From assembly GCA_009801085.1 (NCBI GenBank), contig VNWV01000016.1, positions 62,001 through 126,000 on the forward strand: a stretch of 64,000 bases of DNA, in the 5' to 3' direction. Origin of the DNA: Lasiodiplodia sp. COLG20. Lineage: Eukaryota; Ascomycota; Dothideomycetes; Botryosphaeriales; Botryosphaeriaceae. The position numbers were made by a program, and so were the translations under genes. Below the pieces are notes generated by a model. That model did not search any database. It saw only the letters and a program-made list of their open reading frames with translations, and was not told the DNA's origin. This document shows, in pieces, positions 1 through 64,000 of the stretch (position 1 is its first letter; every line of letters begins with the position of its first letter).

Positions 1-3000
1 CAGTGGTCGCGTCAGCTCGAGCAGGCACAGTGTGCCCCCTCCGGGACGCAGCAGTCGGTACAAGTTTCTGCATGAATGCGGCAGCGAGCGCGTCGCGTGG
101 ATACAGTTGGAGGAGACGACGAGGTCGCATGCGCCGAGCAGGTGCGCGGGGACCGTCTCGGCCTCGATGTCAAGCACCGAGAAGTCCATGTGCCGCTCCA
201 CCACCGACGCGCCGTACCGCGCCTGAAACCTGCGCTTGGACGCGCTGACCAGAGCGACGGAGATGTCGGTGAAGACGTAGTAGAAGCTCGGCGGCTCCTC
301 CCCTGAAGACGGCGACGACGACGAGGCCAGCAGCAGTTCCTCCAGCAGGGCGTGCGTCGTGCCACCCGTCCCGGCGCCTACCTCGAGGATGCGGAGAGGC
401 TGCTGCTGCTGCTGCTGCTGTTCGCTTTGCTGTGTTCGCTGTTGTTGTTTGCGGTTCTGCAGCACCCGCTGCAGGAAGGCGCGCAGCATGGCCGTGCCCG
501 TCGCAAAAAGGGGCGACGAGACGTACACGTCCTCGAGCAGTGCGCGCGCTTGGGCACTGTCGAACAGCAGCTGTAGTGCGTCGGCCGCGCCCGTCAGACA
601 CGCCGCGAGACGGGGGCCAGTCACGGCGAGCAGTGAGTGCTCCGGGGTGTACCGTGGGAACGCCGCGAGGATGGCGGCTTGCAGTGATGCTGCTGTCGCG
701 GATGGAGCTGGGACGGCGGTGCGGACCAGTGAGGAGCCGCTGCCGTCGCCAGAGCGGATGGCCAGGCCGGCGTCGCAAACGAAATCGAGCAATACGGAAA
801 CGAGCCTGGCGTGCTTGGGGAGATGGGGGATGGGCGGGAGGACGGCGCCGGCGGGGAGGGCGTGGAGGTCACAACCCAAAGTGCTGAAGGCTTCGGAAAC
901 GTAGGCCAGCGCGAGGGAGTTCTGCGCAGGGTGCACGTCTGAGAAGAATCCTGCCCATCCCGTCTGCCGGGCGAACTGCACGTAGTTCTTTTTGATGTGC
1001 CCGAACTCAGCCAAGGCTTGTAGGATGAAGTGTGGTTCTGAAGAAACACTGTTGGAGTCGATGGAGGTAGAGTAGTGGTTCCGCTGGGCTGACACAATCG
1101 CTTTTGAGTTGCTCATCGTGGTGGTGGTTGTGTCTTCACGGCCAATAATGTCGAGGAGGTCTGAGAAGGTGCACCTTTCGTCTATTTCGAGCAGTTTTGG
1201 CCTCTTCCCGAACATGCTCTCCATATCCGATTTGAGCTGGATGGCGACCAGTGAGTCCATTCCCATATCCCCAAGAGGCATGTCCAAAGAGATTCCGTCG
1301 GGACAATTTAGGTGCTCTGCGAGTAGGTTCGACAACCTGACAGCAATCGGCTCTTGGTCGAATGTCCCAACACTTGCTGGAGTTGGAGGCTGCTTTGTAG
1401 GAGGTCCGGACGAGTCCTCAGCTTCGCTCAAGCAGAGTTGTGGGACCGGAGACACAACAGCGGGCCGAGGATGTAATGTCGAGCAGATTTCCTGGCATAG
1501 ACTGTCAAAACTCTTATCTTGGTCGAAGTATTGCCGCACGGGGATCTCGGCTGAGAAGGTGTCTTTGATCCTCGCTTGAAGTTCGATGGCACTCAGTGAA
1601 TCCACCCCAAGATCACTGAGGCAAGTCGTTTGGTCGGTGCGTTCACATGAGAGTCCAGTTACTTCATGGAGAAGGGCCTTGACGGTGGCGTGCACTTCGA
1701 AAGCCAGGCTGCTTTCCGCACTACATGACCTTTCTTGTGCCCGGGGTTTCGGCGCAGTCGGCAGGGCCTCCGGGTCTACAAAAGACGAGCACACGTCCAC
1801 AGTACCCATTGGCTTCTTTTCGTTTCCATTCATGGCTTCCAGCGCTTTTTTCAAAGAGGTCTCGGGAACCGCAGAGAAGCTTGCACCCAGGATTGCTAGG
1901 AAGAGTGTCTTTTGGCGTGCATTGAAGACAAATATGTCGCTCAGAACAGTCGCGTCGCTTTTCAGATTCAATTTTGAGTAGACTGTCCACGGTCCTTGCG
2001 ACGCCGATTCTTCTTGGTCTCCTGGAATGATTTGGTCAATGCCGTTGCAGATGTATGTTTTGTCGCTTTGACAGGCGCCCAAAACGCCGGCATGGAGTTC
2101 TGCCACAAGAAGGAAGTTGTCAAAGGTTGGTGGATTGAGTGGCGCTGTGCCTGCATAGCCCTGGGAAGCGATCTCGGGCATGGTAACGTCGGCCACAGCC
2201 TCGAGGCCTCTCGAAGTGACGGATTGGATTCCAAAGTAGGCGTCACTGTAGATGGCGACTCGGGCCAAGACCTTCTTGACGAATGCACCGTGTACAGCCG
2301 ATGCCTCGGGATCCTGGCGCAGGCGCAGGCATCGCTCATAGTCCACCAGGCGGAGGATCGGCTGCTGGTGCGGTTCCAAGGTGGGGGCACGACCTGGCTC
2401 CGGCAGTTTGATGATGCCCGAGGCTTGAAGTCTAACATGTTCGTCGTCGTCTAGGGCGTTGCTGCTCACGGCGAATTTCCAGCTACAGTGTGAGTGCTTC
2501 TGGAGCGTCAGGCGAAGCCGGCGTCTCGGGTCAACGCCAAAGGGCGCGTGCAGCTCGACCTGCTCCACCTCCAACGAAAGGTTTGCGGGGCTTCCAGAGA
2601 GGATGGCTATGGCACGCGCGGCTGACTCCAACCACGTCGATGCAGGGCTCAGAGTGTGGCCGAGGACAGTTCTACCGCGGACCAAGGCTGAGTATTCGTC
2701 GCTGTGCTGGTTGATGGTGAATTCTGCCGTCTGGGCATCGCCTCCAGAAAACGACAGCAGTTTCGGGCTTTCCTGCGGCTGCTCCTGGCAGTTCGGTCTG
2801 GTGGGCTCCTCGTGCCTGTGGATGTACTCGAGCCAGTGATGCGTCTTTTGGAACTGGTACGAAGGCAGCTCCAAGGACGCAAAGCAGCTTCTTTGGGAGG
2901 GATGGAATGGCCAGAACTGCACGCGAACTCCCTCGTTCCAGAGGCCGAGAGTCGTGTCTGCCAGCGACTGCGTAGGCTCCGGGCCGTGCAGCGCCTCGGT

Positions 3001-6000
3001 GTAGAAACGATGAGACTTTGGGCTTCCGGACTTGGCGAGGGTGCGGCGAGCCATGCTGACGGCGGCGGATCCAGAGCCAGCCTCCAGCCAGATGCACGAG
3101 CCAAGCTCTTGGTCGACGCGGGCGATGGCGTCAGCAAAATACACGGGGTCCCGGGACTGTTGTGCCACCATATCCGGCGTGACGGTGGCCCAGCTGCTGC
3201 CATCAGTCTTGGAGCAGGCCTCGATTGGAATGGCTGCAGGGAGGAACTCGAGGCCCTGGAGCAGCGCTCGGTAGTCGTCCATGATGGAGTCGACCATCTG
3301 GGAGTGAAAACCGTGCGTAATAGCCAGTCGCTTGACTTGGTGACCACTGGAGCGCGCGGCCTCCTCGAAGGCGGCGACTTGTGCGTCGGGCCCGACGACG
3401 ACGTGGTCGGAGGGGGAATTGTAGCACGCAACTTCGATGCTGGTGTGCGACTGGGCTTGCAGTGCCTGCACCGTGGCTTGGTCGGCAGCCACGCTGAGCA
3501 TGCAGCCGCGCTCGGGGCCCCAGCGGCGTTGGATCAAAGCCGCACGGCCCGAGATCATCTTCACGGCGTCGTCGAGGCTGAGGGCGCCGGCGACTGCGAG
3601 AGCCGTCAGCTGGCCGAGACTGTGGCCAACCAGCTTCTTGACCTGCAGCCCGGCATCGAGCCACGACCGTGCGGATGCATACTGCAGCGCGAACAGCATG
3701 CAGTGGAGGTCGGCCAGGTCTTCTATTGGCTCCGTGCCGAAAATGCGCGGGAAGAGGCTGTGCAGGCCTGCAGCTTGCAGGGCCCGGTCGCAGCGAGCCA
3801 GGTGATGCTGGAGCAGGGCCGAGCTGCGCCATGCTTCTTCGCTGAGCCGGACGCGATGCCCCGTCTGGCCGGCGAAGAGAAGCACCACAGGCTTGGGGCT
3901 GTCCGGAGCCTGCAGCGCAGCGTCGTCCAGGCGGTCGAGGCAGGCTTTTAGTTCCTCAATCGACTGGGCTTGGAAAGTCCTGCGGTGACGGAGCCGGGGG
4001 TTCTGCCGCTGCGCCAGGTGGAAGGAAATGCTCGCAAGCAACGAGGCTCCATCGGCCGCGTGCTGGGCCTCAACGAAGTCGGCAAGAGCGCGGCACTGCC
4101 GGCGCAGGCTGTCTTGCGAATGAGCAGCAATCAAAAACGGGTACTTGAGCACTCCTGCGGGGAGCTTAGCCGTCACGGGCTGCGCGGGCGGAGGCTGGCA
4201 CACGACCATGGCCGCATTGCTGCCAGACGCGCCGTAGTTGTTGACGCAGGCGGCGCGGAACGCCTCGTGCCACGGCTGCAGTTGCTGTGGGATTTCCATG
4301 GCCGCGCTGTCCAGCGCGATGGCCGGGTTCGGCACGGCGAAGCTTGCCTGCGGCGGGATCTGACGGTGCTGCAGCATCAGCAGGACCTTGACGAGCGCCG
4401 CCACCCCGGACGCGGCCTCGCCGTGCCCGATGTTGCCCTTGACCGACGCGAGCCGCAGCGGGGGCAGCGACAAGGCCCGCCGCGGCGCGCCAAAGACGGC
4501 GCGGATGCTCTCGCACTCGACGGGATCGCCTCGCTGCGTGCCCGTGCCGTGCGCCTCGACGTACGAGACGTGCAGCGGGTGCATGCCGGCCGCGCCCAGC
4601 ACGCGGCGGTACAGCGCGCTCTGCGATGCGGCCGAGGGAACCGTGATGGCCGAGCTGCCCTTGTTGGTGTTGACTGCCGACGCGGCCAGCACGCCGAGCA
4701 CGCGGTCACCGTCGGCCACGGCCGCCGCGAGCCGCTTGAGCAGCACGAAGCCGCCGCCCTCGCTGCGGCAGTACCCGTCCGCAGCCGCATCGAAGGGCCG
4801 GCACTGCCCGCCCGAGGCGCTCAGGAATGCGGCGCCGCCCAGGTCCTGGTGCGAACGCGGGCTGGCCATCACGTTCACGCCGCCCGCCAGCGCCATGGCG
4901 CATTCGCCCGACTGCACTGCCTTGCACGCCATGTGCATCGCCACAGCCGACGACGAGCACGCCGTGTCGACCACCAGCGCCGGCCCGGTCCACCCGAAGA
5001 AGTGGCTGATGCGCCCGGCCGCGAAGGCACGCGCCGTGCCCGTGAAGGAGAAGGCCGTGGGCGCCCGCGCGGTGACGTTGTCCGCGTAGTCGGACGATGA
5101 GACGCCGACGAAGCAGCCCACGTCGTCGCTCGCCGCTCCGCACGGACCGAAGTACTCGGCCGATTCCAGGGCCTCGTAGGCAAGCTCGAGCGCGATGCGG
5201 TGCTGCGGATCCATGTACAGTGCTTCGCGGGGCGACTTGCGGAAGAAGCTGTGGTCGAAGGAACCCGCCGTCTCGAGGTAGTTGCCCCGAAACGCTTCAT
5301 CGTTGCTCTTTCTCTCTGAGTACCCCCTCTCGCCGGGCGGCCCTCCTGCCGTCGATTTCCCGGTCCGTATCGTGTCCCAGAACTGGGGCAGGCTTTCCGA
5401 GCCAGGAAACCGGCAGGACGCGCCGACGATGGCGATGGCTTGGTCAGGGTAATCGTAGGGCATTCCGGCCACGGGACGGATCAGCCGCAGCGGCAGAGAA
5501 CGGGGGACGCAGTCGACGGGGCCCAGGAGAAGCGCTCGGCGCTTGTTTTTGGGGAGCTCAGCAGCTTCCTGGGCCATTGCCGCCACCGACTGCGTCATGG
5601 TGACGTGCCAATCGGCCTGTTGGACCAGGATGCACCACAAAGCCATCTCGTGGAGCGGCATTTCGTCCGTCACTACCTTCCCGCTGTCGTTCCGCCGCAG
5701 TGGCACCAGCGGAAGGCGGCCTTTGGGGAACCGGAACATGGGCTCGGCTGCGCAGAGGTCGACCAGCTTTTTGAACGCCATCTCATGGTGCGCGTGGTGG
5801 TAACGGCCCCGCAGGTCAAGCTGCTTGGTCGCAATCCCCTTCTCTTCCAGCCGGCGTATCAGCGCGATGCCCACCGACTTGGGTGCCGTGATGGTTGCGG
5901 TTGACAAGTCAGTGGTGACAGCCACGTAAGCCTGGGTTGCAAGTCAGCCGTCGGCCTGCTTCCATCCATCTCGGAGCACACGTACCTGGGGGTAACTGTC

Positions 6001-6636
6001 GAGCACATGTTCAAAAATTTCCCTTCCCCTGTCGCCCTCGGCCGGCGACCACCGTGCACTCACGCAGAGCGTCGGTTCCGACGCCTGCACCTCATCAAGA
6101 TCGATGAATGCTCCGACACACAAAGCCAGCCGTATAGCGATAGCCCCGTGTCTGGCCACCTCTGCTCGCGTCTGCGAGCATGCCAATGCCGTGGCTGAGA
6201 GCAGCCCGATGCACAGCCCTTGGATGCCCCCGTCGCGAACCCCTTCCAACGCATCCAAATGCGCGTCCCCTTCTCCATCCGTTAGTTGGCCATGCTTCAG
6301 ATAGCTCATATACTCCAGAATGTGAGCCAGAACCGTTAATACCGCCAACACCGTGTTGCCCGTGGTCGCTTCTGCAAATGGCAGAGCAGAGGAGTTGTCG
6401 CTTGTGATCCAGTCCGCCAAACCCTGCAGAAGAGGTGCCGCTGCAACACGTTCGAGAGAGGGTTCCGTTGCGACTAGAAGCATCCAGACCTCGGGAAGTT
6501 CTGTTAATTCTTGCCGGAAGCCTTGGAGGTCTGCATCGTTGACCAAAATTGAGCGGAGTCGAGAGAGATATGTTGCGTCAGGGGTTCCCATTATTTGTGA
6601 CCCGCAAACAATTAGGTATGGCGACTCTGCCGCCAT
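1..6636 (-). CDS. Non-reducing polyketide synthase, SAT-KS-AT-PT-ACP-ACP-CMeT, 3' end outside window
   Basis: Iterative type I PKS that should build a C-methylated aromatic polyketide acid, the aryl half of the cluster product. Exon 1 is 5986-6636 and exon 2 starts at 5931 and stays open to base 1 (at least 2194 aa). Seen in order: SAT with GLCIG (Cys142) and a second SAT half after the 54-bp intron; KS from about residue 375 with DTACSSS (Cys542), VEAHGTGT and GNIGHGEAA; AT with GHSLGQ (Ser988); PT/DH-like fold with GHTLSPAS (His1309) and TFDN (Asp1488); two ACPs with GVDSLSA (Ser1662) and GMDSLVA (Ser1777); methyltransferase with LEVGAGTGGTT (near 2065). Start chosen at the Met directly before the SAT motif; an in-frame upstream Met at 6903 exists. 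The aspartate in PT is followed by NFLL rather than the more usual DNxxQ. Release domain not visible. Confidence 0.95.
400..420 (-). repeat. CAG microsatellite coding poly-Gln inside the PKS
   Basis: Seven perfect CTG units on the plus strand read as seven consecutive Gln codons in the PKS. They sit within a wider Gln-rich stretch (420-470) just before methyltransferase motif I, in what is probably a loop between the N-terminal part of the CMeT domain and its SAM-binding core. Confidence 0.85.
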
Positions 6637-7458
6637 GCTTGCTGCCCGGAATTTCAGAGAGTTCGAAAGAAACAAAGATAAATGCGAACTTGTCTGACTG
6701 TCGCTCCAACGCACAGACGCGGTGCGAAGCGAACTTGCGGTCCAATGGAAAGGCGTGAAAGTTTGTGTGGAGGAATCTCGAATCTGCCTCACGAGAGGCC
6801 GTGGCGATAAAAACAAGCCTGTTTGCAAGATGGAAAGGGCACTAGCTATAGATAGACAAGACTTGCAGAGAAGAGGATATAGACATTGGGTAGCTCCATA
6901 CAATGTGCACGGATAGCATCGTTTACGCGCAATAGTTATTTTTGGCTACGGCTCATCTTAATCAAGTAACAAGAGAAGGAGCCGCAATAGTGCTAAAGTC
7001 GCCGATGCACCCCACACTATGTAAACACCGAACTGTTGGAAGCCGACCGCAATTTGGGGGCCAATGCTATTCGTATTCCTTCCCGCCTTTCGGAATCGGC
7101 CGGGGTCCGGCAAAGGGGGACAAGCGTTGATCAGTGCACTTTGAATCGTTCCACCAGTTCTATCATTCGACGAAAATCCAGGTTTTGTAAATATTCTAAA
7201 TAGCCAATAGAAGCATCTAAAGATATTTAAAGACAGGGTAAAGGGTCTTTACGAGAGAGAGTAGTAGTTTTAGCCCGGTATAATAGCTCTTAAGAATAAT
7301 TCTTACTATAAAAGAGATTATGCTAAGGTTTTTAAAGGCTCGTCTGTAAAAAAAAAAGAGGAGAAGAAATATAGTTCCTTTTCATTGTGCTTAAGCTGCT
7401 TAAGTACCAGATCTAAGCGATACATCAACTAGCCCGTCTTCCGTTGTAACAGCATCTA
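6637..7458. other. PKS upstream region and GGPPS downstream region
   Basis: No convincing gene. The PKS-proximal half (6637-7130) is of ordinary composition and should contain the PKS promoter. The segment 7140-7400 is clearly AT-rich, with runs of TA and A and a poly-A tract near 7350. It resembles decayed repeat DNA, but I could not match it to a transposon. No TCGGCNNCCGA site was found here. Confidence 0.5.
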
Positions 7459-8592
7459 TCATGGTCCGACGTGGGTCTTGAGCCCGACTATTTCCAAGAC
7501 CCGGTCGATCCCCCCGACATAATCGATTTCCCCGCTCATTTCCTCTGCCATCTCTCTTGCCTTAGCCGTTAGATCCTCGAGCCTCTGCTCGCAATATTCG
7601 AACGAGCCGGTCGACGCGATGTACTGGATTGCAAACCGTTTGACGTCGTCGTCCTCCGTGCGCTGTTGGAGGATGCTGGACAGCTGGATGTTCGCTGGGT
7701 TCGAACGAATACTGTGGATGATTGGGAAGGAGAACTTTCCCTCGGTCAGGTCTTCACCAAACCCTTTGTTCTTTGTGTATGCGTCACTTTGCAGATTGAG
7801 GTAGTCATCACGAATCTGAAAAATAATTCCCAGCACGTTGACGATAGGAACAAAGTCTCTGAAAAGCAGCAAAAGGACGACGTTAGTATTGCATCTTCCC
7901 TCCCAGCGGATTGGAGTTTCAACTCACTGATCGGTTTTGCTGGCCATCTGCATCAGCTTGACCGCCAGCCTGAAAAGTCCCCCGGTCTTGTTGGACACCA
8001 TCTTGAGGTATTCCTCTTCAGTCGGACAGGTGAATGAGTCCCTCCAGTAGAGGTCCATACCCTGCCCTCGGTGCAGATTCAGTAGTTCTTCAGTGAAGAT
8101 CTCAAATGCACGAGGGTTTCCCAGCTTTGGAAGTTCTTGCTGCGCTAGGAAGAATGCATAGTTGGCAGCGTTGATCGTTTGGGCAACTCCGAAGATGCTG
8201 TGCGCGACGGGGAGTCCACGACGCAGTTTAGAGGAATCCTGGATGTCGTCAATTCTAAAATGTCGTCAGCAAGCGTACTCGCATGTCCTTTAACGCCGGC
8301 ATACAAAAGGGATGCAGTATGCAGAAACTCTACGATGCGTTTGATGACATCCAGCTTTTCTTCCGGTGTCTTCAACCATTCATTGAAGGCTGAGATGATT
8401 TTGCCTCTGACGTCCTTGCCAGAGTTCCGAAGAAGATAGCTCAATGGAGCACGAATAACCTATACGAATGTTAGAAAAAGTACAGAACGAGCGGCGAATT
8501 TCAGTGAATTGAAGTACCTCTTCGTCATTGGTCACAAACTTAGAATCCATCACTGGGAAGGACTGCTTTTCCATGGTCTTTACACACGGCAT
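7459..8592 (-). CDS. Geranylgeranyl diphosphate synthase
   Basis: Condenses IPP with FPP (or shorter allylic diphosphates) to give GGPP, the terpenoid donor for the cluster. Exons 8518-8592, 8305-8459, 7928-8254 and 7459-7858 give 318 aa, the usual length for fungal GGPPS. The first aspartate-rich motif is LLIDDIQD (Asp79-Asp83), split by an intron exactly at the Leu codon; the second is IRDDYLN (203-207). Ala and Ser precede the first motif where short-chain FPP synthases carry bulky aromatics, which fits a C20 product. HSIFG and [14 protein letters not shown] are also typical. The first Met (8592) or the seventh codon (8574) could start translation. A cluster-dedicated copy is expected, since primary metabolism needs its own elsewhere. 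Confidence 0.93.
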
Positions 8593-8904
8593 TTGGTGGA
8601 GGAGGAAGTAGTAGAAAGTTTAGTTGCTGTCTTGAAAGGAGGTTTTTATGATAGAGAATATACCCAGGCTGCGCTGATGTTGAAATGGGATAGAGTAATC
8701 CTCTGCGGGGCAGGCTACCAAGAGTGCAATAATATACGTCAAGGTGAGGCTGAACCCAATAGAGAACGTCTGTAGTGGGAAGATATGCAGAAGGTCTTCG
8801 CACTTCGACAGTTTAGAGTTGCCGCAAACTAAGCACCGTGTCAGAACTCTGGGGAACATATTCGCCGAATAAGCATCCTCTTGCTCAATTCCATATTTCG
8901 GTAT

Positions 8905-9034
8905 GTAAAGCATTCGGCGCTTAGGTGATCTGCTAAGGCGATCCGTTGTGTAAGCGATTCGACGTTCAGTGGATCCACTGCGTAAGCGATTCGGCGTTCA
9001 AGCGATCCTTTGAATAAGCGATTCGGCCGCCGAG
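8905..9034. repeat. 32-bp imperfect tandem repeat in divergent promoter
   Basis: Units at 8950-8981 and 8982-9013 are 32 bp each, followed by a truncated unit at 9014-9034 and preceded by a diverged longer unit at 8905-8949. The shared core is AAGCGATTCGGCGTTC followed by a GGATCC or GCGATCC segment. Confidence 0.8.
9023..9033. promoter_or_regulatory. Putative cluster regulator site TCGGCNNCCGA
   Basis: The 11-mer TCGGCCGCCGA fits the TCG-N5-CGA architecture known for AflR. An equivalent 11-mer lies at 12354-12364 in the other terpenoid divergent promoter. Binding is inferred. Confidence 0.5.
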
Positions 9035-9329
9035 GGGGCATATCACAACACAACGGAAAGACCCGCGAAATTGGATATTGAATATGACAAGATCCTACGC
9101 CGAACGGATTTACATCCCGAAGCATTCACCTATCAAATACGATTCTATATACTTTGATAAGAACGAAAGGATAAGGTGACTTGCCGCAATAATTCTTTAT
9201 CTTTTATCTTCTTCTCTAAACTTCGAGGCTGCCAGCGCGCGTTAAAGACTATTTTGTTCTCGAATCTGCTCTTTTGATCCTCCTTTCACGCCTAGACACC
9301 CGGATATATTGATCACGGACCTCTCGAAT

Positions 9330-10129
9330 ATGAATGCCGCCGACGTAGCCCAAGCACCTCCCGAGTACCAAGATGTCGCCTGGATTGCAGACGCATGCAA
9401 ATTGTTGATGGGGGTCGGTTGGATGACGAACTACATCGGCATGATCTACAAGTCGTTCCAGGAGAAGACCTACTGCATGTCATTGATGCCACTCTGCTGT
9501 AACTTTGCGTGGGAGTTGGTATACGCAGTCCTCTACCCATTCGGCAGCGGGGTGGAACAATACGTTCTTTTACCGGGATTGGTTCTTAATGGCGTCGTCA
9601 TGTACACTGCCGTCAGATTCGGTCGAAACGAATGGGCACACGCGCCGTTGGTTCAGAGAAACCTCCATTTGATTTTCACCGTTTGCGTCGTCGGCTGGAT
9701 GTCTACGCATTTGGCTCTGGCCGCACAATTCGGACCTACTCTGGCTCAGGCCTGGAGTGCATACGGCTGCCATCTCCTCTTGAGCGTTGGAGCCATATGT
9801 CAACTGATCGGCCGAGGCAATTCGCGCGGAGCGTCCTATTTTCTATGGTATGTTCACAAATATGGGTCATATGATAATCCGTGATGGCTGACCACAAATT
9901 TGATTTACCTGTCAGGTTGTCTCGGTTCCTCGGGTCCCTTGTGCTCCTTCCCCAAGACGTATTACGCTACAAATATTGGCGTCAAGAACATGAATGGATG
10001 AGCTCCCCTGTGTACATTTGGTGTGTCGTGTTTTCATGCGCACTGGATGGCGTTTACGGCATCTGTCTCTGGTATGTTCGCCGTAACGAACAGGGGCTGA
10101 ACAAACGCGAAGGATTGAAGATGGGGTGA
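9330..10129 (+). CDS. Membrane-bound meroterpenoid cyclase (Pyr4/PaxB-type)
   Basis: Protonates a terminal epoxide on the prenyl chain and drives polyene cyclisation of the meroterpenoid precursor in a membrane. Exons 9330-9847 and 9916-10129 give 243 aa, against about 242 for Pyr4. Roughly seven hydrophobic segments are visible. The two acidic residues known to be essential in Pyr4 (Glu63, Asp218) have clear counterparts, Glu62 in NFAWELVY and Asp217 in CALDGVYG. The Trp codon is split by the intron. The short N-terminal extension from an upstream Met at 9309 is less likely, because family members begin close to the QDVAW segment. Head-to-head with the GGPP synthase. Confidence 0.93.
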
Positions 10130-10549
10130 GTCGACGGCATCGTGGCTCGCCAAATAGTAGATTGTAATTTAAAGCATGTCGTTAGCAGTTCCCAGAATGG
10201 GGAATTAAATTGCCAAAATCCAACTCGCCGAATTTTACTTACATTCACCATCTTTAATCTATCTATTTCATGATGTCGTTTAAAGTAATAGCGGATCCCC
10301 GTATAGAAAGCTCGCGACTGGGATTCTACTTTAAGAATGTAAATCTAGGCTGCAATATAAGATCTTAACGAGCGCTGATACCCCGTTCCTTCCTTTTTCT
10401 CTTTTTCCTAGCTTCTAAGCATGGCTCAAAGGTTCTCTAGATGAGCTTAGAGTGTGGCAACTTATTTTTTATGTATCTGGAGAGACTAAGCTGTGAATTC
10501 GCCATATAAAGAGCTCCAATTGAAAATTCCCTATCAATGCTACGGAAGA
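10130..10549. other. Convergent spacer
   Basis: Region between the 3' ends of the cyclase and the FAD monooxygenase. It is AT-rich and must hold both terminators and poly(A) signals; I see no gene. Confidence 0.5.
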
Positions 10550-12120
10550 CTAGTGCGTGTGACCCCGTGGCATCAATATATACAAGAATAAGAAGAAAGC
10601 TGGTATCATAATCCACGGCCAAGTTCTGGCCTCACTGTTCCTGTATTTCTCCCAGCCTGGAAACGAGCGTCGAGGCAACGGTAAGAAATCCAATGCAGCG
10701 GCCGCCGCAATCATTTTAAAGGGCCGACTCTGAAACCTTTCGTCGAAATACGGAAGCACATACCTTCCTACCAGTGAAAGCAAGAATCCGTCTCTTGCAT
10801 GCGCTCGTGTCACCAATCTCGATAGTCCATAAATATGAGTTGCTCTTTCGAGGTGCCTCTTGTTGAACTGACGCAGGAGAGCGTCAACCTCCTGGTCTGA
10901 GGGTTTCGCCTCCTTTGTCGCAGCCAATGAGTTGTTCAACAGGTTTGTCAAAACAGCCGCATCTTCAATGGCACAGTTGGCTCCTTGTCCAAGGTTGATA
11001 GTCATCTGGCAAAGAGTAGTGAGTCGAAAGAGAAATCAGCGCGAATAAGAGGGGCTGTCCTACCTTGTGGATGCTGTCTCCGATGCAGACCAGACGGTCG
11101 CAATACCATGTCTGGAATACGTTCTCGTGCATCACAGTCATGTTGAAGTTCCGTCTCTTCTCCCACAAATCACGAAATCGGAGATTTTCCCAGATTGGTA
11201 CGTCCGCCAGATGCAGGCACTCTGCGGCGGCATCCTCGGACGTGAAGCGAGGGGCATTGCTATACCGATATTCCTGGTCTAGCTTTTTCACAATGAACCA
11301 GAAGACTTCTCCCTCTTTTGATGGAATTGCGACCAAGGTCCATCCACTATTGATGTGTAGGACTTGCTCGCCAGTGTTTAATCCATGAATTCCGCTGGAG
11401 ATGCCGAAAACACAGGCATACTGTGTCGTCATACCTGGACACACTGTCAGCAGAGGTCTCATTTATTTGAAACAGACGTACCGTTCCTCTCCCCCTCCGA
11501 GATCTCATTTTGCGGACGTGAGCTGGCCATTCGCCACATCTCTGCTCGAGCTCGACTATGCACTCCATCAGCACCGACGACGAGATCACCCTCGTACACA
11601 CCTCCGTCGGCGGTGTGTACCTGGACGCTGCTTTTGGGTCCTAAGCGATGATCAATTCTTGAAACGGTTTTGTTAAGCTGGATTTTGGTCTTGTCCGGAA
11701 GGGTGTTGTATAAGATTTTCAGCAGCTTTTGCCTGTCCATGAAGGCTATTGGATAGCCAAAACTGTGTAACAATGAAAGATATCAGCGTGACTGGGCTAG
11801 TGCTGTATTGGGACACGTCATACATACTACTCATGCATTTTCTTCGGGTAATGACTGACGAAATGGAAGCCATCGGGATAATTGATATGCGTGACTCCTA
11901 AAGGCTCCGTAATTGGCTCAATCTCGTCGTAGATTCCGAGTTGATCTAGGATCCGTGCTCCGTTGGGTAGAATCCCGATGGACGCTCCTTCTTGCGGCGC
12001 AACCTCCTTTCGTTTCTCCAGGACGATGTAGTCAACCCCAATTTTGTGTAAGCTGTGAGCGAGAGTAAGGCCAGAAATGGACCCTCCAACAATAACAACT
12101 CTGAACTTGTCTTTGTCCAT
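10550..12120 (-). CDS. FAD-dependent monooxygenase (terpene epoxidase, PaxM/Pyr5-like)
   Basis: Expected to epoxidise the terminal double bond of the geranylgeranyl chain, giving the substrate of the neighbouring cyclase. Exons 11828-12120, 11482-11762, 11064-11434 and 10550-11005 give 466 aa. Motifs: N-terminal dinucleotide fold [11 protein letters not shown] (residues 8-18), [10 protein letters not shown] (DG motif) and [18 protein letters not shown], where the GD motif spans the third intron. The C-terminus has a hydrophobic helix ([12 protein letters not shown]), consistent with membrane anchoring beside the cyclase. Adjacent to, and divergent from, the prenyltransferase. Confidence 0.93.
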
Positions 12121-12691
12121 CTTTCAGTTGATGAGCGTGGCGGTCGTGAAAGAGGAACTGATACGGATGTAATTCCGTCAGTGCAATGGAACGGGACCTT
12201 TTTTTTTAAAGAAAAAAGGAAAAGATGTCATTCTTGAGAGATTTACCAACAAAGTACACGTCATGGTATTGATCTGATTTGGTTTGGTTCCGGTGCTGCA
12301 GAGTCGGCGAGCTTTCAACGCACAGTCCAGGAGGCGCAGCCTAAAGATCAACGTCGGCGTCCGAAGCACTCCTTCGGCTAATTTTTGGCCAATCATATTT
12401 CGCCTCACCAGCTGCATGTCGTTCTGATCTACGCCATAATCACAGTTCCTGCCATTCCGAATGCGCATATTGAGGGCCGAAGATGAGTTTTGGATTGCGA
12501 TGCGAGCCATACGGGGATTCGCTCGTCTGTTCGGTGCAATCTGCAAAGAATCTTTCTTAGTAGCTCTCTGTGTATAATAAGTTTTGAGTCTAGCTTGCAA
12601 CACCGTCTAATTCGCACATCAATCCAAAACATCGATTTACTTCCCGCTAGCTTTTTTGACCTTGATAAGCCTTCAGCTCAAGTGTTCAACC
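12121..12691. promoter_or_regulatory. Divergent promoter between epoxidase and prenyltransferase
   Basis: This 571-bp head-to-head spacer carries one TCGGCNNCCGA site at 12354-12364. Short ORFs in it show no family features. Confidence 0.7.
12354..12364. promoter_or_regulatory. Putative cluster regulator site TCGGCNNCCGA
   Basis: TCGGCGTCCGA, matching the site at 9023-9033 except at the two central bases. TCG-N5-CGA geometry as in AflR sites; regulator assignment is inferred. Confidence 0.5.
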
Positions 12692-13819
12692 ATGGCAGCC
12701 GCAGGTCAAAGACAACTATTTAAACATCTTCTTGTTCTTTCACGATTCACCAAATATAACCCTCTATTTGCCACTTTTGCAGGTGGTACGTATTTTTATT
12801 CACCTCCTTCCAGCACAGAACATAGCATTGAGCTGACATAAAATGTATGAAATACAGTCTGGTCCGCTTTGCTCGCTGGTGCAGCCCAGATCGCTGACCA
12901 GCCTTCGGCTGGGTCCCTCGCCTTTGTGTTTCGACAGACGGCATTATGCTTCCTTGCCGCATACTTTTTCTGTGGCGCTGGGATGGTTTGGGACGACTGG
13001 GTTGATCGGGACATTGACGCCAATGTTGCTCGGACTAAGAACCGTCCTCTAGTAACTGGAATGGTCACGACGACGGAGGCTATGATATGGATGGTGCTGC
13101 AGGTCGCCGCTTCTTGGTTTGTCCTACATATCATGCTTAATGGGAAGGACGTGTAAGTATTTGGAAGCAGTCTTCCTTCTCATTTCCTTTGCCATTTTAT
13201 CATCGGCCTTAAGGCAAGTCGAGTTACTAACGGTACAACATACAGATGGAAGCATCTAGTCCCGGTGATGGTGGCTTCAATTATTTACCCTTACGGCAAG
13301 CGACCGATAGCCCGGAGGTTTTATTTATACCCGCAGGTCATTCTTGGTTTTACCATCGCCTGGCCCGCCATTCCAGGGTGGGCGGCCATTAATGGCCAAC
13401 ACCAGTCCTTTACCGAAACAACCCGCCAATGCCTTCCACTCTGCACGATGGTCTTCTTCTGGACCCTGTATCTCAATACCGCATACAGCTACCAGGACGT
13501 GGAGGATGACCGCAAGATGAACGTGAATTCGTCTTACAACCTTGCAGGACAAAACATCCACTATATGTTACTAGCGCTCGTCGCGCCAGTTCTGGTGTGT
13601 ATCCCTCTGTTTCTGCACCACTTCCACTCTTTGTGGCTGTGGATAAGCTGGATGGGGCTTTGGACCGTCTTCTTTACCGACCAGCTCGTTCGATTCGACC
13701 CGAAGCGGCCTGCAACAGGAGGGACACTGCACAAGAGTAACTTTATGCTTGGGGTCTGGACAATCCTTGTGTGCGCAGTTGAGGTTTTCTTGAAGGTTCG
13801 AGTGACACTTCTGGTGTAG
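12692..13819 (+). CDS. UbiA-family aromatic prenyltransferase
   Basis: Integral membrane enzyme expected to join GGPP to the PKS-derived aromatic acid. Exons 12692-12785, 12858-13152 and 13246-13819 give 320 aa, normal for the family. The first aspartate-rich motif is WDDWVDRDID and the second is YQDVEDDRK; YPYGKR is the conserved loop between them. Multiple hydrophobic helices are evident. The start is the Met after the in-frame upstream Met at 12656, chosen because homologues start shortly before the FTKYNPLFATFAG segment. Its family rules out the soluble indole-diterpene type of prenyltransferase and points to a polyketide acceptor. Confidence 0.93.
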
Positions 13820-14161
13820 ATAGTCATCTTGCGTTTCTTGGAAGAGAGGGAGTTGTATCGTCCAGCTGTACTTCTATTACAGCGCGCAGTCTCAAGCTAA
13901 CAATCAACATAACTACCACCTCCCAATCCGCCATCTGATAGAAGAACAATGGCAATTTTCGAACGATGTTTTTCTCGCAATAATCTCACTTTAATTATTG
14001 CAACTGCATACCGTTTTACTACCATACTCTCAGCAAGCAGAACATCGTCCATCCAGGGAGAACCAAATTCTAGACTCTGCAATCCAACAGCAGACGTCGT
14101 AAAGGTTCACATCTTGCAGAAGATCAAGAAGAGTCATGAAAAAGGAATCTTAAATGAATTT
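13820..14161. other. Convergent spacer
   Basis: Lies between the 3' ends of the prenyltransferase and the regulator. No gene seen; a short open frame at 13949-14284 overlaps the regulator's coding strand and is treated as chance. Confidence 0.5.
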
Positions 14162-15544
14162 TTAGGAGAATCTGGTTTGCAAGAGTTTTCTAATATCCTT
14201 CATCAATCCAGCCAAGTCTTTATACGTAAACCGCCCGTGCTTTTGTGCATCTATCTCCTCTTGAATCTGTACGGCATGCAATAGAGATGAATTGATCAAC
14301 CCAGCGGCGACGCAGTCATTACGCGCCTTGTGAAGTCGATCTATCAGGTGCGTGCTTGCCTGTGCGACTAGTACAGCGTCCATACCCATCCCGGTCAGGG
14401 CCTGGAAGGATCCTAGTTTCAAATCAGGAAAGAGACAACCCAATCCCATTAGCGAACCAGAAAACAGGAGCTCCCTTAGGTCTAAGCAAAAGCTCGTGTA
14501 CAGGCGAACGAGTGCAGTATAGCAGGACAACAGGAGTAGTACAGTCGAAGTGTCGACTTTCGCAGTAGGGCTGGTAGTCCGATGTGGGGGTGGAAGCTCA
14601 GTGCTAGTAGGAAAAGGCGTCACATTGGTCGACCACGCGCTGCCGTGCTCAGTTAAGGCGTCGAATAGAGACGAGCTATCGACACTACTCCCCGACGATT
14701 GGCTACCCACGGATCCAGAAAAGTCGTTGATGGGGACATGAACTGCGCCCCCATCGATTCCACAAGTCGGATTGTATCGGGCCTCGGACACTGTCGAAGT
14801 GTCGGCTAGCCTTGTGGCAATGGACACGAGCTTCTGCGTATTCTCAAACATGGCCGTGATGGGGTAGTCGCGGAGCCGTGAAACCAAAACGTTTCCCCCT
14901 TGCGGAGAGATCCCTCTTGCCCTCTCCACGGTCTCCAGCTGGGTGTGCAGGACAACGCTCAGGTCCGCCAATTCTCTAACGTAGTCTTCCAGCCCGGGGT
15001 CACATGGATATCCTTCAGGCTGGATTCCGGTGCGTTCGCTGAAGCCGTCGAAGAAAGTCCAAGGGAGCGCTCCCGGATCTGCTGGCGCAGTGTTTACAGG
15101 ACCAAGCGTCACAGAGTTGTCGAGAAACTCGAGGAAGCCGGAGTTGCAAACGTCGTTTATATCAAAGCCCATGGCTGAAACCATCTCTGGTGATTGTGAA
15201 TCCAAAGTCGATGCTGCAGCACACTGCGGTAGAGTGTTTTGTGGGTCCGGAGGTTGGCCGTCATCTTTTTGTATCGAAATCTTGCGTGGTTCGAGCTTTT
15301 TGCGACTGTTGGTTGTCGCTTCAGAGGGACGTCGACGTGGCCGGCCGATGCGGCACGAAGGGCTGTACACGCACTCAGCTGAGAGGCGCAAGCATCGGTC
15401 GCACACTTGAATCTCCGGATTGACGGTACGCAAACACCGTAGTTTTTGGGCATGGCATCTATCGCATGCCAACCGGCGGCGGGGGGCGGACGCGGCTTGC
15501 TGCGGCGACGGAATGCTTGGAGAGGACGAGCCAGAAGACAACAT
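14162..15544 (-). CDS. Zn2Cys6 transcription factor, AflR-like, probable cluster regulator
   Basis: 460 aa in a single open frame. The zinc cluster lies near residues 26-57: C-x2-C-x6-C, then a long linker, then C-x2-C-x6-C (CDRCHAQKLRC ... CDRCLRLSAEC), followed by a basic stretch ending GRPRRR. The linker length and the HAQKLRC sequence resemble AflR-type regulators of polyketide clusters. The C-terminal half contains a helical region (LLLLSCYTALVRLY) typical of AflR-domain proteins. Located in the middle of the biosynthetic genes, so a pathway-specific activator role is likely. AflR recognises TCG-N5-CGA elements, and such elements occur in the two divergent promoters nearby. Confidence 0.88.
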   Translation of the reverse strand: MLSSGSSSPSIPSPQQAASAPRRRLACDRCHAQKLRCLRTVNPEIQVCDRCLRLSAECVYSPSCRIGRPRRRPSEATTNSRKKLEPRKISIQKDDGQPPDPQNTLPQCAAASTLDSQSPEMVSAMGFDINDVCNSGFLEFLDNSVTLGPVNTAPADPGALPWTFFDGFSERTGIQPEGYPCDPGLEDYVRELADLSVVLHTQLETVERARGISPQGGNVLVSRLRDYPITAMFENTQKLVSIATRLADTSTVSEARYNPTCGIDGGAVHVPINDFSGSVGSQSSGSSVDSSSLFDALTEHGSAWSTNVTPFPTSTELPPPHRTTSPTAKVDTSTVLLLLSCYTALVRLYTSFCLDLRELLFSGSLMGLGCLFPDLKLGSFQALTGMGMDAVLVAQASTHLIDRLHKARNDCVAAGLINSSLLHAVQIQEEIDAQKHGRFTYKDLAGLMKDIRKLLQTRFS

Positions 15545-17358
15545 TATTACTTCCTATAGCCCATCACTAGCACGGTTAAATCTGGGAAATATTATATAGT
15601 GTATGAACGCTTGACTGGAGCGTAGGCAGACCTGTTCCCAGAATAGCTGAGGCTGAATGATTCGTCATCGCTCGCGTTGATCGGTGACGGTAACATGGGC
15701 ATCCTGCTGCCCGCGATAGGACTCCACAAACGCCACCTTCACGATGCCGGTTGCTTCGTTTCCATAAGATACCCTACAAACCCCTATTCTGAAATTACAT
15801 GGATCTCGGCTCACGGGTCCCGGCGTGCCATTCCTGCTCAGGGTCGGTCCTAAAAGGCCATATCAGGTGTACTGAACGCCCAATGTTAGGTAGAAAAGTG
15901 GATCACATCATTTGAAACTGACTAGAGAAGTACAACCTTCTCCGCCGATTTTGAGACTGTCACGGACCAAGGCCGTTGTTAACGAGCCGGCAGCCGCAGT
16001 CTGGCTGCGACGGGCGGGAATCCTGCAGGATCGTCTCACGCGATGGGAGAGGTCTGGTTCTCAAGGACCGGTGTGCCTGACCGTATTGTGTACACGGCAG
16101 TTGCAGGGAAAGATATTATTAGCGCGTCGTTCGCTGCACTGTTACGTTTCCCCTGGCGACCCGGGACCCACATCCATTGCCCCGAAACGGACGAGGGAAT
16201 CGAAAACTTACAACATCGTCCAGCTATACTTCTAAATGCAAACTTGAGCCACATGTCATGCTACGGACCAGCCACATAGCCGAGACAGGGTAGCAAATGC
16301 TCGGGATGACGTTTTTGACTTGCGCTGGTAGAAATCAGTTTTCTCGGATTCATCGTTAAAATCGAGCTTAACCGTAAGTCCGAGCGGTGTTGGGGTTGGC
16401 AGAATTTGACCCCGCGCCTCTCCACGCGTACCACGGCCCGATTTTCCGCTTGACCTTCTCTCTGCCCCCAAAGTTCAGCAGGCAATCCTTCTTTCGCGAG
16501 AGGCAAAGTCATCGAATGTCCTGTTCAAGGGCGCCAAAGACAACAAGAGGAACGGCCCGGTCCTGAATGCGAATAAGAGTGTTGGACCCCACAATAAGGG
16601 GAATGCCATCGGTACAGCGGGTCTGAGCGCGCGTAGGCGGTGGGAGTACATGAGTCTTGTCTTCCTTTGGGGGCCAACATCGGAGCGAACGTGCCCGTTC
16701 CACCAACCAACAACATCAACCCCTGAGAACACGGCATCATAGCAGGGCACGGTAGCTTGAGATAGATGAATACTAAAGGAAGGTATAAATGTACAGGTCT
16801 GTTTGAACCGGTAGGTCGAGACGAGATATCGAAGGAATGGATAATTCCGATGTACCGTCGGCCAACTGGGAAAGTCGCCGAACTTCTACGCACGGAGAAA
16901 ATGCACGGGGAAAACGCACGGGGGAAACCTATGGGGAAGGCGCACGACGGTCATCGCAACGAAAAACTAGCCGATATCCCAAATGAATCACACAGGTGTA
17001 AGAGGCGTCCGGAGGGCCAGAATAATCGGCCGCTGATGTAACTGCCGTTGTCGCGGCATCGGTGAGTTGGATGACACGGCTCAAACCGCAAAATGGATGG
17101 CTAACACTCGAGACGCAATTTGAGGATCCGAGAAAGTCGCATCCTCCCGGCCCACCCATCCAAGCACTGTGTATTCGGTAGTCTAGTAACGGAGAATCAC
17201 CAAGAGCTTACCCTGGCATAGAAGTGGTAATCGGGTGACTTGTTTTGTAGGAGTACCAGTATTAAAGCCGACAAGAATCTCCTTCAAGCCATTGGTCAAT
17301 CTATTCCCCTTTGACAGTCCCCAAAGTTCGACCATCGATTTCACTTCCAGGTTTTACA
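15545..17358. other. 1.8-kb spacer between regulator and SDR
   Basis: Must contain the promoters of the regulator and of the SDR. Several open frames of 60-122 codons occur on both strands (for example 15912-16235 plus, 16525-16893 minus, 16766-17041 plus), but none shows a domain, signal peptide or intron-linked continuation. A one-mismatch version of the cluster site (TCGGCCGCTGA) is at 17026-17036. Confidence 0.5.
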
Positions 17359-18213
17359 ATGCCACTCCCTGCGGCTGAGCCCACTACCCTGGCTGGCAAG
17401 ACCTGTCTCGTCACTGGAGGTGCTGGTGGACTGGGCAAGGCCATCGTCACGGCGTTCCTCAAAGCCGACGCCAATGTTATCATGTGCGACATTAACCAGG
17501 AACGACTGAAGGAGACCTCGACTGAGTTGGCGGGTGCGGGTTCCCTCACGGCGATCCGAGCAGACATCACCAACTCGGCCGAAGTAGAAGACTTGTTCAC
17601 CGAAATCGCGGGCAAATTTCCCACCCTGGACGTTCTGGTCAACAATGCCGCCATCATGGACCGCTTTGATCCGGTCGCCGAGCTCGACCTCGAGCTCTGG
17701 GATAAGGTTTTGTCGGTGAATCTAACGGCGCCGTTCATGATGACCAAGCTGGCATTGCGCGCCATGCTGCAACAGCCGGACTCCAATGGGTGCATCATTA
17801 ATATTGCCTCTGGATCAGCAAAGGCTGGGTGGCTTGCGGGTAAGTATAACAGTTAAACGTACCGAAATGCAGGTGTTGACCTTAGCGCCACAGGTACCGC
17901 GTACACGGCAAGCAAGCATGGTTTGATCGGATTGACGAAGAGCACCTCTTCATTCTACGGTGCCAAGGGTATCCGCTGTAACGCATTGTTGTGCGGCATG
18001 ATGGACACAAACATTACCGACTCTTTCCAGGCAGGCTGCAATGCTGAGGGACGACAGAAGGTCATGAACATTCTATCCGGAAGCAGGCCGCAACAGTGCC
18101 GTGTTGAAGATGTGGCAGGTTTCTGCTTGTATCTGGCCCATGGAGCGGGATCGAATGCCATCAATGGAGCGTGTATTGCTATTGACCACGGTTGGACAAG
18201 CATAGTAGGTTAG
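17359..18213 (+). CDS. Short-chain dehydrogenase/reductase (classical SDR)
   Basis: NAD(P)-dependent oxidoreductase, probably interconverting a hydroxyl and a ketone on the terpenoid scaffold. Exons 17359-17839 and 17894-18213 give 266 aa. Motifs: TGGAGGLG cofactor loop (residues 20-27), NNAA (about 97-100), the catalytic Ser in IASGSAKAG, and YTASK with Tyr and Lys, the Gly codon just before being split by the intron. The C-terminal INGACIAIDHGW is the usual SDR end. Its position between the regulator and P450 genes suggests cluster membership, but the substrate is unknown. Confidence 0.9.
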
Positions 18214-19904
18214 AGGGTTAGAATCGATCTATGTCGTAGTATCGATTCCGCAAGATATTGAAATTTATTTTATCTTTGTAGTCTGGGTATCGACCAACAT
18301 ACTGCGTCGTGAAGCAGGAGCCCGGCGCGGGATTTGGAAGTTTTGGAATATGGTCCTGACATGAGACCACTCGTAATGGCTGTGCCTGAAAAGAAATTTC
18401 TGGTTGCTTAGGCTGGGCTGCAAGAGAGGATTTTGAGTTACCCATGCTAAGAAGCTGGTCTTTAAAGAGATACCGCAAAAGAAAAAAATGAAAGGGCTGT
18501 CGTCTGGAGTGTTAATGACATTCATACTCTTCTCCATGGTTTTATTACGCGCCGTTAGGGCAGAAGCGAGCGTGGGGGCTATGCATTTACACCAGTCACG
18601 TCAAATGGGGAAGCGCTTAAAGAAACCCACGGTTTTGGCGCAAGGCTAAGCATCTTCCCCACAACTACGACACGTGTTGTCCAATAAGATCAACATCCTC
18701 AGGTGAAGTTACAAGCTACTAGGAGACGTAAAGGGAAATTGTTCTACCTAAACGCCGTAACACTTTTAGTGTAGCCCCACTTCGTATCCACGTAGACTAC
18801 GCCGCACCAAAAAAAGAAGAAAACAAAGTACTCAGTAGACTGCACCAGTTTACGCCTGTGAGCTTTGTTACCAGAGATAATGTTTCGAAAATTCTTGAAC
18901 AGACTGGAAAGTGGGTACTTTTCCGCATGCCTTGCTAAGACAGTTTAAAGTCTGCCCCGCTGGAATCGTGTGTGAGACTCCGCGCCAGTAGGTAGATATT
19001 AAAGTAAATATAACTACTGTTTCTAGACTTCTAGAACTCCTTCACATAACAGACTAAATATGTGGCCAATATTATGACCTCATGTCCGCTGTCGCGGTCC
19101 GGCTCCTCTGAACTATTAGACCAATTTATCCCTCTTAATCCAACAGGTCTCCAGCTGCCCATACTGGAGACGTCTATCTTGTAAGCCGTGACTTCATACC
19201 TACTCTATAAACCATACGAGCATGTGCATGAGGGATCAAACTCAATTCATGATTGTTTGGCTAGTACGGTTTGCTTCACCTCCGTGACGAGATGTTTTAC
19301 CCTATGTGGGAGTCTGCGGTATAGAAGATTCAATTTACTGCTTCGGTTATAAGGCTGGCTTGCTTATTACCGGTGACTTTGAGAGATTCGTTGTGGACTA
19401 AACGTTTGATGAAGCTGCTTAGATCTTCTGTTGGGGAATACTTTGTGCGCCTGGATGGGACTTTCGAGCTGTCTATAGTGAGCTGCGATGGGTAAATTTG
19501 AGTTTTGCATGGTTGGAAGCTAAAATGCAACGCTGACATGGGAGCCATGCATTTGTATCTGGCAGAGCTGGGGAACAATATAAGAGAAACATCCTTTTAC
19601 AATGTCGTATCCTCGCAAACTGCGTCACACAATAAAGTCAAAGTGAAGAATAAAGTTTTATCAGTCAGCATTAGTAGGCCATCTTGAAACAGATGCAAGC
19701 CACGGCATTGTCCAACAATGGGAAAATATGTATATACTAAGGCTCTTTCCGTGCATTTCTCCGCCCCCTGCAAGCACCTGCCGGTCCGCCGAAACCACAT
19801 GCGGGGCTTCATCCATGCATGTGAACGTAAATATAATGCCCAGCTTCCACTCACCTCCGTTGCTCTTCCATAACTCTGAATTTTCTTAACTAAAGAAAGC
19901 AAAC
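18214..19904. other. 1.7-kb spacer upstream of P450
   Basis: No gene recognised. Open frames are short and lack motifs. Composition is more AT-rich than the flanking genes, with many TA-rich stretches around 18980-19080, so it may include decayed repeat DNA. The last few hundred bases should contain the promoter of the P450 at 19905. Confidence 0.45.
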
Positions 19905-21458
19905 ATGTGGGCAACAATCGCACTAACCATCATCTCCATCACCGCCCTCCGACTACTATACGAGGCGTGGCGTGACCGACGCCTACCACCAGGACCCAAG
20001 AGACTACCATTCATCGGCAACCTCCACCAGGCGCCACACGACGTTCCCTGGCGCACGTACCACAAATGGTTCCAGCAGTACGGCCCCCTCATCAGCGCGC
20101 AGTTCGGCGGCACGACGGTGATCATGATCGGCGACAATAACGTGGCGCACGAGCTGCTGGACAAGCGGGGCAGCGCGTACGCCGACCGTCCGCGCATGGT
20201 CATGGCGGGCGAGAACCTGACCAAGGGCATGCACCAGCTGCTGCGGCCCTACGACGAACGCTACCTGCTGCACCGGCGCATGGAAGCGCCCATGCTGGGC
20301 CCGCGCGCGGCGGCGACGTACGAGCCGCTGCAGGACATGGAGTCGAAGATGCTGCTGCACGAGTTCCTGTCCCGCGATGATTTCAGGAAGCGCTTCGAAA
20401 GGTACAGTGCTAGTCTGGTGTACAGCCTGGCGTATGGGTTCCGCATCGAGACGGGCGACGAGCAGCCTCTCAAGGACGCGCACCGCGTGCAAGAGAACTT
20501 TGGCTACGCCGGCCGCGTCGGCACGTGGGTTGCCGACGCGCTGCCGTTCCTGAATGTGTTGCCTCAAGGCCCGCTGGCGCCGTGGAAGCGCGTGGCTGAC
20601 GACTTCTTCCGCATTGAGAGCGCGCTGCACACCCGCAATGTCACCGCCGGCTTGTCGTCAAAGGCTTGGAACTGGACAAAAGAGCTGCATGCTAGCAGTG
20701 AGGCGGCCCAGATGGACAGTCTCGAGTTCGCGTACGACGTGGGCATCTTGGCTGACGCCGGGTTGGACACTACGACTGCCGCCATGGAGGTGTTCGTGCT
20801 GGCCTGCCTCGCGTATCCGAGGTTTCTCCAGCACGCGCAGCGGGAGTTGGATGAGGTGGTCGGTGGCGAGAGGCTTCCTTGCTTGGCTGATCGAGACAAG
20901 CTGCCCTACATCCGTGCGTGCGTGGAGGAGACGTTGCGGTGGAGGCATATTGCACCGGGCGGTATCCCGCACGCCACGCGGTGCGAGGATGAGTACATGG
21001 GCTATCGAATCCCCAAGGGGACGACCGTACTGCCTGCCTACTGGACCATGCACCTGGACGAGAAGGCGTGGGATGCGCCCTTGAGTTTTGCGCCGGAACG
21101 CTGGTTGGGCCAACCGGATGGCAGGCACTTTGGCTTCGGTCGGCGTGTGTGCACTGGTCGCCACATTGCACGGAACTCGATGTTTTTGCTCATCGCCCGC
21201 CTTCTGTGGGGCTTTGACATCGGGCACGCTGTTAATCCTGCTACCGGAAAGAAGGTTCACGTTGACGACTTGGCCCTGACTTCTGGTTTCGTCTCAAAGC
21301 CTGAGCCATTCCCTGCTGTGTTCCAGCCTCGAAGCAAACACCATAAGGAAGTCATTGAGAGGGAGTGGCAGATACAGGAGAAGGATCTCGATAAATTGTT
21401 GAATGGGATTCGCGATCAGCAGATTCAGACTGGACTACATATCCGGGTGAAGGATTAA
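19905..21458 (+). CDS. Cytochrome P450, intronless
   Basis: Heme-thiolate monooxygenase anchored by an N-terminal helix (residues 2-18) followed by the proline hinge LPPGPKRLPFIGN. 517 aa in one exon. The I-helix has AGLDTTT (285-291), the K-helix ExxR is EETLR, the PERF region is PERW, and the heme-binding loop is FGFGRRVCTGRHIA with Cys416. Overall it resembles the OrdA/O-methylsterigmatocystin oxidoreductase group, often found in fungal secondary metabolism. There is an unusually long tail (about 95 residues) after the heme Cys with charged helices. It is GC-rich and intronless, unlike the P450 next to it. A tailoring oxidation of the meroterpenoid is inferred from position. Confidence 0.9.
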   Translation: MWATIALTIISITALRLLYEAWRDRRLPPGPKRLPFIGNLHQAPHDVPWRTYHKWFQQYGPLISAQFGGTTVIMIGDNNVAHELLDKRGSAYADRPRMVMAGENLTKGMHQLLRPYDERYLLHRRMEAPMLGPRAAATYEPLQDMESKMLLHEFLSRDDFRKRFERYSASLVYSLAYGFRIETGDEQPLKDAHRVQENFGYAGRVGTWVADALPFLNVLPQGPLAPWKRVADDFFRIESALHTRNVTAGLSSKAWNWTKELHASSEAAQMDSLEFAYDVGILADAGLDTTTAAMEVFVLACLAYPRFLQHAQRELDEVVGGERLPCLADRDKLPYIRACVEETLRWRHIAPGGIPHATRCEDEYMGYRIPKGTTVLPAYWTMHLDEKAWDAPLSFAPERWLGQPDGRHFGFGRRVCTGRHIARNSMFLLIARLLWGFDIGHAVNPATGKKVHVDDLALTSGFVSKPEPFPAVFQPRSKHHKEVIEREWQIQEKDLDKLLNGIRDQQIQTGLHIRVKD

Positions 21459-21730
21459 AGTTGAAGAAGAATCAGCTCCCAATAGTTTTCGATTAGTAAA
21501 AAAACGAAAGCCAACATACTTCCCAGTAGCGAATTTATTACAGCAGTAATAAAAACTCTTACACAGAGTATGGTCACGACACAGAAACTTCTAAGGGTAG
21601 TTTCATTCCTTCTTATGTTTATCATAAATAGTGTTTTATATTCCTGCATAGCCCCAAATTTCTCAAGAATAATGAGATTCATGTTTACAAGATCAGTTGA
21701 CGGGTAGTATATTCTGATCCGCACATGGAT

Positions 21731-23727
21731 TTAAGCCTTCCGCGACTTGAACATCAAGGGTAGCGGCGGAAGAGTCAAAGTAAAGGTGTCCAGCTGGTTC
21801 TTCTCAAAACTCTCTCCGGTCTCACCAGGGGCATAGCTGATGTCAAAGTTGAGAGCTACGCGGGACAGAAACATGCGAAGCTCCAGCTTGGCAAGCTGCT
21901 TTCCTGCGCAGTTCATCGCGCCTGTTCACACGTCAGGAGGGAGTTGCTGAACAAGTCATGGTGCACTAACCTCGAGAAAAGGTGATGAAGGGGGCAGTCT
22001 CCGGGTTCAACTTGCCATCGCTCCACCTTTCAGGAACAAAGTCCAGAGGGTTTTCATAGTTCCGAGGGTCACGATGCAGCGTCTGTGCAGGGATAGAGAC
22101 AATGGTATCACCAGGAATATACACTTCGTCAATCTGGAGTCCTTCCGGAGGCGTTAAGCGGCCCAGGCCACTGGGCACAGGAGGACGGAGACGAAGGGAC
22201 TCGTTAATGATGTCGTCGAGATAGCTAATCTGCTTGACTTTTTCGTAAGACCAGTCGGAATCACCGTTCGGGAAGTATTCATCAAGAAGAGCTTGGAGTT
22301 TCTTGAGCACGCGTGGATTACGAGCAAAAAAGTTCAGCGTGTTGGAAAGAGCATTGGCGGTGGTATCGCTAGTAATCGTCAGCAAACGCCAAAGTATATT
22401 GATGGTCATCACGCACCTGCCAGCAATAATGAGAAGACGGGCATCTTCGTGTAGTGCGCCTTCACCGGGCGGTGCGGACTTGTCGTTCTCAAACCTCGCC
22501 TTGATCAGGTAAGAAAGGATGTCTTGGGGATCAGCATCCTTGTCAACTTCCTACACGGACCAGTCAGCATTTCCAAATCAGTAATTCCAAACCATAGCTG
22601 CCCCACCTTCTGCTTATCTTTTACTTGCCCAGCGCAGTAATTCATAAAGGCAGTGAGTTTGCTTGCTGCACCAGGAACTGCTGCAAGCATGGTCAACAAC
22701 CAGGGAACTGGTGTGAGCAAACCAATGATTGCCATGGAGTCGTGAATGCCCTTGATCGTAGGGTGCGTCTTGCCCGACTTCAGAGTTTCCAAGTCCTTCC
22801 CGAGACCAACTTCGCCCATGACATCGAAAGAGAAGAACATTGACCAGTCAGTCGCATCGACTGGACTGTTCTCCAGCTTCCGGATTTGGCTGATCAGCGT
22901 ATCTGTCTTGGCCTCCACTCTGGGCTCATATTTCGCCAGTGCTGGTTCAATCAGTCAAATTAATCTCAATTACATGGCTGGCTTGATCATACCTTTCACA
23001 CCTAAGCTGCGGTCCCATGCTCGTCTTCGTTGCCGATGGACTTCCGAGACTCGTACAGAGTTAAGGGAGCATTTGGTGGCGTCATTTGTGACCTGGGCGT
23101 ACCATGGTGATTTCTTGCACCCCGCCGGTGGCCCTTGCCATTGTTAGTCTCAAGTTTCTTTTCCCTTTGCATATTCTACGCACCATGTACCAGTTGTACT
23201 GCGGCCGGTCGATTGACCGAGATTTCACGGGGCCCTATGAAGTGGTAAGCATGAATCATGCTTCAGAGAAAATCGGAATAACGCCTACCGATGCGGACAA
23301 AATCCCCGTATTTCTTGTGCAGCTTTTCGACCTCGTCGCTCAGCTGAGTGTTCTTGCAGGCCAGATACATTGCGTAAAAACGTGAGGCTGCGGCCAGCCT
23401 TGGACCAGGGAATTTCCGCAGCCTGTGAAAGATCAAACGGTAGGCGAGAATGCTCGTGGCAAGACCAAGCTTAAAGGCGAACGCCACCAACGCCGTTCTA
23501 AAAGCCGCTTCGGAGGCCTGAAAATGGCCGATGGAAGTGTAACATGCCCAGAGAGTGAATGTAGAAACCAGATGAATTCCAACAAACCGCCAGCCATAGC
23601 AGTCAACCTCAAACCGGACGATGCTCCAGTGGAACAGAACGCCCAGTGTAAACGCAGTCGAGAAAGAGTGCAAAAGCCCCGCCTGCAAACCTTTCTCAAG
23701 GCCGGCAGCTTGAATTTGCTCCATCAT
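21731..23727 (-). CDS. Cytochrome P450 with membrane-rich N-terminus
   Basis: Tailoring-type P450, 562 aa, 7 exons: 23289-23727, 23184-23234, 23093-free boundary resolved as 22993-23133, 22607-22941, 22417-22550, 21971-22368 and 21731-21921. Exon 2 is only 51 bp. The N-terminus has several hydrophobic segments before the FPGPRLAA hinge. Splicing restores VRIGPREISVNRP, then KKSPWYAQV and RRRAWDRSLGVK, the typical order for this P450 group. The I-helix is AGSDTT (365-370), ExxR is ESLR, and the heme loop FSRGAMNCAGKQLA carries Cys504, split by the last intron. The start was taken at 23727 because family members begin close to the hydrophobic segment; an in-frame Met at 23898 also exists. Cluster membership is inferred from position. 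Confidence 0.87.
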
Positions 23728-24401
23728 GTGTGCAAGGCGTGATACGTTGGGCACGCAGGATGTGCCAAGAAAAAGAAAAAGATGAAGGCACCAGAGCGCA
23801 AGCCTATGATACAGCTCGCTTTTTGTGTTATCGCTGGCATGGGGGCGGAAACACCACGCGCCCCACCTTTTGGAAAGACCTGCACCACGCGGCCCCATTC
23901 CCGAGTTCCGCGGGACGGAAGTCTGTGCTCGGAGATGTTACCGAGAACGGGCGGCTTGATTCAAGCCATGCATGTTCGTTACCGACAGTCTGGAACCGTG
24001 GTCGAACTTGGGTTCTGCAACTCAAACCGCTACCCGGGGTGCTGCATTAGCCGGCCGGCCTGTCACTCACGCCATGCAATTTACAGCTTCGTCCCCGTTT
24101 GGGAGAGCTACAGGCCCAAAGACAGACGCTTTCGGTTCTGTGCCGTGTCACATCCCTGCTCAACCACGCCGCACTGCGCCGCACCAGGATCCAGACTGCT
24201 GGCGCCCGCGCATGAAACACTGCCGACGACGACTTTTTCTCCGTGGTAAGGAGCCGGTCCCCTGGCTGCGGAATTACGTCCCATGCCGGCTGCACTTGGG
24301 TCAAGGTCTGGCCGGGGTCTAAGAATCTTTGGAGCAGCTTCCGCTATGCATTGGGCCCAAAACTCTACACCTCCCTGTTGTACGCTAGATGGAGACAATA
24401 G
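23728..24401. promoter_or_regulatory. Divergent spacer between P450 and membrane protein
   Basis: 674 bp between head-to-head genes; presumed promoter region for both. Open frames here are overlapping shadows with no recognisable domain. Confidence 0.5.
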
Positions 24402-25624
24402 ATGTACACCATGTCGCTGTCGACACTTCAGCCGCTTTGCTACTGGACAATCACACCGCTTTTCGCTATTGCTACGGTCACTACGGTTGCTCGAACCTAC
24501 ATACGGCTCTTCATTAAATCATTCGGCTTGGACGACTGGGCTTCTATCACATTACTTGTTGGTCACTCCCTGGATTTGATGGATAAATGTTGACTTATAG
24601 CAGTTCTTCAACGCAGGCCTCCAAGCCATCCTGTATGTATTCCTCAAGTATGGTGCCGGCTTGCACATCATAAAGGTGCAAACCGAGCACCCTGATTACA
24701 TCACTCAACTGCTCAAGGTATGTCTTCATTGGAATACTTGAATGAATTTTGTCTGATGCAGGAATGAGCCAGGGACTTTTCGCCATCGAGATCTACTACA
24801 TCTGGATGCACTTCCACCTCAAGATGGGCTTCCTGCTCTTTTACATGCGTCTCTCTCACGTTCAATCTTTTCGCATCCTTATTTACATAGCAATGGTGTG
24901 CAACGCTCTTTGTACGGTGGGAATATGGGTACTCTATTGCCTTCAATGCATCCCGCTTGAAGCATTCTGGAACCCGGCAAAATACCCCGACACCACCTGC
25001 CTGAACAGTTCAGTCACTTACTTTGTCCCCTACTCCCTCGTAAGGATACCAATCTATGTCCTAAGGGTCTCAAATGCTGACAGCGTACTCCAGATGCTGA
25101 CGCTGGACATTGCAATCTTCATCATTCCAATTCACACAGTCTGGAAGCTGCAGATGACCCTGCGCCGGAAGCTTCAGGTGCTCAGTGTCATCTGCACCGG
25201 TGGTGCCGCCGTCCTCGTCTCCGCGCTCCGTCTCGTGGTGCTGCTCGAATTCTCCAAAAGTCCCGATTTCACTTGGACACTGGGCAAGATGATCATCATC
25301 TCCTCTTTCGAGATCAACGTTGCCATAATCGCATCCAACATGCCCTCCATGAAAGCTCTCTGGACCAGCTGGCGGGATGGAACATTGAGCTCACAGCAAT
25401 CAAAATATTCTCAGCACCACCAGCTCTCCGATATCCCGTCGAGCGGACAGCAATCACACGGACAGCAATCACGGTCGGCATCAAAGACTCGAGGTTGGGC
25501 GGATCCGACGGCGAAGGCGAACAATGTCTCAGAGCAATCGTTGGTAACGAAGGACAGGGTAGTTGTCACTCACTCCCCGTATCAAAATACGCATGATTGT
25601 CCTCTGCAGCACCCGGAAGATTGA
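24402..25624 (+). CDS. Seven-helix fungal rhodopsin-domain membrane protein (no CFEM)
   Basis: Plasma-membrane protein of the large Pth11-related/rhodopsin-domain family, function generally unknown. Exons 24402-24557, 24601-24717, 24773-25039 and 25094-25624 give 356 aa. Typical features: FGLDDW after the second helix, LKYGAGLHI, MGFLLFYMRLS, CxPxxxFWNP in the form CIPLEAFWNPA, and LDIAIFIIPIHTVWKLQM. A Ser/Gln-rich cytoplasmic tail follows the last helix. No N-terminal CFEM cysteine domain is present. The first intron has a weak GTTGGT donor, so that boundary is less certain. It may mark the edge of the meroterpenoid cluster or be unrelated. Confidence 0.82.
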
Positions 25625-26185
25625 GCTCTACTGCACAGGGGACAGAGTCCCTCCAATGGAGAATGCAAATTATTTCCTTGATTCAAGAACGAATTCCTGG
25701 AAACAATCACCACAAATATTTATTAGTCTATGATAGTACGAAATGTACCTTGGAAATGATACTACAGCGTAGAAGCCGAATCTATCTTTACAGCGGGTAT
25801 GCAAATCCAAATCTCCTGACCAACCCTAATGTCGTGATCATGATGACGCGGCAGCGTCATATCTGAGCAATACCGATCATCCGCAGAATATGTGGGGGCG
25901 ATCAGGCCGTGGGCAGGGTTGTGGCCGGGACGTGGCCAGGGGAACGGTTTTTGGGGGCGGCTGCAAGAGTGAGGCGGCTGGCCCGCAGTCTCGGAATAGT
26001 TGATTCGCGAAATCACTCACCAGGCTCTAAGGAGGATGAGACGATCTGTCGTAGCCAGAACCCCGGCTTTGGATGTCAACGAAGTTTAGTAACGGCGGAA
26101 CGCGGAGACGTTTATATTTCATCACTCTACTTAATAGCTATATGCGTTCCATGGCAATGCTTATCCCATCACTTCCACCGCCTTC
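25625..26185. other. Convergent spacer
   Basis: Separates the 3' ends of the rhodopsin-domain gene and the chitinase. No gene or repeat recognised. Confidence 0.5.
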
Positions 26186-29100
26186 TCATACACCAAGCGG
26201 ACCAAACGCATTATTCGTTCCCCCAACTCGGCTATCACCCCACAACATGTATCTGCTCGAGGTGCTGGCGGCACTGTTCGTCCCTGGCAACGGCGTGTTG
26301 GCCCAATTCGCAACCCGCGGGAAATGCATCTGATTCGCATTGGCCAGGCCGGTGCCAGCCGTCATATGGTTGGTGATGAAGTGGGCGGCAACCTGGCTCT
26401 GGCCGCCGGCAAAGCTGTTGAGGACGGCCTGGGAGGTTGTGAGGTAGCTAGCGATGTTGCGCTGGGCGCGGTCGATGTGGTTGTCGATCCAGTAGCACCA
26501 CAAGGTGCGGAGCCCCCAGCTGGTCACGCCGTTAGGCCGCTGCGGGCCGGTCGGCTCGGTGGTGCCTTGGGGCGACTGGCCCCAGGTGAAGGCCGAGTCG
26601 AAGGCGTCGCAGATGGCCTCGACCTCGTTGGACGGCTGCGTCCAGCGCGGCCGGATGTCGGCGTGCTGCAAGTACTGGAAGACGGAGGCCGAGTTGCGCA
26701 CGTCCTGCGTCGCGCCCGACTGCGAGCCCGTCGTCGGCGGCGGCGAGACCTGGTTTCCCTGCGTCCAGTCCTTCTTGACCGAGTTGACGTCCTGCAGCAG
26801 GACGGCTAGCAGGCCGCGTGTTTCTTTGCTGAGGGCGCTGCCGAGAGCCTCGGACGCGACGTGGTCGAGCCAGTCCCAGTTGTTGCCGTTGTACTGGAAC
26901 TGGAAGCCGTTGTTGTTGCCCGTCTGCGCAACCCCGAGCACCTGCTCGACCCACGCCGTGTCTGCTGCGGTCCAGCCGGCAGGGAAGGGGATGGGTCCGC
27001 CGTTTGCGTAGTTCTTTGAGGTACCGGAGAGCCATTGGAGGAACATGGTAATGATACCAACCTCGAAGACGTGATCGGTAGCAAATTTACTAACGCTAAT
27101 ACCCGCGACCGTCTTGTCGCTGTTACGGATGCTGTTCTTCACGATGGCTGGAGTGCATGCTTGCGTCCGGTCGTTACTTGGCATATACCACCTGGTCACG
27201 CGTCAACATGCTAATCAGAACATTGGTAGTAGTTTGTCTTACTTTGAAACTTGCAGATCTGTGCTGTAGAGTCCGCATTGAGGATATTCGGAGAACGGGT
27301 ACGCCTGGCCGTTCCACGAGTACATCTTTGTTTCGTACAGTACTCTCTTCGAAAGTTTGGCTTCCGTGCAGAGTGCATCCGGAGGGGGCGGAATATACGG
27401 GCAGGATGAATCATCACCATCGCGCTCTACTAGTGCTCGTCGCGCCTTGGACGAGGAGTCGTCATCTTCGGCCAAGCCGATGGTGTAGCACAGCTCGCAC
27501 GCCTCTCCAGGTGTTTCTCCACCACCGCCAGGGCATTTTTTGAACTTGTCGGGGATCGTGAACATGGGCGGAATAACGTGGTTATCACGCTTGTATAGAG
27601 AACCAGCAGGTTCGATGAAGCTCAGAGCTGCAGGCAATGCATTTCCCCATGGATCCAGTGCTGGAACATATCTCGAGTGATTGAGAGCATCCGGCTGCCG
27701 TGTCTGGTATGGGGCTCTAAGAGCCAATACGTCACGCTTGGTGGGCTCCTGGGCCGGGCAGATCTCGCCTTTTCCGCCTGGTGTTATGTCTTTTGCGGGC
27801 AGCTCTGCAATTGGTATCCTGGTGGTGCCTCCCCAGCCAAAGAGGTCTGGTGCATCTAGCTGGGCGTAAAGCTGCGCTTGTGCATTGATGCCGTATTTGA
27901 AGGGACATGTGCTCGAATCGCTACCAGCTGCAGCACTCGCATAGAATACCACAGATCCGTCAGCAACAAGATGAACAGCGGCATTGTCAACCTTCCATCT
28001 ATCATCGAAAACAATACCGAAGGTAACGGTAGGTTTTAGGTGAACCTCGACTTGGCCGGAGGCAGACACTTCCCAATTGAACTCCGGCGTTCCAAGTGTT
28101 TGAGATCCACTGCGGTTTGGATCCTCAAGAGCTTTTGGTTCGTATCCAGACTCCTGCGGGTACGTTTGTTGTGTTTCCCAAGACGCGATGTTGACCTGGG
28201 CGTCCAAGTGGCCGGCAACAACAAATGACGCCGAAAGGGATCCATAGACCGCAACATTGGGGCCTACTGTGACGATACCTACGCGCTGTGAGCAAGGCTT
28301 CCTTCGGGCTGAAAATTGGCTACTTACCGGGAACCCTGAAAGTCGCTCCTGGGAAGTCATCCAACCCGATCATCTTTATATCTCCCGAGTCGTAAGTCAA
28401 AGATGCAACGGCGTCGAGTGAGAAACTCGCAGTGACTGAGCCTTTGTTCTTGAAATACAAGTACGACTGACTGAGGTCAGGAGGATTCGGAAGATCGAGC
28501 GTTGTGATGATGGTGATTCCGAAGCTGGTGTCCACTTGGAGATGAGCCGATATCTCTGCTTTGATGTTTGCTTGCGCCTGAGATGGTCTAGGTCAGCCAT
28601 CATCTTTTTCTTGTACCACCAGGGGTAACTTACAGTGGCAGGGCCTACGGGGCAGGGACCCCACTGTTCGTCGACCAGAATGGCAGTGATGGTCTCGTCC
28701 ACCTGGTGGTTGAGTTCCTCGGTAACCTTGGCAGTCCCCGTGGTGATGAGGTTCTTCAACCAGGATATCACGCCACTTCCAAACCACCGCTTGTGCATCT
28801 CATGCTTATCTAGCGCCCCGAAATGCACGTCATCGCGCCATTCGTCCTCAAGCCAGCGCTTGTGGTTTCTGCCAACGTCCTCAAGAGAGCGTTTGCGTTT
28901 CGTTTCTCCGGCCTTGTTGACGACGTTGTTCCAATAGCCTTCTTCATTGGAGAAGTCGATGCGCATCAGACTCTCGCCAAGATCGCGAGGGACCCTTGCA
29001 AAATCATAGTCAAAGGTCAAGTCGTAGATCTCCCGGCCAATGAGTTCTCGCTTGCGAATATGATGCGGCAGCTCCTGATTTTCGGAGACGGTCATGTTTT

Positions 29101-32100
29101 TCGCAACAGCGTATTTTCCTGGGCCGCACTTTACGTTTGTCAGCCGCCTATCCGCAAATTATTAGGCAAACATCTACTTACTCCATCCGGCATCTCCAGG
29201 ATGGTACCAGGCACGCCGTGGCCGAGATATATTTTGTTACAATTGCTGTCTTCCGAATAGTCTGTGCAAACCATCCGAACGGTCTGCTCTTCTTCGCTAA
29301 TCGAGTTGAAACAATCGAAAACTTCCCAATGGGAGCCATCTCGTTTGTCCAAAGACTGTTGTATCTCTTCGGGAGAAGTGATGATAACGAACCCGAACGC
29401 CGATTTCTATTTCCATCAGTTACAGGAAACATCGTATATATGGACTTGATTCTTACGTTAGGATCTCCCTCAGTGCCCTCATCTTCCCCGGTTCCCCAAG
29501 TGTCGTCGGTTTCGAGCTTAAATTCCGGATTCGCCTCGTCATCACTAGGCGGATTGGGGAACAGATACTCCAAAGGCACCGGCAAGAATGGTGATTTGCC
29601 GCTCTCGGGGTCACAGCAGAATGCACGTGTCCGTTCCAGGCTACGAAAGATTAGAGTCTTGACACATTAGCAGAGGAATGGAAACCTACTGAGGAAAACA
29701 ATTTTGGCCTTCACCATACTCGCTCTTTGCGAGCTCCACCTGGTGGCCGGTAGCACAATGGTTATCATCGCAGCTATAGACACCTTTTCCGGTTGTGCCC
29801 TGCTTGGTATCAGCTCAAACCCCTCAGCGTCAGCAGCAGAGGACTCACCGCCCAGGCGCAGTTCTTCCAATTCTTGGCTTCCTCGTTGGAGCAGCAAAAC
29901 ATCTTGCCGAAATCCAAATCATACGCATCAAGCACTTCGGCCAGCGCCTCGCCAACCAGACCAAAGAACTGGGAGAAGTCAGCAATAGTCTCCAGGAACG
30001 AGCCCTCAAACGTCATCAGCGTCTCATCCGCCGAGCACGAATCCTTCCAGCTGCAATCAATCGCCTTGGCGTCCGGGACGTCGCAGCAGTAGAACTTCAG
30101 GCCGTCGGTGCAGTAGTCGCCGTGGTCGCCCCACTTGTTCGACTCCAGGGCGACCTGGCCCGGGTCGCACTGGCCGTCGCAGAGCGGCGGGTTGCCGTGC
30201 CACTGGCAGTTCTTCTTGTCGGGCGCGGCGTCGACGGGGCAGCACAGGGTGCTGTCGGCGCTGTCGGAGTGGTAGCCGCCCCAGAAGCCCGTCGACTGGC
30301 CGCACGGCTGCGTCGTGATGGGCACCTCGCCCGCCTTGCAGCTGCCGCCGCACTCGGTCACGCGGCAGTCGCCGCCGCCGCTCTCCTTCCAGTAGTCGGC
30401 CTTGTCGGCCTCGCTGTTGAACGCTTTGAGCTGGTTCGGGTACAGGACGCCGCGGAGCGCGGCGAGGTCGGTGGTGTCTTGGTCGACGGCCCAGATGAGG
30501 AGGCCTGAAAGCCCCTGGTCGTTGGCGAATTTGACCTTTTGCTGGAAGGTATCTTGGTCGTCGTAGGATACCCTGGGTGGGGTTAGCCAGCGGTTGAAGG
30601 TAGTTTGGAGGGATGAGGTACCATTGGTCTTTGTTCCACGTGATGTATTTGACGGCGTTTTCCTTGTCGTAGAAGGGCGATACGTTATAAGTATCGATCA
30701 CATCCATGATCTCCTTGTACGTCAGGGTGCCCGAGTTCTTCGAGCACGCCCCTTTGGTCGCACCGCCCTTGAAGAGGCAACCAGGCTGCCAGCACTGCTG
30801 ATTATCAGTTCAGGTTCAACCTTTGGTCTGGGCAACTTACAGAGCTATCAGCCAGTTGGAAAGAACGGCCGTAGAATCCCAGACCGAGGTTGACCTTTCC
30901 TGGGTCCACGTCATTACGCCACAGAAGGTCGAGAGATTGCTTGATTTCAGTAAGATTGGTATGAGCCAAAACATGGCTGCCGATTGGATCATCGGCATCC
31001 CAGACGCCGTGCAAGTCATACGACATGAGGTTCATGAAGTCGACGTGCTTCATCATGTTGGTCAAGTCGAACCACCGCAGGTACCAGTAGGAGGTTGGTG
31101 CTGTGAAAGAGACTTCGTAATCCTCGGGCTGCTTTGCGATTGCGTCTTTCAGCTCCTTCATCAGTAGGGTATAGTTTACTCCGTCTTCGTCATGACCGCC
31201 GCGATCAGGTGCTCCGGGATACTCCCAATCAAAGTCAACTCCGTCGAAGCCGTAGTGTCGCATGAATGAAAACAGGTTGTTGATAAACTTCTGGCGATTC
31301 GAGGACGATGACACCAAGTCCGAGAAGACGGGCTGGGTTGATGTGTCATTGTCGTTGAAGCTCCAGCCGCCGAGTGAAATGGTCGCCTTGAGCCCAGAGT
31401 TGCGCTTCTTGAGCGCAGTGAAGTCGGAGAACAGCTTGGCATCGACACCTTCCATAGGCGCGATCTCGAAGGTATCAGGAGTGACGTAGCCGAACGCAAA
31501 GTTGAGGTGGGTTAAGCTCTCGACGGGGATATCCTTGAAGTCCATGCCCTGGCAACTGCGGTCGTGCGCCCAGGACTCGTAGTAGCCGATGATGCGCTTC
31601 TGGACGTCTGTGTCAGACTTGCCAGACTTTGGCTGCTCGCAGTTGCTCTGGCAGCCTGTGTCCGGATCATCCGTCTGGGCGCAGAAATCGTCCGTCATTC
31701 CGCAGAAGCCGTACTCGCTGCAGCAAACATTGAGAGGGCATTCTTTGCCGGGCGGGTCGGAGTATCTGCCGCACTCGGCATGAGCATCGCAGTTGCTCCA
31801 GCAGACGTCATTGGGGGATTCTCCGTTTGTGCCACACGCGTCTGGTCCGTAGTTACATTGCCCAGTGGCCTTGGGGCAACAGGCACCGTTCTTGCATGGC
31901 TTGGTTTCCGAGCAGGAGTAGTCGTCGGCATCTGCTGACTCCCTTCGGAAAAGGCGAGAGACATTGGGGCATTTCCCAGGGTCATCAGATCGGGACTTTA
32001 CGGAGAAGTCAAAGTACGAAGGGAACGCAGGGTTTTCGCAGGTCGGTTGGACATCTTCAGACCGCGGCTTGAGGCCGGATGGTAGAGCCAAGACCGCATT

Positions 32101-32169
32101 GAACAGCAGAAAAAAGAAGAGAGAGATAACGGAAAGAGAAATGATCGATCTTCGATTGTGTAGAACCAT
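26186..32169 (-). CDS. Secreted GH18 chitinase, subgroup C (killer-toxin-like), with chitin-binding domain
   Basis: Hydrolyses chitin outside the cell; this subgroup resembles the alpha/beta subunit of yeast killer toxins. Ten exons: 30841-32169, 30622-30797, 29849-30572, 29690-29799, 29457-29640, 29182-29406, 28634-29128, 28328-28577, 27243-28278 and 26186-27191 (1844 aa). An N-terminal signal peptide (about residues 1-28) is followed by a Cys-rich region with a CBM18-type chitin-binding domain (around 140-180: CPLNVCCSEYGFCG). The GH18 domain follows from about 195 (IIGYYESW), with catalytic motif DGVDFDWEYPG (general acid Glu316). The remaining 1200 residues contain several Cys-rich blocks (600-850) and a long beta-rich C-terminal region of unknown fold, as in other subgroup C enzymes. 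Divergent from a LysM gene, the arrangement reported for this subgroup in other fungi. Confidence 0.92.
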
Positions 32170-33083
32170 GATTCAATGAAAGCTGAGAAGGAGCGAGGAG
32201 AGCAAAGAGCTCGGGTGTGTCTTCGAGGGAGAACCAGCGGGATCAGAGTGGTCCCAAATATGCCATCGCAGGGCGGCGGACCATCTTGCCGACGAGAATA
32301 CGGCTCATATCATTCAGCACATGGTACTAAATCCTTCAAGCGAAGAGTGGAACCTACATGCTGGGAAAGTCGTTGAAAGCCGACTCTTTGGGGGGTCTGG
32401 TGGTGGGTTGGGCTGACAGTGGTGCAAGGAAACTTGACCAACAGCCATTTCTGGGCATTTCACCACCCTCAGCTCCGATGCAATATTGATGGATTGCATT
32501 AGAAAGAAAGAGATATAGCACTTGTGGGATTTTGGGGGCTGAAACAGCGAACGGGTGGTGCAGCAAAGGGCACACAGCTCGAGGCGACATTGCTTCTTGC
32601 GGATGGGTGGAGGGTCATTTGACCCTTAAGACATGCATTGTGTAATTTATAGTGGAGCGGGGTAGATTGGCTAAGGCTGAGTAGTAGGGCTTGTAGTATT
32701 CTTATCGCCGCTAAGCAACGCCACGACACGAGCTTAGCGGAGCGGAGGCTACGCCTGGCACGGTCCGGCCCGGCTTCTACCCGTATTAGGCAGCTCATAC
32801 TTCAACCGCGCAGCCCCCACTCGCCAACCTGATCCCGGAAGGGTGGTAGTACCTTGCAGAAACGACTTTTTTGAACAGCGGTTGTGATCCTTCGGCCAGG
32901 CACCATCGCCTGGACATCCGTGGTCGGCAGTCAGAGACGGAGGCAACCCAATATTATGTTACACAATTTTTCTGAATTTACTGTCCTTGTATTCAGCGAA
33001 GGTCGAGGTTCATCCGCTCTCTTCGCAAAATTCTTACTCGCCGTTCCTTCCTTCATATCCTCAGTCTTCATCTCGCTGCTGTC
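32170..33083. promoter_or_regulatory. Shared divergent promoter of chitinase and LysM genes
   Basis: 914 bp between head-to-head genes whose products both bind chitin, so coordinate control is likely. No ORF with recognisable features; no clear repeat. Confidence 0.6.
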
Positions 33084-35846
33084 ATGGCCCAAATACCATT
33101 GTTCATCTTTTTGTTTATCAGTTCCTTTGCGTTCAGGACGCTGGCCCTGCAAATCTTCTCCAATGCATCTGTGCCGACGAACGCTTCACAGGCGTGCGGC
33201 AATGCCTGGATGGCGGACCTTCAGTGCATCCCCGTCGTCTTTACCTTCAGGCCTGGCAACTACTACAATGACACATTGTTAAAGTCGGCATGCACGTCGG
33301 ACTGCGACAAATCCCTAGCGTCCTGGGAAGCGGGCATCTTTGGCAATTGCCACGATGTGCCCTGGACGGATGCATACAGCGAGAGCGCCCCCATCGAAAC
33401 CGTACCAAACCTCGTGCGGTACAACTACAACCAGACGTGCCGCACGGACTCAGGGCGGTACTGCAACGCAGTGCTGGGAGCTGCGGCTGCATCCGGAGGC
33501 GGTGGAAACTCGTCTGCATGCGACCTCTGCGCCGTCAAAGCTCTGCAGTTCGCTGCAGGATCCCCCTACTACGACGGGGCGGTGCTGCAGGCGGAATCTG
33601 TCTATCAGCAACTCACATCAAGCTGCGGGGTCACAGGTCTGCCTCTGAGCACGACAACTCTCCCGTTCCTGTGAGTGGTGCTCTGCCCGATCCACGACGC
33701 ACACTGACTCTCTTCTAGGACGAGCACATCCACAACGCCATCGCCTACGCCGACCTGTGCTGGAAAGACATACTCAATTCAGAGCGGCGATGATTGCCAC
33801 TCAATAGCAAAATCGCAGGGAATCGGCACCATGTGGTTGATAACTGACAACAACCTCCCAGCGTGGTGCAACGAATTCCCTACAACAGGGGACTTGTGCC
33901 TCGTGAATACGTGCAGCGTGTACACAGTACAGCAGAACGACACTTGCGATTCGATGGCGGCAGCGAACGGTATATCGACTGTGCAGCTGCATGCGTGGAA
34001 CCCTTCCATCAACGCAGGTTGCAGTAACCTAAACAGCAGCATCGGCTTTGAAGTGTGCATTGATGAGCCCGGCCAGAAGTATATCACGCCCAACGAGACC
34101 TTCACAGCCACGACTGCAACAACCCCGGCACCTGTGCCAACCAATGTGGCGGATGGAACCAACACAGAGTGTGGACAGTACTACCAAGCTGTTGCTGGAG
34201 ACTATTGCAACCTCCTCACCCTCAAGTTTGGAATCAGCCTCGAAGACTTTATTTTCTTGAACCCTGCAATCAATGAGAAGTAAGACGCCTCCCTCTTTTG
34301 TGCCAGATCGATCTGCTGATAATTATTTGCGCAGTTGCACTAATCTTTATGCAGACGAAAGTTACTGCGTGGAGGCCGTAGGCGACAGTAAGTGATGGTA
34401 TATTTTTCAGCTTGCTTCCTGTTTGCTGACCACGGTGTTGCTCAGTAAACACCTATTCCGGCCGCCCCGGATACGTCACAGCCACCCCAACATACTCTGT
34501 AAGCATCCACTTCTGTTTACGAGAATAGCAACTGACGGTCAAAGATGATTCCATGGGATAGCTGGCCGGATGCCACCTTCACGCCCAACACCACAACGTC
34601 AACAGGGCTACCACTCGCTTCGGGCACTCGTCGGGACTGCAACATCTACATGGACGGAGACGACTACCAGTTCCCAGACGCAGCAGTGGATGGCACGACG
34701 CAGTGTGACATTGTGGCCGGATTCTGGGGCATCAGCGTGACGGATCTGACGTACTGGAACCCGTCGCTCAACGCCTCATCTGCCAACTGCAGTCTTTCCA
34801 CGGGGCTCAGCTACTGCGCAATCTGGGTCGACGTGCCAGCGCCGGCCATCCTCACAACGACGTCTGCGCCCATCAGAGTACGTGTTTTCCCCCTTCCATG
34901 CAACTGCATAGCTGACAGCGCCCCGGCAGGACGGCGCAGTGGCGAACTGCACGTACTACTACGACGTCGAGGCCGGGCTGACCTGCCAAGACGTGCTCGA
35001 CTACACCTGCCTCACCATCGCCCAGTTCTACGCCATGAACCCCGCCGTCGGCGCCGACTGCAGCGGGCTCTGGCTCGGTAAGCGCACTTTCCGCCCAACC
35101 TGCATGCATCATCTGACCTTTGCAGGCTACCAGTACTGCGTCCGCACCGACGACTACGTCGACCTGATCGGCTGCAGCGACGGCGACGACACCTCCACAA
35201 CAACAACCACGCAGACGGGCACGCTGACCGCGCCACCCACGACGGGCACGCAAACCGGCACCGCAGTGCCCTCGACGACGGCGCCGGGCCCGACGCAGAC
35301 GGGGCAGCCGGCCAATTGCAACGCGTGGTACATAGCACAGGGTAAGACGCCCAGCCGCCTCCCCGCAACTGCCCATACATACGCCCCTCTGATCACTGAT
35401 GAACGCAACGCACCACAGACGGCGACTCCTGCGCCTCGGTCGAGACGACGTATCTCATCAGCGCCGCGCAGTTCCTCGCGTGGAACCCGGCCGTGTCGGA
35501 TGACTGCTCGACCGGGTTCTGGGCCGGGTACGCGTACTGCGTCGGCACGACGGACGCGCCTGTTTCGACGCCCGCGGCGACGACGACGACGACGTCTGCT
35601 GCGAGTAGTACGACGACGACGGCGGCGGTGGCGGTGCCGTCGCCGACGCAGGATAATAGCATCGTTAGTAATTGCAACAAGTATGCGCAGGCCGCCGAGG
35701 GGGATTACTGCTCGCTGTTCGCCGAGGAGAATGGGATTACGGCGGCCGAGTTGTATGCGTGGAATGCGGTGCTGGAGGAGGATGGGAGCGGGTGTGATAC
35801 CGAGTTCTGGCTGGGGTACTGGTACTGCGTTGGCGTTGCTGCTTAG
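33084..35846 (+). CDS. Secreted multi-LysM protein
   Basis: Chitin-oligomer binding secreted protein. Eight exons: 33084-33670, 33719-34279, 34335-34387, 34446-34498, 34545-34877, 34930-35077, 35126-35341 and 35419-35846 (792 aa). The signal peptide covers roughly residues 1-22. A Cys-rich N-terminal segment of about 170 residues precedes the repeats. About seven LysM or LysM-like units follow, with markers such as [78 protein letters not shown] and [13 protein letters not shown], separated by Thr/Ser-rich linkers that are likely O-glycosylated. It could shield hyphae from the adjacent chitinase or sequester chitin fragments from a host; the sequence does not decide. A decayed relative is at 51440-51772. 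Confidence 0.9.
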
Positions 35847-36070
35847 CTCAGGCTTCTATTGCGTGCGTGGTGGGGGCGGGGCTGAATTAAGCAAGCGGGC
35901 CGAAGCTTGGGGGGTGTGTCTTGACGTAGTACCCTGTCGGTGCCTGCATGAATAGACCGGCCTCGCTTATGCTTGTATCGCAGCTATATTACGACATCCC
36001 TACCTACCTGACTCTCTCTTCCTTCTCCCCTCATCCCACCACGCGCCACACCTTCCCAGCAACGACCATC

Positions 36071-37495
36071 ATGTCCGCCCCCGAACCCACCACCACCATC
36101 AACCTCGCACCCCGCAAGCGCCTGCACGCTGCTTCTGCTGCCGCGCCGCTCCCAACCTGGCACGCCGCCCGCACCACCGACCACGCCGGGCAGCCCGCCC
36201 ACGCCGTGTGGTTCGGCAGCTCCCCATCGTCACCACCACCAACCGCGACATCCTTCCAAATCTACATGACCTTCGCCCTACCCGCTGAACCCGATGCCGC
36301 CGCCACCGCCGCGCTGTCAGCCGTACGCCTCCTCATCGGCGGCGGTAGCGGGCTCGATGAGCTGCCCGCGCTGCGCACTAATGGCAGCACCACGTCGACG
36401 TCCCTGTCCACGCGCAGGATCGACGTGTACGCCGGCGTTCCCGACGTGCTGGCGTGCGTGGAGCATCAACGGCGCGAGATCCGGGCGCGGAGTCGGAGCG
36501 CTGCCAGGATCCCCGGGTTCGCGGCGTCGGCGTACGAGAGGCCGAGGGGGTTGGCAGTCGTGCTTACGGCGGAGGTGTGGTTGGAGGAAATGGGAAAGGG
36601 TGTACTAGGGGAGCGGGAGGATGGGCCTTTTTTCGTGTGGTTTCATCGGGCTGGGGGTGGGAAGGTGCGTGTTCCTGAAGACTTGGAGGTTGAGGAGGGT
36701 GGGGAGTTGGCGTTGGAGAGGGTTGAGGTCGAGGCTGTTAGGATAAGGGTGTGGGATGCGGTCGAGGGGGAGATGAGGAGGGTGAGGGTTGAGGATGTTG
36801 TGAATGCTGAAGATGATGAGAGTGCGACGAAGGTGGGGGAAGACGATGGTGAAGGTGGAAAAAAAGGAGGTGCAGCAACTCGTCCAGAGCACCACCTCAA
36901 CATATCTTCAGAGGTTGACACCGCTGGAGACCTTTATATCATCATGGACAACATCCCCAGAGAAACCGTCTCTTACAATGATATAGACCTAAGCTACATC
37001 GTCTACGATCTCAGCGGCAACGACAACCTCACTGAGGTCGCCCACTCTTTCACCTCCTCTCTCCTGTCTCACATCCCCTCCACCACCATCGTTCGCCTCG
37101 AATTTCACCAGGCTCCGACCCTTGCCGCCAGCGTCGAGCGCTGCCACCTTGAGCTGCGCGCACGCCCAGACCTTTGCATCGGCTACCTCGACAACGAATC
37201 CCGCATCTTTCCTTCTAGCCCCAGGATCGAGGCCGCTATCGACAAGCATCGTGCCCACACCCTCGGCGCCGGCCTCCAGATGTCAGGGCTCAGTGTGTTT
37301 ATGGTAGCGCTGGAAAGCAAGAATGAAGACGGCGTGCTGTTAGTGAGAGCAATCCCGGATCTTGGTGCATTGAAGCAGCTGATGGGGAGAAACCCTGATG
37401 ATGAAACCGTGACCGTAGCCAAGGCGGTTGAATTGTTGGTGGGGAGGCCACCGGGGGTGGCGGCCGTGGCGGCGAGGTTGATGGGGAATTCATAA
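36071..37495 (+). CDS. Protein of unknown function, 474 aa
   Basis: Single open frame. I do not recognise a domain. The N-terminal third is Ala/Pro/Thr-rich, a central acidic segment (about residues 195-285) is rich in Glu, Val and Arg, and the C-terminal part has a mixed alpha/beta look ending in ELLVGRPPGVAAVAARL. No signal peptide or transmembrane helix from the chosen Met; an upstream Met at 35948 would add a hydrophobic stretch but is preceded by LysM 3' sequence. Base composition switches sharply inside the gene: the coding strand is C-rich up to about 36500, strongly G-rich at 36560-36860, then C-rich again. The length without stops favours a real gene. Confidence 0.6.
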   Translation: MSAPEPTTTINLAPRKRLHAASAAAPLPTWHAARTTDHAGQPAHAVWFGSSPSSPPPTATSFQIYMTFALPAEPDAAATAALSAVRLLIGGGSGLDELPALRTNGSTTSTSLSTRRIDVYAGVPDVLACVEHQRREIRARSRSAARIPGFAASAYERPRGLAVVLTAEVWLEEMGKGVLGEREDGPFFVWFHRAGGGKVRVPEDLEVEEGGELALERVEVEAVRIRVWDAVEGEMRRVRVEDVVNAEDDESATKVGEDDGEGGKKGGAATRPEHHLNISSEVDTAGDLYIIMDNIPRETVSYNDIDLSYIVYDLSGNDNLTEVAHSFTSSLLSHIPSTTIVRLEFHQAPTLAASVERCHLELRARPDLCIGYLDNESRIFPSSPRIEAAIDKHRAHTLGAGLQMSGLSVFMVALESKNEDGVLLVRAIPDLGALKQLMGRNPDDETVTVAKAVELLVGRPPGVAAVAARLMGNS

Positions 37496-37836
37496 GAGCT
37501 ATTGTTAGATTCAATGAAGGGGAGTGGGTCATTGAGAAACAGGAAGGACTCGGAAAAGCTCAAAGTGCCAGACCACTGGCAAAAAGAATACCAACCGAGA
37601 ATCCCTAATAGGGTGTTCCAAATTGCCAACAAGAATGTGCCCTCGTGAATTTCTTATACGACACAATCTCCATGCTACACCTCCGGAGATTTGCGCTGAG
37701 GAGTTACAAAAAACTGCTATCTGTAGACGACAGAGCTACCGTTTCTGGTGCTGACAGTACTGCTGCTATCCCTTCCACGTGTACGGGTCTTTTCTGTAGA
37801 GTTCTCTTTCGAAAAGCTTTGCTTCAATGCCTACCG
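37496..37836. other. Convergent spacer
   Basis: Lies between the unknown protein and the Zn2Cys6 regulator. Nothing recognised. Confidence 0.5.
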
Positions 37837-40607
37837 CTACAGAAACGAATTATCGAAGCCCACATCCATAATAATATCCAGCCCAGTTCTATCCTGAGAT
37901 GCTCCTATTTCAAACTGTGTACTATCAGCCGCTGTTGGATGCTTATATATATACACAATTGGGCTTACTAATCCATGGAAAATCCCTTGTTCGCCTTCTG
38001 GAAACTGCAGATCATTGGAATCTATGTTACTCTGACGGCTGGTATTCGAAATACTAGGTGCACCGAGTTGGATTCCATTGGACGCGACGCTGCAATCGAT
38101 GCCGGTATCATTCGGTGCTAGGAGTGATGGATCCAAAAGGTCTAGTAGAAGATGGTCCTGCGTGGGTACAAGGTCGCCTGGAATAGAGCGGGCAATCGAT
38201 TGAGTCTCCTACGAGATGTTAATACATTACATGGTCTCAAATGATGACATAACTTGTGGATACCTCGAGCAATCTCTGCTTTTGAAACCCTATGCTATGG
38301 TCGAGCTTTCTGTGGCCTCTCATTGCCTTCTCAAGAATTGCCTCAATTTTGGGACGATCTTCAGCGTCTTGATATAGAGTCAAATAGACAAGGAGGATAG
38401 AAATGGCGCAGAACACGAAATATGATGTTGTCTTGATGGCGAATTAGTAAGTCTTCGCCTCTGGAAAATCGTTTTTGCATCTTACCCAGTATACTGCGTT
38501 GAACGTCTGATCCGTATCTATATCCGCTGCAAACGATGCTAGACGAAGAGCAGCTTGGATGCATTCTCGAACCGGTTCCGTAGGCGGATGATTCGGTGTT
38601 GTTCTTGGATATGTGTGAAGAAATTGGTCAAGAAGGGAGCCGCGATGAATTAAAACAGTCGTGAAATCGTAAGCTGCTCGCACCGTTTTTTGTTGACTAC
38701 TCCTACAGTCAAAAATGCATGCAAATATGCCAAGGCCAGGAGGCTTTCCTACCGCAAGAGAAGCCATGGTACATCATAGAAACATTCTTCCGGGTCCATA
38801 TTCGTTTGTTGCTGTGGATGAAAAAAAGAAGGCGTTTCTTCACACCACTTTTTCAACTCTTGCTGGAACTCGAGCACGAGCTGAGTTTTCCGCTCCTGTG
38901 AGACTTTTAATGCGGGATATAATCCTTTCATAGCTCTGCCAAGGATTCTCGTGAGTCTGACGAATCTTAGCATCCAATGAAAGGTCGATTTGAAGATGAT
39001 CTCTCGCTGCTTCGAAACAAGGCAAGACACTGGAGACCTCTGTGTGCCAACTCACTTGATATGTGCAACAACCCCTGCCGTGATTCTGGTCTCTTGCGGA
39101 CCTAGTGATTCTTCCAGGTGTGGCTTAGGAACCTCAGGATAGCCTATGGTTACTTCGTTCTCATCAATCATCATCGGGCGGCCCAATACGCTAGACAAAT
39201 ACCTGATGATATCTCGGTTAGACAGTCATTCCTCAAAAGCGGAGCTGCTTACCGGTCAAGCATGAACAATGCCCAGAAGACTCCTCGCCGGGAATAGTTC
39301 TCAAGGTCACTGAGACCTGTACTGGACTTATGAAACCCAATCATTTGCCCCAATCGTAGAGCCGAGCCAAGCGTCAGCCAAGCCGAGTTGAACATGTTCA
39401 TCGCCAGCTCAAGCTGACACTATCACCAGGATCGTCAATGGAAGTCGCGATCTGAACTACACTACACCTACTTGTAGAGCATAAGTTTGCAAAACAGTCA
39501 CCGTCGGAGGGAAGGTCGATGCTGCTCTTGTAAGTCTAGGTTTGGCAGCCGAGTATAATTTTCCACTGTGATTTATTAGATCCAACCCCTGGATCGAGCA
39601 GAGACGTGACTCACGCTTTCGCCTTTTGCTCCGGGAGGTCAGTCTTGCGCCACGACGCAAGCCATATGCAACTATTCGACGTCATTCATGCTCCGTGTCC
39701 TCACACAAAGAATTCTTACCCCTGACCAAGCATCATTAGCAAATATGCCGTGAGCGCGTCGTCTTCCCAAACTGCCTTTTCTTCTTTGTAAAAGCGTTCA
39801 AGAAGGTCGTAGGCTTGCGTACGGGGAATAAAACGGTAAGTCCCACAGGCGTGCTGGAAGAGGCAGTCCAGATATTCTCTTGACACTTGCCTTTCTGGGA
39901 GTATAAATCCTGAGGTCCCAGACGGACTTTCCAGGGCTTTTTCTGCCGGGTGAAAGAGGTAACGAGGGAATACTTCACCAATTGAGCTGAGATGATTATA
40001 AACGCTTTTCAAGAATGAATGCACGCTCGTATCCCCTTTTCCCAGGTCAATTTGGGGAACATGTTCCAGTGGATTGTCACGTACCTGTGTCCTCGGGAGT
40101 TGGTGCTGTCGCCCTTTCGGCCGGGCTTGGCTCAATGCGTGTAGTATCTACATTTGGGGTTTCGTTTTGGTCATGCACTCCTGAGGAGATGTTTCGCGAG
40201 CCATGACCGGGAGTTGACACTGACTCCACACTGGCAGACTTCAAATAATTAATTCAGTATCCTAGAAAAGCCGGATTACGGTAGACGCTACCCGTTTACG
40301 CTTCGCGACGCGGTGATAAGAAGAATTGTAGGTGCAATCTAGGACAAAACGGCACATTAGAAGGTCGCAGATCAGCCTTCATGCAAGGGACTGACCTGCA
40401 TCTGCACTCGTGCACCGTCGACAGGGCTGTTGATATTAGTGCACGTTAATCACGAGAGGTATCTGGGCAACTGCTGGCAACACTTACTTTTGTGCCGTCG
40501 CATCTAGCTCTCCTCTTCTTGCATCGATCACAGGCCCGGGTGACGTATTTCTTCTTGGTCAGCGAAACACCTAAAGCCCCGCTTTGAACAACTTCTGGTG
40601 ATGGCAT
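37837..40607 (-). CDS. Zn2Cys6 transcription factor with fungal-specific TF domain
   Basis: Regulator with an N-terminal zinc cluster assembled over three exons: CDRCKKRRARCDGTK, then PCRRCTSADAD, then CTYNSSYHRVAKRKR (C6 spacing intact). A Ser/Pro-rich linker follows, then a middle-homology region with FWALFMLDRYLSSVLGRP, the signature of the fungal-specific TF domain. At least ten short introns are needed, and I followed the frame through them from the ATG at 40607 to a helical segment near 38300; each junction keeps phase. The C-terminal exon ending at 37837 is the least certain part. The position next to aldolase, transporter, SDR and hydratase genes suggests it could control that group. 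Confidence 0.82.
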
Positions 40608-40802
40608 GACGCAATCACAAGGGCATGATAGCTAAAATTGAAGGTGGTGGAGAGCATGCGATGGGAATGGCGGTGTAACGGCTATAGTCTGGCACGTGGG
40701 TGACGTCCCATGTATATGAGATCGTTGGACATGAAATGATATTGGAATGACCCCTCCCGGAGTGATCAGCCATAACCTCGGCTATTTGTGCAGCTGCCCG
40801 GA

Positions 40803-41746
40803 TCATTGAGCCCTTCCGGCAGATTTCAGAACTTCAACCATCAGTCGTTCTATCCCTCCCGAATAAGCCTCTACAGCTTCCATATGCAGCTTCGTGAGCT
40901 CGACCTTGCCAACATTCTCCTCCAAGTATCTGTGATATTCATACCGTACATTCTTGTTCTGATTGACTTTGACCATCCCAAGCGACATGCCAACACGAAC
41001 CATATCGTCTGAGAGAGGGTGCGTTCCATGTAACACTAAAGGAGTAGTCTCGCCAAGCGCAGCATGAATGTCTCGCAACCGGTCCAACTGCCAGTGTTTC
41101 TCTGCACCGCCGGGCGGGTAGGGCCCATGGACATTCCCGAAGCTCGGCGCTAGGAAGTGAACCCCTGTCTCCTCCACAAAGCGCTTCGCCATGTCCGGAT
41201 CCGTCAACACGCTCTCCAGATCTGTTGCGAGCAGTCCATCTTCAAGTCCTTCCATCCTGCCCAGCTCCGCCTCGATTGTAATGTTTTTTTCCTTTGCCCT
41301 GTCTACGACTGACTTGACAAACTTGATGTTTTCATCTTCGTCGAACATTGAGCCATCGACCATGATGGAGTCAAATGTACACTCCAAAGCCTTATCGACG
41401 TCCTCCGGCTTGAGGCAGTGGTCTAGATGGACGGCGATCGGGACGGAGGCAGCGTGCGCGGCCTCAGCTGCGAACCTGATGAACGCTGGACCTTGAAAGT
41501 TCATACTCCAGGGGAAGAACTGGATTATGGCTGGAGAGCGACACCTCTCTGCCGCGCGGATGACAGCCAACACACCATCGGTGTTGTACCTGCGAGGTCA
41601 GTACATTTCTTTTTTTTTTTTGAACAAGCCTTGAGCTTCCTATGATATTTCACTTACACGCAAAACCCACCGATCGCATAGCCTCCCTTCTTTGCATTAT
41701 GAATAATCTGCCACGTACGATTGTTGGTCGGGTATTCAGATGCCAT
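40803..41746 (-). CDS. Class II ketose-bisphosphate aldolase family protein
   Basis: Zn-dependent aldol cleavage of a phosphorylated keto sugar or related acid is expected from the family. Exons 41658-41746 and 40803-41589 give 291 aa, the usual length. Seen: YNTDGVLAVIRAAE near the N-terminus, the metal and catalytic region VHLDHC, DGS (SIMVDGSMFDEDENI), IEAELGRMEGLEDG, and SFGNVHGPY followed by LVLHGTHPL. In the family the third zinc His lies in a GGSG-containing C-terminal segment; here HGTHP occupies that place, so substrate preference may differ from standard fructose-bisphosphate aldolase. Initiation at the ATG 41746 leaves a short first exon with the typical KGGYAIGGFCV strand. Confidence 0.87.
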
Positions 41747-42290
41747 GTCTGTAGATCTTGGTTTGGCAGAAAATTATCTAGTGATATGCATTTATAATCC
41801 GCGCAGTCTTCAAAGCTTACACATCTAGACCGAGTAACTGGGACGATTCCGACGGACACTACGGCGTAGGCATTAAATTCCGAAACCCAGTGTCGGAATT
41901 CGCAATTCCGAAAAACTGTGACAGAACCGGGAATTCCGAGATCACGTGTCCGAAATCCAGTTGCCGGAAAATCGAGTGTCTTTCTCCACAGTCTACTGCC
42001 TCTCAACCCGAGAGACACTTTTTGAGTAAATCATCGGATAGACACCATGCATGTTTATAGGGTAACTCTAGATTTAATTGAACCACGATCGTTTTCATGA
42101 AATAGGCAGCTTTTTAATCTCACGCAACCCGCGCAGTATCTTTAGAGAATAGCTCAATATCTAACAACTATTGACTAGCAGATGATGGTCTTTTGATTTG
42201 GTTTGAAGTTAAGGAGTACGACCAGGTATATCCGTATTGACCCTCCCACCCCGAAGTCGCACATCTGCTTCAGATGGAATCTATCTGCTC
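41747..42290. promoter_or_regulatory. Aldolase upstream region with repeated TCCGAAA elements
   Basis: The aldolase promoter lies here, and the transporter's 3' end follows. Three related 13-16 bp elements of the form TCCGAAAnnC(A)GTG/GTT occur at about 41879-41892, 41907-41920 and 41949-41963, interleaved with GGAATTC-type palindromes. No ORF of note. Confidence 0.55.
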
Positions 42291-44040
42291 CTACAGAGTG
42301 TACCTGAATAGAGGCGAACGATCGCCCATGGCATCTAGCTCCTCTTGTGTGTACTTCCCGCGAACTTCACTCTCTGTCATCTTGGCCCGTTTTTGGTTCT
42401 CGCGCCAGTAACCGAACTCTAAAGCGAAGCAGCTCAAAATACCCAGAGCGGCAAAGCCAAAGGATGCACCGTATCCAGAAGGATATGTGGGCTTCTCCTT
42501 GTCGACGTAGATGTAACTGCCAATGATGCCGCCGATGTTTCCCATACTTATCATGAAGGCAATTCCCTGGGCTTTTTTTGTTGGCCCAGCGAGATTGTTG
42601 ACAGTCCATGCGTTTCCACCGGGATTGATTGGATACAACCCCACGCATGCGAGCATGACAGCAAAGTAACAGGCCCCAATGTTATCCTGTATGTTCTCAG
42701 ACTTGGCGAAGAGTATTGCAAAAGCCACCACGACAAGCAGCTGTGGTCCGACGATGAAGGGCATACGCCATTTAAAACGATCTGATAGAATGGCCGAGGA
42801 ATAAGCAGAGATCGCGCCGACAAAGTATGGTGGTATGGTTAAGAGCTGTGCTTTCGCACTCGTGAACCCCATATTGGCGATTATCTGAGGCATGGAGAAC
42901 TTGAGGCCGTAGTTGGGCGCCGTGTTCGACCAGTACACGAAACCTTGGAGGTAGAGCTGCCAGTCGAAGAGGACTGAGCGCACGATCTGCCATTTCCGGG
43001 TCTTTTCCTGCTCTTTTATTCTCTTTGTGCTGCCATGTGCCGCAATTTGACGAAGTTCTAAATACTTCATCTCATCCGGCTCGAGCCATCCTCCAGACAG
43101 GGCAGGGACGTCTATCAGACAGAAGACGCACAGAACTCCGGCTGCGACGGATGCGATACCTTCCAAGAGGAAGATCCATCGCCAGCCTTCGAGTCCAGCA
43201 ACACCGTCCATCTTGGCTATCGCAAAGGCCAGTAGCCCTGAGAAAGCACCGGCCAGAGCGCTTCCGCAGTAAAATGCCGCTATCCTGGCTTGTGTTTCTC
43301 CCGGAAGGTACCATCTTGAAATTATGTACACGGCGCCAGGAAAGAAACCGGCCCTTGACGAAGTATCAGCTTCAGTCGATGTTCTTGAAGAGATGTACTC
43401 ACTCGCATGCACCGAGGAAGAATCGCGTGACCACAAGGCCGGCGAAGTTTTGAACAATACCAGTGAGGGTCATGACGACACCCCAGGACATCATTAAACT
43501 ACCTATGTAGTATGATGGGCGTTTGGTGCGCATGATAATCGAGTTGCTGGGGACCTCTATGAGATTGTCGTTAGAGACACAACTGCAGCAGGCAATAACT
43601 TCGTTGGCTTACCCAATAAAATATATGGTATGAAGAAGATACTCAGTGCGACGTTGTACTCAGTCCCGGTGAGTTTCAGATCATCTGCAAGCCCTTCAAT
43701 TCTTGCATTGCCTAGTCGCGCTCTTAGTGATGCATTCACACATGTAGCAACTGGCCCTTACCAATATTGGCGCGGTCGATGTACGATATGAGATAGAGGA
43801 GCGTTAGAAGGGGGACAAGTCGCCAGTCGATCTGTGACAGAAACATCAGCCTCAATATAAAGGACCACTAAGGTCATTTCCCACCTTTCGAATAAGTTTC
43901 TTTCGACGAGAATCATCGAACGAGGCCAGGAACCGAAGGTCATCTTCGGTAAGATCTGGGTTGCTTGTGGGAGCTACGGCTTCCAACCTTTCCGCTTGGA
44001 ACTCGATCTCATTCTTTTTATCCTTCGTGTCCTCAACCAT
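42291..44040 (-). CDS. MFS transporter, anion:cation symporter (allantoate permease) family
   Basis: Plasma-membrane uptake of an organic anion such as a carboxylate or vitamin is typical of this family. Exons 43885-44040, 43762-43831, 43613-43711, 43403-43556 and 42291-43353 give 513 aa. Twelve hydrophobic helices can be placed. Signature pieces: the cytoplasmic N-terminus ending RKKLIRKIDWRLVPLL, YIDRANIGNARIEGL, FLGACEAGFFPGAVYI, and a central loop with EQEKTRKWQIVRSVLFDWQLYL. The N-terminus lacks a signal peptide, as usual. An upstream Met at 44157 would extend it with unconserved sequence. The substrate cannot be read from the sequence; the neighbours suggest a sugar acid or aromatic or aliphatic acid. 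Confidence 0.9.
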
Positions 44041-44690
44041 GTTTGGAAAGGCTGTGAACAATAGGCGACTGTTGATGCTTTGTTGAGACTCAGGAGAGAG
44101 GCGTGAGGGGTTTTTGGGAAGGACTTTTTGACCCTCTAGCTGCTCTCGGCCGAGCAAGGTGATCGGAAATACTTGAGGTAAGGCTTGCTACACGCCACTC
44201 GCAGAAATGGAAAAGGTTTCCAACGGATGTCAGAAAGCTCATAGTGACTGTACATACATTTCTACTGCTTTCTAGTCTGTCCATTCTTCCTGCCGAAGCG
44301 AGGCTTCAGGTATTATTGTACTTTTATTGAGTTTTTGAAGATTGACTGTTCTCTAAATCGACCAAGGCCTGGATTTTTGGCGTCAGACTTTCGAATATCG
44401 TGAAAAGGAAATCCCGTCGGACATAAGAAATCGTGAGGAAGACATTCTGTCGGACATAAGATGTCGTGAAGAAGACATTCCGTCGGACATAAGAAGTCGT
44501 GAAGAAGAAATTCCGTCGGAAATGAGAAGAAGTCGCCGCTTCGGAAAACACGGAATTTACGCAAACACATTTCACCGCGCGTCTTACATTTATATTTATT
44601 CAACTACGACAATGAAGACACTTCCAAGGACAGCATCACTAAGTCAACGGTGACACGCCAACAGAAAACTTCCACTCGGAGCGGCTTGAA
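44041..44690. promoter_or_regulatory. Divergent spacer between transporter and SDR
   Basis: 650-bp head-to-head spacer. It contains a 33-bp minisatellite at 44414-44535. An open frame over the minisatellite (44313-44603, minus) encodes an 11-residue repeat but has no other gene-like feature. Confidence 0.6.
44414..44535. repeat. 33-bp minisatellite, about 3.7 copies
   Basis: Units 44414-44446, 44447-44479 and 44480-44512 are 33 bp each, then a partial unit to 44535. Each carries CGTCGGACATAAGA and TCGTGAAGAAGA with few substitutions. The first three units have no indels. Confidence 0.9.
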
Positions 44691-45631
44691 ATGGCAGAGG
44701 AAGAATTGGTCGCATCTTACCCTGACCTTTCTGGCAAGGTCGTTCTCTGTATGAATCATTCCAATCTAACCTTCGCCAGCTGCTGATCAGTCACAGTGAC
44801 GGGAATCGGCCAGACAGGAGATCAGGAGATGTGGGGAAATGGCGCAGCCACTGCTCGAGTGCTCGCCCGGCAAGGTGCCAAAATATTCGGCTGCGACTTG
44901 CACCTCAACGCCGCCCAGCACACAGCTGAAAGGATTCGGGCTGAGGGAGCCGAGGTTACTGTTGCGGCGGCGGATGTTACAGATGAGACTAGCGTTAAGG
45001 CACTGGTCAACGCATGTCTGGCAAAGTATGGTCGGATCGACATTCTTGTGAAGTGAGCCTTTCTTTTTTTCACCCGTTTTTCTTCCAGCGCCACGTTACT
45101 AACCACTAATCCTCTAGCAATGTCGGGCGGTCTGAACCTGGTGGTCCTGCTGAGATGGAGCCTCGCATTTGGGATGCACAGACTAATGTGAACCTGAAGT
45201 CTGTTTATCTCTGCTGCCACCATGTATTGCCCTTGATGGAAGCACAAGGCTCAGGCGTTGTCGTGAACGTATCGTCGATAGCGGGTATGCGGTACATCGG
45301 CAAGCCCCAGGTTGCATATTCGGCTACAAAGGCTGCAGTCATCCAATTCACCAAGGCAACTGCGGTCTTGTATGCAGCGAAAGGGATTCGAATGAACGTT
45401 GTTGTGCCTGGGCTCATGCACACTCCTCTCGTTGGCATGCTTGCAGACAAATACGCAGGTGGTGACCTGGAAGGATTCAAGGCAAAGCGCAACAAACAAG
45501 TGCCAATGGGAAAGATGGGAAATTCATTCGATGTTGCCTACACCGCAGCATTTCTAGCTTCTTCTCAAAGTCGATACATTACTGGCCAGAAAATAGTAGT
45601 TGACGGTGGTATAACTTCATCAACAGGCTAG
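44691..45631 (+). CDS. Short-chain dehydrogenase/reductase
   Basis: NAD(P)-dependent oxidoreductase. Exons 44691-44748, 44797-45052 and 45118-45631 give 275 aa. The cofactor-binding strand GKVVLLTGIGQTGDQ has the TGxxxGxG-like loop with an extended QTGDQEMWGNG variation. Then NNVGR (after the second intron), VNVSSIAGM with the catalytic Ser, YSATK with Tyr and Lys, and the terminal GQKIVVDGGIT. Head-to-head with the ACS transporter and near a class II aldolase and an enoyl-CoA hydratase, suggesting a shared catabolic route; the substrate is unknown. Confidence 0.9.
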
Positions 45632-46431
45632 ATGGCTAGATGGTTCAAGCCTAGGTAGATAGATAGTCTATTCTATCTTTTCATAAAACCTACTTCTGCT
45701 GGTTAGCCGTGTAGAAAATGTAGCCGGGGTACCTTGACCTAGGCGGCATACGTGATGGGGATACGAGGAATGCTGACGCCAACGAAAGCGAGCTTGTTGG
45801 CGTCGGTGGTCGTGATCGTGAGTGTGACGGTTTAGACCGTCACACCTGCTTCATGTGGGTGTGGTTTACATAAAGCTCATTCATGAGAAAGTAGCTATAC
45901 ATTACGTCGACAACTCTTACAAGAATCACCTACTCACGAGAGGATCGGTATGTAAAAAGCGGTTGTTCGTAAAGTCAATCATGGAACGGCGGTAATCGTG
46001 GTGTGGTAAAGATAGCTATGGCATGGCAGCTGTCACTCCGAATGCAACGACGTGGCAGACGGCTATGCAGATGACACGGAGGGCTCGGCGATGAGGTGTC
46101 CCGGCACGGCTATTTTCCGTCCATGCTTTCAAAACCATAAGAAAGCCCCAAAGGCCACCTGCGGCAGTAGCCGAATTGCGGAGCCTGACTTGCCGTTGGT
46201 GGTAGAGGTCATCCTGCGGTTTGGAAGCGGGATATTTGTAGTGCAAAAAGAAACAAGCAATCTTCCAGAGCTGCGCACCTACGATGGTGGAAATTAATTT
46301 GAGTTCGTTTTTTTTCGCGCTGTATAGTTTGAATTTTAATAAATTCTTTTGTGATTACATTGAGTGGAGATAGAGGTCTTTTTTCACAGAAATGAAGCGG
46401 CCCTGGCTTAATACGCTATTTTGAATAGTAA
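45632..46431. other. 800-bp convergent spacer
   Basis: No gene I can support. A 76-codon open frame on the minus strand (46016-46246) has a hydrophobic C-terminal stretch but no start context or homologous motif. Short TAGA/GATA-like runs occur right after the SDR stop (45640-45680). Confidence 0.5.
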
Positions 46432-47319
46432 CTAGAGCATACTCTTCCACATTTTCCGGTACCTATCCGTTCTTCCCGGGTTATCTCTAGCTGAAACAGC
46501 CGCCTTGAAGCCTTCTTTCTGCGCCATCTGCTGGAATGCCACTCCTTCGGGAGAATTCCTCGTGATGCCATCAAATACAGTCGCTAACCTCTGCGCACTC
46601 GCCACCTGCGGCTCAATAAAACCGTTCACCACCTGCTTAGACATCCATAGTTGATTGCTGGGAACACTCTTGATGCGGTCCACAAGAAGTTGCGTCGTCT
46701 CCTCGAGATGAGCACGTGGCACAGCCTTGATAACAAGCCCAATGGCCTCAGCTTCTTTCCCACTGATCAAGTCCCCTGTAAAAAGCATCCTCTTTGCCTT
46801 TTCGGCGCCGATCCGAGCCGTCCACATGGCCGTTGTGGGACAGCCCCAAACACGGCTCGGCGGGTACCCGATGCGCGCGTCGTCGGCCATGACCACCAGG
46901 TCGCAGCTCAGCGCGATGTCGCTGCCGCCCGCCACCGCGGCGCCGTGGACCTGAGCTACGGTCGGTTTGCGGCTGTGAAAGAGCTCCGCGAAGCATGCAG
47001 TGTATTCGCCCATGATGCGGTAGTCCTCCAGGGGATCGTATCCGTTGCGCAGATCCTGGCTGCCGCCGGTCTGCCCGCGCTCGGCTCGCTCGGCATAGGC
47101 CTGGAGGTCGTAGCCTCCGCAGAAGCCTGCGCCGTTACCTTTGACGACGATGATATGGACATTTCGGTCTTCGTTGGCTCGACGGACAGCAGAGCGGATC
47201 TCGTATGGCATGCGCTCATCGATAGCGTTCAGATGCGCAGGACGGTTCAAGATGATGAACGCCGTCTTTCCGTCAGCAGAGGTTTCGTAGAGGATGGATT
47301 TGAAAGCTTTCTCTTCCAT
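46432..47319 (-). CDS. Enoyl-CoA hydratase/isomerase family (crotonase)
   Basis: Acts on an acyl-CoA thioester, hydrating, isomerising or cleaving it. 295 aa in one exon. The crotonase core is clear: ILNRPAHLNAIDERM near residues 24-38, the oxyanion-hole strand GFCGGYDLQAYAER, the second oxyanion segment KPTVAQVHGAAVAGGSDIALSCD, and the GYPPSRVWGCP loop. The usual catalytic Glu of classical hydratases near AGGxxELA is replaced in this segment by Asp (AGGSDIALS), so a strict hydratase role is not assured. No peroxisomal SKL or N-terminal targeting peptide is visible. Its position suggests work with the SDR, aldolase and transporter. Confidence 0.88.
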   Translation of the reverse strand: MEEKAFKSILYETSADGKTAFIILNRPAHLNAIDERMPYEIRSAVRRANEDRNVHIIVVKGNGAGFCGGYDLQAYAERAERGQTGGSQDLRNGYDPLEDYRIMGEYTACFAELFHSRKPTVAQVHGAAVAGGSDIALSCDLVVMADDARIGYPPSRVWGCPTTAMWTARIGAEKAKRMLFTGDLISGKEAEAIGLVIKAVPRAHLEETTQLLVDRIKSVPSNQLWMSKQVVNGFIEPQVASAQRLATVFDGITRNSPEGVAFQQMAQKEGFKAAVSARDNPGRTDRYRKMWKSML

Positions 47320-48130
47320 TATGGCTCTTAGAAAGTGCCAATTACTCCAGAAGAATGAATGTTGAAGATGGTTTTAGAGTTGCTTGGAGCTTTTGTATTT
47401 CCGTTTACCTCGGTAATGACAGCGGCGGAGGATGCGGAATGAATTCGACATGGGTCCTGGGGTCCTGGTTCAGTACTAGCGCTCCCGTCCTCTCCGCCTT
47501 TTGCTCATCTCATCAAAATTCTGTTACGGCGCAGCCGCGGGGGAGAACGGATTAGAAGTGAGAGTTGCAGCGACAAGTGGAAAAGCCCCTGCGCCGCGCC
47601 CGATAACCACGCTTGTCACAGTTTCTTCCCAGAGCGATCTGGGAATGTACCCCGACAGCATTTAGATAGCTGTCGGACCGACCCGGTCGACCGGGTCACC
47701 ATCAATGCTCACAATTATTGCTCTCATCTTGTGCCGTAGCAGGTCTGGTAGCTGCGATCATTCGATCCTTTGTCGCGAGAATTTTTCTCGCATCAGTCCG
47801 CTTCTGAGAACCACACACTTCCGGTTGTATGGGACCAAGTGGCAGAGTTAAGATTTCTCTAACATAGCAGACATACTTTACCGGAGAAGTTATAGTGGAG
47901 ATAATTATTCAGCGGACAAAATATACCGGAGATAATCATCAGCGGACAAACCTTTACGGAGATGTTTAGTTTAGCTCCGACTCTAATAGATTCTAGCCTA
48001 TCTCTCAGTCTAGCTGAGTTTCTCTTCTTCTTCTCAAACAGCTCTACTCTTAATAACCATATATATAGTATAACTCGCTTTTACCATCTCTCCTTCACGC
48101 CTTTCTTCATACCACAAATTCACAATCAAC
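47320..48130. promoter_or_regulatory. Divergent spacer with repeated CGGAGATAAT/CAGCGGACAAA elements
   Basis: 811 bp between head-to-head genes. Two near-identical copies of GGAGATAAT-(N)-CAGCGGACAAA lie at 47897-47920 and 47928-47950, flanked by partial CGGAGA copies at 47881 and 47956. These CGG-containing direct repeats lie about 180 bp upstream of the next gene and look like a cis-element array. Confidence 0.55.
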
Positions 48131-48571
48131 ATGGCCAACCAGATCCATTTCATCGCCATCATGTACCCAGACCCGGAGAAGGTCGACAGGGTAGATCAAC
48201 CTTACATTCTCGAGTTTCTACATTGGCTTACTTCTAGCAGTTAACCGAGCTTATTCAAACTGTTGCGGAATACGTTCACGATCACGAACCTGCTGTATGG
48301 CAGTATGAATTTTATCGGTCCACTACCAAAGACAATCAGCCAGTCGTAGTTGTTATTGAACGGTAAGTATTTATTTTTCGATGGGGTGTAGAATTAGTAC
48401 TGATGTATATTTCTTACGATATTAAGGTACTTTGATCAGTCTTTTGTTGACGTCCACATACACACCGAGGGATATCAGAAGTTCTCACAAGCTCTTACTA
48501 ATGAGAAATTATGTATTCGCGACCATAAGATTTACTTTCTATCGAAGATAGCGGGTTTCAAGCGTTCCTAG
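48131..48571 (+). CDS. Small ABM-like (dimeric alpha-beta barrel) protein
   Basis: Exons 48131-48190, 48241-48362 and 48427-48571 give 108 aa. The order of a first strand (IHFIAIMYP), helix (LTELIQTVAEYVHDHEP), strand with aromatic residues (VWQYEFYRS), strand (PVVVVIERY) and C-terminal helix with HTEGYQKF resembles the antibiotic biosynthesis monooxygenase or quinol monooxygenase fold. All three exon junctions keep phase, which supports the model. Such proteins either act as cofactorless oxygenases on polycyclic aromatics or have stress functions. It is far from the PKS, so no pathway link is claimed. Confidence 0.7.
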
Positions 48572-49067
48572 CGACTCTAAACGCAAACTGTTTTCTTCTT
48601 TCTTTCGTACGATTGCGTTGTAGTATTTTTCTTTTTGTTTTGTTCTTCTTTCCTTGAAATATCGTTGCGGAGTAGCACTAAGACAACATTTGACTTTTTC
48701 TACTTGCTACTCTACAAAGCCGACCACGGAAATATGTATGTGTCAGATCTCGACGGGGAACTGGGTAGAATTTGCGTTAGTTTCTGCGCTATCCGGAGCC
48801 AATTGCTTTGTTGAGTTGCTCTATGGGTTCCTCATCGCCTGGTAAACTGCTGTTGTGCTTGTAACAGAATTGGGGCACGTATCGCTTGGGTTTATGGCGT
48901 GATTTCGGAGACAAGACAAGACGGGTTAGCACAGGAATGTTTCCTTCGTTGGGATTATGGTGCAATGTATGCGCATCTCGGATTCTCGTATGCAATCCGA
49001 GCCGATTCCCTTAAATACTCTCATACCACCTAATTTGACTTCTCGGTAGGATTTCCAAAGGAACAAC
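48572..49067. other. Spacer upstream of the M20 gene
   Basis: Contains the ABM-like gene's 3' flank and the promoter of the M20 gene. No ORF or repeat supported. Confidence 0.5.
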
Positions 49068-50454
49068 ATGTCGGAGATCAGCGAAACAATCAACACCTAC
49101 CGCCCGGATCTCACCAGCTACGAGGAATTCTACAAGCATCTCCATCGAAATCCCGAGCTTTCCTTCCAAGAGCGTGAAACTGCGGCTACTATATCAGCGC
49201 GTCTGACCTCTCTACTCGATGCCTTCCCCTCCATCAAAACGTCCATCCACACTGAGATCGGGTCCTACGGCCTCGCTGCTGTTCTACACAATCAGGATCC
49301 ACATGGCAGTAGTCCCACTGTTCTGATCCGCGCAGATATGGACGCCCTCCCCGTCGAAGAACAAACGAGGCTTGAGTATGCCAGTAATAAACGGATGATA
49401 GCGTTGGATGGAGTGAAAAAACCGGTGATGCATGCATGCGGCCATGACATGCATGTATCAGCGCTAATAGCGGCCGCGGAGCTCTTGCTGAAGGCGAGAG
49501 AGAGGTGGAGGGGCACGGTAGTATTATGCTTTCAGCCCGCCGAAGAACTTGGAAAAGGGGCGCAGGCGATGATAGATGGCGGGCTGTATAAGAAGGTGCC
49601 CATCCCGGACGTACTTATAGGGGGGCATGTCATGTCACGCAAGGCTGGTAAGATTAAGCAGTGAACAAATTGGCAAGCGCTAAGTAATTTTCAGGGACCA
49701 TTGGAACACGTCGCGGACTTTTGGCTTCGGCAGCGGACTCATACACGTACATACACTCTTCTCCCTCTTTACTTTACAATTACAATGGCTGATCTCTTCC
49801 CGCAGACTCAAAATCCATGGCCGCTCTGGACACGCTTCTCAACCCCACCGCACCTGCGACCCTATTGTTACAGCAGCCCATACGATAGTCCGGCTTCAAT
49901 CCATCGCTGCTCGAGAGGTTGATCCCGAGGAAGGCGCCGTCGTCTCCGTCGGTTACATCCACGCCGGCAATGCCGTGAACGTCATTCCAGACACAGCACA
50001 CGTCGGCATCGACGTACGTACCTTCTCGCCAGACACGCGCACCCACGTGCTTGGGGCTCTGCGCCGCATCGTCAATGCGGAGAGCGCCGCTGCCGGCGCG
50101 CCGCCGCCCGAACTCGTCGAGGAGCGGGCCTACCCGTTCCTCGTCAACGACGAGATGGCAACGCGGAAGGTGGAAGACGTGTTCAGCGCTCATTTTGGGG
50201 ACGCGTATGATGCACATGCGCAGGGTCTGGGAGGTTCGGAGGATTTTGGCGTTCTGGCGATGGCTGTGGGGCGTCCGAGCGTCTATTTCATGTACGGCGC
50301 CACGGATCAGAGACTGTGGGAGAGATTGGAAAACGAGGGAGAACTGCAAGCGGTACCTAGTACCCATTCGGCCTCTTTTGCGCCTGTCTTGGAGACGTTA
50401 AGGTTTGGAGTTGACGCATATGCTGGAGCCGCTTTAGCATTTTTAAAGCGGTAG
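49068..50454 (+). CDS. M20-family metallopeptidase/amidohydrolase
   Basis: Zn-dependent hydrolysis of an N-acyl amino acid or amide is the usual role (hippurate/IAA-amino-acid hydrolase group). Exons 49068-49647, 49695-49746 and 49806-50454 give 426 aa. Metal-binding segments: ADMDALPVEE and HACGHDMH, the catalytic Glu in FQPAEELGKGA, and GGHVMSRKAG. The dimerisation domain begins with ADSYTLKIHGRSGHASQP, only readable after removing the 59-bp second intron. The C-terminal metal region has HAQGLGGSEDFG. No signal peptide, so probably intracellular. The 3' end overlaps a convergent small gene. Confidence 0.9.
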
Positions 50455-50623
50455 TAGAGTTATGACCACAAGCCGTGGTGTTCGAGTTGGTTGGAAACTT
50501 GCTCTGAACTTCGACAGCAATGCCTCCGCACTCTGATTCGCTGTACAGAGCAAAGTTGTATTCTCGGGCGTGTGCGGCAGTGGCCGCAATGACCGCAATG
50601 GAGAGGATGGACAAGAACTTCAT
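50357..50623 (-). CDS. Small secreted protein candidate, 88 aa
   Basis: Strong signal peptide (MKFLSILSIAVIAATAAHA) followed by a short domain with two Cys (SECGG and TACGH) and potential N-glycosylation sites (NTT, NST). The last third overlaps the 3' end of the convergent M20 coding sequence by 98 bp and reads like non-coding sequence, so a frame change by an intron near 50460-50480 or a shorter protein is possible. No family recognised. Confidence 0.5.
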   Translation of the reverse strand: MKFLSILSIAVIAATAAHAREYNFALYSESECGGIAVEVQSKFPTNSNTTACGHNSTTALKMLKRLQHMRQLQTLTSPRQAQKRPNGY

Positions 50624-52145
50624 TGTGAGTGATGGCTCTTTGAGACTTGCTGGATGATGTGGTAGAGTGCCGTTTGACAGTCCTCTTATACAGCAGCATT
50701 GTGTGGCTAGTCAGGCGAGAGCACCAGAATCATGCACACGTGATGCCACCAATCGTCATTCGAATTTGGCGCGGTTCTGTAAAAGCCAAATTCTTCGTCA
50801 GTTGTTACCGCTACTCTAGGCTTTCTGAGTTGTTTCGATATGCTAGTGTAGTGGTTCGTATTCGCTAGGTTTTGAAGTGTAGAGTAATAGGAAGGAGCAG
50901 CGCAGGGAGAAGCGGTACGACGGTCCGACCCTCGTTTGCAATATAAAGGACGTCTCGCCATTGCGCCAGTCAGAGAACTGTGACGCATGAAATGGCGGTC
51001 GAAAGGAGAGCTCGTAGAGCCGTCCGTTAATATTAATCAGAAGGGATCAGATAGCCCATATTCCTGTCCATAACAGGAAAAGATTTACGAGGACAGCCAA
51101 GCCATACGTCCTTCATGGGCTCGACAAAGAAAGTCAGCAGTGCCCGTTGCAAATCAGTTCCTAGATGTCGTCCAGAGTCGAGGTTGTAAGGAATGGCTAT
51201 CAAGCGCGGTCTATGGGAGCTAGTGCCGTGATGCTTTTCGCATATGACCCAGAGGCCTTCAGCACTCTCATCTATATATTTATGCCTTCTCTGCGTCTTC
51301 TTGGCGTGTCGATCCATGCGTCGATTTTCCTGTTCTGACTTTTTTTTTTTATTTTTGAAAGAATCCACAAGTAACAGTCTTAGCTTTGACTAGTCGTCAG
51401 GTTGGACTCTTGTCTTCGTTACTTAGGCGGGCTTTGCTGGGTATCGTGGAGTCAACCGCTGCCTCTGGCAACGACAATGCTCCCGTTCTTGTCGTGGCTA
51501 TCCTGCCCAATGTAATACAAAACGATCCGGCTTCTACGACGAACATATCCACCACACCATCGCCTACATGCGCTCAAAGGATATGCCCGGTCAAATATCA
51601 CAACAAGATAGGAAATTGGCAGGGCATCGGCAACACGTGGTTGGTAATCGACATCAAATGCCGCCCCGTGCTGCAACAAGTTCCCCACCACCGGGCGCTC
51701 ATGCCGAATATGTGCAGCATAACTATAATTAGTAAGAAGACACCCGCATCTCGACCACAGCAGTGAACAGGCTGTTGGCGATACACCTCTAGGCACGGAT
51801 ATCTTCCGGAACTGCGGCATATTTAGCTTACGTAGCTTGGCTAAAATTGCATTACGCTTAACAAAACCTTCATAGCCGCCAAGACAACAAAACCATTATC
51901 GGTGGCAATTAAAGGGGCGGATAGAACCAAAACAGATTGCGAGCATTGCTACAGAGCCGTTTCTGGAACCTATTGTACTCACCTCCCCCCTCTCCCTTCG
52001 CCCTTCTCTTAGGCTTAGAATCATCCTGGAAGACCTTTTCTCCTTGAACCTGCTGTAAACGAGACGATAGTCCCTTGTCTATCTATGCGCCGAGTCCGTT
52101 CTTTCCTTTCTTCCCTCTGTTTCTACCCTCTTCTCCACCTCACTA
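50624..52145. other. Spacer holding a LysM gene relic
   Basis: Aside from the relic at 51440-51772, no gene is supported. An open frame at 51033-51368 (minus, 111 codons) begins with a Lys-rich stretch coded by poly-A and has no recognisable domain. The segment 51960-52145 is CT-rich on the plus strand. Confidence 0.5.
51440..51772 (+). pseudogene. Decayed copy of the LysM gene (first intron and first LysM units)
   Basis: Reads collinearly with 33626-33975 of the intact LysM gene, including the CTCCCGTTCYTGT exon end, the TCCTGCCC part of the first intron, the ACC-ACACCATCGCCTAC exon start and the GGCATCGGCAACACGTGGTTG LysM core. Identity looks about 60 percent by eye with small indels, so the frame is broken; Cys and Asn positions of the LysM are lost. 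Only this fragment is present: no signal peptide exon before it and no later LysM units after it. Confidence 0.75.
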
Positions 52146-55100
52146 CTACACATCCTTCTCTGAGCGGTATGGTACGGCGACGGGGCAGCTTGCCCCAAAA
52201 TCGAAAGAAACACGAGCACCACATCTAATTACAATGGCTGCAAACAGCCGTGCGGAAGGCGCCTTCCAGGTACGTTCTGAACGATGTTAGTCCTTTTATA
52301 TAGTAGAACCAGGTGTTTTCTTGGCAGCATACCAAGAATTTTCCCATTCCTCGTAAAGAACAATTGGTCTGCATCATAATCAACACAACAGCCAACAACA
52401 TCACCCACACCAATCCGTGGGTCATGAAACTGTGTTGAATCATTCACGATGGGATATTCTTCATCATACACGGCCCATAAGCTCCGACTCAGTGTACAGC
52501 TGATCAGGTGTGGGACATCGTCTTGACAGAAACCTACTCCAATGGTACTGGAAGCACAAAAAATTAGAATGTATTATGAAATTCAAACAGAGATTGATGG
52601 TTTACCCGAATCCCTTTTTTTCGAGAATTTTGATCTGAAAGTAGACTTTGCGTTTGGTAGCGACAAACGGGTGATCCGCATGCATGAGTTGCGTAGGTAT
52701 ATTAGCACCTACAAATTCTCATTCAGTTTCTCGATCCGACTCCCTGAATATTGGGATACGAACCTACTTCCACTATACGCTTCTCAGAATCAATTATAAT
52801 GTTGGACGCCTTCTCGTACGTGGTAAAGGTTGAAGGAGGTAGACATCGAGAAGAAGTATGGGACTGAACGACCGTTGCCGCAGTTGAAGCAGGTAATAGC
52901 TCCTTGTAAACACTTTTGTGTCTGAATGCGCTGGAGAGTGCTGACCAGCCGTGTTTGTCCACACCATTTGCGTCCGCACCTCTTTCAAGTAGATGCCTGA
53001 CAATGTCCAAATAACCTCCGAGTGACGCGGCCCGAAGCGCATCGCCAAAATCACCTGATGCTGCTTCAACATTCGACATTGTGCTAAGTAACAATTGAAC
53101 CGGCTTGACGTGACCCCAGAAAGAAGCGATCTTGACTCCATGATAGTATAGACTCTGTGTAAATCGGCCATCAGTGTTTCTCTTCAGTAGCAGACTGATG
53201 AGATTAGTCCACCCTCGCTGGCATGAACACAGGAATAGTCTTTCGTCATTGCTGGTTGGAGAGTCATGATAACTGTAGGATAGAGACCCGAAAGGCCTGC
53301 TAGTATATCTGAAACGTGTTGCACCCTTTCCAACCAGGAAAAGGGAACCCGATTCCGTGCCACAGAACACTTCATGTTCGAGTGAAGTCATATTCTCGCT
53401 ATTTCGATAACCGTCGCCTGGCATTTTAGGTACCCCAGTGACAACACTGATGTCGGCCCATTCTTCGAGGAGTTCACTGATGTCGACTCCTCCTTCGAGG
53501 AGTAGTTCAATGATTTCTCGACCTTCTTTGGTCGATCGTGAAGCCACTCGGAGAGCTTTAGCGCATGACTTATACCCCCATGTGTTTGGACCGAAATGAG
53601 CAAGGAGTATCCGAACTATCTTTATGTAATCAGATCCAGATGCGAGAGATAGAGCATCATCGTCATCGACATCACGGTCGTCGACAGACGCTCCGTACTG
53701 AAGCAGCAATCTCACCATATCTTCTCGGCCGTATCGAGCTGCTATCAAGAGCGCCGTTTCTGTGTAGTCCTCTTTATGTGGATCCGCGCCCTTTCGAAGG
53801 AGTAGCTCTGCCATTTTGTACCAGTCCATGTAGACAGCGACAGAAAGAGGCGTTTTCGTAAGCTCAACCCCATCGATGCTGGCCATTCCAATCATGTTGA
53901 GATCGGCGCCCGTGTCAAGAAGCAACTGGACAACTTCCTCAAGCCCCGCATCTATAGCCGTCACGAGTGGCGTAGTTTGGTATACACCGCCGGAAACATT
54001 GACGATCGCGTCGTTGTCTAGCAGAAGCCTGACGATCTCGATATGCTTTCCTCCCACAGCAGCGTGGAGAGCATAGCCGTAAGCTAACTGATCGCGACCT
54101 TCATTAACGTCGGCTCCCTCATTTATGAGACGCTCGGCGGCGTATCGCAATCCGGCTAGGGATGCAAGATACAATGGCGGGGCACAGGAACCTGGATCCA
54201 TCCCCATCCCCAGGCCCCATGGTTCGTAGTACTGGAAAATACAGCGGCAGTTGATGTAGGGTAAGACACCTGGGGAAGAAATGAAATCGAAGACTTTCTC
54301 TCGGATGCTCTCATTCATTTGCTCCGCAACTCTTGCGTGATCCATCCAATACTTCATGCAGTATTTTGCAAGAGGGTACTGGTCACACAAGCAGGTTTCT
54401 GGTTTGGGATGCCATCTAGAGGGGAGACAGGAAATATATGCAAGACTAACCCTAGTGATAGATGCTTCAGCTTCGGGTTCTAACAGGCACTCTGTGAATG
54501 GGCCCTTATCCTCGCTGGAAATCAGGTATTCCTTTACAGAGAAGTGTGCCAGCTGGATAATATTGTCACCGGATATCGTTGCCAGACTGGAGCAGTATTT
54601 CAAAATCCGTACAGGCCGATTCTCTTCCTCAAAGGACTCTTTGCATTGTGGGTCGACCGCTAGAGCATCGGCAGCCTCTTTAGTTGTCAACGGCCTTCTC
54701 GCATAGACGAGAAACTGTAGAAGTCTTGCGGTATCCTGTTGGTGGATCTTGGGGACATCTCGAAGAATTCTCCTATAAGTCTCGGTCAAAGTTGTCGGGA
54801 GAGATTCCAGTGCTGCAAAGAGGCGGTGTTGCATGCGGTGTTCAGCCAAAGCATCGAGCTGACACGCAACCCATCTGAACCTATATTCACTCAGTATCCA
54901 ACGATGTCTCCTAGGGTTGAAGAATATTTTACGGAACTTACATTCCTCCAGCCCCATTTAAGAGTTTACTCTCAATTTGGGTGAGAACTGCCGGCTTTGA
55001 TTGCCACGTTTTCGCTAGTTCGTTAGTATCCGGACTTCGAAGGTATTGTTGGACATAGGCGCGGATGTCTTCGTCCACTGGGCTGTCCTGAAGACATAAG

Positions 55101-57072
55101 ATATTTTTGGTCTCCCATTTCTCTACGGACGACTCAATATCCTCTTCTCTGCGGCTGGTCATCAGGACACGGCATTGAAGCTGGCCTACCCAGTCGAGGA
55201 GTCTTTGGCCACCAAATGAAGATTTGTCATTGCGTTTCGTGCATTCATCCAGAGCGTCCAGAATAATCATCGGGTTGTTTGCTTCATTCAACATGTCTTC
55301 AAACGTGGTGCATAAAGACTGAATGCTCGCTTTGCTGTTTCCATCGTCGTTCTTCTGAAACAAGTTCTTCAAGAGGTTCCCAGCATCTTCACACTGGCGA
55401 GATAACTGGAACATCAATGAACGGACCATGTTGTCGGGGGTCTGTTTTTCAACGTCATTGAAGTCGAAGAAGTAGTAAAGTATGATGCCCTCGAGAGAAG
55501 AGCATTCGATGGTCTTGCGAAGCTCGTCTATCACGGCGTAGGTGAGAATTGTTTTCCCGCAGCCAGGGCTTCCGTACAGCCAGAGCGCAGAAGGGCCTGA
55601 TGTTGTCCTCCAGGTCAAGAAGTCTTCACTCTTCATAAACCAGGATCCTGTTCCATCATGATGTCTTGCCGAGGCAGCATTGTAGTTAGTTGAGGGGTCT
55701 GGTGGAGAAAGCCAGGCTTTGATACCGGCATCCACCGTGATCTGCCCGAGCCTTTTGGTCTCTGTCACTATCATCTTGACATCTTCAGAGCAGGTTAGAT
55801 ATATATTCTTATCGCCGGCTACTAGGAAGGAACTGCTTGGATTGGAAATTGCTACTAACCGGCTTCAGTCATCCCCAACTTCTTGACCTCGGCGACAGGC
55901 ATATGAAAGAAGAGCTCCCTAGCATACGCTGCAGCAACAGCGGCAGCAAATCCCTGCCATCTGTCATTCTTATGCGAGTCTGCATAGTCTGAGATACCTC
56001 GAATAACGAGGCAAGGGAAATCCGCAAGGGCTCCTGCAGCTTCCATCTCAAAGCACAGAATGTCGTCCTTTTCCGCCCACTCGTCGCGTTGGAGACCGTT
56101 TTTCATAACCCACTCCCCGGATGCGATTGTTCCTTCATGTATGACTACATTTTCGCTCGGATCCATCTCTTCAAACTCGTCGTCGCTATCATCAGAGCAA
56201 CGTTTCACTCTCTGGTTCGCATCACACCCAGACTTTCTGCAGGAGACTTTTCGGTTTGAATGAACATACTCCGGCTTGTATAGGTGATCCATGTCGATAC
56301 CGGGGCACTTGAAACGTTTGAGATTCGGTTTTTTCGTATCGATCCGTCTGAGATGCTCAAGAATGGGATCCGAGTCTGCCATAGTCCGGGTTATGTTCAG
56401 TTTTCGGGCGGCCCCAAGTAGGACGGTGGGCGGTGGCGCTAAAAATCCAGTTCGCTTAAATGCAAGTCCGTCGTGCTCGTGGTGCTCAACCTTGCCATGG
56501 TCGTATTGTATTGCGCCTGAGTGCGTGCCTGTGGGTTTGCTCACTACCACATGACCCAATCTAATAGGCCCCTTTTCGGTTGTGGTGGGAACACCTCCAC
56601 CGATGCCCACCAGGAGTCCAAATCTCACGTGTGGAAATGTGTTCCTGGTTTGAGTGACAACCGTTGCCGCATGGTTGTTGCCAGCAATTGGAAGGCTTGC
56701 AATAACGACATTGTGGCCGTCGATACTGCCCAGAGTGTAGGCGTTGTGGTCGCTCTCAGGCTGAGATAGAGGTTCGTGTCGGACGTCCAGCATTTTCAAA
56801 GCGGCAATCTCCTCCACTTCCAGTGGGCAGATCCACGCTACCGTGTAGTCGTCATGATTGAATTTTGGTTCATCGTTTGTCAGATCCTGGCAACGTTCCA
56901 CGCTGGTAGGTGTTTCGCTGTGGGTTGGTTCAATCCCTTCCATCATTGAAGTGGGGATGAGTTCCATGGTAGACCCAGGAGAGGAAATAAGCCTAGCACG
57001 ACTCCCTTGGGGAGGGGCAAGCTCGGCGTAACCTTCATCGCTGATGGAAAACTTCCTTTTCAAGCTGGTCAT
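52146..57072 (-). CDS. NLR-like protein: PNP_UDP-NACHT-ankyrin-SPRY
   Basis: Predicted intracellular signalling STAND ATPase. Six exons: 55860-57072, 54942-55782, 52779-54880, 52606-52708, 52333-52547 and 52146-52276 (1534 aa). N-terminal nucleoside-phosphorylase-like domain (about residues 75-400: YTVAWICPLEVEEIAAL, GLLVGIGGGVP, FEMEAAGALADFPCLVIRGISDYAD). NACHT NTPase from about 460 with Walker A GSPGCGKT and Walker B IILDALDEC, then a helical region with VYARRPLTTKEAADAL. Around ten ankyrin units (about 890-1390, for example TPLVTAIDAGLEEVVQLLL). The C-terminal SPRY domain was found only by splicing four short exons: ADHPFVATKRKVYFQ, TIGVGFCQDD, GDVVGCCVDYDADQLFFTRN and ARVSFDFG. All phases agree. 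Start taken at the Met before the LKRKFS stretch; upstream Met at 57291 is possible. Confidence 0.88.
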
Positions 57073-58836
57073 CGTTAGGTAGATGGGCCACAGTAAGAAA
57101 GTGGAAGAACCACAGTGGGAGAACGGATGACATAAACGCAAGTATTGAGTGCCAGCTGAAATTCGTGTTGAGGAGTGGCGGCGCGAATCATCTTTGCCTG
57201 AAGGGCTGGCAACAGCATTAAGGCTTCCGAGCGATTTGGCCAAGTCATTCGGACCACGTGTACGCTTTGGCGAGCTGTAAGCTATCCACAAATCAACTGC
57301 TCTGTTGAGCCGCCCGGGTGTTCACGTGCCCCACCTATTACTGTGCCACTTTCTGAAAGGCACTTTGACAACGGATGCGACAAGCTACCGCCTTGACTGC
57401 GGCCATTTGAGTCATCTTCAAGCTTGATTTAATGGTATTTTTAATAGAAGTAGCTAGGGACCAACCGATTTATCGACGGCATGAAAAAATATTCCCTGTA
57501 AAAGAGGGGCCAAAAGCTTTCCGACAGTGGGGCCAATGTCCAACACATCGTCACGTGCCAGAACGGATGGCATGATTCATGCAGAGCTTTGACATTCTTC
57601 ATGGCTTTTCGGTCTACGTATCCACTGTATGAACACGACCTTCCATCCTGTAAGTACATACGATCCAAGTAGTCCCCATAAATAAATATTTTCGCGGAGG
57701 GAGTGATTGTGCAACTCCATAAAACGACAGCAGGACAAGCTGAAAAAAGTCTCGAAGCCGAGTGGCTGCAAGGATCAGACGGTAAAACAGCCAAAGTGCA
57801 TTGCAAAATGACAATACAGAAGCCCATGCAGAATCATGGTGACTACATACCGTACAGCATCAGCGTCGCGCCAGTTTGTATGCTCACATGAGTCAACACG
57901 AAGAGCAGGCCGAGGGCATAGCGGGCGCCAACGCTGGTGTTGCCATTGCCCAGGGAGCATAAGAGGTGCCAGTTGGTGATGGAAGTCACCATACGCATCT
58001 GGTGGCGCCTCGATCATGCCAACACTTAACGACGTATGCAACAGGCGGTCGGTCATGTACGTTTTACGTGGTAGCGAAGTAGATTTTGTCAATAATGCGC
58101 AATGGCGTTGGGGTCCTTGCAGCCTTTCATCTATATATGCTTTGGCAACAAATGGGGTCAGAAGTTGACCTTGCTATAAGTACCGGCTTTGGCGTTGGTG
58201 TCTTTAAAAAGGCCAGAGAAGCTGCACGTAATGTAGCGAGGGCTAACCTCAAGCAAAAGTAGCCTGACTACTAAAATACCGCATTTTGAACAGTTCATCC
58301 GGAAGGTACCGATGGGGCTCAAGCTTAAGGGCGTCATTGTTGTCCAGTGACCGGGAGACTAGTCGCTGTCGCCACTAAATCTCACCTACGTGTCGAAGAT
58401 AGGCGACGCCAACGGGTTCTCATCAGTTACCATTGTGCTAGTCGGCGCTAGAAACGTGGACGCACCGCTTTAGAAAACCTGCAGAAGACGGCTCCCGCTC
58501 CCCCTTTCGCGACAGAGAGTCAGTTTGTGACGATGGAGGTGAATCTGGTGGCCCTTTAGGTCTCCGACTAATACTGGATTTTCAGCCTTCAGTCAGTCAC
58601 CCGTATCGCCACAGGCACCCATGAAATGCGTGCACGGATCTCCATGCATGATACGAGAGTATGTGGGAAGAGTAAGTGAAAACTGTCAATTCGAAACACA
58701 AATTTATACAAGTAGTTAAGTGACAAGAACATTACAAACGTTAAAATAACCAATTATTGGAGTATGTTAGATACAATTTGTATATGCAGACTACATCTAC
58801 TGTGCGGTACCATGTCCAGGCGTTTACCTTCATCGC
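57073..58836. other. 1.8-kb spacer
   Basis: Contains the NLR promoter and the 3' flank of the next gene. One open frame (57441-57827, minus, 128 codons) starts with a hydrophobic stretch and has six Cys including SCHPFW and TMCW; it might be a small secreted protein or a relic, but I cannot support it. The rest is featureless. Confidence 0.45.
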
Positions 58837-59642
58837 CTAACACTCCGGTCCTGAGTAGCTCGGAATCTCAGGCACCCTGTTCTGAAACAAGCTGACGATA
58901 GAGGTGGTGGTTGAGCAGGTGTTCGCAGACCTGGCTTTCAGCATCGGCAATTTGTACGCCGCCGGATTTCCAATAGTGAACGCATCCTCAACGGACTGAA
59001 AGACCACTTCGACAGTGTCGCTGCCCCTCCCAGTCAAGTAGCCTTTGAGAGCATCTGTGATTTTATTGTACAGAGCCTCATCCGCCGTGATCTACAGAAG
59101 CATGATTTAGTACAGCTTTGGTAAGGTATACCGTCTACTGGGCGGGATGCATACCTGGAATTCAGCTCCGATCGTTCCTTCCCAACCGGCGTCAACAGAG
59201 CTTCCTACGTTGAAGAGAGACTTCGCAAGATGGGCCCTGTTGTCTGGAAACTGCGAGGCAAGCCAGGGTCGAAGGTTGGCAAAGAAGGCCTGGGATATAA
59301 CGGATGCGCGCTCAACTGGTGTCTCCGTGCTACTCGATACATCCGTCTTCTCCTTTAGCACGTCATACATTGCGCCGGTGGCTTGGAGGAAGCCCATCAT
59401 TCTGAACCGGCAGGTCCAGCGCCCTGTCGACATTAAACCCTGCTTGGAATGGAAGACTGTAATGCCTGTGTTTTGCAGCGGGCTGGCACGCTGCTCGAGA
59501 GAGTTGGGCTCTGTTCCATTTACGGCTAATGGTGCAGCAATAGCCGCGGTAAACGCCAGGGCAGACTAAGACGGTGAGGTCAGAGCATTCAAAAATATTT
59601 CTACGGAAGACATCTTACGGTGAGAGCAGTGAAGAGCTTCAT
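58837..59642 (-). CDS. Secreted protein of unknown function, 229 aa
   Basis: Exons 59619-59642, 59155-59565 and 58837-59091. The signal peptide (MKLFTALT joined to SALAFTAAIAAP) is split by the first intron after codon 8. The mature part has no recognised domain; it is mainly helical by appearance (QATGAMYDVLKEKTD, ERASVISQAFFANL) with few Cys (FR region, NTCSTTTS and the C-terminal PEC). Potential N-glycosylation at NGTE. Divergent from another secreted protein gene 860 bp away. Confidence 0.75.
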
Positions 59643-60501
59643 TTTCACTCAATTTGTCGGAATGGCCTGGTGTGAGCAACGTGGATGCTGGTTGTAGTAG
59701 TAGAGTGGAAGCACTGAATGAATTGACTTTTGCATGGCAGCGAGGCAGTTATATATGCTTTGGGACGCCGGCAGTTCACCTCACAAGCATTCCTCTACAT
59801 CGAAGCCTGTTGACGAAAATAGATTTCATTGGTCTGCTTGGGTTCCGATGTTCGCAAATTGGTCTATGAATCCTCCGAAGATACAGGTACCCACATGAGT
59901 GAATTCTAAAACTGGTCTCTCTGCATATTAACTCGTTTAGATTTTGCACGACCTAAAAGAAGAATACACTCCGTCAAGAGCCGCTGTGGAGCGGTGCTGA
60001 GGGGGTCGGATAAGATCTCAGCGATCCCTGTTAAGCGAATCCTTCTACACCCGAAAGGGATGAAATGTCGGTGTAACGCAGGTACATACTGCTGTAGGGA
60101 AACATCGGCGACTGAGTGGGGGGAGCGCTTGGAACATTGGTTTCGAGATTTCTTGGGGGCGGAAGGTCCCGTGCATCTTGCTGGATAGGGAAACCAAAAG
60201 TGGACGCCTCAGCAAACTGACGTCAATTTCAGGGGCATGTCATAGCTTTTCGAAGGTTTGGGGGCGGAAAGTCCGGTGTTGAACACGGACACCAACACCA
60301 AATGGTCCGCGAGCCTCACAGTTTGGTGAAAGGGTCCAGACCAACGCAATAGGGCCAAAGTGACCTTGGAATGAAAGTACTAAAGAGAACGTACATTTGA
60401 CGGTTCTTTGATCATCACCATCCTCAAGACTTCGAAGTCAAAGCCGCAGTGCAACCCAGATCACTGAAGCTTCTCGCATCACCTTTCTCTCCGTAAAAAC
60501 C
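59643..60501. promoter_or_regulatory. Divergent promoter of two secreted protein genes
   Basis: 859 bp. Two copies of TTGGGGGCGGAA(A/G)GTCC occur in the same orientation at 60153-60170 and 60258-60274. Open frames in the region are short and unsupported. Confidence 0.55.
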
Positions 60502-61119
60502 ATGCGTTTCCAGCCTTCTTCCTTCGCTTCTTTCTCTTTTGCTCTTGCAGCACTTGCCACTGCTGTCAGCGCCCTTCCTCTGGCAGACGATTCCACGGAT
60601 TTAAGCCCGCCTAGTCACAATATCACCGAAGTCGACAAACGCGCCAACGTCCTTCCTGAAGACTGCCAGTGGGCGCAGTACTTCACCGGCAATGTCGATT
60701 GCTACTTCAAGCATAAGGGCAGCGATGATTGGCTCAACTACATCGTCCAAATTACCCCTACCGGCCAGGATTCTGATGGCTGGTGTAAGGGCATCGAGGT
60801 AATTTTTTTTTCCTACAGGATCTCCTGAAAATCGAACGAGGGGGCTGATTGACTGCAGGATAACATTAAGGGGTCTTGTGGCAAGACCGTGGATCTCAAG
60901 GGCTGCAACAAGAAGTGGCAATGGAAGCAGATTCAAAACCCTGAGACAAACGAGGTGGCTGTAGCTTACGGAATTGACATGAACTTCCACTACAAGTGGC
61001 CGTGGAATGAGGAGACTCGGGATGCTGATTGCATCAAGGATGCCATCACCAAAGCTACCTGTGGCGCCTCTACTTCTTGGACACACGGTGGATGTTACAG
61101 ATGGGCCGACTATCACTAG
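60502..61119 (+). CDS. Small secreted cysteine-containing protein, 185 aa
   Basis: Exons 60502-60798 and 60859-61119. Signal peptide of about 25 residues ending in AVSALP, then a short propeptide with a Kex2-type site (VDKR) before ANVLPEDC. The mature domain has eight Cys and many Trp and Tyr (DWLNYIVQI, KKWQWKQI, FHYKWPWN, GGCYRWADYH), suggesting a compact disulphide-bonded fold. I do not recognise the family; it could be an effector-like or antimicrobial-type protein, without evidence for either. Confidence 0.78.
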
Positions 61120-61380
61120 CATTACGTATTCTCTCGGCAACTCAAGCAGGATGCATCGGATACCCATCATGCATGTCATAGTTCGTTAGCAATATATTAA
61201 ATTTCAGTTCCTATCTTTCTTCACGCAACAGGAAGGCCGGGTAAGATTATTTTCTATCTGGCTTGAGAGAAGTGTGTACTACTTCGTTCAACTCAGAAGT
61301 CGGCATGGTGCTCAGCAATAGAGTGAATAGCGGCGTCCATGGAGTAATCAGAACGTGTTTGTAATTGACTTGTACTGTAA

Positions 61381-63480
61381 TCATGCCGACACTATCTGTC
61401 CATCGCCCACCAGTGCCTCTTGCACACCTGTGTGATCATCAATATCATCTATAGAGAGGGGCTCACACTCGCTAATGTAGTAGCTGAGGTCTGCCCCTTT
61501 GAACGGGATTGTGCGAGATCGCAGAGCCTCGGATTCGTCAATGCCCAGGCCATCTCCAGAAGGATCCTCGATCCATGACATGCCCTTGCTCCAGTGAGCA
61601 AATCGATTCCCATGGTAGGTCCAACTGTAGTTCTCCCATTTGTTCTCGGCTAGAACTTGCATGTAGTGCAGCGAGCTTCCGGGCCACAGAGCGGTGACCT
61701 TGCCTCCAGGACCGGTTTTGACTAACCAAAGCGGACACGTGAGCTACATAAAATTCTTTCAAATCGAGACAAGAGTTAATGAGTAGCTTACACCAGCTTC
61801 TACAAGCTCCTGCCCAGACGGTATGTCTCATGAAGTTCTGGGTGTGTGTATCGAAATCTCTCTGGGCGGCTTCGATGACGTCAAATGTCTTGACATCCTC
61901 TCTTAGAACTTTACGGAGCATTCGAATGAAGTAATCGCTTGTCGCCTCAAGAGAACCTGTCAAAGCTCAGTTTCAACGAACATTGGATTTTCCAGCGTGA
62001 TATCATACCCATCAGGCTACCGTTTGAGATTGGTGTATTTGGTCCCAGGAAGATGAGATAGTTTGGGAACCCCGCCACGCCTGTTCCCATGTATGAGACA
62101 GGGTTTGATTCCCACAGATCTTGCAAGTTGTTGTTTTCCCTTCCGATGATGGGGAAGCGTGGTCGGAACGTTGTATCGAAGCCAGTAGCGGCAATCAGAA
62201 CATCTGCCCGTCGAACCTGACCACCAACGAGGATACCATCTTTCGCAATGGCTTCGATGGGTTCGAAAACAGCCTGCACGTTGGGCTTTTGCAGCGCCAC
62301 CAGATAACTTTCTCCGGGGTTGATCCGCCTGCATCCTACTTCAAAGGATGGAATCAGCCTCTTCTGCAAGTCCTCGTCTTTGATAAGATTCTTCATGCGC
62401 AACTCGAATTTGGCGCGCAGGTCCTGCTGCTCTTCAGTCGATTTGAAGAAAGCTTTGAACATGCCATTGAAATGGCTTTCCAACTCTTTCCTTGTCTTGA
62501 CTGAGAAGGTGGGATCGTCTCGGAACTGCTGCATGTCTTGCACTGTGTAAGGAGGATTGACGGGACCTTCTTGACTGTGTGCAAAAGGTGGGGAGATCCA
62601 TGAGGGTGTGCGAATGTAGACATCCACGTGGCCACATGTTTTCTGAATGCTGGGAAGAACTTGTACGGCACTTGCTCCCGCCCCAATTATTGCAACGTGT
62701 TTTCCCGAGAGATCCACGGACCCGTTCCAAGCAGCTGTGTGCAGCAGTTGGCCTTCGAAATCGGATAGACCTGCGATGTCAGGCATTCGGAAGTTGTTCA
62801 GAATGCCCCCGGCGTTGATAAGGACATCGCTCTCGACCGTTGCTTTGCCCTCTACTTCTACCTTCCACGTTCCTTGCTCCTCCTGCCAAATGGCGCCCAC
62901 TACCTTTGAGTTGTACCTGATGTACTTTTGGAGACCGAACCGTTTGCAAACTGATTTGAGGTACCTTTGAATTTCTTTTGATGTCGCATAACTACCAGAC
63001 AAAATTTGAGCTCGGCTAGCAACGAAGCGTGGAAAACCAGCAGAAGTGAAAGAGGCACTCACTATGTAGTCCAGTAAGGATTCGGGGCGAACGAATACTG
63101 GTAAATATGGCTCGGAACGTCACAAGCACACCCTGATTTACAATTGGTCAAAAGAACATCCAGATTGGACTTTGAGGATGTGGGGTTTTTACCTGGATAC
63201 CTGTTCTCGTGCCACGTTCCTCCCAGATCGCTGGACTTCTCGAAAAGCTGGAAGTCAACGTGGTCTGCTAGATGGGTTTGAAGCTTGTACGCTGGTTTTC
63301 TTCCTGATCAACACGTAGCCCACAAGAGTAATCGTCTGGATGAATGACTGACCCATGAGGATCCCAGATATCCTATTAGAGAATGATTAGAACCCACAAG
63401 AGAGATATTACGAGCTTTACTCACCCTGCTCCAACAATAATGCAGCGAAGTCGCCGTTTTGTTCGAGTCTGAGATGCCAT
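61381..63480 (-). CDS. FAD/NADPH Baeyer-Villiger-type monooxygenase
   Basis: Inserts oxygen next to a ketone or N/S-oxygenates a substrate. Seven exons: 63425-63480, 63353-63372, 63193-63291, 63063-63132, 62009-62991, 61792-61956 and 61381-61721 (577 aa). Exon 2 is only 20 bp. FAD fold GAGISG (residues 17-22), then DLGGTWHENRYPG, CACDVPSHIYQYSF, and the fingerprint FEGQLLHTAAWN, close to the BVMO FxGxxxHxxxW(P/D) motif but with Asn last. The NADPH fold is IIGAGASAVQ, and IAATGFDTTFRP and CRSWFKTG are typical late motifs. The start at 63480 is the only Met in the frame that leads into the FAD fold. It is 37 kb from the PKS cluster, so no link is implied. Confidence 0.9.
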
Positions 63481-64000
63481 TCTTTGGATAATGATCGCAA
63501 ATGCTGTGGCCGGGCACAAAACAATTTCCGAAGGACATTTGTCACTTAAATTCCGCATTGTTCCCCGCACTGGGGTATGCGCAATAGTTTCCTATCGATA
63601 GGGCGATATGTGATGATAAGACGGCGCGGGCCCGGGCCGGGCCGGCATCATGATCTGAGGCGGCTATCTCCATCAGAATCCGAGGCGGGTACCTCCGCCA
63701 AAATTTGGTGCTCAGTACGCTGGCTGGGTCCATGGCCCATATGCATTCGTACGGGCTGCCAGCTGTACATCCTATGCGTCTTTTCATTGGCATAGTAACG
63801 GACAGGATTGGGAGGTTAGCCGTCACAAATAGCGAGGCTCAGAATCCAGTCGGGCTTCCAAATTCGCATGAGTATTTTTCACCGTAGTGATCTACGCAGT
63901 CATTGAAACGACAAATGGTTACTTCATTACGCTCTATAAAGAGAGCGATCCCTTTTCTAGCGAGCCATAGCATTCTTCCAAATCTCGACTAGCGGTCCAT
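63481..64000. other. Right-edge region
   Basis: Upstream of the monooxygenase. Open frames at 63542-63826 (minus) and 63577-63887 (plus) overlap each other and have no motifs. Promoter sequence is expected here; nothing else recognised. Confidence 0.45.

What the first reader, a model, noticed from the sequence alone, without database searches (positions are those of the whole stretch)
1..24401. Meroterpenoid cluster pairing a methylating NR-PKS with its own GGPP synthase
PKS, GGPPS, UbiA prenyltransferase, FAD epoxidase, Pyr4-type cyclase, SDR, two P450s and an AflR-like regulator lie together. Most characterised fungal aryl-polyketide meroterpenoid routes with this gene set use farnesyl diphosphate; a resident GGPP synthase predicts a C20-prenylated aromatic scaffold, a less explored chemical class. 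Gene families are seen in the sequence, the order of steps follows the Pyr/Adr/And pathways, and the product is inference.
Basis: partly seen in the sequence, partly recalled or inferred. Interest (0 to 1): 0.75.

Follow-up and report, generated by a model that had tools for sequence, protein, structure and literature searches.

The report
Fungal diterpenoid-pyrone gene cluster
A fungus, probably a Lasiodiplodia species, carries an intact gene cluster that most likely makes a subglutinol- or higginsianin-like molecule, a C20 terpene joined to a pyrone ring; the class is known, but the finishing enzymes here differ from the five clusters that have been worked out.

Summary
The gene list is right: methylating NR-PKS, GGPP synthase, Pyr4-type cyclase, FAD epoxidase, UbiA prenyltransferase, Zn2Cys6 regulator, SDR and two P450s have intact gene models. 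The reading "C20-prenylated aromatic scaffold" is half right: C20 is supported, aromatic is not. The PKS stops just after its methyltransferase, without a release domain. Its product-template domain has Arg where aldol-cyclising domains have the catalytic His; 63 of 121 aligned rows share this and none of the 63 has a tail over 200 aa. It lies inside the clade of SubA and other diterpenoid-pyrone synthases. The five core genes match the subA-E/dpxxA-E set, shown to make geranylgeranylated pyrones and a common intermediate (PMC7156458). The SDR is 60-66% identical to SDRs that appear to share contigs with such PKSs in seven species. So this is a new member of a known kind, in Lasiodiplodia or a near relative. 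Differences: tandem ACPs, one SDR, no BBE-type gene on the contig, no methyltransferase or second SDR seen by eye, and P450s of unproven membership.

The parts
1..6636 (-). NR-PKS (dpxxA/subA type), 2258 aa, SAT-KS-AT-PT-ACP-ACP-CMeT, no TE/R; exon 1 6636-5986, intron 54 bp, exon 2 5931 to window -194 (C8:61806, outside the window)
   Evidence: model; domains; relatives, tree; active sites, tail
7459..8574 (-). GGPP synthase (dpxxD type by family), 312 aa, 4 exons, first Asp-rich motif DDIQD
9330..10129 (+). Pyr4-type transmembrane terpene cyclase (dpxxB type by family), 243 aa, 2 exons
   Evidence: 65% identical over 165 aa to the cyclase part of P0130; only such locus found in the genome
10550..12120 (-). 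FAD-dependent epoxidase (dpxxE type by family), 465 aa, 4 exons
   Evidence: family only; not compared with DpxxE sequences
12692..13819 (+). UbiA prenyltransferase (dpxxC type by family), 320 aa, 3 exons
   Evidence: family only
14162..15544 (-). Zn2Cys6 transcription factor, 460 aa, no intron; presumed pathway regulator
17359..18213 (+). short-chain dehydrogenase, 266 aa, 2 exons; relative of SDRs that appear to sit on diterpenoid-pyrone contigs
19905..21458 (+). cytochrome P450 'a', 517 aa, no intron; cluster membership doubtful
21731..23727 (-). cytochrome P450 'b', 562 aa, 7 exons, long hydrophobic N-terminus; cluster membership untested
8938..9027 (.). 2.8 copies of a 32-bp repeat between the divergent GGPPS and cyclase genes; a regulator site is a guess only
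   Evidence: a 14-base core of it with up to 3 mismatches is no commoner in the window than in shuffles (6 against 5.4 expected)

Best explanation
A diterpenoid-pyrone cluster of the subglutinol/higginsianin kind. Proposed route: the NR-PKS builds a triketide with one C-methylation and, having no thioesterase and no aldol-cyclising PT dyad, releases it as 5-methyl-triacetic acid lactone (inferred from relatives). The GGPP synthase supplies the C20 diphosphate and the UbiA enzyme joins it to the pyrone. The FAD enzyme epoxidises the chain and the Pyr4-type cyclase closes it, most likely to a decalin (metarhizin C-type intermediate). The SDR oxidises the ring hydroxyl to a ketone, and one or both P450s may oxidise further. 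Shown: the genes, their open frames, domain make-up and PKS ancestry. Inferred: every chemical step and the product.
For: PKS ends after CMeT. PT His is Arg in the window and in 62 of the 120 listed hits (63 of 121 aligned rows); none of the 63 has more than 200 aa behind the conserved CMeT Trp (largest 180), against 31 of the 58 His rows. The His/Asp dyad is needed for aldol cyclisation (PMC13300579, PMC5386248, passages). PKS tree: window inside a 24-row clade (SH-aLRT 100) with SubA, the F. graminearum PKS, Macrophomina, Colletotrichum and Apiospora rows. Core set PKS, GGPPS, PT, FMO, cyclase equals subA-E/dpxxA-E (PMC7156458, introduction and results part 1). SDR 60-66% identical to SDRs whose longest-contig length equals that of a TE-less PKS hit in seven species; Paramyrothecium P0130 joins such an SDR to a cyclase 65% identical to the window's. 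GGPPS matches a solved GGPPS (2q80) at E 1.4e-100, FPP synthases at 1e-19 or weaker.
Against: No product, expression or enzyme data. FMO, UbiA and GGPPS were not compared with Dpxx proteins. The best PDB match of the GGPPS is labelled 'Terpene synthase'. The window PKS has two ACPs, SubA and the F. graminearum PKS one. SDR2, BBE and MT genes of characterised clusters were not found. Arg at the PT site also occurs in the esdpA branch outside this clade, so it does not by itself mark the decalin type; and P0056, a named Penicillium protein with SAT and His, has no long tail either. Equal contig lengths are strong but indirect evidence of shared contigs.
Confidence: 0.85

Rival explanations
1. 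Same polyketide and C20 chain, but terminal epoxidation and tricyclic cyclisation as in setosusin/brevione rather than the decalin branch.
For: Both branches start from 5-methyl-TAL and a geranylgeranyl chain (PMC8902786, passages); tandem ACPs also occur in the esdpA group; FMO and cyclase regiochemistry cannot be read from sequence here.
Against: PKS groups with SubA and the F. graminearum PKS, esdpA lies outside; cyclase and SDR resemble those on a contig that appears to hold a PKS of the same clade.
Confidence: 0.12
2. One reading: a C20-prenylated aromatic (orsellinate-type) meroterpenoid.
For: NR-PKS with PT and CMeT domains is the architecture of aromatic synthases; the PT Asp is kept. 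Some aromatic makers, SorB, ClaF and MPAS, also lack the PT dyad (PMC13300579, passages).
Against: No TE, PT catalytic His is Arg, and the PKS is not among the TE-bearing rows.
Confidence: 0.04
3. A decaying or silent cluster without product.
For: No expression data; tailoring genes of known clusters missing.
Against: All nine genes are open with usable splice sites; SAT, KS, AT, both ACP and CMeT motifs intact; the PKS is about 94% identical to the head of a six-member protein cluster, so it looks maintained.
Confidence: 0.05

Closest known systems
sub cluster of Metarhizium robertsii / dpma of M. anisopliae (subglutinols)
   Same: Core PKS, GGPPS, UbiA, FMO, cyclase; PKS 49% identical over 71% of the query (P0042), SAT-KS-AT-ACP-CMeT by Pfam without TE
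   Different: One ACP there, two here; BBE-type dpmaF there (PMC7156458), no BBE-type match on this contig; SDR and P450s here
dpfg cluster (C16) of Fusarium graminearum (FDDPs)
   Same: Core set; PKS 53% identical over 75% (P0010, taken as DpfgA by species and similarity)
   Different: There two SDRs, two methyltransferases and a P450 (PMC7156458); here one SDR and no methyltransferase seen
dpmp cluster of Macrophomina phaseolina
   Same: Core set; PKS rows P0003/P0007 53% and 59% identical; SDR P0127 64%
   Different: There SDR1, SDR2, MT and P450 (PMC7156458); which of P0003/P0007 is DpmpA was not established
esdp-type clusters (esdpA of Penicillium shearii); setosusin/brevione branch
   Same: esdpA is TE-less with Arg-type PT and tandem ACP
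   Different: PKS only 39% identical to esdpA (P0075) and outside its clade; setosusin and brevione proteins were not compared
DMOA routes (andrastin, anditomin, austinol)
   Same: NR-PKS with CMeT, UbiA, FMO, Pyr4-type cyclase, SDR (established knowledge)
   Different: They use FPP and an aromatic polyketide released by a thioesterase, and need no GGPPS (established knowledge)

Membership tests
Decalin diterpenoid pyrone (subA-E/dpxxA-E) clusters | Five core gene families NR-PKS, GGPPS, prenyltransferase, FAD epoxidase, terpene cyclase together | tested here: met
   definition from PMC7156458, results part 1
Decalin diterpenoid pyrone (subA-E/dpxxA-E) clusters | PKS in the clade of SubA/DpxxA | tested here: met
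   Inside the clade holding SubA and the F. graminearum PKS, SH-aLRT 100 (quick method, 37 of 121 rows)
Decalin diterpenoid pyrone (subA-E/dpxxA-E) clusters | Cyclase orthologous to DpxxB | tested here: inconclusive
   65% over 165 aa to an uncharacterised cyclase joined to an SDR, contig length equal to that of a PKS of the clade; no DpxxB sequence compared
Decalin diterpenoid pyrone (subA-E/dpxxA-E) clusters | GGPPS, UbiA and FMO orthologous to DpxxD, C, E | not tested
   The three protein searches went to PKS, SDR and P450s
Decalin diterpenoid pyrone (subA-E/dpxxA-E) clusters | Product is a decalin linked to a pyrone | not testable with these tools
   Needs expression and structure determination
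DMOA/aromatic meroterpenoid clusters | NR-PKS with C-terminal thioesterase | tested here: not met
   PKS ends after CMeT
DMOA/aromatic meroterpenoid clusters | PT domain with His/Asp dyad | tested here: not met
   Arg at residue 1304, Asp kept
DpxxG-type SDR | Orthology to DpxxG rather than DpxxH | tested here: inconclusive
   None of the 120 listed SDR hits is named G or H; an Asp at the end of beta-2 in the sequence suggests NAD and oxidation (established knowledge)

The most novel reading that the evidence does not exclude
A Botryosphaeriaceae branch of diterpenoid-pyrone synthesis with a tandem-ACP synthase that, with one SDR and no reducing partner, goes to the C-8 ketone (known so far as engineered compound 8 of PMC7156458) and is then oxidised by one or two P450s to keto diterpenoid pyrones that have not been described.
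Probability: 0.35. Interest if true: 0.42.

Novelty: new member of a known kind. Interest (0 to 1): 0.3.

Why it matters
Diterpenoid pyrones were reported to act on cancer cells, HIV, amyloid aggregation and insects (PMC7156458, introduction), and those of Fusarium graminearum are discussed as virulence factors (PMC10381663, abstract). A cluster in Lasiodiplodia, whose L. theobromae metabolite review of 2020 holds no occurrence of 'diterpen' or 'pyrone', would add a compound class to look for there and a new set of tailoring enzymes. It also corrects a likely annotation error: such PKSs are easily called aromatic.

Tried and rejected
Aromatic C20 meroterpenoid: disfavoured on PT and release-domain evidence. 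Cluster-specific promoter motif to decide P450 membership: a script looking for gapped 4+4 words common to four core promoters found none, too weak to conclude. PT domain against PDB: the window's PT gave no match and a His-type PT gave three weak dehydratase matches, so the mapping of the Arg column to PksA His1345 rests on the 58 aligned His rows and on published motifs, not on a structural alignment. In-genome farnesyl synthase as a chain-length control: no first motif was found by the script in L015; dropped. P450 search: the 120 listed of 624 hits are 45-95% identical to P450a; the best BLAST match of P450b to any of the 120 was 31% over 214 aa, so P450b stays unplaced. None of the longest-contig lengths equals one of the Arg-type PKS rows (compared by eye), which speaks against P450a being a conserved cluster gene. 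27 of 58 His-type rows have no long tail; 25 of those 27 also lack the SAT entry, so are probably truncated predictions, but P0056 and P0072 have SAT. Extra genes: a search for BBE-type FAD_binding_4 scored 76 of 76 candidates and found none of 65 matches on contig C8. The same for SDR scored only 19 of 355 candidates and for Methyltransf_25 only 50 of 116, missing even the PKS's own domain, so neither proves absence; the absence of a second SDR or a methyltransferase rests on reading frames by eye. On checking, odds were lowered a little: the C-8 ketone itself is already known as compound 8.

Full report
What is there. The window is positions 62001-126000 of contig C8 in a 43.5-Mb, 88-contig genome. 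From right to left the cluster holds P450b, P450a, SDR, Zn2Cys6 regulator, UbiA prenyltransferase, FAD epoxidase, Pyr4-type cyclase, GGPP synthase and NR-PKS. I built gene models by hand with GT-AG introns and checked each family with Pfam. All nine are open.

Host. I take the host as Lasiodiplodia or a close relative; the species was not determined.

The PKS. The frame that runs off the window ends 194 bases further left, at C8:61806, right after the methyltransferase. The protein is 2258 aa: SAT, KS, AT, PT, two ACPs, CMeT, no thioesterase or reductase. A search with exon 2 listed 120 of 7833 hits. I aligned all 120 with the full window protein. At the PT position where 58 rows have His, 63 rows including the window have Arg. 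Behind the conserved CMeT Trp none of the 63 Arg rows has more than 200 aa (largest 180), while 31 of the 58 His rows do and 27 do not. His1345/Asp1543 of PksA form the aldol-cyclising dyad (passages of PMC5386248 and PMC13300579); the Asp is kept in 61 of the 63 Arg rows. The CMeT residues that PMC13300579 names as conserved, Asn, His, Glu and Trp, are present in the window. In a quick maximum-likelihood tree of 37 rows that I chose from the 121, the window lies with SubA, the F. graminearum PKS, Macrophomina, Colletotrichum, Apiospora, Ophiocordyceps and others in a 24-row clade with support 100, all 24 with Arg; esdpA and the TE-bearing rows are outside. Inside the clade the window's place next to P0002 has support 80 only. 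P0042 is named subA by its source; P0010 is taken as DpfgA by species and similarity.

What the core does. Tsukada et al. 2020 (PMC7156458; I read the introduction, part 1 of 3 of the results and one methods section) define the decalin diterpenoid pyrones by five conserved genes dpxxABCDE: NR-PKS, GGPPS, prenyltransferase, FAD epoxidase and terpene cyclase. Expressing A, C and D in A. oryzae gave the C20-prenylated alpha-pyrone, and adding B and E the common intermediate. A review (PMC8902786, passages) calls these 5-methyl-TAL-derived, describes the intermediate as bicyclic, and says that setosusin and brevione branch off by another epoxidation. The window has all five families. The polyketide is therefore expected to be a pyrone, not an aromatic acid.

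Tailoring. In PMC7156458 an SDR pair (G, H) inverts C-8 through a ketone (compound 8), and BBE, FMO, MT and P450 genes vary. P0130 also carries a Pyr4-type cyclase part, 65% identical to the window's over 165 aa. So the SDR very likely belongs with this pathway. Its Asp after beta-2 suggests NAD and hence oxidation to the ketone (inference). No BBE-type flavoprotein matches on contig C8 (all 76 candidates scored). For a second SDR and a methyltransferase I have only a survey by eye of the first 130 residues of non-overlapping frames of 110 aa or more from window -38997 to 63119, which can miss genes with short exons: none between PKS and P450b; SDR-like frames lie at -30356 and at 45110, 30 kb left and 21 kb right of the cluster. 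The family searches for these two scored only part of their candidates and decide nothing.

P450s. P450a relatives are spread over many Pezizomycotina at 45-95% identity, with no contig length shared with a listed Arg-type PKS, so its membership is doubtful. P450b could not be placed.

GGPP or FPP. The enzyme matches solved GGPPS 2q80 (human, by recall) over residues 18-295 at E 1.4e-100, and FPP synthases only at 1e-19 or weaker. Its first motif reads ASLLIDDIQD, with small residues at -4 and -5 where FPP synthases carry aromatic ones (recalled). The top PDB hit, however, is labelled 'Terpene synthase'. In F. graminearum, deleting the cluster GGPPS lowers but does not abolish product, ascribed to other GGPPS copies (PMC10381663, passages); this genome too has about five polyprenyl synthase loci.

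Known or new. Searches for Lasiodiplodia or Botryosphaeria together with meroterpenoid, diterpenoid-pyrone and compound names listed no title that reports such a cluster or compound from Lasiodiplodia; these are capped listings, most papers were not opened, and subscription journals are mostly not in the library. The L. iranensis genome paper counts one hybrid PKS + terpene cluster without describing it in the passages seen. Tandem ACPs occur in 28 of the 63 Arg rows but not in SubA, P0010 or P0007, so they are not unique to this host.

Verdict. It is a new member of a known kind with a tailoring set that differs from the five characterised clusters.

Noticed in passing
G000:C43, about 1045-33708 (six KS hits 1489-32652), loci L004-L007, L109, L110: A 10,887-aa open frame without introns with six KS and three methyltransferase matches, a giant multimodular PKS, on a 78.6-kb contig; beside it, by eye, an FSH1-like hydrolase frame. 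One of its KS domains is at most 46% identical to bacterial ones among the 80 kept of 148 loci, so it is no obvious contaminant of a held bacterial species. Most fungal PKSs are single-module (recalled), so this deserves its own look.
   Followed up: partly
window 8938-9027: 2.8 copies of a 32-bp repeat between the divergent GGPPS and cyclase genes; its core is not enriched elsewhere in the window.
   Followed up: partly
window 16888-16946: 4.5 copies of a 13-bp repeat between regulator and SDR.
   Followed up: no
window 26189-36000: Chitinase-like and LysM-like frames next to the cluster (read from translations, not searched).
   Followed up: no
window -9152 to -2688 (partly L009): A very long ankyrin-repeat-like frame (2155 aa) left of the PKS, by eye.
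   Followed up: no
P0118 (Aspergillus venezuelensis): An Arg-type PKS whose precomputed Pfam list includes UbiA (PF01040): a possible PKS-prenyltransferase fusion or a gene-model error.
   Followed up: no
P0003 and P0007 (Macrophomina phaseolina): Two Arg-type TE-less PKSs named from one species, one with two ACPs and one with one, suggesting a second pyrone cluster there.
   Followed up: no
P0035 (Paramyrothecium foliicola): A 2511-aa member whose last 400 residues do not look like a thioesterase by eye; probably a fused gene model.
   Followed up: no
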